Positions 1 to 64,000 of a stretch of 64,000 bases of DNA are shown in pieces. The notes under the pieces are model-generated. The model made no database searches, was not told where the DNA came from, and was given only the letters and a program-made list of their open reading frames with translations. The position numbers and the translations under genes were made by a program. The stretch comes from Ditylenchus dipsaci (Eukaryota > Nematoda > Chromadorea > Rhabditida > Anguinidae). Where the stretch lies: assembly GCA_004194705.1 (NCBI GenBank), contig SADC01001303.1:62001-126000 (forward strand), written 5' to 3'. Numbering within the stretch: the stretch's first letter is position 1; each line of letters starts with the position of its first letter.

Positions 1-733
1 GAGTGATGAGTGTGAGATTTTTATGGAGATTACGTTTGGCTACTTCTGGCTACAAATCACGGACTGCGACTTAAATTTAGACTATATTGGTTCAATGAAC
101 ACCTTCTTAGACTCAGTCAAAGTCACAGTCTAAATCGTAGTCCTTGTATGAGCCATTACTTTTTAAAATTTCAACATAGCACATTTAGCTTGTAAAAAAG
201 CACAATTTGCTGGAAAATACAATCGGAACTCGATAAGCGGACATCCTTTTAAAGTTCTTCACGCCAAAGGTCTGACACTTTTTTAGCCCGAATTTCGAAG
301 AACTTTGCCAAATGTGATTTGTCATTCTGGTCACGAAAAATTGCAAGAATTTTTATTTTCCCCATGCTTTACCAAAAACTCGATAAACAGAAACCCTTTT
401 TTGAGAGACACGTGTCCGTTTGATCAAGGTTCGCGCGTCTTCGTGACGAAATCAGAGAATTTTCGAAAAATGATTCTAAAAATCAGAATCCTTGCAATTC
501 TGAAACTAGACGGAAGTATAAACTTTGGGAAAAGTCTTCAAAATTGAGCTAAAAAAGGTTTCGAACCCTTTATAGGGTTTGGTTGGAGAACAAATTGCCA
601 ATCTTAGTGGGAAGCCAAACCAAAACCGGATATTTTTAAACAAAACCGGGTAATTTTCAGCTAAATTAGACTTTTTCACCTTTTTCGGCCACTTTCAATT
701 CTCTTCCGAAATAAATTACAAAAAATACCATAA
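1..733. repeat. Intergenic start of window with partial foldback repeat
   Basis: I see no supported gene here. About 215-400 (CTCGATAAGCGG..., then GACACTTTTTTAGCCC and TTTGCCAAATGTGATT) resembles the inner part of the TA-flanked foldback element at 45643-46073, so this is probably a decayed half copy. The 80-residue reading frame at 305-547 lies within that repeat and is not taken as a gene. Confidence 0.4.
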
Positions 734-903
734 ATGCTGCTTATTCTAGTGCACCCTACACTCTATCGAACCAAACAAGAGTTCACTAGTGTGTCTCCGC
801 CCATCAATGCAGTGTCTCGAACACAGTCAAATGGGGTCACAAGTGTGTCTCCAGTCATTAACAGAGTGCCTACAGCGCAGTCCAATGGTTCAGCTCGCCC
901 TCA

Positions 904-3691
904 GTGGTCAGTCTTAGCGACTCTTCCAACACACACCCCGAGTCAGCAGAGAGTAGTGAGGAGAGTGTGGTTGTGCTAGAACAGGACACGCCAAAGAGGA
1001 AGCTGGATTGTGCCAAAAGAACAAACAAAAGAGTAAACAAGGATGGTCGAGTGGTCAAAATAGAGCTGGATGGTGACTCTTCCGAAGACAGTTGTGATGT
1101 GAGTTAACCACCCAATGGCAATGTCATAGACCACTTGTTTCAGGACCTTGTAGACGAGGAATCACCCACGACCAAAATCAAAAGAGAGAATGCCTTCAGC
1201 AGCAACTTCATTGGAATGATCCGCACACGGCCCCTACTCTATGACAGAAAACATGCCGACTTCTACTCCAAACAGGCCAGGAGAAAGACTTATGAACAAT
1301 TGGGACAGCTCATGCAGATGAAGGGTGGGTGACACATGATCTTATCTGGATTACCTCTGGAGTACAGTAAAAAAATAAAAAAAATTAAACTACCTTTCAG
1401 ATGGGTCGGTTCATAAACGGGTAAATGACTTGTGTGGAGGGCCACTCCAAAAGTCTCATATAAGGCCACCTTCGGCCGATTTCCACGGTGGCCTTATATC
1501 AGGGGTTGGACTGCAGACCGGTTTTTTGTTCTGGTAGAAATAGTACTACTACCGTATTTGCTCTAATAATCGGCCACTCTCTATTAAACGGCCACCCCCA
1601 GAGACCTATATCTCAGTCCAGAGTCAATATTTTTCAAATCTGTTTTATGCATTTTCTTAGTTACCATGAGCCCTCCTGGTTCCACTTTTCAGATTGTGGT
1701 TGAGCACCCAAAAATCTCAAAATCGAAATATTTTTTTTTCGACTTTTTAGGGGTTGAAAAATAAACGGCCATTGCCGATTATTACAGCAAATACGGTATA
1801 CTACGTTTCTAATCACCTTTGTCTAATTTTAGCGCGAAGATGGCGCGAATTAAAAAACGAGAGAAAAGTTAGCACGAGTTAGTAAACGAACCCATACCGT
1901 TTTCTGTATATTTTGAAAAGAACAAGTTTTCATTATACTTTCCTTGTTTGCACGGCATTTCCAAGCTTTTTTACTGTTTTTTTGTACTCAAAGCATGGTG
2001 TGACAAATCGATAAATTTATCGATTTCGATAAAATCGATTCAAACGAGAATTATTCAAAAAAGTCGATAAAACTCTTTATCGATTTTTATCGAAATTTTA
2101 TCGATTTTTTATCGATTTTTGCTACAGTCGAACCTCCCAATAACGACCACCCTAGAGACCGGCCTCAGGTGATTGTTATTGGGAGGTGATCGTTAATGGG
2201 AGTGGTCGTTATTCGAGATTTCAGTTAGTATAGACAACCAAAAATTTTTCGGTGATCGTTAATGGGAAGGTGATCGTTATTGGGAGGTTCGACTGTATGA
2301 CATAATGCCAAAGACCATTTTATCGAAATCGATAAATTTATCGATTTGTCACACCACGATTCAAAGACACATTTATTTAAAAAAAATCTGGACTACCTGG
2401 ACTATCCATAAGCCAAATTTCAAAGTAAAATCTCAACAAAAAAGAAGTACTATTCACACAGCAAACATTAAATGTTGCAATTTAGGGTGGAAAGTGTGCC
2501 AGAGATGGCGCAAAGAAATCAAAGACTTTGAGTTTCTTATCAACCAGCGTCGCAGTCGCAAATCACTGGAGAAGATGTGCTTGTTCCGTAACATGGAGTG
2601 GTACACACCCTATGCTCACTTAGAGAAAGACATCCTTATGGAGGGTGCGTTTTTTTAATCTACTAAAAATTTTTTTGCCAACCCATCCTAACTACAGATG
2701 AGATGTTCGACGCTGATTACATTGCAGAAAATGAAGTTCATACCTCTCACCGCCATTTTCCAATTGAAAAGCCTAGGAGTGGGTTAGAAGATGGAGGGCC
2801 ATGCTCTTCTTCTAGCTGCTCCACACCCAGAATCACCGTTAAAGAGGACTTGAGCAGTGTTTCTACTTATGTAAGTATTGCTTTCATACCAAATATTCCT
2901 GACTGAACTGTTCATGGTCTACTCTAGGGTAACACGAAAAAAGGTTTTTCGAATAACTCGACCAATATATTCGGGTCCACAAAACTCAAGTACCCAGAAA
3001 ATTAAGTTGAGCCAAATTACCCGTATGTGAGTCAACCTAGTCCCCTCTATGACTTTTGATGTATTTTTTCCCCATACACTTATTTGAAATTGATGGACCC
3101 GCCTGTAAAAGTGGGATTTTTCAGGGCATGGGGAGCTATGCTACCGAACACCACATACCGGTACATGGTTCGAACACTCAAATTGTTCTTTTGACAATTA
3201 AGCCTATGTACTTCAAGTTTAGCCTAGATAATGTTTGGAAGGGTGTCTCTTTATTTTCAACGGGTAAGCCAGACAGTCAAGGTCCGAAAAATCACTCGTA
3301 ACAGCAAATTATTAGCTGTTCTCCCATCTATAGGCGTACCCAGGATTGCGAAAATTTTCTGACGGGGACGGGCTAAAAAAGATTCTAAGTCAAAAATACT
3401 GAGGAGAGGCTTTAGACCCCCCTCCCACCCAACATTTCAACATTTTTATTTCGGACGATTTTCAAAAAATCTGCCTGATTCCTAATGTCTACCCTTTATC
3501 GAATCCAATCATCAAAATAATAGCATAGGTTTTGCACAGCTTGCTTATTTATACTTTTGCAGACACTCTCGTCGGATGACTCCAAAGCCTATTCACCCAG
3601 TGAAGTTGAGGTTTTGGACCCGTCAAGTGCTCTAGGCGATTCTATCACCTCATCTTTACGCACCATGAAAAACAAAAAGAGGAAAAGGTGA
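904..3691 (+). CDS. MADF-domain (Myb/SANT-like) nuclear protein
   Basis: Probable DNA-binding transcriptional regulator. Exons read as about 904-1098, 1144-1324, 2486-2644, 2698-2870 and 3563-3691, all with GT/AG borders and consistent phase. Exons 2 and 3 join into a MADF domain: an IRTRPLLYDRKHADFYSK start, then a WKVCQRWRKEIKDF core with the spaced aromatic residues typical of the family. The tail is Ser/Asp-rich and ends in a basic MKNKKRKR nuclear-localisation-like motif before TGA at 3689. The N-terminal region may begin upstream at 734 in another frame (Ser/Pro/Gln-rich, one shift near 888), so the start is uncertain. Intron 2 (1325-2485) has been swollen by three MITEs. An AATAAA-type signal lies near 3903. 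MADF assignment is by pattern; no orthologue is named. Confidence 0.72.
1552..1796. mobile_element. pogo-type MITE, TA-flanked
   Basis: The ends CCGTATTTGCTC and its complement GCAAATACGG are inverted and flanked by TA at 1550-1551 and 1797-1798. The 245-bp body includes a GGGGTTGAAAAATAAACGGC motif shared with the copies at 16326, 24423, 42136 and 48047. It has no coding capacity and lies in intron 2 of the MADF gene. The same ends occur on the pogo-like element at 9011-10566. Confidence 0.85.
1994..2358. mobile_element. hAT-like foldback MITE of ATCGAT repeats
   Basis: The terminal inverted repeat is C(A/G)TGGTGTGACAAATCG, continued inward by iterated TCGATAAA/TTTATCGA words. The flanks ACTCAAAG (1986-1993) and ATTCAAAG (2359-2366) form an 8-bp target duplication with one mismatch, as expected for hAT. 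A second element is nested inside at 2125-2295. Confidence 0.75.
2125..2295. mobile_element. Nested TA-flanked MITE (CAGTCGAACCTC ends)
   Basis: A 171-bp palindromic element begins CAGTCGAACCTCCCAATAAC and ends with its complement. TA dinucleotides at 2123-2124 and 2296-2297 fit a Tc1/mariner/pogo-superfamily insertion into the older hAT-like unit. Confidence 0.8.
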
Positions 3692-5085
3692 TAACTCAAA
3701 TAAAGAAGGTGCTTTTCATGTCCTACTTGCAACCTGATAATGAGGAGGACGACTAATTAGTCTATAGCAAAAATTATTATTTTTCCGGATAAATGTTAGA
3801 AATTACTTCACACTAATTTGGTTATTACTCTAAAATTATGTGCCATATTGTTGAGAATTTTATTTGAAAAGTTTATATGTTTGTTTTTATGTTTTTCGTT
3901 ATTAATAAAGTATATATATGACCGAGCAGAATTCTCCAAACAATGAAAACTCACTATCGCGATCACTCTTTTGAACACAAGCTGAAGCGAGAAATCCCCA
4001 AACAAATTTCATAAACTCATATTTTTTCCTTGAGACGATTTCAAACTTTTTTATAGCTATTCTCAGAATCACAGGCGCTTGCGATTAATAGGCTGTTAAT
4101 AAATTTTTGATTTTCGAGCGGTTGAAAATATATCGGGCCGGCCCCATAATTAGACAGTCTATAATGTTATTACAGTCAACTCTCGATATAAGGTCATATG
4201 CAGCCGGTTTACAGGGGTGGCCTTTTATCGAGAGTAGACTGCATAAGCTAGCAGTGTTTATTACAAGTCGGTAGTCCAATTTAAAGTCGTATCTCAGCAA
4301 ATAGGATATAACAAAATTCTGTTTTGTGATTCTGATTCTCGAGTAAAGTTTCGCCCACTGGACTGTCTTCGTTCTGATTCAGAATGGGTACTTTATATAA
4401 AAGTACAAAAATTTCGGAAAAAACATTACGGAGTATGTATCTGAAAATGTCCGTTTTAAAACCACCACGAACTGTCCTATGTTCAGTTCGCATAAATTTT
4501 TTTTTTGAAAAATGGGAAAAAATGAAACGGAATAAGTTTATGAGTCATCTAAAAAAATTATCGAAAATCACAAGCATTAGTAATTTTTAAACAAAAGGAA
4601 CATAAAAAGCAAGATTATTAAGGTGTAAACAAGTTTATTTCATCAAAAATAACTTTTTTGCTTTTAAAAATCCCGTTTGTCCTGCTGGGAATTAGCCAAA
4701 ATAAATTACGAAAAATTATGCTGAAATACTTTTTCTTTAGCTCATTTTTAATGTTTTTGTTTTAAAAATGTTTTTATTATTTCTCTTTTTTCAAGCTTCT
4801 TATCACAATCTTGACATGTTTGATTGTTGATACGCACATTATTAATTAAAGATAATCTTGAAATTTTAATAAATAATATATTTTTTCTCTTTCCTTTTAT
4901 TTTTCTCTACTTTTTATTGATTTGTTTGTTTATAACTCTCAAAAAAACTAGCGTAGTGTGCACGTTTTTTCTTCTTACTTTTTATATTATTTTTTTTTCT
5001 GCAATTTAAAAATATCTACTTTTATTTTTTCAAATAAATAAACACAAATTAAAATATTGTATATTTTTTTCTTTTAATCATATAC
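3692..5085. repeat. AT-rich intergenic stretch with one short MITE
   Basis: This gap between the MADF and zinc-finger genes is very AT-rich, and I see no supported gene. Positions about 4173-4246 hold a short palindrome with CAGTCAACTCTCGATATA-type ends, matching the ends of the element at 45643-46073. Confidence 0.5.
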
Positions 5086-5302
5086 AGGGTGGGTCAGAAT
5101 TACGCCACCAATTTTTGAATTTTTAATATTTCGTTTGAAAATTGAGATAATTTTAACATGTCTTTACCATTTTTCATAATTGTTCCACAAAATTCCAATG
5201 GAAGTTCGAGATTGCCCAGGGTTGGCCCCAAAATTTTTAAATCGACCGGGCAAGGGTCTACACAATCATTTTTAATTGTCTGCCTAATTCTGATGCACCC
5301 TG
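5086..5302. mobile_element. Mariner-type MITE (CAGGGTGGGTCAGAATTA)
   Basis: The left end CAGGGTGGGTCAGAATTACG, preceded by TA, is matched in inverse by TAATTCTGATGCACCCTG on the right. The unit is about 217 bp, has no coding sequence and sits just upstream of the zinc-finger gene. Confidence 0.65.
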
Positions 5303-5385
5303 TTACTTTTCACTGGATAATTTTGTGTATATTTTTTCTATTAAGTGCAAAAGGCTGCGTGTAACACCAAAAGATTTACTCAAAA

Positions 5386-8300
5386 ATGCCGTCTGATCCC
5401 ATCAAAGATTTTGTCAAGGTATTTTTTTAATCGAAAGTTTTGCGTTATTTTTAAACCAAAGTTTTTTTAGTAAAAGTAAAAAGCAATTAGAAATAAAATA
5501 TACTACCGAACTACTGGAATTTATCATCGATTTTTACAATTTGATAAAATCACTTATTTGCTTAAGATTTTAATAGAAAACTACAAAATACCCGAGTTTA
5601 AAAGCGGTTTGTGGCTTTATTTTATTTCTCCAGGACAAAAATTTATCCCATTATTTTTAATAAGCTTTATACAAAAAATAAAAACTCTTTTTTCTCAGAA
5701 ACTCTGTGACAATGGTGCCTCAGTTGTGGAAACCATGGAAAAAGCTGTTGAAAAGTTTGGGGACAAAGCGCCATCCATGAACTCTATTTATATGTGGCGA
5801 AGGAAGTCTCGTGGAGGCAACGTAAACCCTATTTTCTTGATTTCTCATTTATTTCAAATCAATAGATTAATTTAGGGTGAACGATCACCCCACTACCACA
5901 AATACTCGCAGATCAAAAAGAAACAGAAGTTTTGTGAGCTGTGCAACAAAGAAGTGAGCTCTCACCTCTACCTTGAATTTCATCTAATCAACACGCACAA
6001 CGTGTTCATGGGCGAAAATAAGAGGGTTTTCCAATATATGGAAGGAATGGCACCAGAAGAATTGCAGCTTTGTGTTTTTAAGTACGTTTTTTTTTGAATA
6101 CCGGGAAAAGCAGAAATTTTCGTGTCAGAGTTAACTTCATAGGCGCATCCGGAAAAGTGGTTTAATAATCTTAACAAAAAAGGTAACAACAATAATTTAA
6201 AAGCAATAAAAGCAAATAAAAGCATTAAAAGCAATTATATTCAGGCCTTTCACAAATAAACTATATAAAACAAAAGAGTAAAATATCGTATTTCCTCCAA
6301 TTGCCGCCCTGGAATTTGAGAAAATACGGTAGTATGTCAAAAATGAGCTAAATTTTTGGCATGATACGTTTGCCTTTTTTTTGACACGCTTTTCTTGAAT
6401 TTCGATTGTTTTATTTGCGACACTTAGGTTAGGCCAGCCAGCAAGGACAGCTTCGGCAAAACTATTTTTCGCAAACCGAGATTTGGCAAACTTGTATTTT
6501 TTAGCTAAACAAAGTAGTTAAGCAGATACCAACAGATCTCTCTATCTCGCCAAATCTCGGTTTGCCAGACATAATTTTGTCAAGTTTCGTTTTTGACCAA
6601 CCTCCGCTTGCCGGCCAGCGCATTAGCTAAAGCGAGCGTCTCAAGTTGCCAACAAATGGACATTCAAAAAGGAAGCGAATTTAAAAACTTAAACTTAGAT
6701 GCGACATTTGCGAAGTGGAACTAAAGTCGTTGGAGGCTCTTCGCAAACACAAGCTGGATGAACACCGTCAACGCATGAAGATCCCACGCAGGTTTGGCAC
6801 TATGAGCACTAATTCAAGTATGCTCGACTGCCAACCTACAAAATCTTCCGCCGGATCCGACACAGCCAATAGTTCAATGCTCAACTTTATGGAAGACAAT
6901 TGGGAGGAAGAGGATAACAAAGAGTTAGCCAATGCCGAATGGGATGACGAGATGGGAGACGAGCCTATTATGACTATTATGCAGGATGGCAGGATCGAGA
7001 TGGATGATGGCATGGTCAGAGACAATGAACTGGATGAGGTCCGCTTTTTATTTTTAAGTAGCAAAGCTATGAAGATCCGCCCGAAATATCGAAATAGACC
7101 ACCAAATGTAAAGTCTTTTTAGGGGGAGGTTTCGGTTCCTTCACTTTTTGGGCTAAAAATTCTTAGTCACTATTTAGTCCCCCAGGAACTATTGTAAATT
7201 TCTCGCGTTTTTCACGTACACCGCTAAGATGAGACAAATGTTAAAACGATGCTTAGAATCTTAGGTATCGAATGAAACTAAACTTTAAAATGACTTCAGG
7301 TAAAATTGGCGAAAATAAAGTTTTTCACAAAACAATCGCGAAAAAGAAAAGTGACCAAAATCTCACCCTTAGTTCTTTTACCGTGGGAGTCAAAAAATGC
7401 AATGAACATGACCCATGAGTCATTCCAATAATTTTTGTTGGTCTTCAGAGCTGCAGAGCCAAATTCTTAGGTAACTTGGGTACGCACTGCAAGAACAACA
7501 AAAAACACCGAAATCCTCCACCCCCCCCCCCCCTCAAAAAATTATATGAAAAGAGCATGCAGCAAATTCAAACAACATCAACCTAACTCATTTTTAGAAA
7601 CATGACTTTGTTGAACCAACCGAACTGCTTTTTATCAAAAAAGCAAATTTGAACACGAAAAAGTTAGTTTTCATAGCAGTACTGTAAATTTATCAAGAAT
7701 AAATTTATCAATTTAGAACTTGCTCTCGCCAAGCACTTCAACCCCTCAAGATAAAAGGACTAGCCCTCTCCATCGACTCAACCTCATGTCTACCTTATCG
7801 GTGGAGAAGAAGAAGGGTCGTGGACGACCTCCACTCGTTCCAAATGCCATTTTTGTGGGCAAGTCATGAGTAATGTGGCCATTCTAAATCAGCACTTAAT
7901 GGAGCAGCACTGCAGTGATTTCGACAATAATATCAAACATTCTTCTTCGGACCTTGTTGATAAAATAAGACAAGGTAAACCACAAAATTTGAAGTGAATA
8001 AGTATTTGAGAGTTACGATAATTACCTTGAACAGGAAAAATTTGTGAAGATGCCTTGTAATATCCACCCTTTAATTAATGCGTTTCGCTTTCGCATCAAA
8101 AATAGCAACACTTTCTTTTATCCAGGGGTGGTAGTAACAATCAACGGATAAAATCCGCGGATAGAAATATCCGCGGATAAAAACCCATAGTAACAATCAC
8201 GGATAGAAATATCCGCGGATACGGATAAAATCCGCGGATTTATCCGCAGCTAAGGATAAATCCGCGGATATATCCACGGATTTTATCCGCGGATAAAATC

Positions 8301-11300
8301 TGCGAATAAATATGAGCATGGTTATCGTCACTAAAAGTAAAAAACTTAAATTAATATTTTTTATGTTCTCCTTAAACCAGGAAAATGTTTATTTATATTT
8401 ATTCACGTGTTATTTTACAAAATTAGTCGAAACATATTGCATAATTTTTTTCACCATGTTTTTAAAGAATTTTGCACAAGTAATCCCTTATATCTGTCTA
8501 AAGTTTTATAATTTCTACAATAAGTCAACACAAGGATGGAAAAAGTATTTTCTTAAAAAAATTGTACACTTGGAAATCACAGAAGCTATTTTTCAAAGTT
8601 TTATGTTAAAATCCAAAGTATAGCTTTCCCCAGATAAATTTGTTTTCGGAATACTGATTTAATAATTGCTAAGCATTTTCTCTGTGCCAAAACGATAAAA
8701 AAAATATTTTAATAGTTTTTGAAAAAGAAATTTATGGCAGCAAAAACACGGCTAAAAGACTGCTGTTTGAACAAGTACCCTTTTTAGTAGTATAGTACAC
8801 CTATTCAAACGTATACAAGCGTTTTTGGATGGTAATCGACTTTAAAATACATAAGAAAATATTTTATCCGCGGATTTATCCTGCTCCCAACCAGGCTAAG
8901 GATAATATCCGCGGATACGGATAAATATCCGTGGATATTTTATCCGAGGATACGGATTTATCCGCGGATATTTTGATTGCTACTACCACCCCAGGTGATA
9001 AATCGACTTACCGTATTTTCTCTAATAATGCCCCCTCTCTAATAATGACCCCCTCTAATAATGACCCCCCCCCATACTTCCAGTCAAAATCAAATGTCAA
9101 TAAAAGCAAACGAACTTTAATTACATCCAAGGAGCATATATCAGACATCAAACAACAACGCCATCATCAAAAACATTTCTAGATCCATCTCTTCATCATA
9201 AAATTCCGGCCTCTTCTTCGTCGTTTCGAATAAAAACAGGTTCAAGTACGATTGTCTAAAGAGTCAGATACACAATACTTACATTTTTTTGCGCCCTTGT
9301 TTCAATGCATCTGTTCTCTGGGCAGTCAAACCACACCGCAGTCTCATCCATAGCAAGAATTGAATTGAACCTTATTGCATTGCGCCTCTGCTCCACATGC
9401 ACAATGAACTTAGCAACGACCTCGGCATAGTTTTCCGGCGGCTTCTGCAAGGAGAAAACTATTGAGCCATCCAATAGAAGCCTAATCAAAAATCTTTTAC
9501 ATCCAACCGAAAGGCTAAAGCTAAAGAGGCACAAACCTTGATGTCGGTTCCGCGAAAGAATTCCTGTGCCATGCTGGTGATGATCCTTCTCGAGATGGGA
9601 CGTTTGTTCTCGCGCATCTCCTTCACGAAATTGGCTAGTTCCAAATCAAGTTCTGGCTCCAGAAAAGGTCGACTGCCCCGTTCAAGTCGCTTTCGTTTTG
9701 ATCCTCCAGCCGAGTTCCTAAGATATCAGTGATAACAACTTGAAAATTCCTGAGAACAATCACAATATTACATTTGTTGCCTAATCTCCGCCTCTTTGCC
9801 CCTCCATCGCTTGACAACCTTCCGGTCTACGTTGAACTTTGTTGCCGCCGAATGGATCGAATTTTTCTTAGCCCAGTCGATTGCCTCCAGCTTAGTTGAC
9901 GCCTCGTTATGCCGTTGTCGCTTGCGGTTGACTCGAGCCCCTTCATCTTCGTGCAGCTGTAGCTCTTCGACCTGGAAAGATTAGATTAAGTAATCATTCA
10001 CACAAACCATCTGTAAAAACCCAACCTCCTCCTCGGCAGCCTCTCGATATCTCTCCGCCTATTCCTCTAGCACTTCCTCGCGCAACAATTCTCATTCATC
10101 TCCATGACCGCATCCCTCTGAGCTAATTGATCTGAGTCGAAGAGTTCGGCACACGCTTGAGCAGAGCCAAATTAGCCGGACCTTCCAAGAACGACGAAGC
10201 TTTTGAGCGCAAATTTTCCTGACAGCCCATTTTAAAATTAACAGCAGATAAGTAATTGTAAGACATGAGTAGGCGAGAAACAAGCGGCAAACAATACAGT
10301 TATTGAACAAATGAGCGAGAACCGTTGAATATTGAACAGGTGACAATCAAATGTGTAATGTAAAGCCACTGAACAACGATTTTTTTTACAAAATTAACGA
10401 AAATGCAACGAAGGTGTCATAGTTTTCAGAAAAAAAATAAGAAAAAATTTAGCGGCGCCTTCGGCGCCATAGGGTTGAAAAATAAAGACCCCCTCTCTAA
10501 TAATGACCCCCCCCCTCGGAGGGGGTTGAAAAATAATGACCCCGGGTCATTGTTAGAGAAAAACGGTAATTTGAGACAACAAATCTTATAAAAAAACGGA
10601 CAATACTTTTTTTCCGACTAAAACACGCTTTTTTACGACTAATTTTTCATTATTTCTTCGAGTATTTGTATAAATTTTCAAATTTTTTTAGCATTCTCGT
10701 GTAGCTAAAAATCTCAGCTTTCTAACGAGCCATCAAACTCTACTGAATAACATAGACAATTGTTAGCAAAATAGAGATTTAGGAGTGTAGAAAAAAGCTA
10801 TCTTTTTTAAACCCTTAAATATTTTCATTCATGAAATCTTTTCTTTAAGTTTGATAGCTTGTTAGAAAGCTGAGATCCTGAGCTACACGATGATGCTGAA
10901 ACTTTAGAAAAATGAAAACCTTAAGAAAAAAGCAATTATTAAAATTAGTCGGAAAAAAGAGTGTTTTAGTCGGAAAAAAGTAGTGTCCTAAAAAAACAGC
11001 CAGATTCATTTAATTTTCGAAATTTTCACATGCGCGCGAAATTATAAAAATTACAATTTAACACGGAAGGCCGGACGGTGAGACCGGCTCATTCAGGTGC
11101 ATAATTTCATAGAGAATCCGATTTATTTTTGCACTTATTTTCAGTCTAAGAAAGGTGGTCAAAAAGTCAATTAAAAAACCGTCATTTTTGAACATTCGCT
11201 CAACATTCAAACGGTCGTAACTAGCCCTTTTTGTGAACACTATTTCTTGATCTTGCAATTATTTTGAAGCCCATTGAACGGGCTTTTAAATGACACATTA

Positions 11301-13125
11301 CACGGTTGTATATGTTTTAAAATATTGAATAAAATATTTGAAAAAACGAAAAAATTCATTTTTTGAAAATCGAACTTTTTACGGCTGTACGAACTTTCGT
11401 AAGAAGACAATTTCGTAAGAGAGAAGTTTCGTAAGAAACATTTTCGTAAGAAACAGTTTCGTAACAGCGAAAATTCGTAAGAAAATTTTTCGTAACAGCG
11501 AATTTTCGTAACGAATTTCTTTCGTAAGAGGAAATAATCGAATTTTTTTTCACTCTTATTCAATTTTTCTAATTCAGGATTTCATCTGATTCATTTGTTT
11601 TGGCCTTTCTGTCACTGTTTGACACTTCGAACAGTTAATTATATGACTATTAACTGTATGAGCACAAAAGTTGGTAAGCATAGGTCATATGACTGAAAAT
11701 TTTGATAATTAGTTGACCCCCAGATTTTTCATCCATTAGGAGACCAGCAGAAATACCAAAAGCATGGTGAAAAACTCCGAGCTCGAATTTATATATTATA
11801 TACTACACATTAGTGGCATGTATGGTGCAGTAGGTAAGTTGATGAAATGAATTTTTTTCACCAGTGGTTCGATTCCACCCTCTGACTGTTTAATTTTTTT
11901 TTCTTGACTATTTTTGGTCAAAACATCACAGAAGCTATAAGAAACATCAAAGGAGGATCAAAAAGCAAAAAAAGCAACTTAACATATCACTAATGTTACT
12001 GAAAACCGCGTTACGAAAAAGCTTGTTACGAAAATTCGCTGTTACGAAAAAGTTTCTTACGAAAATTCGCTCTTACGAAAATTGGCTTTTACGAAAATTC
12101 GCTCTTACGAAATTGTCTTCTTACGAAAGTTCGTACAGCCCTTTTTACGAATTTTGGCTCGAAAACCTACTTTAGAGTCTATGTCGAAAATTGAAATTCT
12201 ACTCCATCTGAAAAAGCGATCAATTTTGGCTCTAAAAGTGGCCTTGCTTCATTTTTGAAAAAAGGCGCCAATTTGAAAAAAAAGAATGTCTAATATCGAA
12301 ATTTGAAGGTTGCCGAGTTTGGCTTATTTACTGTGAATATTACAAGGAAAATTTTGTGTATAATATACCAAATGATCGCCAGAAAAAATGCAACAGAGAT
12401 GGTGCAAGAACTCGCAAGACAACTAGCCAATTTTCGGAAAATTTGAGCCAGAAGAATTTGCACATAAACCACCCAAAAAACAAGGGATTTTTCTATGGAG
12501 ATTAAGATGGCTTTACCTTGGTTTCATGATTTTCTCAAAATTTTACGTAAGAATTTTAAAAAGTTTATGCATCATATTGTAGCGCGTGAAAATCTGCATT
12601 AGATACAAGTATTAGATCGTGAGTGGGATTATGGTTTCCGGATTTTCGAGAATAAAGCAAAACGTAGCCATGTATGACCATGCTTCCAGCATTTTTCTTT
12701 AATCCTTTCAAAAATTAGGAAACCATAATCCCACTCACGATCTAATACTTGTATCTAATGCAGATTTTTACGCGCTACAATATGATGCGTAAACTTTTTA
12801 GCCGGTCTCACCGTCCGGCCTTCCCGTGTTAACTATGCATATCAATTTAGAAGAGGCTTCACACCAGTTAACTGGTTTTCAACCAGAAGTCCCGGTGCAA
12901 ATAGAATCAGAGCCACAGAAAAGAGCTGAAACACACCAAAAAGTTGCTTCTGACCAAGACGATTCTGCTTTATTTGCTGGATCTGTTGCTGCTTGTCTAC
13001 GCTTGATGGAACAGTCTGCAAGGGAGTACGCCAAAATGAAGATCCAACAAGTACTCTATGAGTGTGGACACGCCAAAAAGGGGGTTGCGCATGAGTATGC
13101 TACTGTTCAATCGCCCAAAGAGTAG
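5386..13125 (+). CDS. C2H2 zinc-finger protein with AT-hook; TE-filled last intron
   Basis: Probable DNA-binding regulator. Exons: 5386-5418, 5699-5821, 5876-6081, 6699-7038, 7717-7974 and 12851-13125. Finger 1 (CELCNKEVSSHLYLEFHLINTH) is in exon 3. Finger 2 (CDICEVELKSLEALRKHKLDEH) spans the exon 3/4 join, followed by an Asp/Glu-rich segment. Exon 5 has an AT-hook (KKKGRGRPP) then finger 3 (CHFCGQVMSNVAILNQH), separated by a frameshift at the A run 7842-7844 that looks like a missing base. The intron 7975-12850 is 4876 bp, packed with transposons. The exon 5 donor (CAAG/GTAAAC) joins the 12851 acceptor in phase, giving a terminal exon with an amphipathic, BESS-like helix around 12970-13060. 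That last join is inferred from phase and splice signals only; otherwise translation stops after 7974 in the intron. Confidence 0.7.
8123..8994. mobile_element. hAT-like element with ATCCGCGGAT repeat ends
   Basis: Left end CAGGGGTGGTAGTAACAATC and the complement of the right end, CTGGGGTGGTAGTAGCAATC, are inverted. Inside each end are arrays of palindromic ATCCGCGGATA words (8140-8310 and 8865-8975). The ends resemble hAT termini, but I found no matching 8-bp duplication, so class and exact borders are uncertain. The centre is AT-rich with no recognisable transposase. Confidence 0.7.
9011..10566 (-). mobile_element. pogo-like transposon, internally deleted
   Basis: The ends CCGTATTTTCTCTAATAATG and CATTGTTAGAGAAAAACGG are inverted and flanked by TA at 9009-9010 and 10567-10568. 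Subterminal CCCCCTCTCTAATAATGA repeats follow. The minus strand encodes a partial pogo/CENP-B-type transposase (about 9250-9985). Its ends match the many short MITEs in this window, so this is the best in-window source family. At 1556 bp it is shorter than a complete element and lacks most of the catalytic domain. Confidence 0.85.
9250..9985 (-). pseudogene. Partial pogo/CENP-B-type transposase
   Basis: Read on the minus strand, exon 1 (about 9985-9790) carries a CENP-B/pogo-type helix-turn-helix (LEAIDWAKKNSIHSAATKF then VKRWRGKE). The next exon (about 9720-9540) continues with LELANFVKEMRENKRPIS and the MAQEFF helix. A third exon (about 9450-9280) opens the DDE nuclease domain at MDETAVWFD, the first catalytic Asp. 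The remaining catalytic residues are absent, because the element ends soon afterwards. The product would not be expected to catalyse transposition. Exon borders are plausible GT/AG but were not checked against a reference. Confidence 0.7.
10598..10991. repeat. Foldback element with shared stem core
   Basis: Inverted arms begin GGACAATACTTTTTTCCGAC and carry a core reading GTAGCT...ATCTCAGCTTTCTAACGAGC near 10702-10730, with its complement near 10858-10890. The same core recurs in four other foldbacks here that have unrelated outer ends. Confidence 0.7.
11062..12828. mobile_element. TTAA-flanked TIR element carrying nested units
   Basis: About 28-bp inverted ends (CACGG(G)AAGGCCGGACGG, then TGAGACCGGCT) are flanked by TTAA at 11058-11061 and 12829-12832. 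TTAA duplication is typical of piggyBac, but no transposase is visible and the terminal bases are not the usual CCC, so class is open. It contains the tandem-repeat unit at 11383-12140 and a palindrome at about 12556-12801. Its right end lies only 18-22 bp from the splice acceptor of the zinc-finger gene's last exon. Confidence 0.65.
11383..12140. mobile_element. Tandem-repeat-TIR element (CGTAAGAAA word)
   Basis: The ends read GGCTGTACGAACTTTCGTAAG and the complement, followed inward by arrays of TTTCGTAAGAAA-like words (11395-11530 and 12005-12130). The flanks CTTTTTAC(G) at 11375-11383 and 12141-12149 are an 8-9-bp target duplication. The 0.75-kb centre has no coding sequence. The architecture matches the MULE-type units elsewhere in the window. 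Confidence 0.8.
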
Positions 13126-13922
13126 AACCGAGTGGCTCTGTCGAAAATTGTTTCAATGAGATCTCTTGTGGTTGCCTTAAAAGTCTTTATTTAATTTTAT
13201 GGATAACATATTTTAAACGCATAAACTTTGTTCAAATTGCAAAATATATCCACACAAACTAGATCTTTTCGAGAAAGAGTAAGTTATGCCCTTTCAGTTT
13301 GTGCCCCTTCAATTTGTGCCCTTTTTGGTATTTTATCGGTTTTAAATTGCTGATAGAGGGGCGCAAACTGAAATGAGACAACTTACTCCTTCCCATTTTT
13401 TCCGTCATTGGCTCTTTGGTAGCTCTTCAACAATGGAGGTGCGAAGTCGAAGTGCAAAGTGAAGTCATCAAAATTTCGTGTGTATTTCTAATAACTGAGG
13501 TTTATGTTTTATCGTGTAAAAGACCCGAAAGGGGAGTCTCAAGCTTTCTTGTTTTTCCCCGGCTTCACACCTCCGTTGTGAGTGTCCCACAAAATCAGGG
13601 GCATTACTCGAGTTCTCCCGCACATCGCTGCAAACTATTTCCTCGAAAATTTCATTTTGAACGCAATATAACCGTTGGCGTTTTGCCATTTTCAAATAAT
13701 TCAAAAATGTGACTTATTCATTAGAGTACTTTGCCCTCTGCATTTACAAATCTGCCCATTTTTCAATTCTGATTTCAATTATTTCGACTTCAAAAATTTG
13801 TGCTGCTCTCCTTCAATTTTCCGCTCTCCTGTTTTACCTATTGAAGCCATATGGCTTTCAAACATTGCACCGCTTTCAGTAAAAACCCAGTTTGCGATGT
13901 ATTATTCAGATATTCTCGCTAA
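13126..13922. other. Intergenic; short TTTGTGCCC repeat
   Basis: No gene is supported. About 13285-13380 holds a small hairpin of TTTGTGCCCCTTCAA words, the same word that forms the ends of the element at 16181-17870. The stretch 13700-13922 immediately precedes YIF1 and probably contains its promoter and leader. Confidence 0.4.
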
Positions 13923-15194
13923 ATGTCGACACCCCCGGGTCAGTCAATTCCTTATTTCTATGCACAAGAAGTAAACACAGCAAAGAATGTGGCGGAATTT
14001 CTGTGGAGAGGCGCTAATCAACAGCAAGCAGATGAATCGACTTTAGGTGGCAAGTATCCGCTCCAGGTCGCCTCTTTTTTGTCTTTTTTCATTGATATAA
14101 TTCTGTGATGTAGGTTGGAAAATATTTCTCGTTCTCGAATTTGAAGCACTACTTCACGGTTGATACAGACTATGTCTGGCGGAAAATATTGCTGATACTT
14201 TTTCCATTCCTTCCAAGGGTATAACTCCTCTTGAATTTCTCCGAATCTCTAGTCATTCTGCTATGTGTTCAGGACTGGTCAGTGAAATTTGGCCAGAATG
14301 GAGAGTCGCTTCCTCCATCTCAGGATTTGAATGCTCCAGATCTGTACATTCCTCTAATGGCCTTCATAAGTTATGTGCTTGCTGCCGGTGTTGCTCTAGG
14401 GATCGGAAACAAGTGCGATTTTCATCCGATCAGTTTTTCTAAATGTGCTCTACTTTCCTTTTCGAGGTTTTCACCGGAGAAGCTGGTGTTATCACCGTTA
14501 ACGCGCTCTTCTATCTGATGCTGGAAAATGCTTTAATATTCGGTGCTAAGTATCTCCTAAGCGTGTCTCGAAGTCTTAATATCTGGCAGTCCTTGGCATA
14601 CAGCAGCTACAAATTTGTCAGGTAAACTTTGTTGGTTGTGATTATGCTTGAAAAAGCAACAGTTGACATTGGAAAATCTTGATGTCGATTTTCACCGTTG
14701 ACAATCAGCCTTATTTTCCGTACAAATTATGCGTTACTTCTTTTAAGAGTGCCAACTTAGAGAGAGCGGATGTAGAGTTCAGAGTGGGGAAAAATGGGAG
14801 AAGCAACGTGTCAATTTAGTACAGCTCGTTTAGTACAGCTTGCTAACTGTTCACAATGAAAACGTTAATGCTAATTGTTCGAGGTTCTTATATACTATGA
14901 ACCTATTGCTTTCAGTGTTGTCTTCTGCCTTCTTCTATATTTTGTGGGTGGTTCTGCAGCGCTAAATACGGCTCTAATATATTCGATTTTTGCCACAGTC
15001 TTTTTTCTGGTTAGTTATTGTGGTGGTCATGACGTTAAAAGTTGCGTTTTCAGTTGAGATCTATGAAGTCGTTCATTCTGGATTTGGGTTATGATCAGGG
15101 CAGATCCGGACGCAAACGAAAAATCTCACTTCTGTTCTCAATGGTAATTGTCCAGTCAGTCATCATGTGGCTCTTGACAGCTAGACTTGGTTAA
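13923..15194 (+). CDS. YIF1: YIF1 family Golgi/ER membrane protein
   Basis: YIF1 partners YIP1 in ER-to-Golgi vesicle traffic (known of the family). Exons: 13923-14066, 14114-14218, 14273-14412, 14466-14621, 14916-15009 and 15054-15194. Diagnostic blocks are KYFSFSNLKHYFTVDTDYV, RKILLILFPFLPRDW and LNAPDLYIPLMAFISYVL, then FSPEKL, followed by several membrane-spanning segments ending SVIMWLLTARLG. Exon 4 needs one extra G at 14485-14486 to keep FSPEKL in frame with VITVNALFYL, which I read as a homopolymer error. The soluble N-terminus is short compared with human YIF1A/B. A tandem-repeat-TIR element is inserted about 120 bp after the stop codon. Confidence 0.93.
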
Positions 15195-15456
15195 TGATCG
15201 CTCAACGATTTTTTCTAATTGCTGTGTCGGTGTAAAATTGTTGTTTGCGATAAACTATTTTCCATCTTTCCGTTGTGTTCTGCAATTGCACCGTCTTGCA
15301 TGTTATTTTGTCATCGTTTCGAGTAGGGATCAGGACGAAACATTACCGTCGAAACACCATCGGCCGAAACACCCCGCCAAAACACCCCCGCCAAAACACC
15401 CCGGCCGAAACATCCCCGGCCGAAACATCCCCATTTAAATATTTTACCATGAATGT

Positions 15457-16125
15457 AAGTAAAGGGGGAGTGTCTCTTGTCCGTATCTGGTCGCGCATGG
15501 AAAACGTTTAAATTCAAATTAAACCACTTTCGGAGGTTGTTGGTTCGAATCTCTCTGGGTGTAAACCGCAGTTTTTCAGCGATTGAGCTAAATTTATGTT
15601 AAAAAATATCGACGAATCGATTGGAAACATTTCCGGATTGTTTTTTTAAACAGCAGTCTTGAATTTGCGAAATCAGCCAGAAAGCAAATATTTCGGTTTA
15701 TCTCTATTTTGTCTATCGGTCTATTTTATTTTGGCCATTTTCTAGAGTCAGAAATGCGCAAGTTACCTCACAAAAAATCTCTACATCAAATAGTAATAGA
15801 TAGTATGACGAAAATTACTTCAGAAATCGGGTAGCTTGGATAGCTTGATTTATAGAAATTACCGATTTTCGGACAAAAATCAACTTGCTATTTTTGGTTT
15901 TAACTGTAACTTAGCTATGATGCTTGTGGAATCATGCCTGATAATCTAACTCGGCCTGCAATCACCTGACAATTATTTTTGTAAATGTCAAATAACATGT
16001 CAAAAAAATAAAGTTTACAACCATGGGTGTTTGAAACAGCAACCTCCGGAAGTAGTTTAATTTGAATTTAAACGTTTTCCATGCGGGACCAGATACGGAC
16101 AAGAGATACACTCCCCTTTAACGGC
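15457..16125. repeat. Foldback repeat inside the 15325 element
   Basis: About 80-bp inverted arms (AAAGGGG(G)AGTGT, then CTTGTCCGTATCTGG, then CATGGAAAACGTTTAAA) at 15457-15545 and 16036-16125 enclose about 490 bp of non-coding sequence. Confidence 0.75.
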
Positions 16126-16325
16126 ATTCTTCCAAAAAAGATGTTGAACCACTCTAAAAGAAACAGAATGCTGTAAAAACGGGAAGGAGAGAGATGTGCC
16201 ATTTTAGATTGTGCCAAATCAAATTGTGCCTTTTTACTTTGTGCCCCTGCAGTTTGTGCCCTTTTCAAATTATGCCAATGCAATTTGTGCCCCTTCAGTT
16301 TGTGCCCATTTCAAATAGTGCCTAC

Positions 16326-16569
16326 CGTATATTTTCTATTTGAAGGCTCCTCTCTAATAGAAGGCCTCCCTTGAGGACCTATATATCAGCCTAGAAAAAG
16401 AAATTAGCAAATCTGTTTTTGCGTTTTCTTAGTTAGCACGAGCTGACCTGATTCCACTTTTAAAATTTTGGTTGAGCACGCAAAAATCTCAAAATCGACC
16501 CAAATTTTTTCCGACTTTTTTAGGGTTGAAAAATAGAAGGCCCGCGCCTTCTAAATAGACAATATACGG
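16326..16569. mobile_element. pogo-type MITE, TA-flanked
   Basis: A 244-bp copy with CCGTATATTTTCTATTTGAA at the left and ATATACGG at the right, TA on both sides (16324-16325 and 16570-16571). The internal GGGTTGAAAAATAGAAGGCC is shared with the copies at 1552 and 24423. Confidence 0.82.
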
Positions 16570-17108
16570 TATGCATTTTGTGCCTTAATTTTGACTAATT
16601 TTGGCTATAAAAATACTGCAATTATTTTCCTAAAGGCTCCCAAGTCAAAATCGTCCGAAATCAGCACTCCAGCTCACCCAAAATCCTATGAGACTACATA
16701 AAACACCCTAAGACACTCCAAAATATCTAAAATCATCTCAAACCACCTCGAACCACATAAAGACCATGATACTTTCTAAAAACCCTAAACTACTTTTATC
16801 GGCATAAAACATTTCATTGTAGTGGTTTGTGGTAGTTTCAGATGGTTCAAAGTGATTTAGGCCACTTTTGGGTGGATTTGGGTTTTGGGTGGGTTTGGAT
16901 CGCAAATCCTTTTACAAATCCTTGACCTGCTAATCCTTTACCAACAAAACCAAGTGGTCGTCCACTTGGATCAAAAAAATTCAATATTTGGTATTTGGAA
17001 ATATCCAGGTACTTGGAATCGAACCTGAGACCTACAAAGTTGATCCAATCACGTTCACCACTGCACACCGAACTCAACTGGGGGTATTGTTATTGTTAGT
17101 TTTTTAGT

Positions 17109-17437
17109 CTAAACCAACCAAACCAAGTGGTCGACCACTTGGATCAAATTTTTTTTTACGTTTTTCATGTTTTCGAAACATCTTTTCTGGACTAATTCAG
17201 GGACGCTGAAGATAGTTTGACAGTGGTAAAATGACGTTTCTCGGGTATTTTTTGAGTATTGGGCAACAATTGATTTTACCAAAATCAATTTTTTGCCATA
17301 ATTCGAAAAATACCCGAGAAAACGGCATTTCACCACTGTCAAACCATCTTCAGCATGACCAAATTAATCCAGAAAATAGGTTTTGGAACATGAAAAAAAT
17401 TTTGATTTAAGTGGACGACCACTTGGTTTCGGGCCCA
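17109..17437. repeat. Foldback MITE, CCAAGTGGTCG ends
   Basis: Nearly perfect palindrome whose ends read ACCAAGTGGTCGACCACTTG, itself a small palindrome. Arms include the block GCTGAAGATNGTTTGACAG. Further copies lie at about 32862-33180 and 33335-33545, and a single end occurs near 16945-16975. Confidence 0.8.
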
Positions 17438-18029
17438 AATGCGTAACCCAAATGCGGGAAGCCCAACGCGTAGTAACCTTTCCTTGCATCAGATTAGCTT
17501 TTTCGGGTTATGTGTGGTAGTCAGAGAGACATCAGATTCACAAGGCATAGTACTCAATGAAACGAGTAATGGCGCCTCTCCCACAAAATTAGCACACATA
17601 AATTTTCAACGATGAAAATTTTTTTCTTGGTCTATGAAATAAGTCAAAAGTGTGGCACAAAATGCATAGGCACAAATTGAAATTGGCACAAACTGAAGAG
17701 GCACAATCTGAAATGGGCACAAACTGAAGAGGCACAATTTTGAATTGGCACAATTTGAAAAGGGCACAAAAAAGGGGCACAAACTGCAGGGGCACAAACT
17801 GAATTTGCACAAACCAAAAAGGCACAATTTGATTTGGCACAATCTAAAATGACACATCTCTCTCCTTCTCGTAAAACTGATGAAACATATGTTATTTTGG
17901 TTAGTAAAGAACTGTTTCCGAGAAAAGTCTTCAAGCGAAAATTGACTTTTTCCCCAGTAGACAAAGGTAAATCATAAAAAAAATGTACCCTTTTACTCCA
18001 AAAAGATCTAATTAAAACATAGTTTTGTC

Positions 18030-18260
18030 AACTGGGACCTACCGCGTAAAGAAACTTTGGTATGCATGCTTTTTTCGTGCATCCAGAGCCACTTTCGAGT
18101 GATTGTGTCTAAGGTATGTGCCCCCGAAGGGGCGCAGGGGGCTTGCTTGCTTGATGATGAGATGCGCGCACTCACTTACCTTAGACATAATTCCGAGCAA
18201 GACTCTTGATCGAAAAAGGCATATAGAGATCCTTTTTGCAAAGTCCTAGTTGAAAAACAT
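18030..18260. repeat. Foldback repeat, GGTATGCATGC/TCTAAGGTA family
   Basis: Inverted arms share CACTTTCGAGTGAT, GTCTAAGGTA and GTGCGCGCA motifs around a GGGGCGCAGGGGGC turn. Related copies lie at about 33985-34205, 37798-38030, 47620-47765 and 50640-50745. Confidence 0.75.
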
Positions 18261-18884
18261 GGTATACATTCGACTTATAATATAAGCACACATAGGATCA
18301 CTTTATTCTGGTGCTTATTTATCATAAATTCACTGTAATAGCATATGTAATGGCACTGTAACAGCGTAAATAAACTTGTTTACTATTTAAATTTTTCAGT
18401 AAGTGCATTCTGGCCATAAGCCTTTATATGGGGGTGTTTCGGCCGGGGGTGTTTTGGCCGGGGTGTTTTGGCGGGGTTGTTTTGGCGGGGGTGTTTCGGC
18501 CGGGGTGTTTCGGCGGGGGTGTTTCGGGGTGGACCCTTTCGAGTTTTGTCGAGTGTGTGTAGTCAGTAAGATTTGGACGCTACTCGTTTTTAACACAACT
18601 TTCAACCACCCCCCCCCCAATAATTTTCAGGTACTCCAAACCATACTTTTTTTTGAAAAATGCTGAAATTAGTACGGGTTGTCCTGAGCCTAATGCCTAG
18701 GGTCCGAAGCCTGATGGCTAAGCCTAAAAATGATTTTTAAGTAAAGGCAAGAGAAGACGTCAAAGTTTCGTTTTCCACCATCGAAGCACTTGATATATAA
18801 CTAAAATACAGCGTTAATATAGAAAAGTAGAACAGAATACAAAAGCGGCGCAATATCAATAGAAGATATTACCAAAAAGCAGTA

Positions 18885-19260
18885 CATAGAGATGATTCAA
18901 ATTAAATTCGAATCACAAGAAAGCTTTCAGTAATTCGATTATCAGTGATTCAAATTAGCTGTGTCTAAAATTATACGAAAAGCCGTGGTTAAAATTGGCC
19001 GTAATTCAAATTAGACAAATTTATTTGAATCACTAAAAGCAATGATTCAAATTAGCTGTGATTCAAATTACACAAATAAATTTGAATCACCAAAATGACA
19101 ATGATTCAAATTAGCCCTGATTTAAATTTATTTCGACCAAATAAATTTGAATGTAATTTGAATCACAGCAATTTTTTTTTACCGCAAAGATTCAAATTAC
19201 AAAAATTATTCAAATTGCCAACACTGATTGTGACTCGCTACAGTTTTTTCAAATTGGCGC
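18885..19260. repeat. ATTCAAATTA tandem/inverted repeat cluster
   Basis: About a dozen GATTCAAATTA/TTTGAATCAC words occur in both orientations, probably the ends of another decayed repeat-ended element. I found no clear target duplication. Confidence 0.6.
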
Positions 19261-19530
19261 GTTTTGGCGCTCAGTCTGGGACACACGTTTGAGCCCGTCC
19301 TAACGTGCGCTGGACTGGTAACGAATTTGGGGTACGGGGGTAATACCCCTACCTTTACCCCCTCCATAGTTTTACGAACTTGTTTTACGCGGTAAGGGGT
19401 AGGGGGTAGAAAAGTAGAGGGTACGATTACCCCCCTCTCTTAACCCGTAAAAAATAGTCATGGGATAGAGGAAAGGGGGTAAAGGGTAGACTATTTTTTA
19501 CCGAAAAGGAGGTGAAAGGTAGGGTAGAGG

Positions 19531-19674
19531 CGTGGTGCGCAGAACAGATAAATTTATCTGGACCAATAAATTTATCTATCCGATAAAATTTTATCTGTCA
19601 GATAAAAACAATTTGAATTTTATCTGATAGATAAATTTATCGGTTCAGATAAATTTATCTGTTCTGCGCACCAC
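19531..19674. mobile_element. 144-bp hAT-like palindromic MITE
   Basis: The inverted ends are CGTGGTGCGCAGAACAGATA and its complement, built from AGATAAATTTATCT words. The flank GGTAGAGG is repeated at 19523-19530 and 19675-19682, an 8-bp target duplication. Confidence 0.82.
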
Positions 19675-20311
19675 GGTAGAGGGTAAGGGGTAGGACTACC
19701 TTTCACCAACGAGGTACAGTAGAGGTAAAGGGTATCAACAAAGCGGTATCTCTATGAGGAAAAGAAAGCGAGGTAAAGGCAACACATTTCTCTAAATCAA
19801 ACACCCTGTTACCTTTATAGAACGAAATCAACAGAAACAACGCTCACTAGCAACCGTACATATTCAATCCCAACAAATCGACATCGTCATCCGAAAAATC
19901 CACCACTTCTTTCTTGAAAATCATCGGCTTGGGAGAAGAATAAAACGTAGGCACAAAATCCACCAAAAACAACAATAGACATTAAGGAAAACGAGAGGTG
20001 ATTCGTACCAAGCAAGCGAATCAGGACGATTCAGTTTGCATCCTCACCATTGAAGGTAAATCTGGACGTATAGGGTTGGGTCTGGAACGTACTCCTGGTA
20101 CTCCCCACTTAAACCGTGAAAATTAGGCGCGAGAATAGGTAAGACCAACAACGAGACTCAAGGTAAACGAGAGACGATAAAAGGGGACGTAGGGCGATAA
20201 TAACGTCTCACAATGCCAAAATAATACGTTATTCGTGATTTTGAGCAGAAACTGGGCCTAGAAAATCAATTTTAACCATGAAACACGGAAATCGTTTGAG
20301 GGGGTAGAATC

Positions 20312-21800
20312 CAGAGGTGGGCAAAGATCAGATCAGTTCAGATCAGATCAGTTCAGTTCAGATCAGATCAGTTTAGATCAGATCAGATCAGATCGCCGAA
20401 GATCAGATCAGATCAGATCAAGATCAGATCAGATCGGCATAATATTTTTTTTCTTTAATTTTGTCAAATTTGACACTTTAAGTCAAAATTTAGCGGCGAA
20501 ACGTATTTTACACATAGTTGGGAAAAGATCAGATCAATTTAGTTCAGATCAGTTCAGATCGGGTCAGATCGGGTCAGATCGGGTCAGATCGGCTGAGATC
20601 GGCTTACATTTTTTTCTTTAATTTTGTCAAATTTGACACTTTAAGTCAAAATTTTACGGCGAAACGTATTTTACAGTCAAAAAGAAAGGTTTATTGTGTT
20701 TTTAACTATATATTTAATTACAACTTTTGTCGGTAGATTTTTTTCGGCTGGAAAAACTTTTCATTCGGACACTGAATTCGTGTTCAGCATGGTCTTCATA
20801 AAGTAAACCTTCTTTTGAAATTTCAGAGTCACTGTCAAATTTTGAATTTCGTTCAAGATAATTAACATTTGAATTTAAAATTTCAATCTTAATTGTCTTG
20901 AGCGGAAATCAAAATTGACGGGGACTCTGAAATTTTGAAAGAAGTTTTATAAGCAAATCGACCACGCTGAACACGAATGCAGTGTCAGAATCAATTTTTT
21001 CCCCAGCGGAAAAAAAGTTATAAAAAATTTGTGTCACAACTTATATATTCATTTTGCACATTTTGTCATAACTTGACAATGAACTATAGTTGCATTCAAA
21101 GCCAAAATGACAGTGACATTCTGCTCTTTGTTTTGTTTTGATTATTCAGCTATATTTTATCTCTGCACAAAGTTTTTTGCTTGTAGAAAGTAAGAATGGA
21201 GCGTTTTGAAAATCGCTACTCCAATAAACAAGTGGTGATTTATCTTAAACCTTCAAATCGAAAGAGTCAATGGTTAGTATTTTCAAAAAGCTAAATTCCT
21301 GGCGGTCATTTTGGTATATTATGAGCGTGGGTGTAGTATGACCATCATGGCGCATTAATTGAAAACCTGTGGGTACCCAGCTGGATTTTGACCCTGCACA
21401 ATGTGTTACCTCCCGGACCCTTTTACACCTACTTCATCAATGATTGTAGCAAAAAAGAGCCCCGCCATCGTGTTCACCGGGAAATTCTGCACAGTAATCA
21501 ACAACCGATCTGAACTTATCTGACCCGATCTGACCCGATCTGACCCGATCTGAACTGATCTGAACTGATCTGAACTGATCTGAACTGATCTGATCTAAAT
21601 TGATCTGATCTTTTCCCAACTATGTGTAAAATACGTTTCGCCGCTAAATTTTGACTTAAAGTGTCAAATTTGACAAAATTAAAGAAAAAAAATATTATGC
21701 CGATCTGATCTGATCTGATCTTGATCTGATCTGATCTGATCTGATCTTCGGCGATCTGATCTGATCTGAACTGATCTGATCTGATCTTTGCCCACCTCTG
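20312..21800. mobile_element. hAT-like element with GATCAGATCA repeat ends
   Basis: The ends CAGAGGTGGGCAAAGATCAG are inverted and the flanks GTAGAATC (20304-20311 and 21801-21808) are a perfect 8-bp target duplication, as in hAT. Arrays of GATCAGATCA/GATCGGGTCA fill 20325-20430 and 20526-20605, with complements at 21500-21610 and 21700-21790. Each arm repeats a TTTGACACTTTAAGTCAAAA block. No transposase is visible, so it is non-autonomous. Confidence 0.9.
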
Positions 21801-22239
21801 GTAGAATCTTTAACCACACCCTGCAAGGGGTAGAGATTTTAGGTCACAAAGTGTACCCCAGGGTAAAGGGTAGAGTTGGTAAAAAAGTATTCGGGGTAGA
21901 CCTATTTTTACCGAGGGGGTAGGGGTAGGAGGTATTACCCTACCCTTCACCCTTACCCTTTCAAACTTTTTACCAAATTGGGGATAAAGGGTAGGGGGTA
22001 AAGGGTAATAGGGGTAGAAACTATTTTTTACCACCTTACTATTTTTTACCACTACTTTTTATGGGTGAGCAGAGGGGACAAAGGGTAGAGGGTAGGGGGT
22101 AGGGGTATTACCCCCGTACCCCAAAATTTTTTACCAGTCCTGGCCTATCCTTGCCTGAGCCTAAAGCCTAATTTAAAAAAAGTTAAAAGAACATGCAAAA
22201 AACAGTCAAAAAATGAAATTAAAAAATTCAATTCTGTAG

Positions 22240-22490
22240 CGAGTCAAAATTTGGGGGTATAGACGTTTGGCTACAAATGTAACATTTTTGGCGTTCTGCC
22301 CTATGTTCTACTTTAGCCACTTAGGCCTACTTAAGCTTAGGCCTTAGGCTTAGGGACCAAACAAAATGTCTTACGAACTACAAAATGGCTGAAAAAACAA
22401 GCCTAAGTGGCTTAAACAGAACATAGGGCAGAACGCCAAAAATGTTACATTTGTAGCCAAACGTCTACTCACCAAAATTTGTAGCGAGTC
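22240..22490. repeat. Foldback repeat (GTAGCGAGTC ends)
   Basis: Arms GTAGCGAGTC, then GACGTTTGGCTACAAATG and GGCGTTCTGCCCTATGTTC, are mirrored with only a few mismatches around a turn near 22350-22400. Non-coding. Confidence 0.8.
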
Positions 22491-22647
22491 GCAGTTTTAC
22501 CAGTTACTCAGAGTAACTTACTCTACGCACACAATTATCCGTTTTTTGTCCGCATCCGCCCTCTAAAGCACATTATAGAATGGCAATGAAATTTGTTTCC
22601 GTATGAGCATTTAATGTAGTCCGCAATCTAGTTCTCAATGCGAACTA

Positions 22648-23726
22648 CAGGGTGGGCCAATTTTTTCCACCACATTTGTTTTGGCCATAACTTTTGAAAT
22701 TTGCGGTCTTTTTTTCCACTGACCATTTATTCGAAAGCCCTTTGTTTGCCATTTCGTTTAAAAAAAAAACGCGTCGATGTCATTAAAAATCGCCGACATA
22801 TGGCTGTTTTATGTGAAGGCATTGATTTTTACCATTTTGTCAATTTTTAGATGCCTTATTCCAGTCAAGAGAAAGCGCGATTCTTCGTGTGGTGGATCAA
22901 GTGGATCGTCACGGTCTTTGCTTCACTTGGTCGCGCGGGAGTCATCGGACCTGTCTCCGCCTCCTTCAAGATCAAGTGGTTCCTGAACTTCAGCAGTGGC
23001 CAAATTTTGGCGGTTGGTATTTGTGCAGGTAGATTACAGGTTAAAAGTTATTGTGTACCAAATTCTTTGTCGTTCAGGATGGAGCCCCGCTCATTGGTCT
23101 CTAGCTGTGCGCAACTATCTCACAGCAGTTTTTCCGAACAGGTGTATGGGTCGTGGTTCTCCGAATCTTTCTTGGCCGCCATATTCTCCGGACTTGACTC
23201 CCTGTGACTTCTTTTTTTTTTTTTTTTTTTTCTTTCTTTCGATCAAGAGCCAAGTGTACCGAACTCCTATCAACGACTTGGATGAACTGACGAGAAGAAT
23301 TCGAAATGCCTTTCGAGATTTGCCTCAGCAGATGATTGACCGATCAGTTCAAGCCTATGAACAGCGTCTCAACCGGTGCATTGCAGTTGTGGCAGAAGTG
23401 TGGAGCAAACTTTTGCAAATGTTAATTGAGTATTTGACATTGTGTTGTTTTGGATGTTATCATTTGTTACGAATAAAAATGTGCTTCAGAATTGTCTTCG
23501 ATGAAAGTGTATGAAGCTATGAAAGTGATAGATAAACAGTCAAAAATCGATGCCTTCACAAAAAACAGCCATATGTCGGTGATTTTTAATGGCATCGACG
23601 CGTTCTTTTTTTTAAACGAAATGGCAAAAAAAGGGCTTTCGAATAAATGGTCAGTCGAAAAAAAAGACCGCAAGTTTCAAAAGTTATGGCCAAAACAAAT
23701 GTGGTGGAAAAAATTGGCCCACCCTG
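22648..23726 (+). mobile_element. Mariner-family transposon with decayed transposase
   Basis: The ends CAGGGTGGGCCAATTTTTTC are inverted and flanked by TA (22646-22647 and 23727-23728). The 1079-bp length is short for mariner. The host copy it entered was itself a palindrome: the sequences outside (22540-22645 and 23729-23830) are mutually inverted. Confidence 0.87.
22851..23440 (+). pseudogene. Tc1/mariner DDE transposase fragment
   Basis: The frames near 22851 begin MPYSSQEKARF, a mariner-like N-terminus. From about 23078 the C-terminal half of the DDE domain is readable: QDGAP with a catalytic Asp, VRNYL, FPNRCMGRG, then WPPYSPDLTPCDFF with the third catalytic Asp, and the closing Arg-Ile/Cys-Ile helix. 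The middle of the gene is deleted. A run of about 21 T at 23212-23232 follows CDFF, and a one-base C deficit after QDGAP breaks the frame. Non-functional as read. Confidence 0.78.
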
Positions 23727-24055
23727 TACATTAAATGCATATTCGGAAACAAATTCCATTGTTTTTTCTTTACTGTGCTTTGAAGGGCGAATGCGGACGA
23801 AAAACGGATCATTGTGTACGTGGCGTTATGGAACTACACCAACTGACACCTCTTCTTAACTGAAACCCCCCCCCCCCAACTGTCGTTGAATTTCATCAAA
23901 TAGGTCGTCGCTGTCGTTGTTGTTGGCGTAAGAGCGCCTTTATAAAACATTTTTTTCCGACGAGAACGACAAAGTTTATAAAGAGCCATTATTCCTTTCA
24001 ATTTCAGCATATCAGAAGCAATGGGCACGAACATGCTGATGGAACCCATGACTGC

Positions 24056-25436
24056 ATGTGCTATTTGCCTATGATCGTTATGGTGGTTGGTGGCGTGGCT
24101 GTTTGGGTTATCTACACAAAGTCTCAGACTACTAGATACTACATTCGAGTTTCTGCCTTATACGCAAGTGTCTTTTTGGCTGGGTTTTTCTCAATGTTTG
24201 GTGCCGTCCCGACCTACTTCTACAACGGGGTAAATGATTTTTGGCTTTTTTGTCAAGTTAATTCAAGCATTTAGGGAGCTATGGTCGCCATGTCCTGCCT
24301 GAAGTTTTTCTGCTCTTTCTGGTTGGATGTCGATGTAGAAGTTCGTGGCGATGAAAAGATTGCTGCAGCCAGTGGTCCGGATAACAAGCCGTTGCTTTTG
24401 ATATCCAATCATCAGGTAATTACCGTAAAACCTCTATTAAACGGACACCCTCCAATAAACGGACACCCTCTAATAAACGGGCACCCTCAAGGACCTATAT
24501 CTCAGCGCAATAAATTTTTTTTGCAAATCTGTTTTTCGCGTTTTCTTGATCACCTCGATCTTAGTTGATTCCGCTTTTTAGATTTTTTGAGTACCCAAAA
24601 ATCTCAAAATCAAAATATTTTTTTTTCGATTTTTTAGGGGTTGAAAATTAAACGGGCATGCCGTTTAATAGAGGTTATACGGTACTTCTATGCTATGAAG
24701 TAGTTCCATCATCGGGTTAATTCACGTAAAAAATTCAGAGCTCAATCGATGTATTTGTGATGTCTCAGTTCTGGCCCAATAAATGTGTCGCTATGCTGAA
24801 AAATTCGTTGAAATTCGTTCCTTTCTTCAACATCTCTGCTATTCTGGTATTGCCATTTTCTTAATTATTCATCATATAGTATGTTTTGCGATCTTAGTGC
24901 AACTCGATTTTCGTCAATCGCTTTAGTAAGGAAAGCGCGCATAAGACTGTGCTGGATGCTGTAGACTTAATGTTGAAGAAAAAGCTAAAGCTATATGTAC
25001 GTTCTGTGGTCCTTATGAGTTACAAACGACTTATTACTTGCAGGTATTTCCCGAGGGCACAAGGCATCATGGGCATGGCATGCTAGAGTTCAAGAAAGGG
25101 GCCTTCAATATTGCAGTCCAGGCTCAAATCGACATTGTGCCCGTTGCTATCTCAGATCTGCGACCGTTCTACTCAAAAACAGGCAAATACTTCCACAACA
25201 ATGGCAAGATTATCGTGCAAGTATTGGATCCCGTTCCTACCAAAGGGTTAGTTACAACTTGTTTGGTCCATGTATAACGGTTTAATTTTCTGCAGTTAAC
25301 AGCAGAAGATGTTCCAAACCTGTGCAAGAACATTCGAGAAGACATGATGAGGGTCTACGACAAGATTAGTATCGAAGCGGAGCAAAAATATTTGGCAGCC
25401 AATTCTCAGCTAAACGGCGTGAGAAAGCAGCGTTGA
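24056..25436 (+). CDS. AGPAT: 1-acyl-sn-glycerol-3-phosphate acyltransferase
   Basis: AGPAT/PlsC enzymes acylate lysophosphatidic acid to phosphatidic acid on the ER membrane (family knowledge). Exons: 24056-24229, 24275-24415, 24739-24846, 24898-24996, 25044-25246 and about 25303-25436. Two hydrophobic segments come first. Exons 2 and 3 join into NHQSSID, the NHx4D catalytic motif. FPEGTR is in exon 5, followed by the ...VPVAIS block. The usual GVIFIDR-type motif reads NSIFVNR, with Asn in place of Asp. The exon 5/6 join needs one more G near 25245-25247, probably an assembly deletion. Intron 2 holds a pogo MITE. A TTTCAG acceptor lies 50 bp before the chosen ATG; polyadenylation signal near 25597. 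Confidence 0.92.
24423..24682. mobile_element. pogo-type MITE in AGPAT intron 2
   Basis: A 260-bp TA-flanked copy (24421-24422 and 24683-24684) with inverted CCGTA...CTCTATTAAACGG ends. It occupies most of the 323-bp intron. Confidence 0.82.
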
Positions 25437-26142
25437 GAATTTGACATCCAGACATTCTCTAGTACACCTGTATAACAATGCTGAAACTGCTGTATTGCGT
25501 TTAATAATTGCAGATTCTCAATAGATATTGTCGTGGGTTTGTAATGGTTAATTGATAAAGAATATGCGAGTATATTATTTGTAATTTAATTGAGCAATAA
25601 ATGTTATTTCTTTGTCTTCGCTATGGCGGTTGTCTTCACGGATTTTACCGCATTTTTAGTCCTTGTGGCAGATGTATAATAGCTACCTTCTATTATTATT
25701 TTTCGTCATCTGTTATGTACGCTTATTACTATAAACGTGTCTTATTCACTCCGAATCTGATTGGTACATCAAATCTGGTTCAGAATAAAGTGCGGTTCGG
25801 TGGGTTAACCCGAGAACGGGTTTCGCCCAATAAATTGAAGCCGAAAAGAGTTTTTGCAAAGTAAGGTTTATCTACGACATCAATAACCGAAAACCACGTA
25901 AAGATCGCTTAACCTACCGATAACGGTTGAAGAACCGAAACTCTTAACCAGCTTTTTTCAAACCGACCGGTCTCTAAAATCCTCTAGAATCCTGCCCCAG
26001 TTGACAGGCGTAACTTACGCTTTTTTACAGTCCATATTTTCTATAATTTGCATGTTTGATGCTTTGTCCTTACAGTTCATCAATAATTTTCCCCAGTATT
26101 CTCCATTATAAATTTTCCTGACGGAGTTTAATTTTTTAAGCA
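25437..26142. other. Intergenic between AGPAT and SANT-like gene
   Basis: It contains the AGPAT 3' untranslated region (AATAAA near 25597). I see no further gene or clear repeat. A TTTTTTAAG acceptor just before 26143 may be a trans-splice site for the next gene. Confidence 0.4.
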
Positions 26143-28593
26143 ATGGGAAGAGCCTGGATCGGAAGAAAAAAGTTCAAGAAGCTTCGAATCGAAGGTGTTG
26201 ATAAGCGCGAAAAAGTAGCTGTTGCAGAAGATCATAGTAAAAGAGCGGTCGATGTCAACTACGCCTATGATTACATCGAGCGTCGAGAGCAAACCGGTGA
26301 AATTTTGTGTTACAGGCTGCTCAAGTCAACAGTCCCTCTCTTTTATAGATAGCAAAATCGGTGATGAAGTGCACATGCTGTCTGGAATTTACTCTGCGCA
26401 CATGCTAAACTACTCAAAGCCATCAGAGCCAGAAGCGGAAGACGTGGGTGAACAGACTGAAAGAGCAATGCTTCGACTGCCGGAAGATGGAGGAATTTTC
26501 GTCGATGGGATTCCATTTCATCATTACGTATTGTCGGCACTCAAGGAGAAGCACATCATCAGGCTTAAACAAAATGGTGAATTTCAGTTTTCGTAGTAAG
26601 CTAGTGACCAGTGTTTGGACCTCGTACTTCTTACACGTACTCGTACTACGAGTACGAAGTACGAGAAGAAATTTTAGAGGTACGAGTACGATGTACGAGC
26701 TTGAAATTCTGTGGTACGAGGTACGAGTACGAAGTACGAGAAGAAATTTTAGACGTACGAGTACGAGGTACGAACTAAAATACAAGTATATATAAATTAA
26801 AAAGCAAATACTGGTGCTCTACTACTAAAAAGCCGGATCTTAATGTCTTTTAATAAAAAAGACATTGCAAAATATTTTTTTTTCAAATCATTCCCTGAAT
26901 ACCTTATCCGTTTTTATACAAAGTACGAGTATGAAGTACGAGCAAAATTTTTTGTAGTACGAGGTACGAGTATGAAGTAGGAGAAGAAATTTTAGAGGTA
27001 TGAGTACGATGTACGAGCTTAAAATTCTCGTTGTACGATGTACGAGTACGACCTTTCCTGAAAGTCCAAACACTGCTAGAGACCTCTTAACTACTTGAAC
27101 TTTTAAGGAATTGTGATAAACCGAAGAAATTTTCGCACCAAGAAGACCGTCTGATTCTTGAAAACTGGAAGACCTTTGCCGAATATCATGATCTTCCAAT
27201 GATGAAGCTCCACTGTACGTAAGCGCTGCCACAGCTACAGAGCAGTTGGAAGAGCACAGAGAACGTATCAGATTCTGCCAAGTAAACCGATTCAGGCCAT
27301 GGATGTGTAAGCCAGTTTCCGCAAGGTTTCACAGCGCAATGTGTCACTAACAATGTGGTTTATTTAGGCAAAAGATTGTTGGATAGAACATGCGTGCAAG
27401 TATTCCGAAGATGCTACATTCTCTTCCATTGTGCGAATCAGGCGTTGGGAGATACCAGGTTTTTTAGTCATATAGTTGTAGTAGACCATTAGGGATTTAG
27501 ACCTTGGAAAAGAGGTGACGACAAAGCCTTGATAGAGATGGTTGAAACACATAGCAAAGGGTTCGAAGAAATTGGTATAGAGCTGAAGCGAACGAGGTTT
27601 TCGTGCAGAACCAGGTATAAGAAGTTGAAGGCTTCTGAAGAAGACGTTAGCTATGGGGAGTGGGAGCCTATTGAGATCGCTAAGTTCTACAGTAAGTAAT
27701 CCAATATTCATTTCCGTCTGAGCGACAATAACAATAGATTCGTTTTTGCAGAGTTCTTGTGTGACAATATGTCCAGGCATCCAGTACTGGTGGCTACTAT
27801 TCCACGTTACGCATACTATGAGGAGCAAGTTCAGTGGGATAGTGAGGAGTTGGCTTTCCTTCAAAGATCTATTCGTCAGCGTCAAGCTAAGTGGTAAAAG
27901 TTTAAAACATTTCAGTTTCTCGTGTCCACAAATTAAGCTTATGTAATTTTTAGGGAAGAGCTTAAACGCAAATTTTGTGAAGCGAAAGAACGCTTGAGGA
28001 CTGATTTTATCAAGGAAGTGGAAAAAGCTGTTATTCCTGACTCAACTCGCATTCTAGAAAATGTGCGAGTGAAAAAGAGAACGCTTAAGATCAGTGCTAA
28101 ACAAATTGCTTGCTGCATCGATGCCCTTCTCGCCCAGCAGCCAGATGTCTTGCACATGCGTCACTTCAACAAAGAATTATATTGGAAAAGTATTTGTTTT
28201 GGGTTAGATCTGGTCTGTCTAATAGTAAACTTTTCTTTCACTTCAGGCTTACTACTATGGAATTCGCAGATTTGCTGTCTGAAGTAAAGGATCCTGTTAA
28301 AAGAGTGATGCATCGGATCAGCTACATACTATTTGCTTGCCGTTTTACTGGGTTGTTTGACACGCTTCCACCTGACCAAGACATTATCAGAGGTAATAAG
28401 TTTATTTAATTTGAGCTTCCCTATTTTTTAAAGTTTCAGTTAAGCTACAAATAATTGCAAAAGTTCTCAGAAAAGAAGACAAGTTCAAGATTAAGAAGAG
28501 GGTCCTGAGAAAGCATATCCGACATTTTATTTCCACCAACGGTTGGACGCCAAGAAAGAAAATCGTATTTGTTGATAAGTCTGCTAAAGAATG
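26143..28593 (+). CDS. Unrecognised nuclear protein, possible SANT-like domain
   Basis: No orthologue recognised. Coding-looking exons in order are: about 26143-26573 (basic start MGRAWIGRKKFKKL, with one frame change near 26300); about 27111-27217 (KKFSHQEDRLILENWKTF, a SANT/Myb-like helix pattern); about 27235-27310; about 27590-27692 (GEWEPIEIAKFY); 27752-27895; 27954-28185; 28247-28392; and 28440-28593. The last exons are Lys/Arg-rich, with VKRVMHRISYILFACRF and a tail KIVFVDKSAKE before TGA. Intron 1 contains the hAT-like MITE at 26609-27075. The context and basic composition suggest a nucleic-acid-binding role, but that is inference. Exon borders are approximate. Confidence 0.5.
26609..27075. 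mobile_element. hAT-like MITE of TACGAG repeats
   Basis: The ends CAGTGTTTGGACCT and AGTCCAAACACTG are inverted. The flanks CTAGTGAC (26601-26608) and CTAGAGAC (27076-27083) are an 8-bp duplication with one mismatch. Both arms are arrays of GTACGAGTACGA words. It lies in an intron of the SANT-like gene. Confidence 0.8.
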
Positions 28594-28872
28594 AACATTT
28601 TCGTTGTTATGTTTGTTTTCACTGTTGATAAGCTTTGAATAAATGTTACCCGTGGTGCAGTGTACCTTCAAATTGCCTTTTTTGCTTTCTGATGCTCTTC
28701 CTAGTGGTACTCTCACTTTCGGATGGATTGGATTCTTGGTGCAATCCCTGAATTTAGCTTTCTTGTCTTTGCTCGGAGATTTGTTCGGGTTTGTAACGCA
28801 AGGGCGAAGTCTTTTTCAAACTTAAAAATATTAGGTACCGTAATCCTCTAATTAGCCGGCCCTATAATAAAC

Positions 28873-30543
28873 GGGTACGTGACAATTCACCGCCCGGACA
28901 ATTCACCGCCTGGGACAATTCACCGCCGGGACAATTCATCGCCGGGACAATTCACCGCCCGGGACAGTTCACCGCCCGGACAGTTCACCGCCCGGGACAA
29001 TTCACCGCCCGGGACAATTTACCGCCAGGATATCAAATGGCATATTTTTATACTATTCTTGCTTATTTTCATTTATTCTTACTAAACAATGTAACAAAAA
29101 TTTAATGACAAACTTTATTCAAAACAACAAAACATAACATCCAAACAATAACAACATTAAATTTTCAACAACTCTAAAGATCCTCCATACGATAGTTGTG
29201 CGCAATACCAGATAGAAATTCTTCGGTGGTCCGATCATCATAGCTTTCCACGACTGCCAAGATCTGCCTGTCTGCCTTCTGGTAAATTTCCCGCTTGCCT
29301 TTTGCTTTCTTGCCTTGAAGCCATTTCAGATAAAGTTGGTCGCGACCTTGCTGCACCTTGCGAAGACAATCTATGAAGCTCCAGATTCCCGGATGGCACA
29401 CGTCAAGTTCGTTTGAATACGATGATTTGCGCCCTCAGCGTAGTTCTTTGTCCGATGCTGCTTGTTCATAGTCCTTTCGTACACATCCCAAAGAGAGTGA
29501 GGGAACATAGGCGGCACGAAGTCTCCACGGCGGCTGACGATCCTTAACATATTTAAGTTAAACACAAAATCCAACAAAAAGGTCGCCGATATAATATCTC
29601 TGAAACCACTGCATGACTGGCTCCAATTCTGCTGGAATCACATTCCAAAGCTCGTCGAACATCCAAACAATATTCTCAGGCTTCAGACCGCCATTGCAGT
29701 GATCATTCCTGTAATAAAGTAATCAAAAACATTCAAAGACTAAAAGAACATACGGCACTTAATTGCAATGTCCGGCTCGGTTTCGTAACGACGCTTGAGA
29801 CCATTTTCACCAAGATTCTTCTTCATATTCTGGACCATATGAAAGAAACAGCCCCATACATCCGTATCCGGAGAGACCACTTCTATTGCATTGATTACCT
29901 CCATTTCGAAGTCGATGGAGATGCTAGACGGAGCAAAGTCTGACCACAGATTCTTTACCATTTGGAACATTTTCTCGTACGTTGATTGCGTTTTATTCGG
30001 CAGTAGAGCATATAAGACGGGAAAACGTAGCCTCCACGTTCGGCGAGAATCACATAAACCTAAACAATGAATGTTCAGTTAACGCAAAATTAAAAGAATG
30101 ATACCTGATAGAATGGCGGCGGAGTAATTTTAAACGTCCCATCTGCGAAAACGACTTTCATATCTTTTGCCCATGACTTGTTCGATTCGCGGCCAAAAAG
30201 CAGAACTCTAAATTAAAAATATCATAAAAACTTACTAAACAAATTAATTGACCTTTCTAAATCCTAGAGTCAACCAGCAAAAACTTTTCCGGTGCATTCA
30301 AGCCAAACTGATACTTGCCAAAGCGATCTGGTATGACGAAATTGATTCCATTCGGATTCCATTTTACTATTAAAAAAGCTTTCAAAAAATGGCGGTGAAC
30401 TGTCCCGGCGGTGAACTGTCCCGGGCGGTGAACTGTCCCGGGCGGTGAATTGTCCCAGCGGTGAATTGTCCCGGCGGTGAATTGTCCGGGCGGTGAATTG
30501 TCCCGGGCGGTGAATTGTCCGGGCGGTGAATTGTCCGTGTTCC
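28873..30543 (-). mobile_element. MULE transposon with tandem-repeat ends
   Basis: Arrays of GGGACAATTCACCGCCC words (28879-29030) face complementary arrays (30400-30540). The flanks ATAATAAAC at 28864-28872 and 30544-30552 are a perfect 9-bp target duplication, the size expected for Mutator-like elements. It encodes a MULE transposase on the minus strand, so it is the likeliest source of activity for the similar non-autonomous units. It is inserted next to a pogo-MITE remnant (TACCGTAATCCTCTAATTAG at 28854). Confidence 0.93.
29174..30380 (-). CDS. MULE-family DDE transposase
   Basis: Reading the minus strand from 30380 downward: a FLL.DS block; then an exon with [15 protein letters not shown], which supplies the first catalytic Asp and the usual aromatic Gln; then [14 protein letters not shown], the second Asp; then the [14 protein letters not shown] helix (C..H of the MULE domain). 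Downstream exons give [20 protein letters not shown] and EGANHRIQ, the standard MULE C-terminal helices, ending RMEDL and a stop at 29174. Short introns interrupt it (for example 30077-30103 and 30210-30252). One T appears to be missing near VFPVLY. No FLYWCH finger is visible in this copy. Possibly still functional if the frameshift is an assembly error. Confidence 0.85.
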
Positions 30544-31066
30544 ATAATAAACCGACCTCTTCTACTTCGAGGACTTCTTACTCAAACCAGAGCAGTTTTT
30601 TCAGCATTGCTATTTATTATGTTCTCTCAGTTCCCGCGTGCTCTACTGATTCTAATTTTTTCAATTTTGGTTGGGCACCGTACAATTTCCTTGCCCTCGT
30701 TGCTACTTTGCTGCATTTTTAAGAATCTGTATCCAGTGAAAGAGATTGTCGAATTTGAGACGTCATCTGTTCTCCGTGGTATATATCCGTGATATTATCG
30801 ATAAACAAGTAACATGTTATTGGATTTCCTAAATTTTTGTTCACTATAGCAAATTTTACATAACCTCTTGAATTCTCCTAGTAAATGATGCTGGGTTTAC
30901 CGTTTTCATTTCGGCAACTAACCTATTTTCGCTGAGTAAAAATATATGTTGAAATTTAGGCTTGGCATTATGCGCGAAAGGAAATAAAAATTTATTTTGA
31001 ATAAATTTTCTAACTAACGGATTTGCTCTGATTAAAGCCCATGGGAATCCTATGATGGGTTGTATA

Positions 31067-31224
31067 CCGTAGTAATAATTTTAATAGTAATCCCGGAGTT
31101 ACTATTTTTCAATCCCCTGAAAATCTTGAAATTGTCAATCGAAAAATGACCTTAATTCTGAAATCTAAATCAAAATATAAGGTGGGCTTACATATAAAGG
31201 TGGGCTTACATATAAAAAATACGG
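31067..31224. mobile_element. pogo-type MITE, TA-flanked, divergent interior
   Basis: A TA-flanked unit (31065-31066 and 31225-31226) with CCGTAGTAATAA and AAAAATACGG ends. It contains a tandem GGTGGGCTTACATATAAA and lies just upstream of GET1. Confidence 0.65.
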
Positions 31225-31305
31225 TAAATCTAATTAATTTGGACATCCAATTGACCAAATCGAATTCGTGAATTTGGAAAACTATATAATTTTTTTCCAG
31301 CTCCA

Positions 31306-34300
31306 ATGAATACAATTGTTGATGAACCGGTATGTGATGCCAAAATGGGTGGAGGGATATTCGAAAGGTTCCAAAGCAGCTGCTCGACTTCTGATTGGGA
31401 CTTCACTCTTGTGCTCAATGTCTTCGAATGTCTCATTTCTGTGATTTCCTTCGCAGTTGCTTCCAATCTCATTGGATTTGACTTTGTGAAGGTCAATCTT
31501 TTACAATAGTTCCAGTTTTTAAGAGCTAAATATTTGACGATTTTAGTTTTTGCGTTTGTTCCGTCGTTGGTCTCCTGATGAGATAGAATTCCGCCGCCTC
31601 AATTTGAAGATTGCTGAGATCTCTAAAAAGATGTCTGTACTCTCTCCAGTCAATGATTTTGCTCAGTATTTCAAGCATGAGAGGGTCCGTAATAAATTAG
31701 TGGATGAACAAAATTCACTGTGTGAGTTTTTCTTTTCAGCTTACATTTCGTCTGTTATATTGCAGTTCAGTCAAAATAGTAACAAAAGAGCTTATTCCCT
31801 TAGAACTTCTAGCTTCGCTTAAAAGGGGCATGCCCGTGTGTTTCGAAAAGTTAAAGGGGACCAGCAAAAAATCCGGGTCGTGCTATTTTTCACTTGTTTT
31901 GCATTAAATCTGATATTAAAGGAGGACGAACTTTATGCGGGGGGAGGGTATCTTGACTAGTAAATGGAATTTTTCGGTCCTCAGTTAATTTAATTTTTGA
32001 CCCTACTAGCTTATACCCCCCCAAAATCAAGTTTTTTCAGAGTATCTAAAAATCATTTTTAAGTAATAATTTTGTCGTAAAAAGACTAGGATAGCAATTT
32101 AACCCTGCGGTAGGCCCTAGCAATTTAAAAGGGATTATGGGCTGTATTGGGCGTTATGAGAAAAAATCGGGTCGCAAAAATCGGGTCGGAAAAAATCGGG
32201 TCGGAAAAAATCGGGTCGGAAAAAATCGGGTCAGAAAAAATCGGGTCGGAAAAAATCGGGTCGGAAAAAATCGGGTCGGAAAAAATCGGGTCAGAAAAAA
32301 TCGGGTCGGAAAAAATCGGGTCGCTCACCACTCAATCTCAGGTTCAGTAGGGCAAACCACCTGGTACGTTTTTCTAAATGGATATCCACATCCAGAATCC
32401 GAAATTTTGTATTTGGCTAAAAGTAGCTAAAATCATTGTACCCTGTACAGAACCATTTTACCTACCGTTTTACCCACCAGTTTACCTACCGAAACCCGAA
32501 AACCTGGGGTAGATGCCACCTAACCAGGTCGGTATCCACCTAGAAGACCTGAAAAAATATTTTTTGATATTTTGAAAAACAAAGCATGCTATCAAATGTG
32601 AAATCGTGACGTGAATAAGGTTTGATAAGACCAAAATCCCAATTTCACCTACCCAGACCCCGAACCCGAAATGGGCACCTTCTGGTCAGGTGGATCAGCT
32701 GGATCGCCTGTAAAGTAAAAATTTCAAATTTCAAAAACAAACCATGCTATCATATGTGGAATCGTGTAGGAAGTTGGGTTAAATGAAACCAAAACTCCGA
32801 TTTCACGCACCGAAATCCCAATATTCCGGATAGGTACTACCTGGCCAGCTGGACCACCAAAACCAAGTTGTCGACCACTTGGAGCAAAAAAAAATTTTCA
32901 TTTTTTCGGGTTCCAAAACCCATTTCTGAACTGATTCGGTCATGCTGAAGATGGTTTGACAGTGGTAAAATCACGTTTCATCGACATATTTTTGAGTTAT
33001 CACTAACGATTGATTTTGATTAATCAATCGTTAGCGATAACTTAGAAAATACCCGACAAAACGGCGTTTTACCACCGTCAAACCATCTTCAGCATGCCTG
33101 AATCAGTTCAGAAAATCGGTTTTGGAACCCAAAAAAATGAAAAAAATATTTTGCTCCAAGTGGTCGACCACTTGGTTTTGTTGTACCCAGGTATTCGTAC
33201 CCAGGTAGTGTAGTGGTTGGTACCCGGGTAGTAATATTTTCATCTTGTACAGAACTTTACAGAACAAATTGTATAGAACAAATTTAATATGTTTTCTATG
33301 ATCTAACTTCAGTTCTACTGCATAATCCATGAACCAACCAAACCAAGTGGTCGTCCACTTGGATCAAATTTTTTTATGTTTTTCATGTTCCAAAACCTGT
33401 TTTCTGGACTAATTCGGGCATGCTGAAGATGGTTTGATAATAGTAAATAAGGTTTTGTATGGTATTTTTAAAGCATTGGGATATAATTGATTTTGCGAAA
33501 ACTGCTTTTTACCAAAACTCAAAAAATACCCTACAAAACGGCATTTTACCACCATTCAGGGTAAATCTGAACCATTCGGGGTGGAGTTGAACCACTGAGG
33601 GAATGAAAAAATTGAAGGTTGATCTGAACAACTGAGAGTGGGTCTGGACCACTAAAGTTGAATCAGATAGGATCAAAGCCCCCGGGGCCTGGTGCCCAGG
33701 TACAAAAACTATAGTGACCCGATTTTTTCCGACCCGATTTTTTCTGACCCGATTTTTTCTGACCCGATTTTTTCCGACCCGATTTTTTCCGACCCGATTT
33801 TTCTGACCCGATTTTTTCCGACCCGATTTTTTCCGACCCGATTTTTTCCGACCCGATTTTTGCGACCCGATTTTTTCTCATAACCGTATTGGGAGGGGAA
33901 GGGAACAATAGGGGGCCACTTTTTAGTCAATTTTTTTTGGCCATTCTTCGGCTGCCTCACCATGTTTTTCAACTGGGCCGTGGCAAAAAAAGACTCTATA
34001 TGCATTTTATGGTCAAGAGTACTTCTCGGAATCATGTCTAAGGTAAGTGAGTGCGCGCATCTCTAACTCTCAAGCGAAGGGGGCGCAGGGGGCTTGGAGT
34101 TGAGATGCGCACACCCACATACCTTAGACACAAATCACTCGAAAGTGACTCTGGATGCATGAAAAAGCATGCATACCAGAGTTTATTTATGCGGTAGGCC
34201 CCAGTATTCAAAACTATGTTCAACATCTTTGATTTTTCGGCCGAAAAGGGTTTCCCCCTCTTCTGGCCTGGGGCTACGAGCCAGAGGCTCAGCCATCCAA

Positions 34301-35546
34301 AAGTTACAAGGACAACCATCAGGATCCACCCGGCGGATCGGTCTGATCAGCTCGACTACTTATACTTTTACGTGCACCACAAGTGGCTGGGTTTGAAAGC
34401 GCCTTTACTGCTTAGAGAATTAATACCTTTGCTAATTATAGGCACTATAGAAGTGGCCCCTGTTTTGTCCTTCCCCTCCCAATACAGCTCATAATCCCTT
34501 TTAAATTGCTTTTCTAGCCTTTTTACGACAAAATTATTACTTAAAAATGATTTTCAGACACTCTGAAAAACTTGATTTTTTGGGGGGGGGGGTATAAGCC
34601 AGCAGGTCCGAGGATTGGGGGGGGTATAAGAAACTAGCTGTTTTGGGGGGGGGGGTGGTATAAGCCAGTAGCGCCTAATTTTTTTACGCCAAAAGAAATT
34701 ATCGCAAATCCACCCGACAAAACACACGTTCGATCATTTAAATAATTTTTTTTGTAAAAATTTGCCTTGATCTTAACTTTGGTCCGAACCAGGGGCATTC
34801 TGGCAGTTTTGTAACTGCTTCAGAAGTTACATTTTGTCGTGCTCTGATGGACAGGATATCATACAACTTTATACTTGAAATGACGCCAGAAAGCATGGCT
34901 ACATTTTGAGCATAAAGTTGTATATGACTATGCTTGCAAATCTTTTGAAAAAAAAAAGTTATGAAAAAGTGTTCGGAGTTTTGGAAATTTTCAAAATTTT
35001 CACAACTTTTTTTTCAAAAGATTTGTAAAATCTGTAAAATCTGTAAAACTTCATTGAGATAGAAAAAGTGCTGGTCCCCGTCTTTCTCTGTGTCGGACAC
35101 GGAGAAAAGACCTATGAAAAGCGTGTCCCTTTAATATTATTCAAATTTAGTCAATGCTTTAAATATTTGTCAATTTAGCACAAAGAATATCACAGGATGC
35201 CCTGCTCCGCTCTTTCAAATTGACTATGTTTTTCCGTGCTGCTCTGTTCCTCATTTCGATGGCACTGGCTATGCATGTGGGAGACAGGTTAATTCTGCTG
35301 CGAATATCAGAGAATCATTTCTTCCCTTTCAATTTCCTGCTTCATTTTCCTGGGTCCGTGACTAGCCTGCTTGGTTTTCAAGACTATGATACTGATGGTA
35401 TTTATTCTTTTTCCTTTTTGACTTTAACCACCGCGTTGTCTTCAGGCCAAGTGACTATATCGCTGTTCAGCTATTTGCTGATGGCTCTCTTTGTGAGGAG
35501 GGTGTACACGAATCGAAAAAAAGACCTAGAAAAGAAGGCTGCTTAG
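31306..35546 (+). CDS. GET1: GET1/WRB tail-anchored protein insertion receptor
   Basis: GET1/WRB with CAMLG/GET2 forms the ER receptor for the TRC40/Get3 chaperone that delivers tail-anchored proteins. Exons: 31306-31491, 31547-31721, 35179-35397 and 35446-35546. A first membrane segment lies near residues 35-60. It is followed by a basic coiled coil (VKFLRLFRRWS...) with the family signature SPVNDFAQYFKHERVRNKL, which matches the MMDEFARYARLERK region of WRB. A second hydrophobic segment is in exon 3 and a third near the C-terminus (TISLFSYLLMALFV), then a KKDLEKKAA tail. Joins are in phase. Intron 2 is 3457 bp and full of nested repeats. ATG 31306 sits 5 bases after a TTTTTCCAG acceptor, suggesting trans-splicing. 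Assigned by pattern and topology. Confidence 0.78.
32862..33180. repeat. Foldback MITE, CCAAGTGGTCG family, copy 2
   Basis: Palindrome with arms matching the 17109 copy, including GCTGAAGATGGTTTGACAG and a turn near TTGATTAATCAATCG. A third, shorter copy follows at 33335-33545. Confidence 0.78.
33335..33545. repeat. Foldback MITE, CCAAGTGGTCG family, truncated copy
   Basis: Begins AACCAACCAAACCAAGTGGT as in copy 1 at 17109 and shows the inverted GGTATTTTTAAAGC/AAAAAATACC turn. Its right end is lost. Confidence 0.65.
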
Positions 35547-35729
35547 CTCTTGGCTACGATAGTACGATCCAAATTGCATTGTTATTTATTGTTTGCTTGC
35601 GTTTGGATATGGTCTTATAAAAGTTTCAAAAGTTACGGTTGCTATTTTGTTAATATTGGTCGTACCTGTTATGTGCCTTTTTCGTTTGTGTTGCTGGTTT
35701 TAATAATTTTACTTGCTTGTGGTTCGTTC

Positions 35730-38700
35730 ATGTCAACCAACACAATATTGTTCTTATACGGCTCCGAGACTGGAACGGCACAAGATGTGGCAGAAACGCT
35801 GTGGAGAAACGCTCGTCAGCTAGGAGTCAGATCTCGCGTAATGGCCATGGACGACTACAATATTCAGGTTTTAATTTATCATTGCCTCTATTTAGTGCTT
35901 ATATTGTCGCATATAGATGCTCCGGAAGAGAAAGTAGCGGTCTTTATAGTAGCAACAAGTGGTCAGGGAGAGATTCCAGCAAATATGAGATCCAATTGGC
36001 GTCGTCTACTAGCTCGTCAGCTACCTGTGGATTTGCTTGCAGGGGTCAGTATATTGTGAACATGGTAAACAGTATATATTTTATGCATCGCTTTCAGGTC
36101 AGAATGGCTGTTCTTGGTCTAGGAGATTCTTCGTATCAAAAATTCAATTTTGCTGGAAAAAAAGTTTATAGACGTCTGCTGCAGCTTGGTGCTACTTCTC
36201 TTGTTGATCTTGGCCTAGCAGATGATCAGCATCAATTAGGTGTGGACGGCATATTCGAGCCCTGGAAAATTATGCTTTGGACAGAGCTGAAGAAATCTAA
36301 ACTGTTTGGGGTACCTTCTTACATAATAAAGTCTTTAAATCTCTTCACTTATTTTAAGGATCTATCGCTCGAGCCCGACTCCGCACTTCCTTTGCCGCCA
36401 AAATATCGACTCGATTATGTTGAAGAGTCATCTTCTCCTTCTGCTTCAACTGTGACATCAATCTCTTTTGTTCCTATTGATGTGGTTTCAAATAAGCGTG
36501 TTACTAGTGAGGATCATTTCCAGGTAATGCAGTTGTTGTGAACCACATGATGAAGCTTGCGTTCATTCAGGATACTAGATTAATCACCTTTTCTGCTGAA
36601 ACAAATTGCAGTTCCCTTGCAGTGCACAAAATATTGAAGTAAGTTGGGATATTTTTTATCAGTGTAAAAGCTTTATGTCGCTGACATATAGGTATAAATC
36701 TGGTGATGTTTTGATGGTTCAGCCTCGTAATCTCCCTCAGAGTGTAAAATAGCAGTTGAAGCAATTAACCTGTCTGATGATGTACTGGATAAGCCCTTTA
36801 AATTGGTTCCGTCTGATGAAAATATTGTTGCACCACCCAGCTGGCTATTTCCTGACGGTATGTTTGATATGACTTTAGCGCTTTTTCTACTCATAATTAA
36901 TCACAGGCTTTTCAACTCTGAGAGCATGCTTAGAAAGTTATTTTGATCTTCAAATGGTACCACGGCGGTCTTTTTGGCTTTGCTTGCGAAAGTGTCTACA
37001 AATCAGATGGAAAAAGAACGCTTAGCAGAATTGTCATCAGCGGAAGGATTGGTAATGTTATGCCGTGTTTTACTTCTTTTCATGTTATTCTGTATTTAGG
37101 ATGACTACTTGGATTATTGCCAGCAGCCAAGAAGAACAGTGGCAGAATTATTGCGCGACTTTCCATTGACATCCTTATCTCTTAAGCCAGAACAATTTTT
37201 CGATGTATTCTCAACTATCCGTGCTCGTGCTTTCAGTATCGCGTCTTCTCCCAATGCTCATCAATTAGAAATTCAGTTACTAGTGGCTCGTGTATGTTTT
37301 TCTCGCCACACGTTATCACATGATCGCAATGTTTTCAGGTAGTTTATAAAACAAAACGAATGGAAGAACCAAGGAGAGGACTATGCAGTAGCTATTTATG
37401 TCGGCTCAGAGATGGTGACAAGGTATATTTCTGAAGTGCTTTGCATTCATTTACAAAGTTTTTTACATCTTTAAAAAAACTTATTTCAAGGGCTTGAGTT
37501 CAGAATCCCCCCCCCCACGGGGACTGATCAGGTGGAGGAGATAACTTCATATTCGTGTTTCTCGACCCGATTTCATTAGAAAGCCGCGCCTTTTTTTGGT
37601 TCTGAGAAAAAACAATTTTCTCGAACCACAGGGGGGGGGTATCATGGTTTTTTAGTCAAAATTTGAAAAATTTAAATTGGCGCCTTTTGAATTTAAAAGG
37701 GAATAAGGCTTATTGGGAGGGGAAGGGAATAAAAGGGGCCACTAATCACACAGGGCCCACTAACAAGAAGATGTTGAACATAGTTTTGAATGCTGGGGCC
37801 TACCGCATAAATAAACTCTGGTATGCATGCTTTTTCATGCATCCAGAGTCACTTTCGAGTGATTCGTGTATAAGGTATGTAGGTGTGCGCATCTTAACTT
37901 CAAGCCCCAAGCCCCCTTCGCTTGAGAGTTAGAGATGCGCGCACTCACTTACCTTAGACATGATTCCGAGAAGTACTCTTGACCATAAAATGCATATAGA
38001 GTCTTTTTTGCCACGGCCCAGTTGAAAAACATGGTGAGGCAGTCGAAGAATATAGATATTCAAATTTATAATGTTCTGCCATAAAAATGGCCCCTTTAAT
38101 TCCCTTCCCCTCCCATAAGCCCTTATTCCCTTTTAAATTCAAAAAGCGCCAATTTAAATTTTTCAAATTTTGACTAAAAAACCATGATACCCCCTGTGGA
38201 TCGAAAAAAATTTTTTCTTCAGAAATAAAGAAACAGCCGGCTTTCTCAGGAAATCGGGGTCGAAAAACACGAATATGATGTTATCTCCTCCGTTTGATCA
38301 CTCCTCGTGGGGGGGGGATTCTGAACTGAAGCTGAGTACGGTTTTTATTAAAAGCTTTGCTAATTAGAAAATTTTACAATTAAAGGTCTGATAATTTTTT
38401 TTTGAAAAAGTTGAAAAAATCGGTGCCCCCCTCCAAAGTAAATAAGTTCCCTTCAATTTTCCGCAGGCTAAATTTGCTCTCTTTTTTCTCTTTTTATTAA
38501 AAATTTTATTTTGCGAAGTCGTGAACACATCACAATAATCTGTAGAAGATATCGTTTTTGAGAGGGTTTGACAACAGGGTTCCACAACTGCAGTCTTCAA
38601 TATAGTAGTAAAGTCACCCGGCCTTTTGTGATATAAAAGTTATCTGATATAAAATTTAGTTTTTGGGTATCATGCAGACGTCTCAGAATTTAATAATTAT

Positions 38701-41700
38701 GCTCCCAAATAATAAATCTCCGGAGCAGGTTACAATACCCCAGCACTCAGGTTTACTTGACCCCAGCAGTAAAATTAGCTTGGGGGACCAAGGCAAAATT
38801 TTTAAAAAATATCGAAAAACAATTTTAAAAATTTTTAAAAAATTTTGCCTTGGTCCCCAAGCTAATTTTACTGCTGGGGTCAAGTAAACCTGAGTGCTGG
38901 GGGTATTGTAAACTTTAGCCAAATCTCCCGATCAGATTGTTAATAAATAACCACTCCTTTTCCAACGAAGTCCAGGTGTCCTGCCTCGCCTGACAGCTAA
39001 TAGCACATCTGATTTTAGGTACTAATTTCCATGTTTTAACTCTACTTGGTCCGTTTTCGTTTCTGGCATAGAAATAAAAGAGTAACTATAGAAATACCGA
39101 GGGATGGTATGAGATACGTAATTAGGCTTGGCTGTTTGGGGTCGGGAAACGGGAATGGGAATTTGGAAAAAAATTGCTCCTGCGGGAAACGGGAATGGGA
39201 ATTCCAAAATTTCGGGAATCCGACGGGAAACGGGAATTTTTAAAATAAGAGAGAAAATCCAAAATTCTGCAACTTTTTCGGGAATTGGACATTTTTCCGT
39301 TGGACATTTTTCCGTGGACATTTTTCCGTGGTCATTTTTCCGTCAGAGCATTTTTCCGTTGGACATTTTTCCGTCAGACCATTTTTCCGTTGGACATTTT
39401 TCCGTCGGACATTTTTCCGTTGGATATTATTCCGCCACATCCGCCACATCCGTCGGCGCAAATTGGCAAACTGCGCAACTTGGCTGAATTCAGGGAGTAA
39501 TGTTGGGGTAGTGGAACTTGTTTACTTCAGGGAGCTCTTTATACAAAATAATAGTTTTACTTCAGTAACTCACTTAGTTGATGCTCGGATAACAATTGAT
39601 AGACATAATTCCTAACAAACAAGTTTGATTCCGTTTTAATATACGCTGGTTTATTCTGCGCTTGAAGCTTCGACTAAGTGAAAAAAGTTGACTTCACAGC
39701 AGGGTCCCCGCAGGGGGTTTTTTATCGGTATACCAGTGACACATAAGAAATACTATAGTACCCCTTCAATTGTTGTTTCTTTTTATTGGCGATACAGTCT
39801 ACTCTCGATATAACACTATTTCGATACAAAACCACTCTTGACACCGCCTAAACGCCTATACACCGAATCCTTTTGGTTTTATTGAAGTGTAGAGTAGGAA
39901 AAAGTTTGAGCGAGCACTACTATATCAGTTCTTTTCAACTCTCTACCTATGATATGGAAAAATTCGGGTATCTTAATGACTTGAAATCCGAAACTAAAAA
40001 TTATTTAACGGGTTTAGTTTTCACCTCTGATTGATGTGTACTAAGCATAGTACGCAAACCTATAAAATGACAATTTTCTGACAATTCAGTACTACTTATT
40101 AGTACTACTATTAGTACTGGTACTACTACTATTAGTACTACTAAGTTAGTACATACGTAGAGCGTTAGTACGCTCTACGCCACGTGAAGGCACCCATGAT
40201 GCAGAGCAACCTCGAAGGGCCAAGGGCGAACCTTGATTTTCTTCAATAAGATGATGCCCCTCTAAGCCGACAAACCAAGATCATTATTCAAAAGATGGTG
40301 CCATGACACTGTCTTACTGAACACGATTAACTTAAAGAACACGTACAGGCCTTTGAGTAAAGTACATAGACATGTTTTGTTAGAGATATTTATTGAGGAG
40401 GTTCCAACAAGGTGTGTAACAATAACAGTGAAGAGGGTCCAACAAAATGTGCAATGACAAAAGGAACAAAATCATGCCCGTGATAGGAGACTAAAATGGC
40501 TAAAATTGATTTACGCCCTCAAAAACTGATTTACGCCCTCAAAATACTGGTTTACGCCCTCAAATCTATATATTGCCATTTTTTGTCAAATTTTTGTTGC
40601 CACTTTTTCAATATTTTTACACCAGCATGTAGCCCTGAATCTTGGCTTTCTAACAAGCCATTGACTGATTTTCTGAGATTTCAAAAAGCTGGAGAAAGAA
40701 GTCTTTGTATGGAGCAAATTTTCGAAAAATTAAAGACAAAGACTTCTTTCTCCAACTTTTTGAAATCTCAGAAAATCAGTCAATAGCTTGTTAGAAAGCC
40801 AAGATTCAGGGCTACATGCTGGTGTAAAAATATTGAAAAAGTGGCAACAAAAATTTGACAAAAATGGCAATATATAGATTTGAGGGCGTAAACCAGTATT
40901 TTGAGGGCGTAAATCAGTTTTTTGAGGCGTAAACTACTTATAGCCGACTAAAATTACGACAAAAATGAAAAAGCAATGAAACAATATGCAACGGAAAAAT
41001 GTCCAACGGAAAAATGGTCCAACGGAAAAATGTCCAACGGAAAAATGTCCGACGGAAAAATGGTCCGACGGAAAAATGACCACGGAAAAATGTCCACGGA
41101 AAAATGTCCTAAACCCACTTTTTCTTCAAACAAATCAAACAAACAAATCTATAAAAGCCTACTCAGACTTCCCGAAGTCACGCTTGACTCCGGAGTCAAA
41201 TGGTCTGACTCCGGAGTCAAAATCGGTGATCCCGGAGTCAAATGGATGACTTTGGAGTCAGATAGATGACTCCGGAGTCAGCATGAGTTCCGAAGTCAAT
41301 CCAGTTTTGTCATGCAAAACTACTGTAATCTTTTTTTTGCATTTTTTCATGTTGTTTTCGATCGGGATCTTATTTTTTCGCTGCAAGACGATGAAAAATA
41401 TACTGTGACAGATGTCAGTATGTAAAGTTATAGTATGTAGAGAGTGATCTTTAATTTTAAAAATCTTCACCGGAACAAACAATTGGTACGGTCTTGGTTT
41501 TAGAAATGAAAAAAGCTTGTTCTCACAGCAAGTAGTTTCCTGAATTCTTAGCCGTTATTCTGTTTAAGAAGACGTTCCACCAGAAATGACAAAAGAAATG
41601 ACCAGCAAAATTGCTTAGTAGCAAACAATTTTGTTTTGGCATTAAATAAATTTGAATTTGGATTTCGGAAAATTTCGGAATTTTCGAAAATTGAACGGGC

Positions 41701-43178
41701 GGGAAACGGGATTTTGAACTTGGAGCCGGCAGGAAACGGGAACGGGAAAGTGATTATTTTCGGGATTCCCAAACCGGGATTCCCGTGGGATTCCCGTCTC
41801 GCTGCCAAGCCTATACCTAATGGACTTATTATGCGCCTGTACGCATCTATTTTTGATGTATTTTTCATTGTCGTATGTCTCAAAATAATCTTTTGAGAGG
41901 TGTTTATACGAACAGATGATAAATTGACATGCGTTATCAAGTTTTCCACAATTACAAGTAAGAATAGTTAATAAAAAATATATTGAACGTGGCAGGGGTC
42001 GAACCTGCAACCTTTCGGTTCGAAGCCGAACGCGCTATCCATTGCGCCACACGTCCTATGGTGGAATTGTATTGCTTTGATATTATATATCAAATAATAT
42101 TGTCAAACTCATTTCTTGGCTTACTTGAACACCTAGCGTATTCTCTCTGATGGACACTCTCTATTTGAGAGACACTCTCTAATAAACGGGCACCTCTCAA
42201 GACCATAACTAGGGGGGGGTTGAAGTGAAGTCTTGTTTATTGCATTTTAAATAGATGGTCGAAGACATTTTTAGAGGTTAAAAATAGGCGAGCATGCCGT
42301 TCTACTTGAGAGAATACGGTCGTTATGAAATGTGAATTTGAAAAGTGTCTAATATTTTCGATAGTTTCGCGTAGAAAAGCATGATTTCTTTTTCAGTAGT
42401 ATGAGATTTCGGAGGATTGTTTGCAATATTTTGGTTATCGGTTTAAGTTGAGGTCTTCCCTTTTCTCAAAACTGGTTCCCAATTTGCTCATAGTTGCTAC
42501 CAATTAAAAACCTAAAATTTTCTGTCCCTAACTACTTATAGCCTAGGTAACATTTTTTGTTTCAGGTGTTTGTGAAAATACGTCCTGGAACCTTTGCCTA
42601 CGATTTGGACCAGCCTCTCATGCTCATTGGACCGGGTACTGGTGTTGCTCCTTTTCGATCTATGATTGCAGAAAATGAGTGGTATGAAATCATCTTAATC
42701 AAAAAACATCTGAATCAAATAAAATTTCAGCCAGAAGACTTCTCTGACCTCAATTCTTCTATTTTTGGCTGCCGGAGTTTTAACCGGGATTTTTATTTCA
42801 AGCAGGAGTTTGAGAAATGTTCCCGTCTTACACTGGTGGTGGCATTTAGCCGTGATCAATCCCAGAAAGTTAGGTTTTTGGTTAAGACCAAGCTATAGCA
42901 CATTTTTAGGTCTACGTTCAACACAAGATAGCTGAGAACAGTGACCAGGTTTGGAAATATCTTACTAATGAAAATGGTAGAGTCTGTTCGTTCCTAACTG
43001 TCACATATAGTTTTGTTTGTTACAGCCAAAATTCTGATTGCGGCAGTGCTAATGAAATGCCCAAGGACGTGCTCAGCTCTCTCAAAAGTGTAGCTAGAAA
43101 GAATGGTGTGCAAGATGTCGAAGATTACTTTCAAGTGCTCGAACGAAAAATAGGATACAGTTTGAAACGTGGTCATAG
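35730..43178 (+). CDS. NDOR1: NADPH-dependent diflavin oxidoreductase 1 (Tah18)
   Basis: NDOR1 passes electrons NADPH-FAD-FMN to CIAPIN1/Dre2 in cytosolic Fe-S cluster assembly. Exons: 35730-35867, 35917-36044, 36098-36310, 36359-36523, 36571-36638, 36692-36857, 36907-37051, 37100-37291, 37339-37422, 42566-42681, 42731-42868, 42910-42975 and 43026-43178. FMN domain: [44 protein letters not shown] domain: VTSEDHFQ and RAFSIAS. NADPH domain: [39 protein letters not shown]. Five one-base homopolymer deficits (36746 A, 36971 T, 42762 T, 43042 G, 43146 A) break the frame. The last hides a family-typical C-terminus ending in Trp-Ser. The exon 1/2 phase is also off by one. Intron 9 is 5143 bp. The start lies 183 bp after the GET1 stop. 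Confidence 0.95.
37490..38340. repeat. Foldback complex in NDOR1 intron 9
   Basis: Outer arms GAGTTCAGAATCCCCCCCCC and GGAGATAACNTCATATTCGTG are mirrored at 38260-38330. The GGTATGCATGC-type foldback (about 37798-38030) sits at the turn. Non-coding. Confidence 0.78.
38733..38908. mobile_element. 176-bp TA-flanked palindromic MITE
   Basis: Inverted arms CAATACCCCAGCACTCAGGT, then GACCCCAGCAGTAAAATTAG, are almost perfect over about 80 bp each side. TA occurs at 38731-38732 and 38909-38910. Confidence 0.82.
39280..41116. mobile_element. Tandem-repeat-TIR element (GGACATTTTTCCGTT word)
   Basis: Arrays of GGACATTTTTCCGTT/CGG words at 39288-39432 face complementary arrays at 40990-41110. The flanks ACTTTTTC at 39272-39279 and 41117-41124 are an exact 8-bp duplication, and both ends begin GGG. 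The interior holds the foldback at about 40490-40940 and no recognisable transposase. It lies inside NDOR1 intron 9. Confidence 0.86.
40490..40940. repeat. Foldback with ATTTACGCCCTCAAAA words and shared core
   Basis: Three ATTTACGCCCTCAAAA words at each end, inverted, surround a long stem. The stem carries the core GTAGCCCTGAATCTTGGCTT, then TCTAACAAGCCATTGACTG, near 40628-40665, with its complement at 40783-40822. Confidence 0.8.
41185..41300. repeat. ACTCCGGAGTCA tandem repeat
   Basis: Five to six imperfect copies of the palindromic word GACTCCGGAGTCAAA occur directly beside the right end of the 39280-41116 element, in NDOR1 intron 9. Confidence 0.75.
41984..42056 (-). tRNA. tRNA-Arg (anticodon TCG)
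   Basis: The minus strand folds into a complete cloverleaf of 73 bases. The acceptor GGACGTG pairs with CACGTTC (one G-T), and the D arm GGCGCAATGGATAGCGC follows. The anticodon stem TTCGG/CCGAA encloses loop CTTCGAA, giving anticodon TCG (Arg). The T arm GCAGGTTCGACCCCTGC has the canonical loop. No intron. It lies inside intron 9 of NDOR1 on the opposite strand. CCA is not encoded, as expected in a nuclear gene. Confidence 0.96.
42136..42318. mobile_element. pogo-type MITE, decayed
   Basis: Left GCGTATTCTCTCTGATGG and right CTACTTGAGAGAATACGG are inverted, and the interior AGGTTAAAAATAGGCGAGCA matches the family consensus. The left TA is degraded. It lies in NDOR1 intron 9, 80 bp from the tRNA. 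Confidence 0.68.
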
Positions 43179-43476
43179 TAATGCAGATTCTTGTTTTTGT
43201 TATGTTGTTTTTATTGTGTAATAAATAGTTAAAGTCTAACTTTGCTAATGTATACCATGGCATTTGGAGGACTTGAGACATGGTCTTAACCTCTTTTGCC
43301 GATTGGCCATATTTGGCCAGTTCAAGAATTTATTAAAAATACGACTTATTGCTCACGTTCAGGCATAATTTTTTTTGAAAAAGATAAAGAAAAAATGGCA
43401 AACATTTTAGTCATAAAAAGACTGAACGGTGACAAACAAAAAATTGCTAAAATTAAACCATAAGTTGTGTTTGTGG

Positions 43477-44694
43477 GGACACGGACAATTCACCCCCAGG
43501 ACAATTCACCCCCGGGGCCGATTCACCCCGACTGATTCACCCCAGCCGATTCACCCCCGGCCGATTCACCCCCAGGACGATTCACCCCCAGGCCGATTCA
43601 CCCGCAGTCGTTCACACTTATTATTGTTGAGACATTATTTGAAATTTAAACGAAAACTTATTTTGTGACAAATAAGCCCTTACTCTTTGTTCTGGTTATT
43701 TTTGTTGGCATAGTCCGTTATTTTGCTGTAGCTTTTATTGCTATTGTTCTCTCTTGTGTGTTTACGACTTATAATCTTTATCCAATTAATCACAGGTTTC
43801 GAATAGTGCTTGATATCAGCCTCGTGAGACGCGTTTTGGGGTTTTTTTTGCGTTTTGAGACGATGATCCTCGTGTTTCTGCTGATGAGCAAATAACTCCG
43901 GTAGCTATTCTGGCTTCTTCGTAGTGTGCCTTTATTGTTGTTATAATCACTCTCAAAGCAACCCTGTTAAGGTTTTTTCGGAGAAAGTCAAGGAGAAGCT
44001 TGTTTTGGACGGATTTCTCTTCTGTAAACAAAAAGAAAGTCGCGACACTACACGAACTTTCTGGCAGTATGTGAAAATCTCGGTATGTTTCCGATTTCAG
44101 AACCCGGCTCAGATTTTCAACGCGCTTCTTCCTCCGTCTCAATCCATTCAAGCCGAAATTACAAAGAGTGCTTTAAAAAATCCAGTGCAAAGACATCGGA
44201 TTCGAGAAGCTGGTGGTCTAGTCGCTCAGGAAACATCAACTTGCTATTCCGGAATACTATAAATTCTACTCTGTTTTGGAAGGTGGACGGGAGCTGGTTT
44301 TTTCTCTGTTTTTAGCTCTTTTGCATTTAAGATCCATAATTTATAACAACTTTCTCGGTGGATTATGAAGTAGCTGCCATCAACGCAATTAGAGTACCAG
44401 AAGCACAGTGGAATTCCAATGCATTTTATGATGGGAGAGTAGCTCATTTCATGCTCTTGTTTAATATACCATGATCTTTCGAAGATTTTCCAAATTTACT
44501 CTGAATAAAGAACTCCTTGAATATTTGTGTGTCTTTTTAATAAATAATGATGGGGTGAATTATAGCTGGGGGTGAATCGTCCTGGGGTGAATCGGCCGGG
44601 GTGAATCGGCTGGGGGTGAATCGGCTGGGGGTGAATCGGTCGGGGTGAATCGGCTCCGGGGGTGAATCGGCTGGGGGTGAATTGTCGCGCACCC
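43477..44694 (+). mobile_element. MULE-type tandem-repeat-TIR element with FLYWCH exon
   Basis: Arrays of CCGATTCACCCCCGG/CAGG words at 43485-43610 face complementary arrays at 44553-44685. The flanks GTTTGTGG at 43469-43476 and 44695-44702 are an 8-bp target duplication. The end words (ACAATTCACC...) resemble those of the MULE at 28873-30543. The interior encodes a FLYWCH-like segment but no DDE domain. It inserted about 290 bp after NDOR1. Confidence 0.88.
43960..44262 (+). pseudogene. FLYWCH-like zinc-finger fragment
   Basis: The frame around 43924-44262 reads KEKLVLDGFLFCKQKE...RTFWQYVK, resembling the start of a FLYWCH finger (hydrophobic, Gly-Phe-x-Phe, then Trp). FLYWCH fingers are common N-terminal DNA-binding modules of animal MULE transposases. 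The trailing QIFNALLPPSQSIQAEI may be linker. The second Cys and His ligands are not clear and no catalytic domain follows, so this is a remnant. The assignment is tentative. Confidence 0.5.
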
Positions 44695-44702
44695 GTTTGT
44701 GG

Positions 44703-45640
44703 ACATTTTCTACTACACGATTTCATAACTTTATTTGGCTTAATAAACCAAGAATGAAAGACTGAACGAAGACGTTCAGTATCATTTACATTACACCTAT
44801 TATTTCATTTATATCAGGCCTATTATTTATATAACATAAAAGAACTATTCATGCAGATATCAATGAACTTATACTTGCAAGTGTAGAAATATAAAAGTTG
44901 TATTTCGGAGCAATTATAATCGTGGCCATATTTTCGCCAACCGGCCCAAAGCGGTATTTCTTGTAAAAACTGTGTAAGATATTTATTCATTCATCCATTT
45001 ATCGCTTTTTACCTACTTTTTAGTGAATTTTCGTTCTGTTGCCACGTCTTTATTTTTTTCAAACAAAATGAATGCAAAAATCAATTTAGCCATAGTAGAA
45101 AACGAGATAGAAGACAAATTAAAAAAAAATCAGGCATTTCGAATGCTAGATGCAAGGAAATTAGAAAGCACTGTGCAGTGACGTGCAAAAGGTGTAAAGT
45201 ACCGCTTAGCATTGAATTTTTTACGTCATTTGATGGCTTGTATGAAAGCGTTTTCAAACTGTATAAAATTTTTAAACACTTGTCTCTGAAATAGCTTCAG
45301 TTTTCGAATTGGCGCCATAACTATTTTTTTACCGCTTTAAGCCGGTTGGCCAAAATTTGGCCAATACAGTATTTAACTTTTTTGGAATTATTTTTCGGCC
45401 ATTGTTATTTTGTTCCCTGGTTGTCGTATAAAAATGCAAAAATCCATCAGAAAAGATTCATCTACGAGACGCAGCAAAAGAGGTTAAAACAGTGCACCCG
45501 GCATGAGCCAAATAATATGTTTCGTAAATTTTTGGCTGTTCGCTTAATTAGATTGAAAAAACCGTAATTATGAAGGAAATAGGAATTTTCCCATTATGAA
45601 ATTTCACTTCTATTTTTCTTGTGCGTTGTAGTGAGGATAA
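44703..45640. other. Intergenic, nothing recognised
   Basis: AT-rich, with short reading frames only. The motifs TTGGCCATATTTGGCC (43303) and GTTGGCCAAAATTTGGCC (45346) lie on opposite sides of the MULE unit and hint that an older element was split by it. I could not define its ends. Confidence 0.35.
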
Positions 45641-45642
45641 TA

Positions 45643-46073
45643 CAGTCAACTCTCGATATAGTGTAGCCCTAAGTTCGTTCCCGCCTTGGGTCCGACACTT
45701 TTTTTTACCTCGATTTTTGAAGTCTTTTGCCAAATATGATTCGTCAGTCTAGTGCGAAATATCGCAGGGATTCCGATTTTGCCAGTCGTTTTTGTAAAGG
45801 GCAAAAGTTTTGCCGAAAAGACCGCGCCTCTCGATATAGTGTAGCCTTATTTTGAAAAAACCACTACACTATATCGAGAGGCGCGGGTCTTTTCGGCAAA
45901 ACTTTTGCCTTTTACAAAAACGACTGGCAATATCGGAATCTCTGCGATATTCGCACTAGACTCACGAATCATATTGGCAAAAGACTTCAAAAATCGAGGT
46001 AAAAAAAGTGTCGGACCCAAGGCTTTTGGAACTACACTATATCGAGGTTGACTGTACACTATATCGAGAGTTG
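45643..46073. mobile_element. TA-flanked foldback element (CAGTCAACTCTCGATATA)
   Basis: Long inverted arms (CAGTCAACTCTCGATATAGT, then GGTCCGACACTTTTTTT, TTTTGCCAAATATGATTCG and GCAAAAGTTTTGCCGAAAAG) meet near 45850. TA occurs at 45641-45642 and 46074-46075. Relatives: fragments near 215-400, 4173-4246 and 39795-39850. Confidence 0.82.
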
Positions 46074-46104
46074 ACTGTAACTGAAAACGGCCCTGTTTTT
46101 ATTA

Positions 46105-46346
46105 CCGTAGATTTCTAATAGAGCCCCCCCTCTAATAGATCCCCCTCAAAGTTCAAGTGGTCTGAGAATCGTGTTTTCATTTACTGTTTGAGGTGTGTAA
46201 AAGTGCCCGCGAGGGATTTCAAAATCTAACAGGCACTTTTACACAGCTCAAACAGTAAATGAAAACGGAAGTTTCAGACCACTTGAAGTTTGAAAAATTG
46301 CATGCTTCTAATAGAGCCCCCCGTGGCTCTATTAGAGGAATTACGG
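46105..46346. mobile_element. pogo-type MITE with inner palindrome
   Basis: TA-flanked (46103-46104 and 46347-46348), ends CCGTAGATTTCTAATAGAGC and GCTCTATTAGAGGAATTACG. The interior is a second palindrome (CAAGTGGTCTGAGAATCG...). It directly follows the element at 45643-46073. Confidence 0.78.
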
Positions 46347-46348
46347 TA

Positions 46349-47002
46349 TTTGCTAAAATTTTCGGGCTGCAGAATTTATAAGGTTGTATTAAAATTACGA
46401 CCTTTTTTTTGCAAATAGCTTATCCTGGCATTGCCTTTTTATATTTGTGTTTGTGTTGTTTTTAACAAATGAAATTGTTCATGAATTCTCGTCCTTATTA
46501 TCACCACAACAATAAAATAAAGAGCTAACATGACGCATTTGATAATTCTTCCCAATTCACCTGACAAACCGATAGTGCAACTTGACCCACACAAACTTAT
46601 CCTGGCATACCGTCCTCATGCTTGGCCGCACGTGTTTTTCTCTCGTGTGTTCCACAATTTTGCTTATTCCAGTCCACAACTAATAGGGGAGAAATGTAGC
46701 ACAAAATACACACCACCTATAGAAGCGTTTGGTTGACGTTCTGGACACACGAAGCCGACACTAATTGTGAAATAGTGTGTGAAGAGCAGAAAAAGAAGTG
46801 ATTTCCTTTTTTTATTCATTTCAAAACAAAAAAGAGAGCAATTGATTGATTGACCGACGTCAAATTTTGTGTTTGTGTGTTTTAAATTTGTTGTAAAGAG
46901 TGTTTTACCCTTTGTTCAGTCCCTTTTTGCCTGACTTGCGCAGATAAGATTGTAAATTAGTCTTTGCGGGTCATTTTTTGGAGTAGTCAGTAATATTGCT
47001 TT
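46349..47002. promoter_or_regulatory. Upstream region of ATG18/WIPI
   Basis: No repeat or convincing gene is seen here. It precedes the WIPI start and probably holds its promoter and leader. The 68-residue frame at 46530 lacks coding character. Confidence 0.3.
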
Positions 47003-50000
47003 GTGAATGATCCACTTATGTCACTGTTTTACTCAGAGCAAAGCCCAAGTAGTAGTGGCGCCGCTGTGCAACCAGTGGATAACCAGGAGGACAATAACTG
47101 CTATAGTCAACGGTTCACGAATGCATTCACAAGTCTAACCGACTTGGGAATGCAATATTTCACTGAGATGATTGCACCCAAAACAGGTCTTTTATTTTAC
47201 TACTTACTTTATTTCATTATTACATTGCCTTTTTGCTTTAATATTCGGGCAATCTTATAAATTATTGATATTACTGATATTACTAATACAATTTTTCTTC
47301 TTCTTCAGAAGACTCAACCATGGAGAAAAAGAGATATTATGCGTTTCATTCAACCAGGACTGCAGGTAATATTGCTATAATAAATTTTGGTGTTTTATAA
47401 ATGATGATACTTTGGCACTTATTTAGCTGGGGAGGCGCATTTTTCACTTATTGGAAAATCATGTTTAAATAACTCTTTAGTAACTTTTATGTGCTTAAAT
47501 CGATAAGAAAGTTATTTTCTAACACTTTTTCACATAAAAATTGATTTTTGAAAAAAAAAATTTGACTAAAATTTAACTTTTTGCCTTAGGGACCAAGGTG
47601 AATCACCTTGTACTAAGGTATTCTACCCCGTTTCGGTCACTGGAACTGGGCAAAAATAGTCTCTAAATGCATTTTTGTTCAAGTGTCTTGCTCGGAACTA
47701 TGTCTAAGGTAAGTGAGTGCGCGCATCTCTAACCAACCAAGCCCCCTGCGCCCCTTCCAGCTAAATAAGTTCCGATACTTTTCCCATAAAATACTGATCG
47801 AGCTTGATTTTTTTGAACTTTTTGCAGTGGTAAAAAGATTCTCTGAAAAAGTAACAAATATGTTAGGACGTTTGAAATTTTAAAATATCCATTGGTACGA
47901 TTTGAATTGGTCTCAAAATTTCAACGCTGAAGTATGTACAAATTATGTTTGGATAGAAATGTGAACAGGCCTAAATTTTGGAAGCCGGCCCATATCAGGC
48001 TCGCAGAAATTCGGATCATGCAGACTCGGACTGCTCGATCCAAGTACCGTATTCTCTCTAATAGACCGACACCCTCTAATAAACCGACACCCCTACTTTG
48101 AGGGTCCGTATCTCAGTCCACAGAAAAAATTTACATCGCTGTTAATTGCGTTTTCTTAGCTCCCACGAGCTCTATCGATTCCGCTTTTTCGATTTTGGAT
48201 TTTCACCCGAAAATGTCGAGTTCGACCCAAAATTTTCACGATTTTTGAAGGGTTGAAAAATAAACCGACATGTCGGCCTATTAGAGAGAATACGGTATGG
48301 TGTATAACCCAGCTTGTTCTTCTTTTAGGCTAGCCCTGGGTGGCGCCGTAAAAAATTTGGCTAAATTAAAATTGTTTAATTTATTATCTAGATTTTTGTA
48401 AAATTTGATTAGTACAAAAACATTTTAGTTGCTTGGCAGTAGGGCACGAGGATGGCTACAATTTTTTATTCATTGCGCTCAATAGACCGTTTGGAAAAAC
48501 TGTTTGAAGGAAAAGGTTGCTTCCAAACACAAACTTTATTTTTCCCAATCCACCTGTATGTTTGTTGTAGTGCCTGAGCGAGCATGTATTGTGGAACGTC
48601 TCTACCTCAGCTCCCTCATCACAATTGTGTCGATGAAGAGCACTCGCAAGCTCCAGGTCTACCATTCAATCAAAGAGAACGAGATTTGCTGTCATACTTA
48701 TGCCAGTGCCATCCTAGCTGTCCGCATGAACCGAAAGGTTGGTGCTCGATTCAGTTTTTGTCAAAAATATCAATTAAATTTCACAGAGGGTTGTGGTCTG
48801 CCTTGAGGACTCTATTCACATACACAATGTCAGAGACATGAGAGTAAGTTAATTATAAATTTATGTCAGGTCGATTCGTTCTGAGGTCACTTTTAGCCAA
48901 TTTAAAGGGGCATACCAGTGCGTTACACTGAAATTAATTCGCGGACCAGCAATTTCTTTCTCTCATGACTGTTTTCTACAAGCGTCCTAACTGATCCGAC
49001 TAAAGTTTTCTGCTTACTTTATGAAAGTAGAATAATGACATAAATATCAGAATTGACATGAAACGAGTGGAAACAAAGACAATTTTTTAAAAATAGCTAG
49101 TCCACGCAGTAATTTGCAGTGTAAGGCGCTGGTAAACCCCTTTAAGGTCAAATTGAGCTGAAGTCAATTTGATTTTTTCAATAAAAATGAATAAGAGAAC
49201 ACAGGGCTCAAGGCCTTTATTTTTTTCCGAATCGAAAAATATCTTGTCGACCTCGAAATTTCGGGTTCTTTTTCGGGGTCCTTTTCCATTATTGGGACCT
49301 CCTCTTAGGATATCTGCAACAATACATGCCCTAACATTTAAATGCCCATAAAATGATAAAAATAATTTTTTTAAATGCTGCTTATGGATTATATTCCAAA
49401 AATATTGGAGGTCCCGATAATGGAAAAGAATCAATCAATTTGTCGACCTCGAGATTTTGAGGTCCTTAGTACCGTATTTTATCTAATTGCCTCCGTATCT
49501 AATAAGACCCCCCTTGACTTTAAGATATTGGATCTCTGATAAACCTTTTTCGAGCTGTTCTTCTTTTTGCTGCTCTTTCTACCGATTCTGTTTTTTAGAT
49601 TTTGTATTTCTCTTAAAATCTCGAAATGGACCCTCCCCTTTCTAGAGGTCGATAGAAAAATAAGCGTTAACGGCAGCAATTAGAAAATACGTTAATTCAG
49701 AAATGTCCACTAATAAGGCTTTAGGCAGTTTAAAAAATTTTCAACATTAAATTTGTGAAGTCATTAATTTCAGCTAATACACATGATCAAAGACAGTCCC
49801 TCCAACCCACAAGGTATAATGGACCTGTCGAATGATGAGAGTGCTTGCTACCTGGCCTTCCAAACTCATCCTCCACTGGTCATGTGATGGTTTATGATGC
49901 AGGTAATGCTGAATTTTTCCAATTCCTTCTTCATATATTTTTGTTGATTTAGAAGACATCAAACCCCTGTGCAATATAAGCGCACACGCTGGTGCCTTAG

Positions 50001-51928
50001 CAGCTGTCCGCTTCAATCCAGATGGCACTAAACTGGCCACTGCTTCTGACAAAGGCACAGTCATCCGTGTATTCGGTGTTCCCAACGGTGAACGTTTGTT
50101 TGAGTTCACTCGTGGAGTCAAACGGTGAGTTTTTTATCTAAAAAAAACCTTTGAAATTTAATAGTCCAATATATTGGTTTTTTTCAGATGTGTAAGTATC
50201 AGCTCCCTGGCATTCAGTGTGGACTCCAAGTATTTGTGCCTGTCTAGCAACACCGAGACCATACACGTCTTTGCTCTGGTCAAACCGGATACTCCTCAGG
50301 AACAGACCAAGTAAGAATTTTCATAAAAAGATCAAGACAAACTTGCCCAACTTCACTACATCTAAATTTTTGTAAATATATTTTTTTATTGCAGACAGGA
50401 TGATTTGTCACAAGAAGGAATCGGGGCTTGGGTCAATCCACTGACCAGCTTTTTCTCCAACAAGCATCTGCCTACCTGCCCACTCACATGAATGAACTGA
50501 TGTTGCGGGAGAAGTCGGTGGCCACTGCTCGTCTTCCAATCGCAGGCACTCGCACTGTGGTAGCTATGCCCAGGTAATTACTCTATTATAACACCCCTCC
50601 ACTGCGCCAGATCGTGACCCTGGTTCTGTTTCTTAGATGTTTGATAGATACATTTGAGTCCATCCTCCGACATGATTCCGAGTAAGACACTTAGTCAAAA
50701 TGCATTTAGAGTCCATTTTGCCTAGCTCCAGTGACCAAAACGGGGCAGAACACTTCCATATAAGCCGGTCTACCCTGATTCCTCAATGCGAAAAGTCAAA
50801 TTTTGGTTGAACATTAAAAAAATATTTTTTATTGTTTTGAACGCCTAAAACATGTTTAGACATTCAAAAAAAAGCTAGGTTTTGGCTCTGTTAAAATAAT
50901 GTACTCCACTTCTCAATAACCACATTGCCCAAACATCTCTATCTGTTAAAATCCAATCCATTCAGGGTAAACAACATAGACTATCTACTAGTAGCAAGTG
51001 CAGATGGCTATCTATTTTGCTACACTCTGGACACCGATGGAGGGGAGTGCACTCTCATGCGCCAATACAGAATCGGGCCACATTCTGTGCAAAGTGAAGA
51101 GGAGTCTATGGGCACAGCCATACCCATCAGTACTCGGAGTAGTGGCCCTCCACAGCTCCATCCTACAACACCTGGACTCTCGGTTAGTTGCATACCATTG
51201 ATCTGTTGAAACTAGGAAAAAATCGGAACGGAAATCGGAACTCAGAGATTTTCAAAATGGAAATTTCTGAAAAAATTAAAAGACAAATTCTAAAAAAATT
51301 AAAATTTTTGATTCTCGGCTAATTTTTTCAAAAATTGAAAAGGTACTGAAATCAAATTCGAAGATCTAAATTTCGACGTATCCTTGTTGCACAGATATTT
51401 TTTTGAAATCTACAAATATAAATTTTCAGGACCTAGACAACTTCTCCAAGTCTCCATCTCCCACCCAACCGAGCATTGCTAGTCTGCGAAGTGGAGGTGG
51501 TCCCCCCGTGCACCATGCTAGTGGTGGAGGGTCCTCCTCCTCTTCCCAACAGTCTCTGTCTCAGTCGCCTCCAGCTGCAGCAGCTGCTGCCAAACCAGTG
51601 CCTCCACCTATTCCTCCAGCACCAAGAAGCGTGGCACACCCCAGTGATTCCATCTTCAGCACCAACTGGACGTGGCAAGGGCAACAGCTCTGGAACCGAA
51701 AGGAAGACCAGCACCAACCCGTTTGATATGGACGAACCACTGGGTTTGATCGGAGGCTCGCCGTCTCCAGTCAAGAAGGGTGGTACTACTACTGCTACTA
51801 CCAAGACTAGTCAACTCAAGAAGGACAGTGATAGTGATGGAGATGGTCTAGTAGACATAAGCCCTCCCGCCGATTTGAATGACATGGACGAGTTTCCGCC
51901 ATTGAACCATTTGAGTGAAGCTATGTAA
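47003..51928 (+). CDS. ATG18: WIPI1/2-type PROPPIN (ATG18)
   Basis: WD-repeat propeller that binds PI3P/PI(3,5)P2 and recruits the lipidation machinery to phagophores (family knowledge). Exons: 47003-47186, 47309-47365, 48429-48515, 48571-48737, 48787-48843, 49774-49902, 49953-50124, 50188-50310, 50395-50573, 50966-51182 and 51430-51928. Key blocks: [90 protein letters not shown]. The lipid-binding FRRG motif reads FTRG. The Ser/Pro/Asp-rich tail ends [18 protein letters not shown]. Four one-base homopolymer shifts (47326 A, 48462 extra T, 49860 C, 50462 A) and one unresolved shift near 51660 break the frame. All sit in conserved text, so I read them as assembly errors. The unresolved tail shift leaves the C-terminus less certain. 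Confidence 0.93.
47620..47765. repeat. GGTATGCATGC-family foldback fragment in ATG18 intron 2
   Basis: Half copy with TTTCGGTCACTGGAACTGGG, ATGTCTAAGGTAAGTGAGTG and GCGCGCATC. A related half copy in opposite orientation lies at 50640-50745 in intron 9 of the same gene. Confidence 0.65.
48047..48295. mobile_element. pogo-type MITE in ATG18 intron 2
   Basis: 249 bp, TA at 48045-48046 and 48296-48297, ends CCGTATTCTCTCTAATAGAC and ATTAGAGAGAATACGG. The interior GGGTTGAAAAATAAACCGAC follows the family. Confidence 0.87.
49472..49692. mobile_element. pogo-type MITE in ATG18 intron 5
   Basis: 221 bp, left TA at 49470-49471 with CCGTATTTTATCTAATTGCC, right GCAATTAGAAAATACG then TTA. The interior reads GAAAAATAAGCGTTAACGGC. 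Confidence 0.75.
50640..50745. repeat. GGTATGCATGC-family fragment in ATG18 intron 9
   Basis: CGACATGATTCCGAGTAAGA and AAAATGCATTTAGAGTCCAT match the family's right arm, inverse to the 47620 fragment. Confidence 0.6.
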
Positions 51929-52197
51929 GCTGAGAATGCAAACTACTTAATTTTGTTGGAATTATGTGTAAATTTTTTTATATTTGTTGTAAAGAGCGGT
52001 GCATGTCGCGATATACTCGATAAAATGTGGTTTATGAAGTCTTAGGTTTTTTTAACTCGGCCAAGGTGCAGTTAATTTTTTTGTTGACTTTTGTTAGTGA
52101 ACATGCGGTTTTAAGGATCCGTACAGAATTAAAGCGGAAAAATCAAATTCTAACATTGCAAATTTTGTATGGGCAAATTCACAATTTTCACCAAATA

Positions 52198-52416
52198 CAG
52201 TATTTCCTCCAAAAGAGGTCCATTCTCTGATTTTGGTACACAACCCTTAAGCATGTAACCAGTTTAATTGCAGCGCATCTCACTGGATAGAATTTGAGTG
52301 TTAGCATCACAGTGGATGATCCACAAAAAGTAGGAAAAAATCCAATGCCACAAACACGGTTTTTAATTACGGGGTTCCAGATCTAAAGGCTGCCGATCTA
52401 TTACATAAAAATACGG
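52198..52416. mobile_element. pogo-type MITE downstream of ATG18
   Basis: TA at 52196-52197 and 52417-52418, ends CAGTATTTCCTCCAAAAGAG and AAAAATACGG. A diverged copy of 219 bp. Confidence 0.6.
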
Positions 52417-52506
52417 TATTTGGTCCTGAGAAAACTAACTACTCAAGTTTGGATTATGAAGAACACAAAATAGATAGAATTTAGAATTAAAGGCTCATTG
52501 TAGTCC

Positions 52507-52860
52507 TACCTGCACGGGCGCCAGGCAAAATTTCGCCATTTTTGGCCGAGAGCGTCGGGCGCCCTCTTTCATGCCGGCGCCCTATTTGTCGGCGCCCAGC
52601 TCTGGTAGCCGCAGCATTAATGGATTTTTTAATTATTTTTTCGGGTTATTAAAGTTTTAAATTATGTTTTTTTACTATTTTTGTTATACCATGGTGGCGA
52701 AAAAGAAACATTTTAGGTTAAGCACATATCGTAAACCCCAGCGCCGCCTTTTTCGGGACGCCGGCGCCAGCGCAAATTTTCAAGGGTTGTCCGGAACCGA
52801 TTTTAGAAAGGCCCAGCCCCGGGTTGGTGCCCGGATCCGATTTTTTTGAGTGTGCAGGTA
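52507..52860. repeat. GC-rich GGCGCC palindrome cluster
   Basis: Inverted CCTGCACGGGCGCC/GGTGCCCGGATCCG and CCTACCTGCAC/GTGCAGGTATAATTG ends enclose several GGCGCC words, in sharp contrast with the AT-rich surroundings. Probably a small foldback element. Confidence 0.55.
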
Positions 52861-53453
52861 TAATTGTAGTACTTAAAAATAGCTTTGCAAAAATTTACTT
52901 TCCACTCTTCTGAAATAGTGAAAAAAGTTAGCAAAAAGTGACATGTGGCTAGAGGGATTCGAACCTGAGAGCTTTTAGATCAAACACAGAGTATATCTTG
53001 ATGTAAACGGTGCCATGGCATTTCGTCCAAAATTCAGTTCGTCCAAAGTCAGTTCGTCCAAAATATAGATCGTCCAAAATTCAATTCGTCCAAAGACAAT
53101 TCGTCCAAAATTCAATTCGTCCAAAAGTCAGTTCGTCCAAAAGCCAATTCGTCCAAAATGCATTTCGTCCAAAATGCAATTCGTCCAAATTTCAACATGA
53201 TGAAGTATGGCAGTATCTCTATTGATCCACTTCCACCTGCGTACCGATATGTAGGCACTGCCTAATAATATCACCTGACCATTTCTCCTTAAGTCACCCA
53301 AGTACCACGTCTTTCGGACTACGACTTCAACACCCTTTTGATCAAGATTTGATTGAGACATTAATCCGATTATTGTTGTCATTTATGCTTACATATTTTC
53401 GATTCATAGTTTCTATTGGTAAATAAATTGGTTTTTAGCAGTTGAAAGCAAGC

Positions 53454-54563
53454 ATGGCTATCGGCAAAAATAAGAAGATAAGCAAGAAGGGAAATAAGAA
53501 GAAGGTGGTTGATCCCTTCACCCGAAAGTAAGCTTTTATGCGACAGGAAGGTTTTCTTAGTTATGTTTCTTGCTGTTTTAGGGAGTGGTACGATGTCAAA
53601 GCTCCGGCTATGTTCACGAACCGCACCATTGGGAAGACATTCGTCAACAAGTCTCAGGGAACAAGTAAATTGCATTTCCATTTCACCTTTTAATTGATTG
53701 TTTCAGAGATCGCCAGTGACTTCCTGAAGGGGCGCATCTATGAGTAAGCCTCAAGTTATCATCTGATCACCTAGGATGTTCTTTATCTTTAGGGTCTCAC
53801 TTGCCGATCTCAACAATTCCGAGTCCGATTTCAGAAAGTTCCGCCTGATCTGCGAGGATGTGCAAGGAAAGATGTGCTTGACCAACTTCCACGGGATGAG
53901 CTTTACTCGTGACAAGATCTGCTCCATCGTCAAAAAGTGGCATGTGTGTTTGTTGCCTACGCTTTGTCCGTTTTGTTGTATACCAAGCTTTAGACCTTGA
54001 TTGAAGCTCATGTTGATGTGAAGACCACTGATGGATATCTTCTGCGCCTATTCTGCATTGGATTCACCAAGAGATCTGACAATCAAGTGAAGAAGACCAG
54101 GTTAGTATTCCTCAAGTTATTTCAGAAGGTATTACCCTTGTTTCAGCTATGCCAAGTCGTCGCATGTTCGCGCTATCCGTGCCAAGATGGTCGAAATCAT
54201 GCAGAAAGAGGTCTTTTTTATTTCTCTCGTCGTCATATGACTGATTTGACATTTTAGGTTGCTTCGAGTGACCTTCGTGAAGTGTGCAACAAGCTGATTC
54301 CGGATTCCATTGGCAAGGACATTGAGAAATCGTGTTTCCGAATCTATCCTCTGCAAGACGTCTATATTCGCAAGCTTAAGATCATCAAGATGCCGAAGTT
54401 CGAAATGGGCAAGCTGTTGGAAATGCATGGCGCGACTGCTGGTGCCATCACTTTCGGAAATGGCGAGATAACCTATCGTCCAGATGCCTATGAGCCGCCT
54501 GTGCAGGCTAGTGTCTCGTATCTTGATGATATTAAATTGTCTGTTCTCGTTATTTGGCAATAA
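53454..54563 (+). CDS. RPS3A: 40S ribosomal protein S3a (eS1)
   Basis: Core protein of the small ribosomal subunit. Exons: 53454-53527, 53582-53664, 53707-53743, 53793-53943, 53994-54100, 54147-54210 and 54258-54563, all GT/AG and in phase, giving 273 residues against about 264 in human. Conserved blocks: [83 protein letters not shown] and [11 protein letters not shown]. The protein continues about 15 residues past the usual ...SV end ([15 protein letters not shown]). Unlike its neighbours it shows no frameshift. ATG follows a TTTTTAG acceptor by 16 bases, suggesting trans-splicing. The whole gene lies inside a transposon-like unit with a 9-bp target duplication, so it may be a mobile duplicate. 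Whether it is the only copy cannot be seen here. Confidence 0.97.
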
Positions 54564-55009
54564 ATTACGTTGTTTGATTTTTGTGCTTTTAACTGTAAAT
54601 GACATTCTGTCAAATTAGCTGGGTGTGATGCATGATTTCCCGACAAATAATTTGCGACAAAGGAAGGAGAAAGATATTTTGTATTAGCCAAAACGAGCCC
54701 AAACCACCCCAAATATCTTGATCCCGTTCAAATCACCACAAAAAAAGTTTAACTATTCTAACTGACTTGTTTAGGATGTAGTTGGGGTCATTTAAATAAT
54801 TTTGGCTGGTTCGGGGTGATTATAGTTTCATTGGAGTGATTTGAAGCGATTTTAGTTCTAGCGGTTTTAGTTTAGTTGGTTGAGACCACAGTCCTCACTG
54901 CGGACTTCACTGCGGACCTGTGACCTATTAAGAGACAATTCACCTGAGATCTATTTACCTCGAGTCCAAAATCCCATGTCACAGAGATGAAAAACCAATG
55001 AAAACGGTT

Positions 55010-55265
55010 TTTGGGGTTTACTGAAGGGTGGACAATTTTTTGCGAAAAAACGGTCGAGCTAATCAAAATCGCACTGTGACGGGATGAATCGCTCAGAATC
55101 TGACCACCGAACATTGCAAACTACTGCGAACCGTCCTAAGCAGTAGTTTTAGGATAGCTTCGGATATTCGGTAGTATTCTGAGCGATTCACCCGATCTCA
55201 TTGCGATTCTGGTTCGCTATATCTTTTTTTCGCAAAAAACGACTGTCCACATTTAGTAAACTCCC
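55010..55265. repeat. Foldback inside the rps3a unit
   Basis: Arms TTTTTTGCGAAAAAACGGTC, AATCGCACTGTGACGGGATG and AATCGCTCAGAATCTGACCA are mirrored around a turn near 55140. A nested MITE-like insertion; non-coding. Confidence 0.72.
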
Positions 55266-55583
55266 AAAACTAGATTTATTTTGGCTATGGGCCACTCTGG
55301 CACAGGTTTCTGAGCGGTTGAAGTTATGCTGTCATCGTTGAAATGGTTCTCTCGCAAAAATTTTGATTTGAAATAAAAATTTGGACGAATTGAATTTTGG
55401 ACGAACTGCATTTGGACGAACTGCATTTTGGACGAATTGCATTTGGACGAATTGCATTTTGGACGAAATGCATTTTGGACGAATTGACTTTTGGACGAAC
55501 TGAATTTTGGACGAATTGTCTTTGGACGAATTGACTTTGGACGAACTGAATTTTGGACGAAATGCCATGGCACCGATGTAAAC

Positions 55584-56490
55584 CACATTTTCAGTTGTAT
55601 TTTTGAGAAATTCACTTGTAACTTCATAATGTGTATATTTTCAGCTGATTGGGGCTTTAGATTTTATTCAAAACTGTCTTGATGAACTAATAATTGTGTA
55701 AAAATTAAAAAAATCTGGTTTGGCTGTTACTCAAAATGTTGCACACATCCTTTTTCCGTATGTTTGTCTGCTCTTTTGATGCCTTTTTCCCTGTAGACCT
55801 TTGTAAAAGTAAAAAATGTTTTCGATTGAGCGCCTTTTTGGAAACTCTTTCAATAATATTTGATTTCTACTTTGATGGCGTTTTCGTGTTGTAGCAGCTG
55901 TGCAAGATGAATCAGCATCGCTGGGAAGCAAAAATTTGCGAGCCAAAAATCTATGCTTGTAATTTTGTTGCTGTTTTGATGAATAATCTTGATTGTAAAT
56001 GTATATTTGTGCCACTTGTACAAATTTTTGCTTTTCAGCAATGTATAAAAGTTTTTTGGATTTATTTGGATCAGTTTTTGGATCAGTAGTAGCTTCTACA
56101 ATTAAAAATTGATTTGAAGTCAACAACTTTTGCCTCTATTAATCAAGGCTTTGTATATTTAGCTCTGAAAAGCCAGAAATTTTCAAGGTTTATGGGCAAG
56201 ATTGCTTTGGTGGAAAGATCTGGATAATGTGAGCAACACTTTTGCGAGAAATATTGTTGGAAATTAACTTTTGGAGTACCAACTTCTCAGAATAACATGA
56301 ACAACCAGGTGGCATCATCAGTCGAGTCCACCCCGACCAGACGGAAAAGTAGGATTTTTAGGCCTTTTTATTCTAATGAAAATAGTTGTTGATTGTTTGG
56401 CACTAGTGCTTTTGTCTGTTTTTTTTCATTTATTTGAACTCGTGCCTTTTTGGATGGTATTTTTTCTGGCCATATTTGAATAGGCTGTAA
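55584..56490. other. Intergenic; 131-residue minus-strand frame of doubtful value
   Basis: A minus-strand reading frame at 55731-56126 (Lys/Gln/Ser-rich) is the longest here but shows no motif and no splice or start context that convinces me. Nothing else is recognised. Confidence 0.3.
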
Positions 56491-56493
56491 GTA

Positions 56494-57285
56494 TTAGGTT
56501 GGTGCATAAGTTTCAAACCATACAAAGATTTTTTTTGCAAACGAAAATTTCTCTTATAACAAAATCCAAACAATAGGTTTTGTAGCCCTAAATCTCCTCT
56601 TTCAAATGGCATATTTAACTTAGCTTGATTATTCTGGATAACTCACCATTTGGGTCCAAACACTTGTCTGGTCATTTTGAGAAGGTTACCCGCGTTTTCA
56701 TCACTTTAACTGGTCAAATGTTTTATTGAATTTGAGCGTCACGACAAAATTTTATCACCATGTTGTAGCGCAGCTCAAGAGCTACAAAACCCATATTCCA
56801 GAATGATTTTTGAAAATCTGAGTATTGAGATATGGCCTTTTGGAAAAAATCATTTTCTTGAAAAAATGACGAAAACGCAAGTTTTTGCCAATTTTTCTGA
56901 TTTTGGTCGTTTTTTCAAGAAAATGATTTTTTCCAAAAGGCCATATCTCAATACTCAGATTTTCAAAAATCATTCTGTAATATGGGTTTTGTAGCTCTTG
57001 AGCTGCGCTACAACATAATGATAAAATTTTGTCGTGACGCTCAAAATTCAATAAAACATTTGACCAGTTAAAGTGATGAAAACGCGGGTAACCTTCTCAA
57101 AATGACCAGACAAGTGTTTGGACCCAAATGGTGAGTTATCCAGAATAATCAAGCTAAGTTAAATATGCCATTTGAAAGAGGAGATTCAGAGCTACAAAAC
57201 CTATTGTTTGGATTTTGTTATAAGAGAAATTTTCGTTTTGCAAAAATAGTCTTTTGTATGGTTTGAAACTTATGCACCAACCTAA
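56494..57285. mobile_element. 792-bp mariner-type foldback (TTAGGTTGGTGCATAAGT)
   Basis: Near-perfect palindrome over its whole length, TA-flanked at 56492-56493 and 57286-57287. The end TTAGGTTGGTGCATAAGTTT is very close to the known irritans-type mariner/MADE1 terminus. The arms contain GTAGCGCAGCTCAAGAGCTA and TTTGAAAATCTGAGTATTGA. The same length and inner sequence recur at 62655-63446. Confidence 0.85.
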
Positions 57286-57291
57286 TACTTT

Positions 57292-57692
57292 CCCCGTCAA
57301 ATTATTCTTTTACCCCGTCAAACTATTCTTTTACCTCGTCAAATCGTAAAAATATTTTACTCTTGGGTATTTTTTAACTTTTTCACTCGAATTTTTTTAA
57401 AGTTTTTACATCAAAATGTAGCCCTGGATCTCGGCTTTCTTGCAAGCTATTGACTGAATTTCTGAGATTTCAAAAAGTTGGAGAAAAAAATCTTTGTATA
57501 GACCAGATTTTTTGAAAAATTTGCTCCACACAAAGACTTTTTTCTCCAACTTTTTGAGATCTCAGAAATTCAGTCACTAGCTTGTTAGAATTCCAAGGCT
57601 ACATTTTAATTTAAAAATGTTAAAAAAAATTAAAAACCTTTGGAGACAAAAACACATTTTTACAATTTGACGGGGTAAAAGAATTTGAGCCT
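57292..57692. repeat. Foldback with CCCCGTCAAATTATTCTTTTA words and shared core
   Basis: Three word copies at the left (57292-57350) and one clear complement at the right surround the core TGTAGCCCTGGATCTCGGCT, then TTCTTGCAAGCTATTGACTG, near 57418-57455. The inverse core lies near 57570-57605. It abuts the previous element directly. Confidence 0.75.
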
Positions 57693-57707
57693 AATTGAAT
57701 ATATGAA

Positions 57708-57905
57708 AACGCCTCAGAATATTTTTTAGCCACAGATTAAAAGTGGCCACAGAATTTTTTTCGGTCACAGAATATTTAAAAATAGCCACAGAATTTTTTT
57801 CTGGCTACAGAATATTTGGCCACAGATTATAAAAATAGTTTGTGGCCTTGAAAACATTCTGTTACCGCAAAGAATGTTCTGTGGCCAAAAAATATCATTA
57901 TTTAT
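57708..57905. repeat. GGCCACAGAATATTTT tandem repeat
   Basis: About eight diverged copies of a GCCACAGAATATTTAAAAAT word, the last ones inverted (CATTCTGTTACC, TTCTGTGGCC). Likely another repeat-ended element. Confidence 0.65.
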
Positions 57906-58023
57906 TTTTGGCCAGTTTTTTGCATTTTTAAAATTTTTTAAACTTAGCACAAGGGTCACGGAGTTTCAAAAACCAAATTTGTGTTCAGTTAAAGACAAAC
58001 AAAACGCCAAGAATTTCAAAGTA

Positions 58024-59141
58024 CCGTATTTCCTCTAATAGAAGCCCTCCCCCCTATTATAGGCCCCCCTCTAATATAAGACCCCCCCCCCTCTAGTGGG
58101 TATCCTGAGAATATAAGCCCCCTTTTTTATATAAAGCCCAGAATCTATTTTTTTTTTCGATAAATAGGTGTTGCTAAACGTGGTACAAGATATAAAGAAT
58201 GTCTTTATGTATTTGCCAAGCGCATCTTTCAAAGTGGATCGCTGGAATACTTGTGAATGAGTGAATTTCAAAGCAAAAACTACATCGAGTACTATTTTAG
58301 CGGGTATTTTGTTGGTTTAAAAAATTGCTTTATGCAGTAATCATCAGCAGAAAATCAGCAACAAGCTATACGAAGAGACGTCGGTTTACGTTTAAGGAAC
58401 AAGAAAATAAGTCAGCAGCATAGGTCAGATAAAAGATATTTCGCAGAAAATTATCTTGATTTCGGAGCAAATTTTTGTCTCACTTTTTTTTTGATTTTTT
58501 ACGTTTTTCGAAAAGTACAGGATGAGTCGAGAAATTCGAACACTTTGAATAGGCCATAACTTTTTGTCTAGGACAAATTTTGAAATTCTGTGAACGCAGA
58601 ACGACTCAATTTTTTATAGGGATTTGTTTGATATATAATGTGAAAAACACAATTTTCGCTTGATCCCCCATGTGGTTTGGCCTTGGCCATCCAGAGGCTA
58701 TTCTCAGACATTCTGCAAAGTTATTACTCTAAATGACACTTTAGCTACACAATGGTGTTAATACTTTCAGAAAAAGTATATGTAAACTAATGGAAAAGTT
58801 GAAACAAAATTTGCTGAAAAATTAAGATAATTTGCTGCGAAATTCCAATACGCCCAAAATAATTTAGCTAGAACGCCTCCGAGAGAAACATTGGGTGAAC
58901 TATGAATATAGAATCAGTGCTTTTGATGTTTAAACGCTTTTTCAACAATGTTATGTGGAAATTGTAAGCGATCAGAGGATGGCGTAAAAAAAATTATGAC
59001 TCAAAATTTTTCCGCGCCTTCGGCCCGGCGGGTTCATAAAAAAAAAACCCCCTCTAATACAAGCCCCCCTCTAATATAAGACCCCCCCCTGGAGGGCATC
59101 CATAAAATAGAAGCCCCGGGCTTCTATTAGAGGAAATACGG
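58024..59141. mobile_element. Long non-autonomous pogo-type element
   Basis: TA at 58022-58023 and 59142-59143, ends CCGTATTTCCTCTAATAGAA and TTCTATTAGAGGAAATACGG. Subterminal CCCCCCTCTAATATAAGACC repeats occur in both ends, as in the 9011-10566 element. The 1.1-kb interior shows no transposase. Confidence 0.85.
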
Positions 59142-59219
59142 TAACTTTTATCTTTTTTAATACAATTTAGATTTTTAAAAGTTTGGGAGCGGATGTCTCA
59201 AAAGAGCAGACTGATAGAC

Positions 59220-59290
59220 AAAAGAGAAGTGTTTCCTGCCAATTCAAATTTTGCGCGTGCCGCTGCGCGCAAAAACCATGATGCTTTAAA
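59220..59290. repeat. Fragment of the CCATGGTTTTTGCGCGCAG MITE
   Basis: GCCAATTCAAATTTTGCGCG followed by GCGCGCAAAAACCATG matches one arm of the element at 63449-63630. Confidence 0.7.
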
Positions 59291-59299
59291 GGGCCATGC

Positions 59300-60700
59300 C
59301 TACCAATACTCAATGATTATTTTGCACAGGCACGCTCTATTAGAGAACGATAAATATTCACGCCGAATTTTCATTACCAATGTACCTTCAACATGGTCGC
59401 AAACAATTTTCATGTCAAACAATACATTTCTCAAAAAAGAACATTGGATGATTTTCTGCAGAATATTTTTCAACGTCGTGTCTAGTTGAGATACGAACAA
59501 GTTCTTCCGAAATCGAAGCAAGAATTTAGCCCTTCGAGAATAGGTTAGCGTGGGGCAATCTTTCCAAGCAAAGGAATTTTTTCATCATATGAAACCACTG
59601 GTACATCAGATCCTTAGAGGTCACATAAGTCCTGTATGAATATAATGTGTTAATAGGAAGGTAAAAATGACATGGGTAAAATACCGTCTGTTCCGATAAA
59701 TTAAATCGCACCAATTCGTCGTCTGTTGCCTTGGTTAACGCTACGATACACCTTAATTTTCCAGCAGCTTGGCTTTCTTCCGACATAACTAAACACATAT
59801 CAATAAAAATTTATAAGGCAAAATCAAAGACGAACCAGGTTTTGAAGATATCTAAGCACAAGCGACTTCAAAAGCGTTCCTCTGAGGATTTGGTGCGTCA
59901 AACGGAAAGCATCCAATTTTTCGGAGAAGACAGTCCATATGGACATCCATATCAATCCTAAAAACAAATCACTTTAAAATGGAAGCAAATATAACCCCCA
60001 TTTTTCTATACTTTTTGTCACTCTTTATATACCAAACGAAAGCTGAGATTCTGAGCTATCTTCTTCATCGGAAAACATTTCATTGATATAACAAAAATGT
60101 ATGTAACAGCACAAAAGTTGGAGGCTGGTCGAGGTCCAGGTCGAGGTACCTCGACCAGGACCTCAACCACCCTAGTCATTACATTTACTTTTGTCACGAT
60201 AATGAAATTATTTTTGATGTGAAAGATAGCTTGGAATCTAAGCTTTCGTTTGGGATATGAAGAATGACAAAAAGTATAGTAAAATTCTCTCTGATCACTA
60301 AAAAGGCTGAGAAAACAGGAGCTCAATCTCGACTCGCCTGTGTGAGCACCGGCTAAGGAAGTAAATACACATACAGCGTGAAGAATTGACTCGGCTATGG
60401 ACGCTGACTGTCCTTCGAATCGATTTTTCCGAATCGAATCTTCAGCTGAATAGAAGTACCACCTCTTCTACTGCTTCTTTTTTCTTTGCTGAAGTGTTTT
60501 CAAATGGGAATAAATCCTCATTATATACGGAAACCATACCCATTCTTGCGTTTCTCGCATTCTTACCTCGACGAGATTTAGACTTCTTATGTTCTATTTA
60601 GCTTTCGTTGCTTCTACTAAAGCTGCTGTTGCACTTGTCATCTTCGATTTTCGGAGTTTTTCGATGCACTCAACTTGTGTTCGACGCCTAGTATAAACCA
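59300..60700 (-). CDS. Possible minus-strand gene, unrecognised
   Basis: Tentative. On the minus strand, a TTTGTGTTCAG acceptor is followed 10 bases later by ATG near 60698, then MVYTRRRTQVECIEKLRKSK. The frame continues into a basic stretch (KKSKSRRGKNARNARMGM) if one A is added at 60597-60599, then an acidic segment ending KKKEAVEE. Further coding-like pieces on the same strand are FYSAEDSIRKNRFEGQSAS (about 60480-60400) and SEESQAAGKLRCIVALTKA (about 59785-59690, also just after a GTTTAG acceptor), so there may be two genes. The foldback at 60008-60285 would be intronic or intergenic. No family recognised; the basic N-terminus suggests nuclear or nucleolar location, which is inference. Confidence 0.35.
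60008..60285. repeat. Foldback with shared core
   Basis: Arms TATACTTTTTGTCACTCTTT and CCAAACGAAAGCTGAGATTC, then TGAGCTATCTT, are mirrored at 60215-60283 around the palindrome GTCGAGGTACCTCGAC near 60150. It carries a variant of the stem core seen at 10702, 40628 and 57418. Confidence 0.7.
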
Positions 60701-61515
60701 TGTTGATGTCCCTGAACACAAATAAATTTTACTCAAAATTTTACCACGGTCAAAAATCTAAAAACCACGGACTTTTTCGTACACCTATATACCAAAATGT
60801 AGCCCGCAATCTAAACTGCAAGATCCTAGTTGGCTTTTGTCGAAACTGGTAAATTTCGATACTGAAAACTAATTTTAGCCAAAAAAGCCCGGTTTTTGAC
60901 GTAAAAATATGATTTTTTTACTTCTCTCCGTATGAAATTCCAAATTGCGTATAAATTCAAGCGATATTGCACATACATACATAAAAATTTATGGGCTTTC
61001 ACGTTAGCAACTTTATTTAGCAGGCTTGTATCAAAAAAGCAGAGGTTCAGTGCAGTTTTAAGACTCAACTCAGTAAATTTTCGGAGTACTTTTTTCATTA
61101 AAACATTTTTTAACCACCGAATTTGTTATCTTTTGTTGGCAAGTGATGGCTCATTGGAAAGCTGGAGAAACAAGGAATCTCGCCAGTACAAACTAAGACA
61201 CAAAAACCAAAAATACCGCAAAAAATAAGCAATATAGATCAAAAGAAAAAATTATTGATGATCACTGCTTTTTTGAATTTTTCGATTTCGCGCAAAATTC
61301 TCTAATGAACACAAATTTGGTTTTTGAAACCCCGTGGGGCCAGCGAACTTCAGTACTGGCGAAAACGTGTGTCCCAAAACGCAAAAAAATGAAAAATGAG
61401 AAAAGGCGCGAGTTCGAAAACGGGGATGAAAATAAATAGACGTCAATGCATCTATTTTAGGATAAATCTAAAAAGATTTTAAGGTCGAACACTCATCTCC
61501 ACAGTCAGTCAGCAA
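60701..61515. other. Intergenic, nothing recognised
   Basis: AT-rich. GTAGCCCGCAATCTAAACTG near 60800 is a weak match to the shared foldback core. An acceptor TCTCCACAG 15 bases before 61516 probably serves the next gene. Confidence 0.35.
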
Positions 61516-62000
61516 ATGCCTCTGATTAGTGGTGAACAAGTTAGCCATAACTATCCCATCCAACAGCTACACCGCCAGTCAGTGGCCTCTCGTCTTAGTC
61601 CAATGGTGGTCGCAGCACATACCAGTCCAGCAATTCCTACTGCCTTTATGACTTCCTCCACATTTATAAGTGCCAACTGTATAGAGGCCACTCAGCGTTT
61701 GGTGCAGCAAATCAAGCCTGGGTCAATAGTTTTGCCGCAGGCCATCGTGCCCCTATGGTTGCTAGCGGATCAAATCAGCCAAAAGAAGAAGTAATACACC
61801 ATAAGATTAACCAGTTGACCCAACAAATGCAAAATTTTGGTATGACATCGAGACAGAAACGCTACAGTCAATACACTGGTCGAAGTCCTGCTCCTAAAGA
61901 AGTCCGCTTTGATCCTCCGTGGATGCATCGCATTGGTCAGTTGCAGAATGCTGTGGAAGTGCTCAGACAATATTCGGGTGTTCATCTCAAAAACAAGTAA
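61516..62000 (+). CDS. Unrecognised small Ser/Gln/Pro-rich protein
   Basis: No family recognised. A single coding stretch starts at ATG 61516, 15 bases after a CTCCACAG acceptor. The frame changes once, at the T run 61698-61700. If one T is missing there, as at the other homopolymer faults in this window, the two overlapping frames join into one protein of about 160 residues. The N-terminal half is low-complexity (Ser, Thr, Ala, Pro). The C-terminal half (KEEVIHHKINQLTQQMQNF, then KEVRFDPPWMHRIGQLQNA) is more ordered, with amphipathic helix character. It ends LKNK and TAA; an AATAAA lies about 47 bp further on. Function unknown. Confidence 0.5.
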
Positions 62001-62654
62001 ACTTTTTCAAGTTTAAATGCTTCAGTGAGGCTACTCGGTAAAAAGAATAAAAGCGGTAAGGGTGGGCCAGTCGGGGAGTGGTCATGAACATAGCCAGGGG
62101 GAAGCAACTAGGCTTCAGCCCCCCCCCCTTCCGAAATGTTTTTGGAAAAAATAGTGTAGAATAGAAGCAGTGTTCAAATCGTAAACAGTGTAGATAAAAT
62201 GACGTCAGGAAAAATATTTTGTGGGTAAATCTCTGGAGGGTGATGCACACATGAGACGTTTGTTTAAGACCAATTAGAAGACCATTAACAACAACACGGT
62301 ATATTCAGTTTTGATCACGAGACTTACTCGAATTCATCTGGCAGGTAAGCGAGTTTGGGTGCATGCAAATATCATGCATACCACCCCGATCCTGGGCTAC
62401 ACACCACCATTGATATAAGGTTTGGGGTTCAACTTTCAAAAATCTATCCTACGCATTTCTTTTGGATCAAATTTAAAAATTCCGAAAAATTAATGAATTT
62501 TCCACAAAATTTGCAAAACCTTTTTGTTGGTGGTTTTCATCTCGATTTTCATGTATTTTTCGACAAACGTGTAGCCCAGGATTTCAGGTTTCTAACGAGC
62601 TATATACTGACCAAACAAAGTTTAAAAATGTAGGAGGAAAATGTCTTTAAAATA

Positions 62655-63446
62655 TTGGGTTGTAACATAAGTTTCTGTCGGTTTTTGTTCATGAAGATTT
62701 TGTTTCAATGTAAAATATTTCTACCATACTGTTATATGTCATTTTGTAGAAAAGATTCTCCTTTTTCATCGCTCTTTTTCAGATTTCACAATTTCACAAC
62801 AAAATGTTGATTTTTAGCCTTCAAGAAATGAGCTTCAAGTTAAAAAAATAATTATCTCCGGTATTTTTAGAACTAGTCAAAGTTCAGTCAATTGTTAGGC
62901 GCTGCATTTACAACTCAGCACTTAATTGTAGCGCAGATAAAGAGCTTCAAAATCCATTTTACAGAATGGTTTTTGAAAATCTAAGTATTGAGATATGACT
63001 GTTTTAAAAAAGCAAATTCTTCAAAAAATGACTGAAATCCGGGAAAAAATTATGAAAACTTGAATTTCAGTCATTTTTTGAAGAATTTGCTTTTTAAAAC
63101 AGTCATATCTCAATACTTAGATTTTCAAAAACCATTCTGTAAAATGGATTTTGAAGCTCTTTATCTGCGCTACAATTAAGTGCTGAGTTGTAAATGCAGC
63201 GCCTAACAATTGACTGAACTTTTGACTAGTTCTAAAAATACCGGAGATAATTATTTTTTTAACTTGAAGCTCATTTCTTGAAGGCTAAAAATCAACATTT
63301 TGTTGTGAAATTGTGAAATCTGAAAAAGAGCGATGAAAAAGGAGAATCTTTTCTACAAAATGACATATAACAGTATGGTAGAAATATTTTACATTGAAAC
63401 AAAATCTTCATGAACAAAAACCGACAGAACTTATGTTACAACCCAA
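62655..63446. mobile_element. 792-bp mariner-type foldback, second copy
   Basis: Near-perfect palindrome with ends TTGGGTTGTAACATAAGTTT, TA at 62653-62654 and 63447-63448. Inner arms (GTAGCGCAGATAAAGAGCTT, TTTTGAAAATCTAAGTATTG) are homologous to those at 56494-57285, and the length is identical. Confidence 0.85.
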
Positions 63447-63448
63447 TA

Positions 63449-63630
63449 CCATGGTTTTTGCGCGCAGTGGCATGTGCAAAATTGAATTGGCGGGGGACAA
63501 TTCTCTTTCGTCTCTCACTATACTCTAATGGGTCATTTCACACGACTCCAAAGAATACAGGGAGGGACGAAAGAGAAGTGTCCCCGGCCAATTCAAATTT
63601 TACACATGTCGCTGCACGCAAAAACCATGG
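63449..63630. mobile_element. 182-bp palindromic MITE (CCATGGTTTTTGCG)
   Basis: Arms CCATGGTTTTTGCGCGCAGT, then GGCATGTGCAAAATTGAATT, are mirrored to 63630. It directly abuts the right TA of the preceding element. A fragment lies at 59220-59290. Confidence 0.78.
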
Positions 63631-64000
63631 TCCTTTAAATCGACCAAATTTTTGAACGAAATTTGCTTTAGTCAAAGACCCTACCTGCAACTTTTTGCAA
63701 CCTCATTTGGTAAGTTGATGGCTGGTTAAAAGTCTGAGATCCTGGGCTACACGCTTGTCAAAAAAATATATAAAAATTGATTAGAAAACCATTAAGAAAA
63801 AAGCTTTTACAAATTTTCAGGGAGCTTTCACATACGGTTCATTTTTAGCAAGTGAACTGTGTCAAATAAGTGACCCTTGTTTGTCACCTTCCCTCCTTGT
63901 GCAACCTTTTGTAATAACACGATTAAATCAGGTATAACCGAGTAGCGCCACTAAATCTAATTTGGGTGACCTGAGTGGACTGATTTTTCCAACCTTCAGA

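Follow-up and report, generated by a model that had tools for sequence, protein, structure and literature searches.

Foldback elements of the FB/NOF type from Drosophila, which are classed as MULE-NOF in repeat libraries, are generally described as having long inverted ends composed of short tandem repeats, a 31-bp period among them, target duplications of ~9 bp and a transposase-like gene in a minority of copies only. The TU elements of sea urchin are described in similar terms, with inverted repeats whose outer domain consists of ~15-bp tandem repeats and with 8-bp duplications; to our knowledge no transposase has been linked to TU, and TU is likened here by description, not by sequence. FLYWCH-type animal MULEs (Phantom) are characterized by a FLYWCH zinc finger ahead of a MULE DDE domain and by 8-9-bp duplications. 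Plant Pack-MULEs consist of transposon ends around a host gene, present in many copies.

A stretch of 64,000 nucleotides of Ditylenchus dipsaci DNA (contig SADC01001303.1, positions 62,001 to 126,000; hereafter the window) was analysed, for which a preliminary description had reported eight units of one architecture without a standard name. FB and TU elements do have this architecture, so that by comparison with them it is known in kind; the difference here lies in many families sharing one layout, each with its own word. In contrast to FB/NOF as commonly described, families with different words occur together in one genome, the arms measure ~0.1-0.2 kb, an outer motif recurs, and the MULE-coding elements are compact (mostly ~2.2-2.9 kb where both ends were seen).

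Search of the window and of the genome

The window was scanned by combining tandem-repeat calls with inverted matching, blind to the earlier list of units. Duplications were called under a fixed rule: GG had to stand as the terminus close to the edge of the array on one side or both, and 8-10 bp had to be repeated exactly; where both termini were GG, a 9-bp repeat with one mismatch was also accepted. Genome searches were carried out on the 227-Mb assembly (1359 contigs).

Elements in the window

All eight array pairs were recovered by the scan, and the earlier account of private words inverted at both ends and flanked by 8-9-bp duplications was confirmed for each of them, with coordinates within 1-2 bp; the automatic end-finder missed the duplication of E3. 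The same scan yielded two extra elements, E9 and E10, and three weaker pairings (scores 25-27) made of arrays of different elements or of a single array, with unmatched ends. Elements and coding remnants were located as follows.

11383..12140, unstranded: E1, 758 bp; word TTTCGTAA each 15-16 bp, 9 left and 8 right; duplication CTTTTTAC
15326..18536, unstranded: E2, 3.2 kb; word CGAAACA(CCCCGGC) each 13-15 bp; duplication TTTCGAGT; hosts E3
16181..17870, unstranded: E3, inside E2; word TTGTGCC mostly each 15-16 bp; duplication GTAAAAAC/GTAAAAC
20312..21800, unstranded: E10, presumably hAT-like; inverted AGATC arrays; ends CAGAGGTGGGCAAA; duplication GTAGAATC
28873..30543, minus strand: E4; word ACAATTCACCG(CC) each 16-17 bp; duplication ATAATAAAC; MULE transposase remnant inside
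29740..30078, minus strand: open frame within E4 that encodes a MULE transposase domain (PF10551, E=1.4e-9, 38.7 bits)
32152..33885, unstranded: E5; word AAAATCGGGTC each 14-15 bp, 11 per arm; duplication GTATTGGG
39280..41116, unstranded: E6; word CATTTTTCCG each 14-16 bp; duplication ACTTTTTC; hosts E9
40498..40945, unstranded: E9, 448-bp foldback inside E6; word TTTACGCCCTC each 20-21 bp; duplication GACTAAAAT
43477..44694, unstranded: E7; word GATTCACCCC each 14-17 bp; duplication GTTTGTGG
43978..44067, plus strand: FLYWCH-exon remnant in E7 (tblastn, query FLY_L039, E=3e-4)
53009..55574, unstranded: E8; word TTCGTCCAAA each 15-16 bp; duplication GATGTAAAC; RPS3A gene inside
53580..54515, plus strand: RPS3A (ribosomal protein S3a, eS1) gene carried by E8; several exons matched, in different frames

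The two arms of each of E1-E8 were 80-99% identical where their ends aligned. The best start of E2 was 15326 instead of 15325, with its end at 18536 and duplication TTTCGAGT. The two duplication copies of E3, GTAAAAAC and GTAAAAC, differ by the deletion of one A, and the left end of E5 carries C in place of G. E10 shows CAG-type termini (CAGAGGTGGGCAAA) and the 8-bp duplication GTAGAATC, as membership of the hAT superfamily asks; we take it to be hAT-like by the hAT terminal consensus alone.

E9 is almost entirely inverted repeat (arms of ~211 bp each within 448 bp, 97% identical), and arms elsewhere are long and near-complementary as well, which could be read as the inverted repeats acting through secondary structure, in the form of an extruded hairpin, instead of as protein sites. 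We consider this very improbable, since most of the other interiors are long (up to ~3 kb), the duplications are of the kind that ordinary integration leaves and the arms within one element are not preferentially matched.

Target duplications

Under the fixed rule, the elements' own flanks passed in 31/39 cases, with duplications of 8-10 bp, versus 7/1482 mismatched flank pairs, one of which (L007-L006) is a genuine shared flank. The possibility raised beforehand that flanking repeats occur at chance frequency thus did not hold for these 39 elements, and the 8-11-bp, mostly 9-bp, duplication expected of MULEs was found in the same 31. Four of the 15 MULE loci tested failed the rule (L007, L008, L061 and L063). 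Among copies of the E5 family, an exact 8-bp duplication was present in 15/17; cross pairs gave 2/272, both combining L042 with L050. Simple tandem satellites were rejected as a candidate because the arrays occur as inverted pairs with flanking duplications.

MULE and FLYWCH coding

The 18 best genome matches to the MULE transposase domain (PF10551) comprised 16 located inside an inverted word-array pair and two with one matching arm; many elements are therefore Mutator-like with foldback ends. These 16 tie the group to MULE genes, and the presence of word-array ends at all 18 loci (one arm seen at two of them) may distinguish them from Phantom. Their exons contain DGTF, DFE, GCxFHL and RTNN(F/Y)AE motifs, which may hold the DDE catalytic residues. 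FLYWCH was detected by Pfam in L001, L002 and L039, and by tblastn at 10 of the 16 searched loci among the top 18; tblastn gave no FLYWCH match at the other six (L003, L005, L008, L059, L067 and L068).

Within the window, PF10551 was found in E4, in agreement with the earlier statement that only one unit encodes a MULE transposase; that statement needs amending for E7, which keeps a FLYWCH-exon piece and matches the MULE-coding element L062 at 93%, 95% and 85% over stretches of 617, 274 and 295 bp, respectively. The FLYWCH remnant is close to the L062 FLYWCH segment by tblastn, the words of the two elements match with a score of 0.92, and no Pfam domain was found in E7 at E 0.01. Judged by these similarities, E7 is an internally deleted relative of L062. 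The E5 word was found at the ends of L039 (score 0.95), where FLYWCH was identified by Pfam and three MULE-domain queries matched by tblastn (best 1e-8); PF10551 was not reported in the L039 frames scanned with Pfam, the MULE support there being from tblastn. The MULE domain is accordingly found directly in E4, via L062 for E7 and via L039 (tblastn only) for E5; E1 shows only a weak word similarity, to MULE element L008 (score 0.34; the reverse-complement control reaches 0.30).

No match to seven transposase segments was obtained by tblastn in E1, E2, E3, E5, E6, E8 and E10. Six-frame Pfam scans gave no transposase domain (and no Pfam domain at all) in E2 and no Pfam domain in the E6 interior. 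For E3, E6, E8 and E9, no transposase was identified by Pfam or by tblastn with the seven segments; as E10 is moreover hAT-like, the group need not consist of MULEs throughout.

Words, pitch and outer motif

In 21 elements, both ends consist of inverted short tandem repeats of the foldback kind, with words facing inward at either end; wrong-orientation matches were seen only in E2 (2 and 1) and E9 (2 and 3). The word pitch was 14-17 bp in 286/306 gaps. The outer motif GGGACACGGWCRWTT gave 347+344 genome matches, compared with 0 for the control, and the terminal motif and spacing recur in elements with different words. The earlier impression that words vary under a constant layout was borne out by pitch and motif alike.

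Word similarity correlated with MULE identity (rho 0.40, n=16, 2/5000 permutations), also when one element per family was used (rho 0.39, n=12, 2/5000); the opposite-strand control gave -0.10 and 0.00. This correlation may reflect mere common descent of whole elements. FLYWCH was considered as reader of the word and found unsupported, its identity showing no significant correlation with word similarity (rho 0.30, n=10, 230/3000; 0.08, n=7, 1140/3000); in the same subsets, MULE identity tracked the word (rho 0.65, 2/3000; 0.56, 45/3000).

The E2 word is akin to those of MULE elements L062 (0.42) and L067 (0.35), with controls at or below 0.16. When compared with the arrays of 12 MULE elements, the words of E3, E6 and E8 reached best scores of 0.21, 0.23 and 0.22 (shuffles up to 0.13-0.15, reverse complements 0.10-0.20), and E3 had no clear partner among these 12. 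The ends of E6, GGG...GGACATTT, are similar to those of L003.

Inverted word arrays might have arisen by convergence in several unrelated superfamilies, only the E4/E5/E7-like elements being MULEs and E3, E6, E8 and E9 belonging elsewhere (hAT, P/Galileo-like, Merlin). The same layout with its own arrays in E10, whose ends are hAT-like, would fit, as would the 20-21-bp pitch of E9 and the absence in E3, E6 and E8 of both a clear word match in the 12 MULE-element arrays and a transposase match. We nevertheless regard convergence as doubtful: E3, E6 and E8 have GG-type termini, 8-9-bp duplications (with a one-base gap in E3) and a 15-16-bp pitch in common with MULE-coding elements, and the ends of E6 resemble L003. 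From their ends, their duplications and, except for E9, their pitch, we infer that E2, E3, E6, E8 and E9 form one superfamily with the MULE-coding elements.

Array behaviour in the E5 family

The doubled E5 word gave 344 genome matches (182+162), and the reversed control 0. Both arms were present at 17 of 20 fetched loci, a count that includes L049 (very short right arm) and L046 (right end cut by the contig end), and a single arm at 3/20; for this word, the arrays are thus not mostly single, as had been allowed for earlier. The flanks of E5 loci contained six more pairs of inverted arrays that end in GG and are bordered by repeats of at least 7 bp (in L040, L047, L051, L058 and two in L054), as well as other array pairs that lack such ends.

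Arms with any match contained from 3 to 14 matches of the 16-nt word pattern, so array size is unstable; in L051 the two arms of one element had 14 and 3. Across the 17 copies, the arms within an element did not resemble each other more than arms taken from separate copies did (mean rank 0.49), and homogenisation of the arms after insertion was therefore unsupported. Instability of copy number, the lack of any greater likeness among own than among foreign arms and the non-significant FLYWCH correlation would all suit passive arrays, in which only the outer motif is recognised and the words are functionless tandem duplications produced by slippage or aberrant gap repair. This is unlikely, however, given that a 14-17-bp pitch is maintained across families of different words and that both arms carry the same inward-facing word, which persists while gap length wobbles.

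A ribosomal protein gene in E8

The RPS3A gene in E8 matched PF01015 at 2.8e-29 and 3.4e-20 and eS1 in PDB at 2e-28 (54258-54563), and apparently contains introns. The E8 end pattern had 191+181 matches genome-wide versus 0 for the control. The 100 places listed formed 26 adjacent +/- pairs of <6 kb, no -/+ pair and one same-strand pair; by-eye comparison showed none of these 26 listed pairs to coincide with a PF10551 match, and 13 of them contained an RPS3A fragment. In total, 56 RPS3A fragment matches were found in the genome, some being two pieces of one copy.

The parental RPS3A locus was sought among the genome copies and was not located, and the direction of capture is for this reason an inferred one. 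C1243 was rejected because it is a further copy of E8, with 99.1% identity across 2574 aligned bases, and C1228 and C1248 were rejected following detection of an E8 array at the expected place. At C271, no E8 array was present within the 701 bases read and the last-exon match was split between two frames. With transposon ends around a host gene in many copies, E8 is comparable to Pack-MULEs; it differs in its foldback ends, and by ends, duplication and pitch it is a candidate member of the MULE superfamily.

Discussion

Most of E1-E9 probably belong to a large MULE radiation with foldback-type ends, as members that are non-autonomous or have decayed; many elements of this radiation have a FLYWCH zinc finger. 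Inverted arrays flanked by 8-9-bp duplications enclose MULE genes and share a recurrent outer motif. Pitch is near-constant, family-specific words track MULE relatedness, one word surrounds different interiors and the E8 family carries a host gene. An end would typically comprise a short outer motif starting with GG and, inward of it, 6-12 head-to-tail words of 7-14 bp at a 14-17-bp pitch, the same array being inverted at the other end.

The arrays are plausible as putative transposase binding sites. Each lineage's own transposase would bind several words side by side per end, pair the ends and make cuts staggered by 8-9 bp at the GG terminus; E5 and E7, as non-autonomous elements, would be mobilised in trans by transposases of elements with the same word. 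Arrays may lengthen and shorten via slippage or unequal exchange while binding preserves the word, so that words would drift with the transposase lineage.

More tentatively, the word array could be a fast-changing, lineage-private address code, in which weak sites are read co-operatively at fixed pitch. One ancestral MULE might then have split, within one genome, into many mutually insulated families with cutting motif and layout fixed. Private addresses would also serve the exchange of cargo, as in E5-word elements whose interiors are unrelated, and the spread of RPS3A in the E8 family.

A single genome contains related transposases in a natural series, every one of them beside a private array of putative binding words, and layout, pitch and outer motif hardly change from one to the next. 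The divergence of the transposase recognition code, a standing question, thereby becomes directly testable, as does the way in which transposon families gain independence from one another. Foldback ends of the FB/TU type, long regarded as oddities, are explicitly linked to MULEs in one more genome, and the spread of a host gene in the E8 family may be compared with that by Pack-MULEs.

Elements and target duplications

The preliminary description had placed eight units (E1 to E8) in the window, each with its own short tandem word arrayed in inverse at both ends (arms) and an 8-9 bp flanking repeat. Their coordinates were confirmed with a tolerance of 1-2 bp, and array pair and repeat were present in all eight. 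A blind scan of the window, relying solely on called tandem repeats and on matching one array to another in inverse, found all eight pairs again. Three weaker extra pairings had ends without a match, and two elements were added:

40498-40945: E9, within E6
20312-21800: E10, with hAT-like ends, inverted AGATC arrays and an exact 8-bp duplication

As E3 lies within E2 and E9 within E6, these are nested insertions. Going by the hAT-like E10, the array layout extends beyond Mutator-like elements (MULEs).

Duplications were scored by a fixed rule: at least one GG terminus and an exact 8-10 bp repeat; where GG stood at both termini, a 9-bp repeat with a single mismatch also qualified. It was passed by 31 of 39 elements with their own flanks (window, 8/10; genomic MULE loci, 11/15; copies with the E5 word, the E5 family, 12/14) versus 7 of 1482 mismatched flank pairs, so that the repeats are above chance, a comparison named in the preliminary description. 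The rule was failed by E3 (one-base gap in its duplication), E10 (GG condition, its exact repeat being there nonetheless) and the genomic loci L007, L008, L061, L063, L045 and L051. The repeat at the left end of L004 was also found at the right flank of L007, both on contig C1343, which suggests that two copies have recombined ectopically. In E3, E4, E8, L042, L045, L053, L057 and L059 the last bases of the duplication, adjoining the terminus, are AAC, a possible target preference.

Layout of the ends

Word-to-word gaps measured 14-17 bp in 286 of 306 cases across 21 elements, using analyst-chosen words and mismatch limits and including gaps of 8-60 bp. The other twenty were ten of 28-32 bp (probably one missed word copy), three of 20-21 bp (E9) and seven of 13 or 18 bp. 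Words faced inward; wrong-orientation matches were zero save in E2, whose word was searched as a 7-mer with one mismatch, and in E9, where the scanned stretch extends into the opposite arm. GG starts nearly all ends, the exceptions being GAG (E3, right) and CG (E5, left). Several MULE families carry GGGACACGG at one end and GGGTAC or a variant at the other. In the 227-Mb assembly to which the window belongs, GGGACACGGWCRWTT occurred 347 + 344 times (reversed control, 0).

Other repeats in the window were a 17-18-bp tandem unit of the CTCTAATAAACGGACACC type, recurring at scattered places, and palindromic arrays of the ATATCCGCGGATA type:

1561-1595: CTCTAATAAACGGACACC-type unit
9019-9070: CTCTAATAAACGGACACC-type unit
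24438-24488: CTCTAATAAACGGACACC-type unit
48056-48092: CTCTAATAAACGGACACC-type unit
58032-58087: CTCTAATAAACGGACACC-type unit
59047-59086: CTCTAATAAACGGACACC-type unit
8153-8295: ATATCCGCGGATA-type array
8900-8974: ATATCCGCGGATA-type array

Association with MULE transposase genes

The genome held at least 115 matches to the MULE domain PF10551 (150 of 504 candidates scored). The 18 best (L001-L008, L059-L068) were chosen by rank, blind to their ends; they represent about ten word families, and several are near copies of each other. An inverted word-array pair enclosed 16 of the 18, which bears out the co-occurrence that the preliminary description had proposed to check. L064 and L068 showed one arm only in the 3.5 kb read, its word being shared with the related loci L065 and L067. 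A FLYWCH domain was detected by Pfam in L001, L002 and the E5-word locus L039, and by tblastn, which covered 16 of the 18 loci, in 10 (partial in L064); tblastn gave none in L003, L005, L008, L059, L067 and L068.

In the window, a MULE frame was found in E4. E7 matched L062 (93% over 617 bp, 95% over 274 bp, 85% over 295 bp) and has kept a FLYWCH remnant. E5 and L039 have a common word (score 0.95); MULE-domain queries matched L039 by tblastn (best 1e-8), and PF10551 was not reported in its frames submitted to Pfam. In blocks of >150 bp, similarity to E5 was confined to the arms in L039, L041, L047, L051 and L055, and a longer match to the E5 interior at L048 falls outside that element; the same ends therefore surround different interiors. 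The E2 word is related to those of L062 (0.42) and L067 (0.35; controls ≤0.16). The E1 word scored 0.34 against L008, barely above its reverse-complement control (0.30), and those of E3, E6 and E8 scored 0.21-0.23 against MULE-element words (controls 0.10-0.20). Seven transposase segments gave no tblastn match in E1, E2, E3, E5, E6, E8 and E10, and Pfam six-frame scans returned zero domains in E2 (including E3), E6 (including E9) and E7.

Words and transposase descent

Word similarity correlated with MULE-domain identity (Spearman 0.40, n = 16, 2/5000 permutations) in a set of 14 of the 18 best MULE loci together with E4 and a 37-residue L039 segment, and also with one element per word family (0.39, n = 12, 2/5000). 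Opposite-strand controls gave -0.10 (n = 16) and 0.00 (n = 12). Among the 40 most similar pairs listed, word scores were 0.52-0.98 at 87-96% MULE identity and 0.06-0.49 at 61-78%. FLYWCH identity was not significantly correlated with word similarity (0.30, n = 10, 230/3000; 0.08, n = 7, 1140/3000); in these subsets MULE identity gave 0.65 (2/3000) and 0.56 (45/3000), respectively. Together, these results show that words and transposases co-descend, with words changing fast; they do not show reading of the words by any particular domain.

Genomic copies and array size

The doubled E5 word (27 nt, ≤2 mismatches) was found at 182 + 162 places (reversed control, 0). Places listed fall in 22 contigs, of which 20 were fetched, excluding E5's own and C1347. 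Both arms were present at 17 of the 20 loci and one arm at three; the 17 include L049, where the right arm is very short, and L046, which runs off its contig at the right. For this word, the arrays thus occur mostly in inverted pairs rather than singly, a further check named beforehand. An exact 8-bp duplication flanked 15 of 17 E5-family copies with both ends (E5 included); of the remaining two, one had a single mismatch and L045 showed the duplication only when its end was shifted. Flanks were common to L042 and L050 and, in reverse, to L043 and L052, so some loci are duplicated contigs; L006 and L007 have a common left flank. Some of the contigs in these pairs look like haplotype or segmental duplicates, and copy counts may be inflated.

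Each E5-family arm with any match held 3 to 14 matches of the 16-nt word pattern, and numbers may be unequal between the arms of one element. Arrays therefore expand or contract; of the earlier proposal that ends evolve by local word amplification, the variation in array size is borne out. Arms of the same element were no more alike than those of different copies (mean rank 0.49; mean scores: own 0.793, foreign left-right 0.774, left-left 0.792, right-right 0.758), and at this resolution there is thus no sign that an inserted element has one arm repaired from the other.

The ribosomal protein gene in E8

The E8 end pattern (23 nt, ≤3 mismatches) had 191 + 181 genome occurrences versus 0. Among 100 places listed, 26 adjacent pairs <6 kb apart ran + then -, none - then +, and one was same-strand. 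E8 matched PF01015 (RPS3A) in two frames (2.8e-29 and 3.4e-20) and a PDB eS1 entry (2e-28). RPS3A exon matches were as follows:

53580-53747: exon match
53788-53946: exon match
53985-54395: exon match
54258-54515: exon match

Frame changes and stops separate these matches and suggest that introns are retained; an upstream frame (53439-53531) resembles the N-terminus of the protein and may encode it. The last exon had 56 matches genome-wide, some being two pieces of the same copy, and fell inside 13 of the 26 listed end pairs (lists compared by eye). In the search for the parent gene, C1243 turned out to carry a second E8 copy (99.1% identical), and the E8 array also accompanies the RPS3A copies on C1228 and C1248.

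Mechanism and relation to known elements

The elements have integration duplications, MULE genes lie inside such ends, and there are same-word copies without MULE genes. This anatomy is most likely that of MULEs that move by cut-and-paste and have ends of the foldback type. In this reading, the words would serve as multiple contact sites for the transposase, bound co-operatively with a role for their pitch; the GG motif would be the site of cleavage, and same-word copies without MULE genes would be mobilised in trans. FLYWCH MULEs are widespread among animals, and comparable foldback-type ends and duplications occur in the FB/NOF elements (Drosophila) and the TU elements (sea urchin), so the architecture itself is already known. 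To our knowledge, the number of word families that follow a single grammar, the joint descent of words and transposase, and the multiplied ribosomal gene have not been met before.
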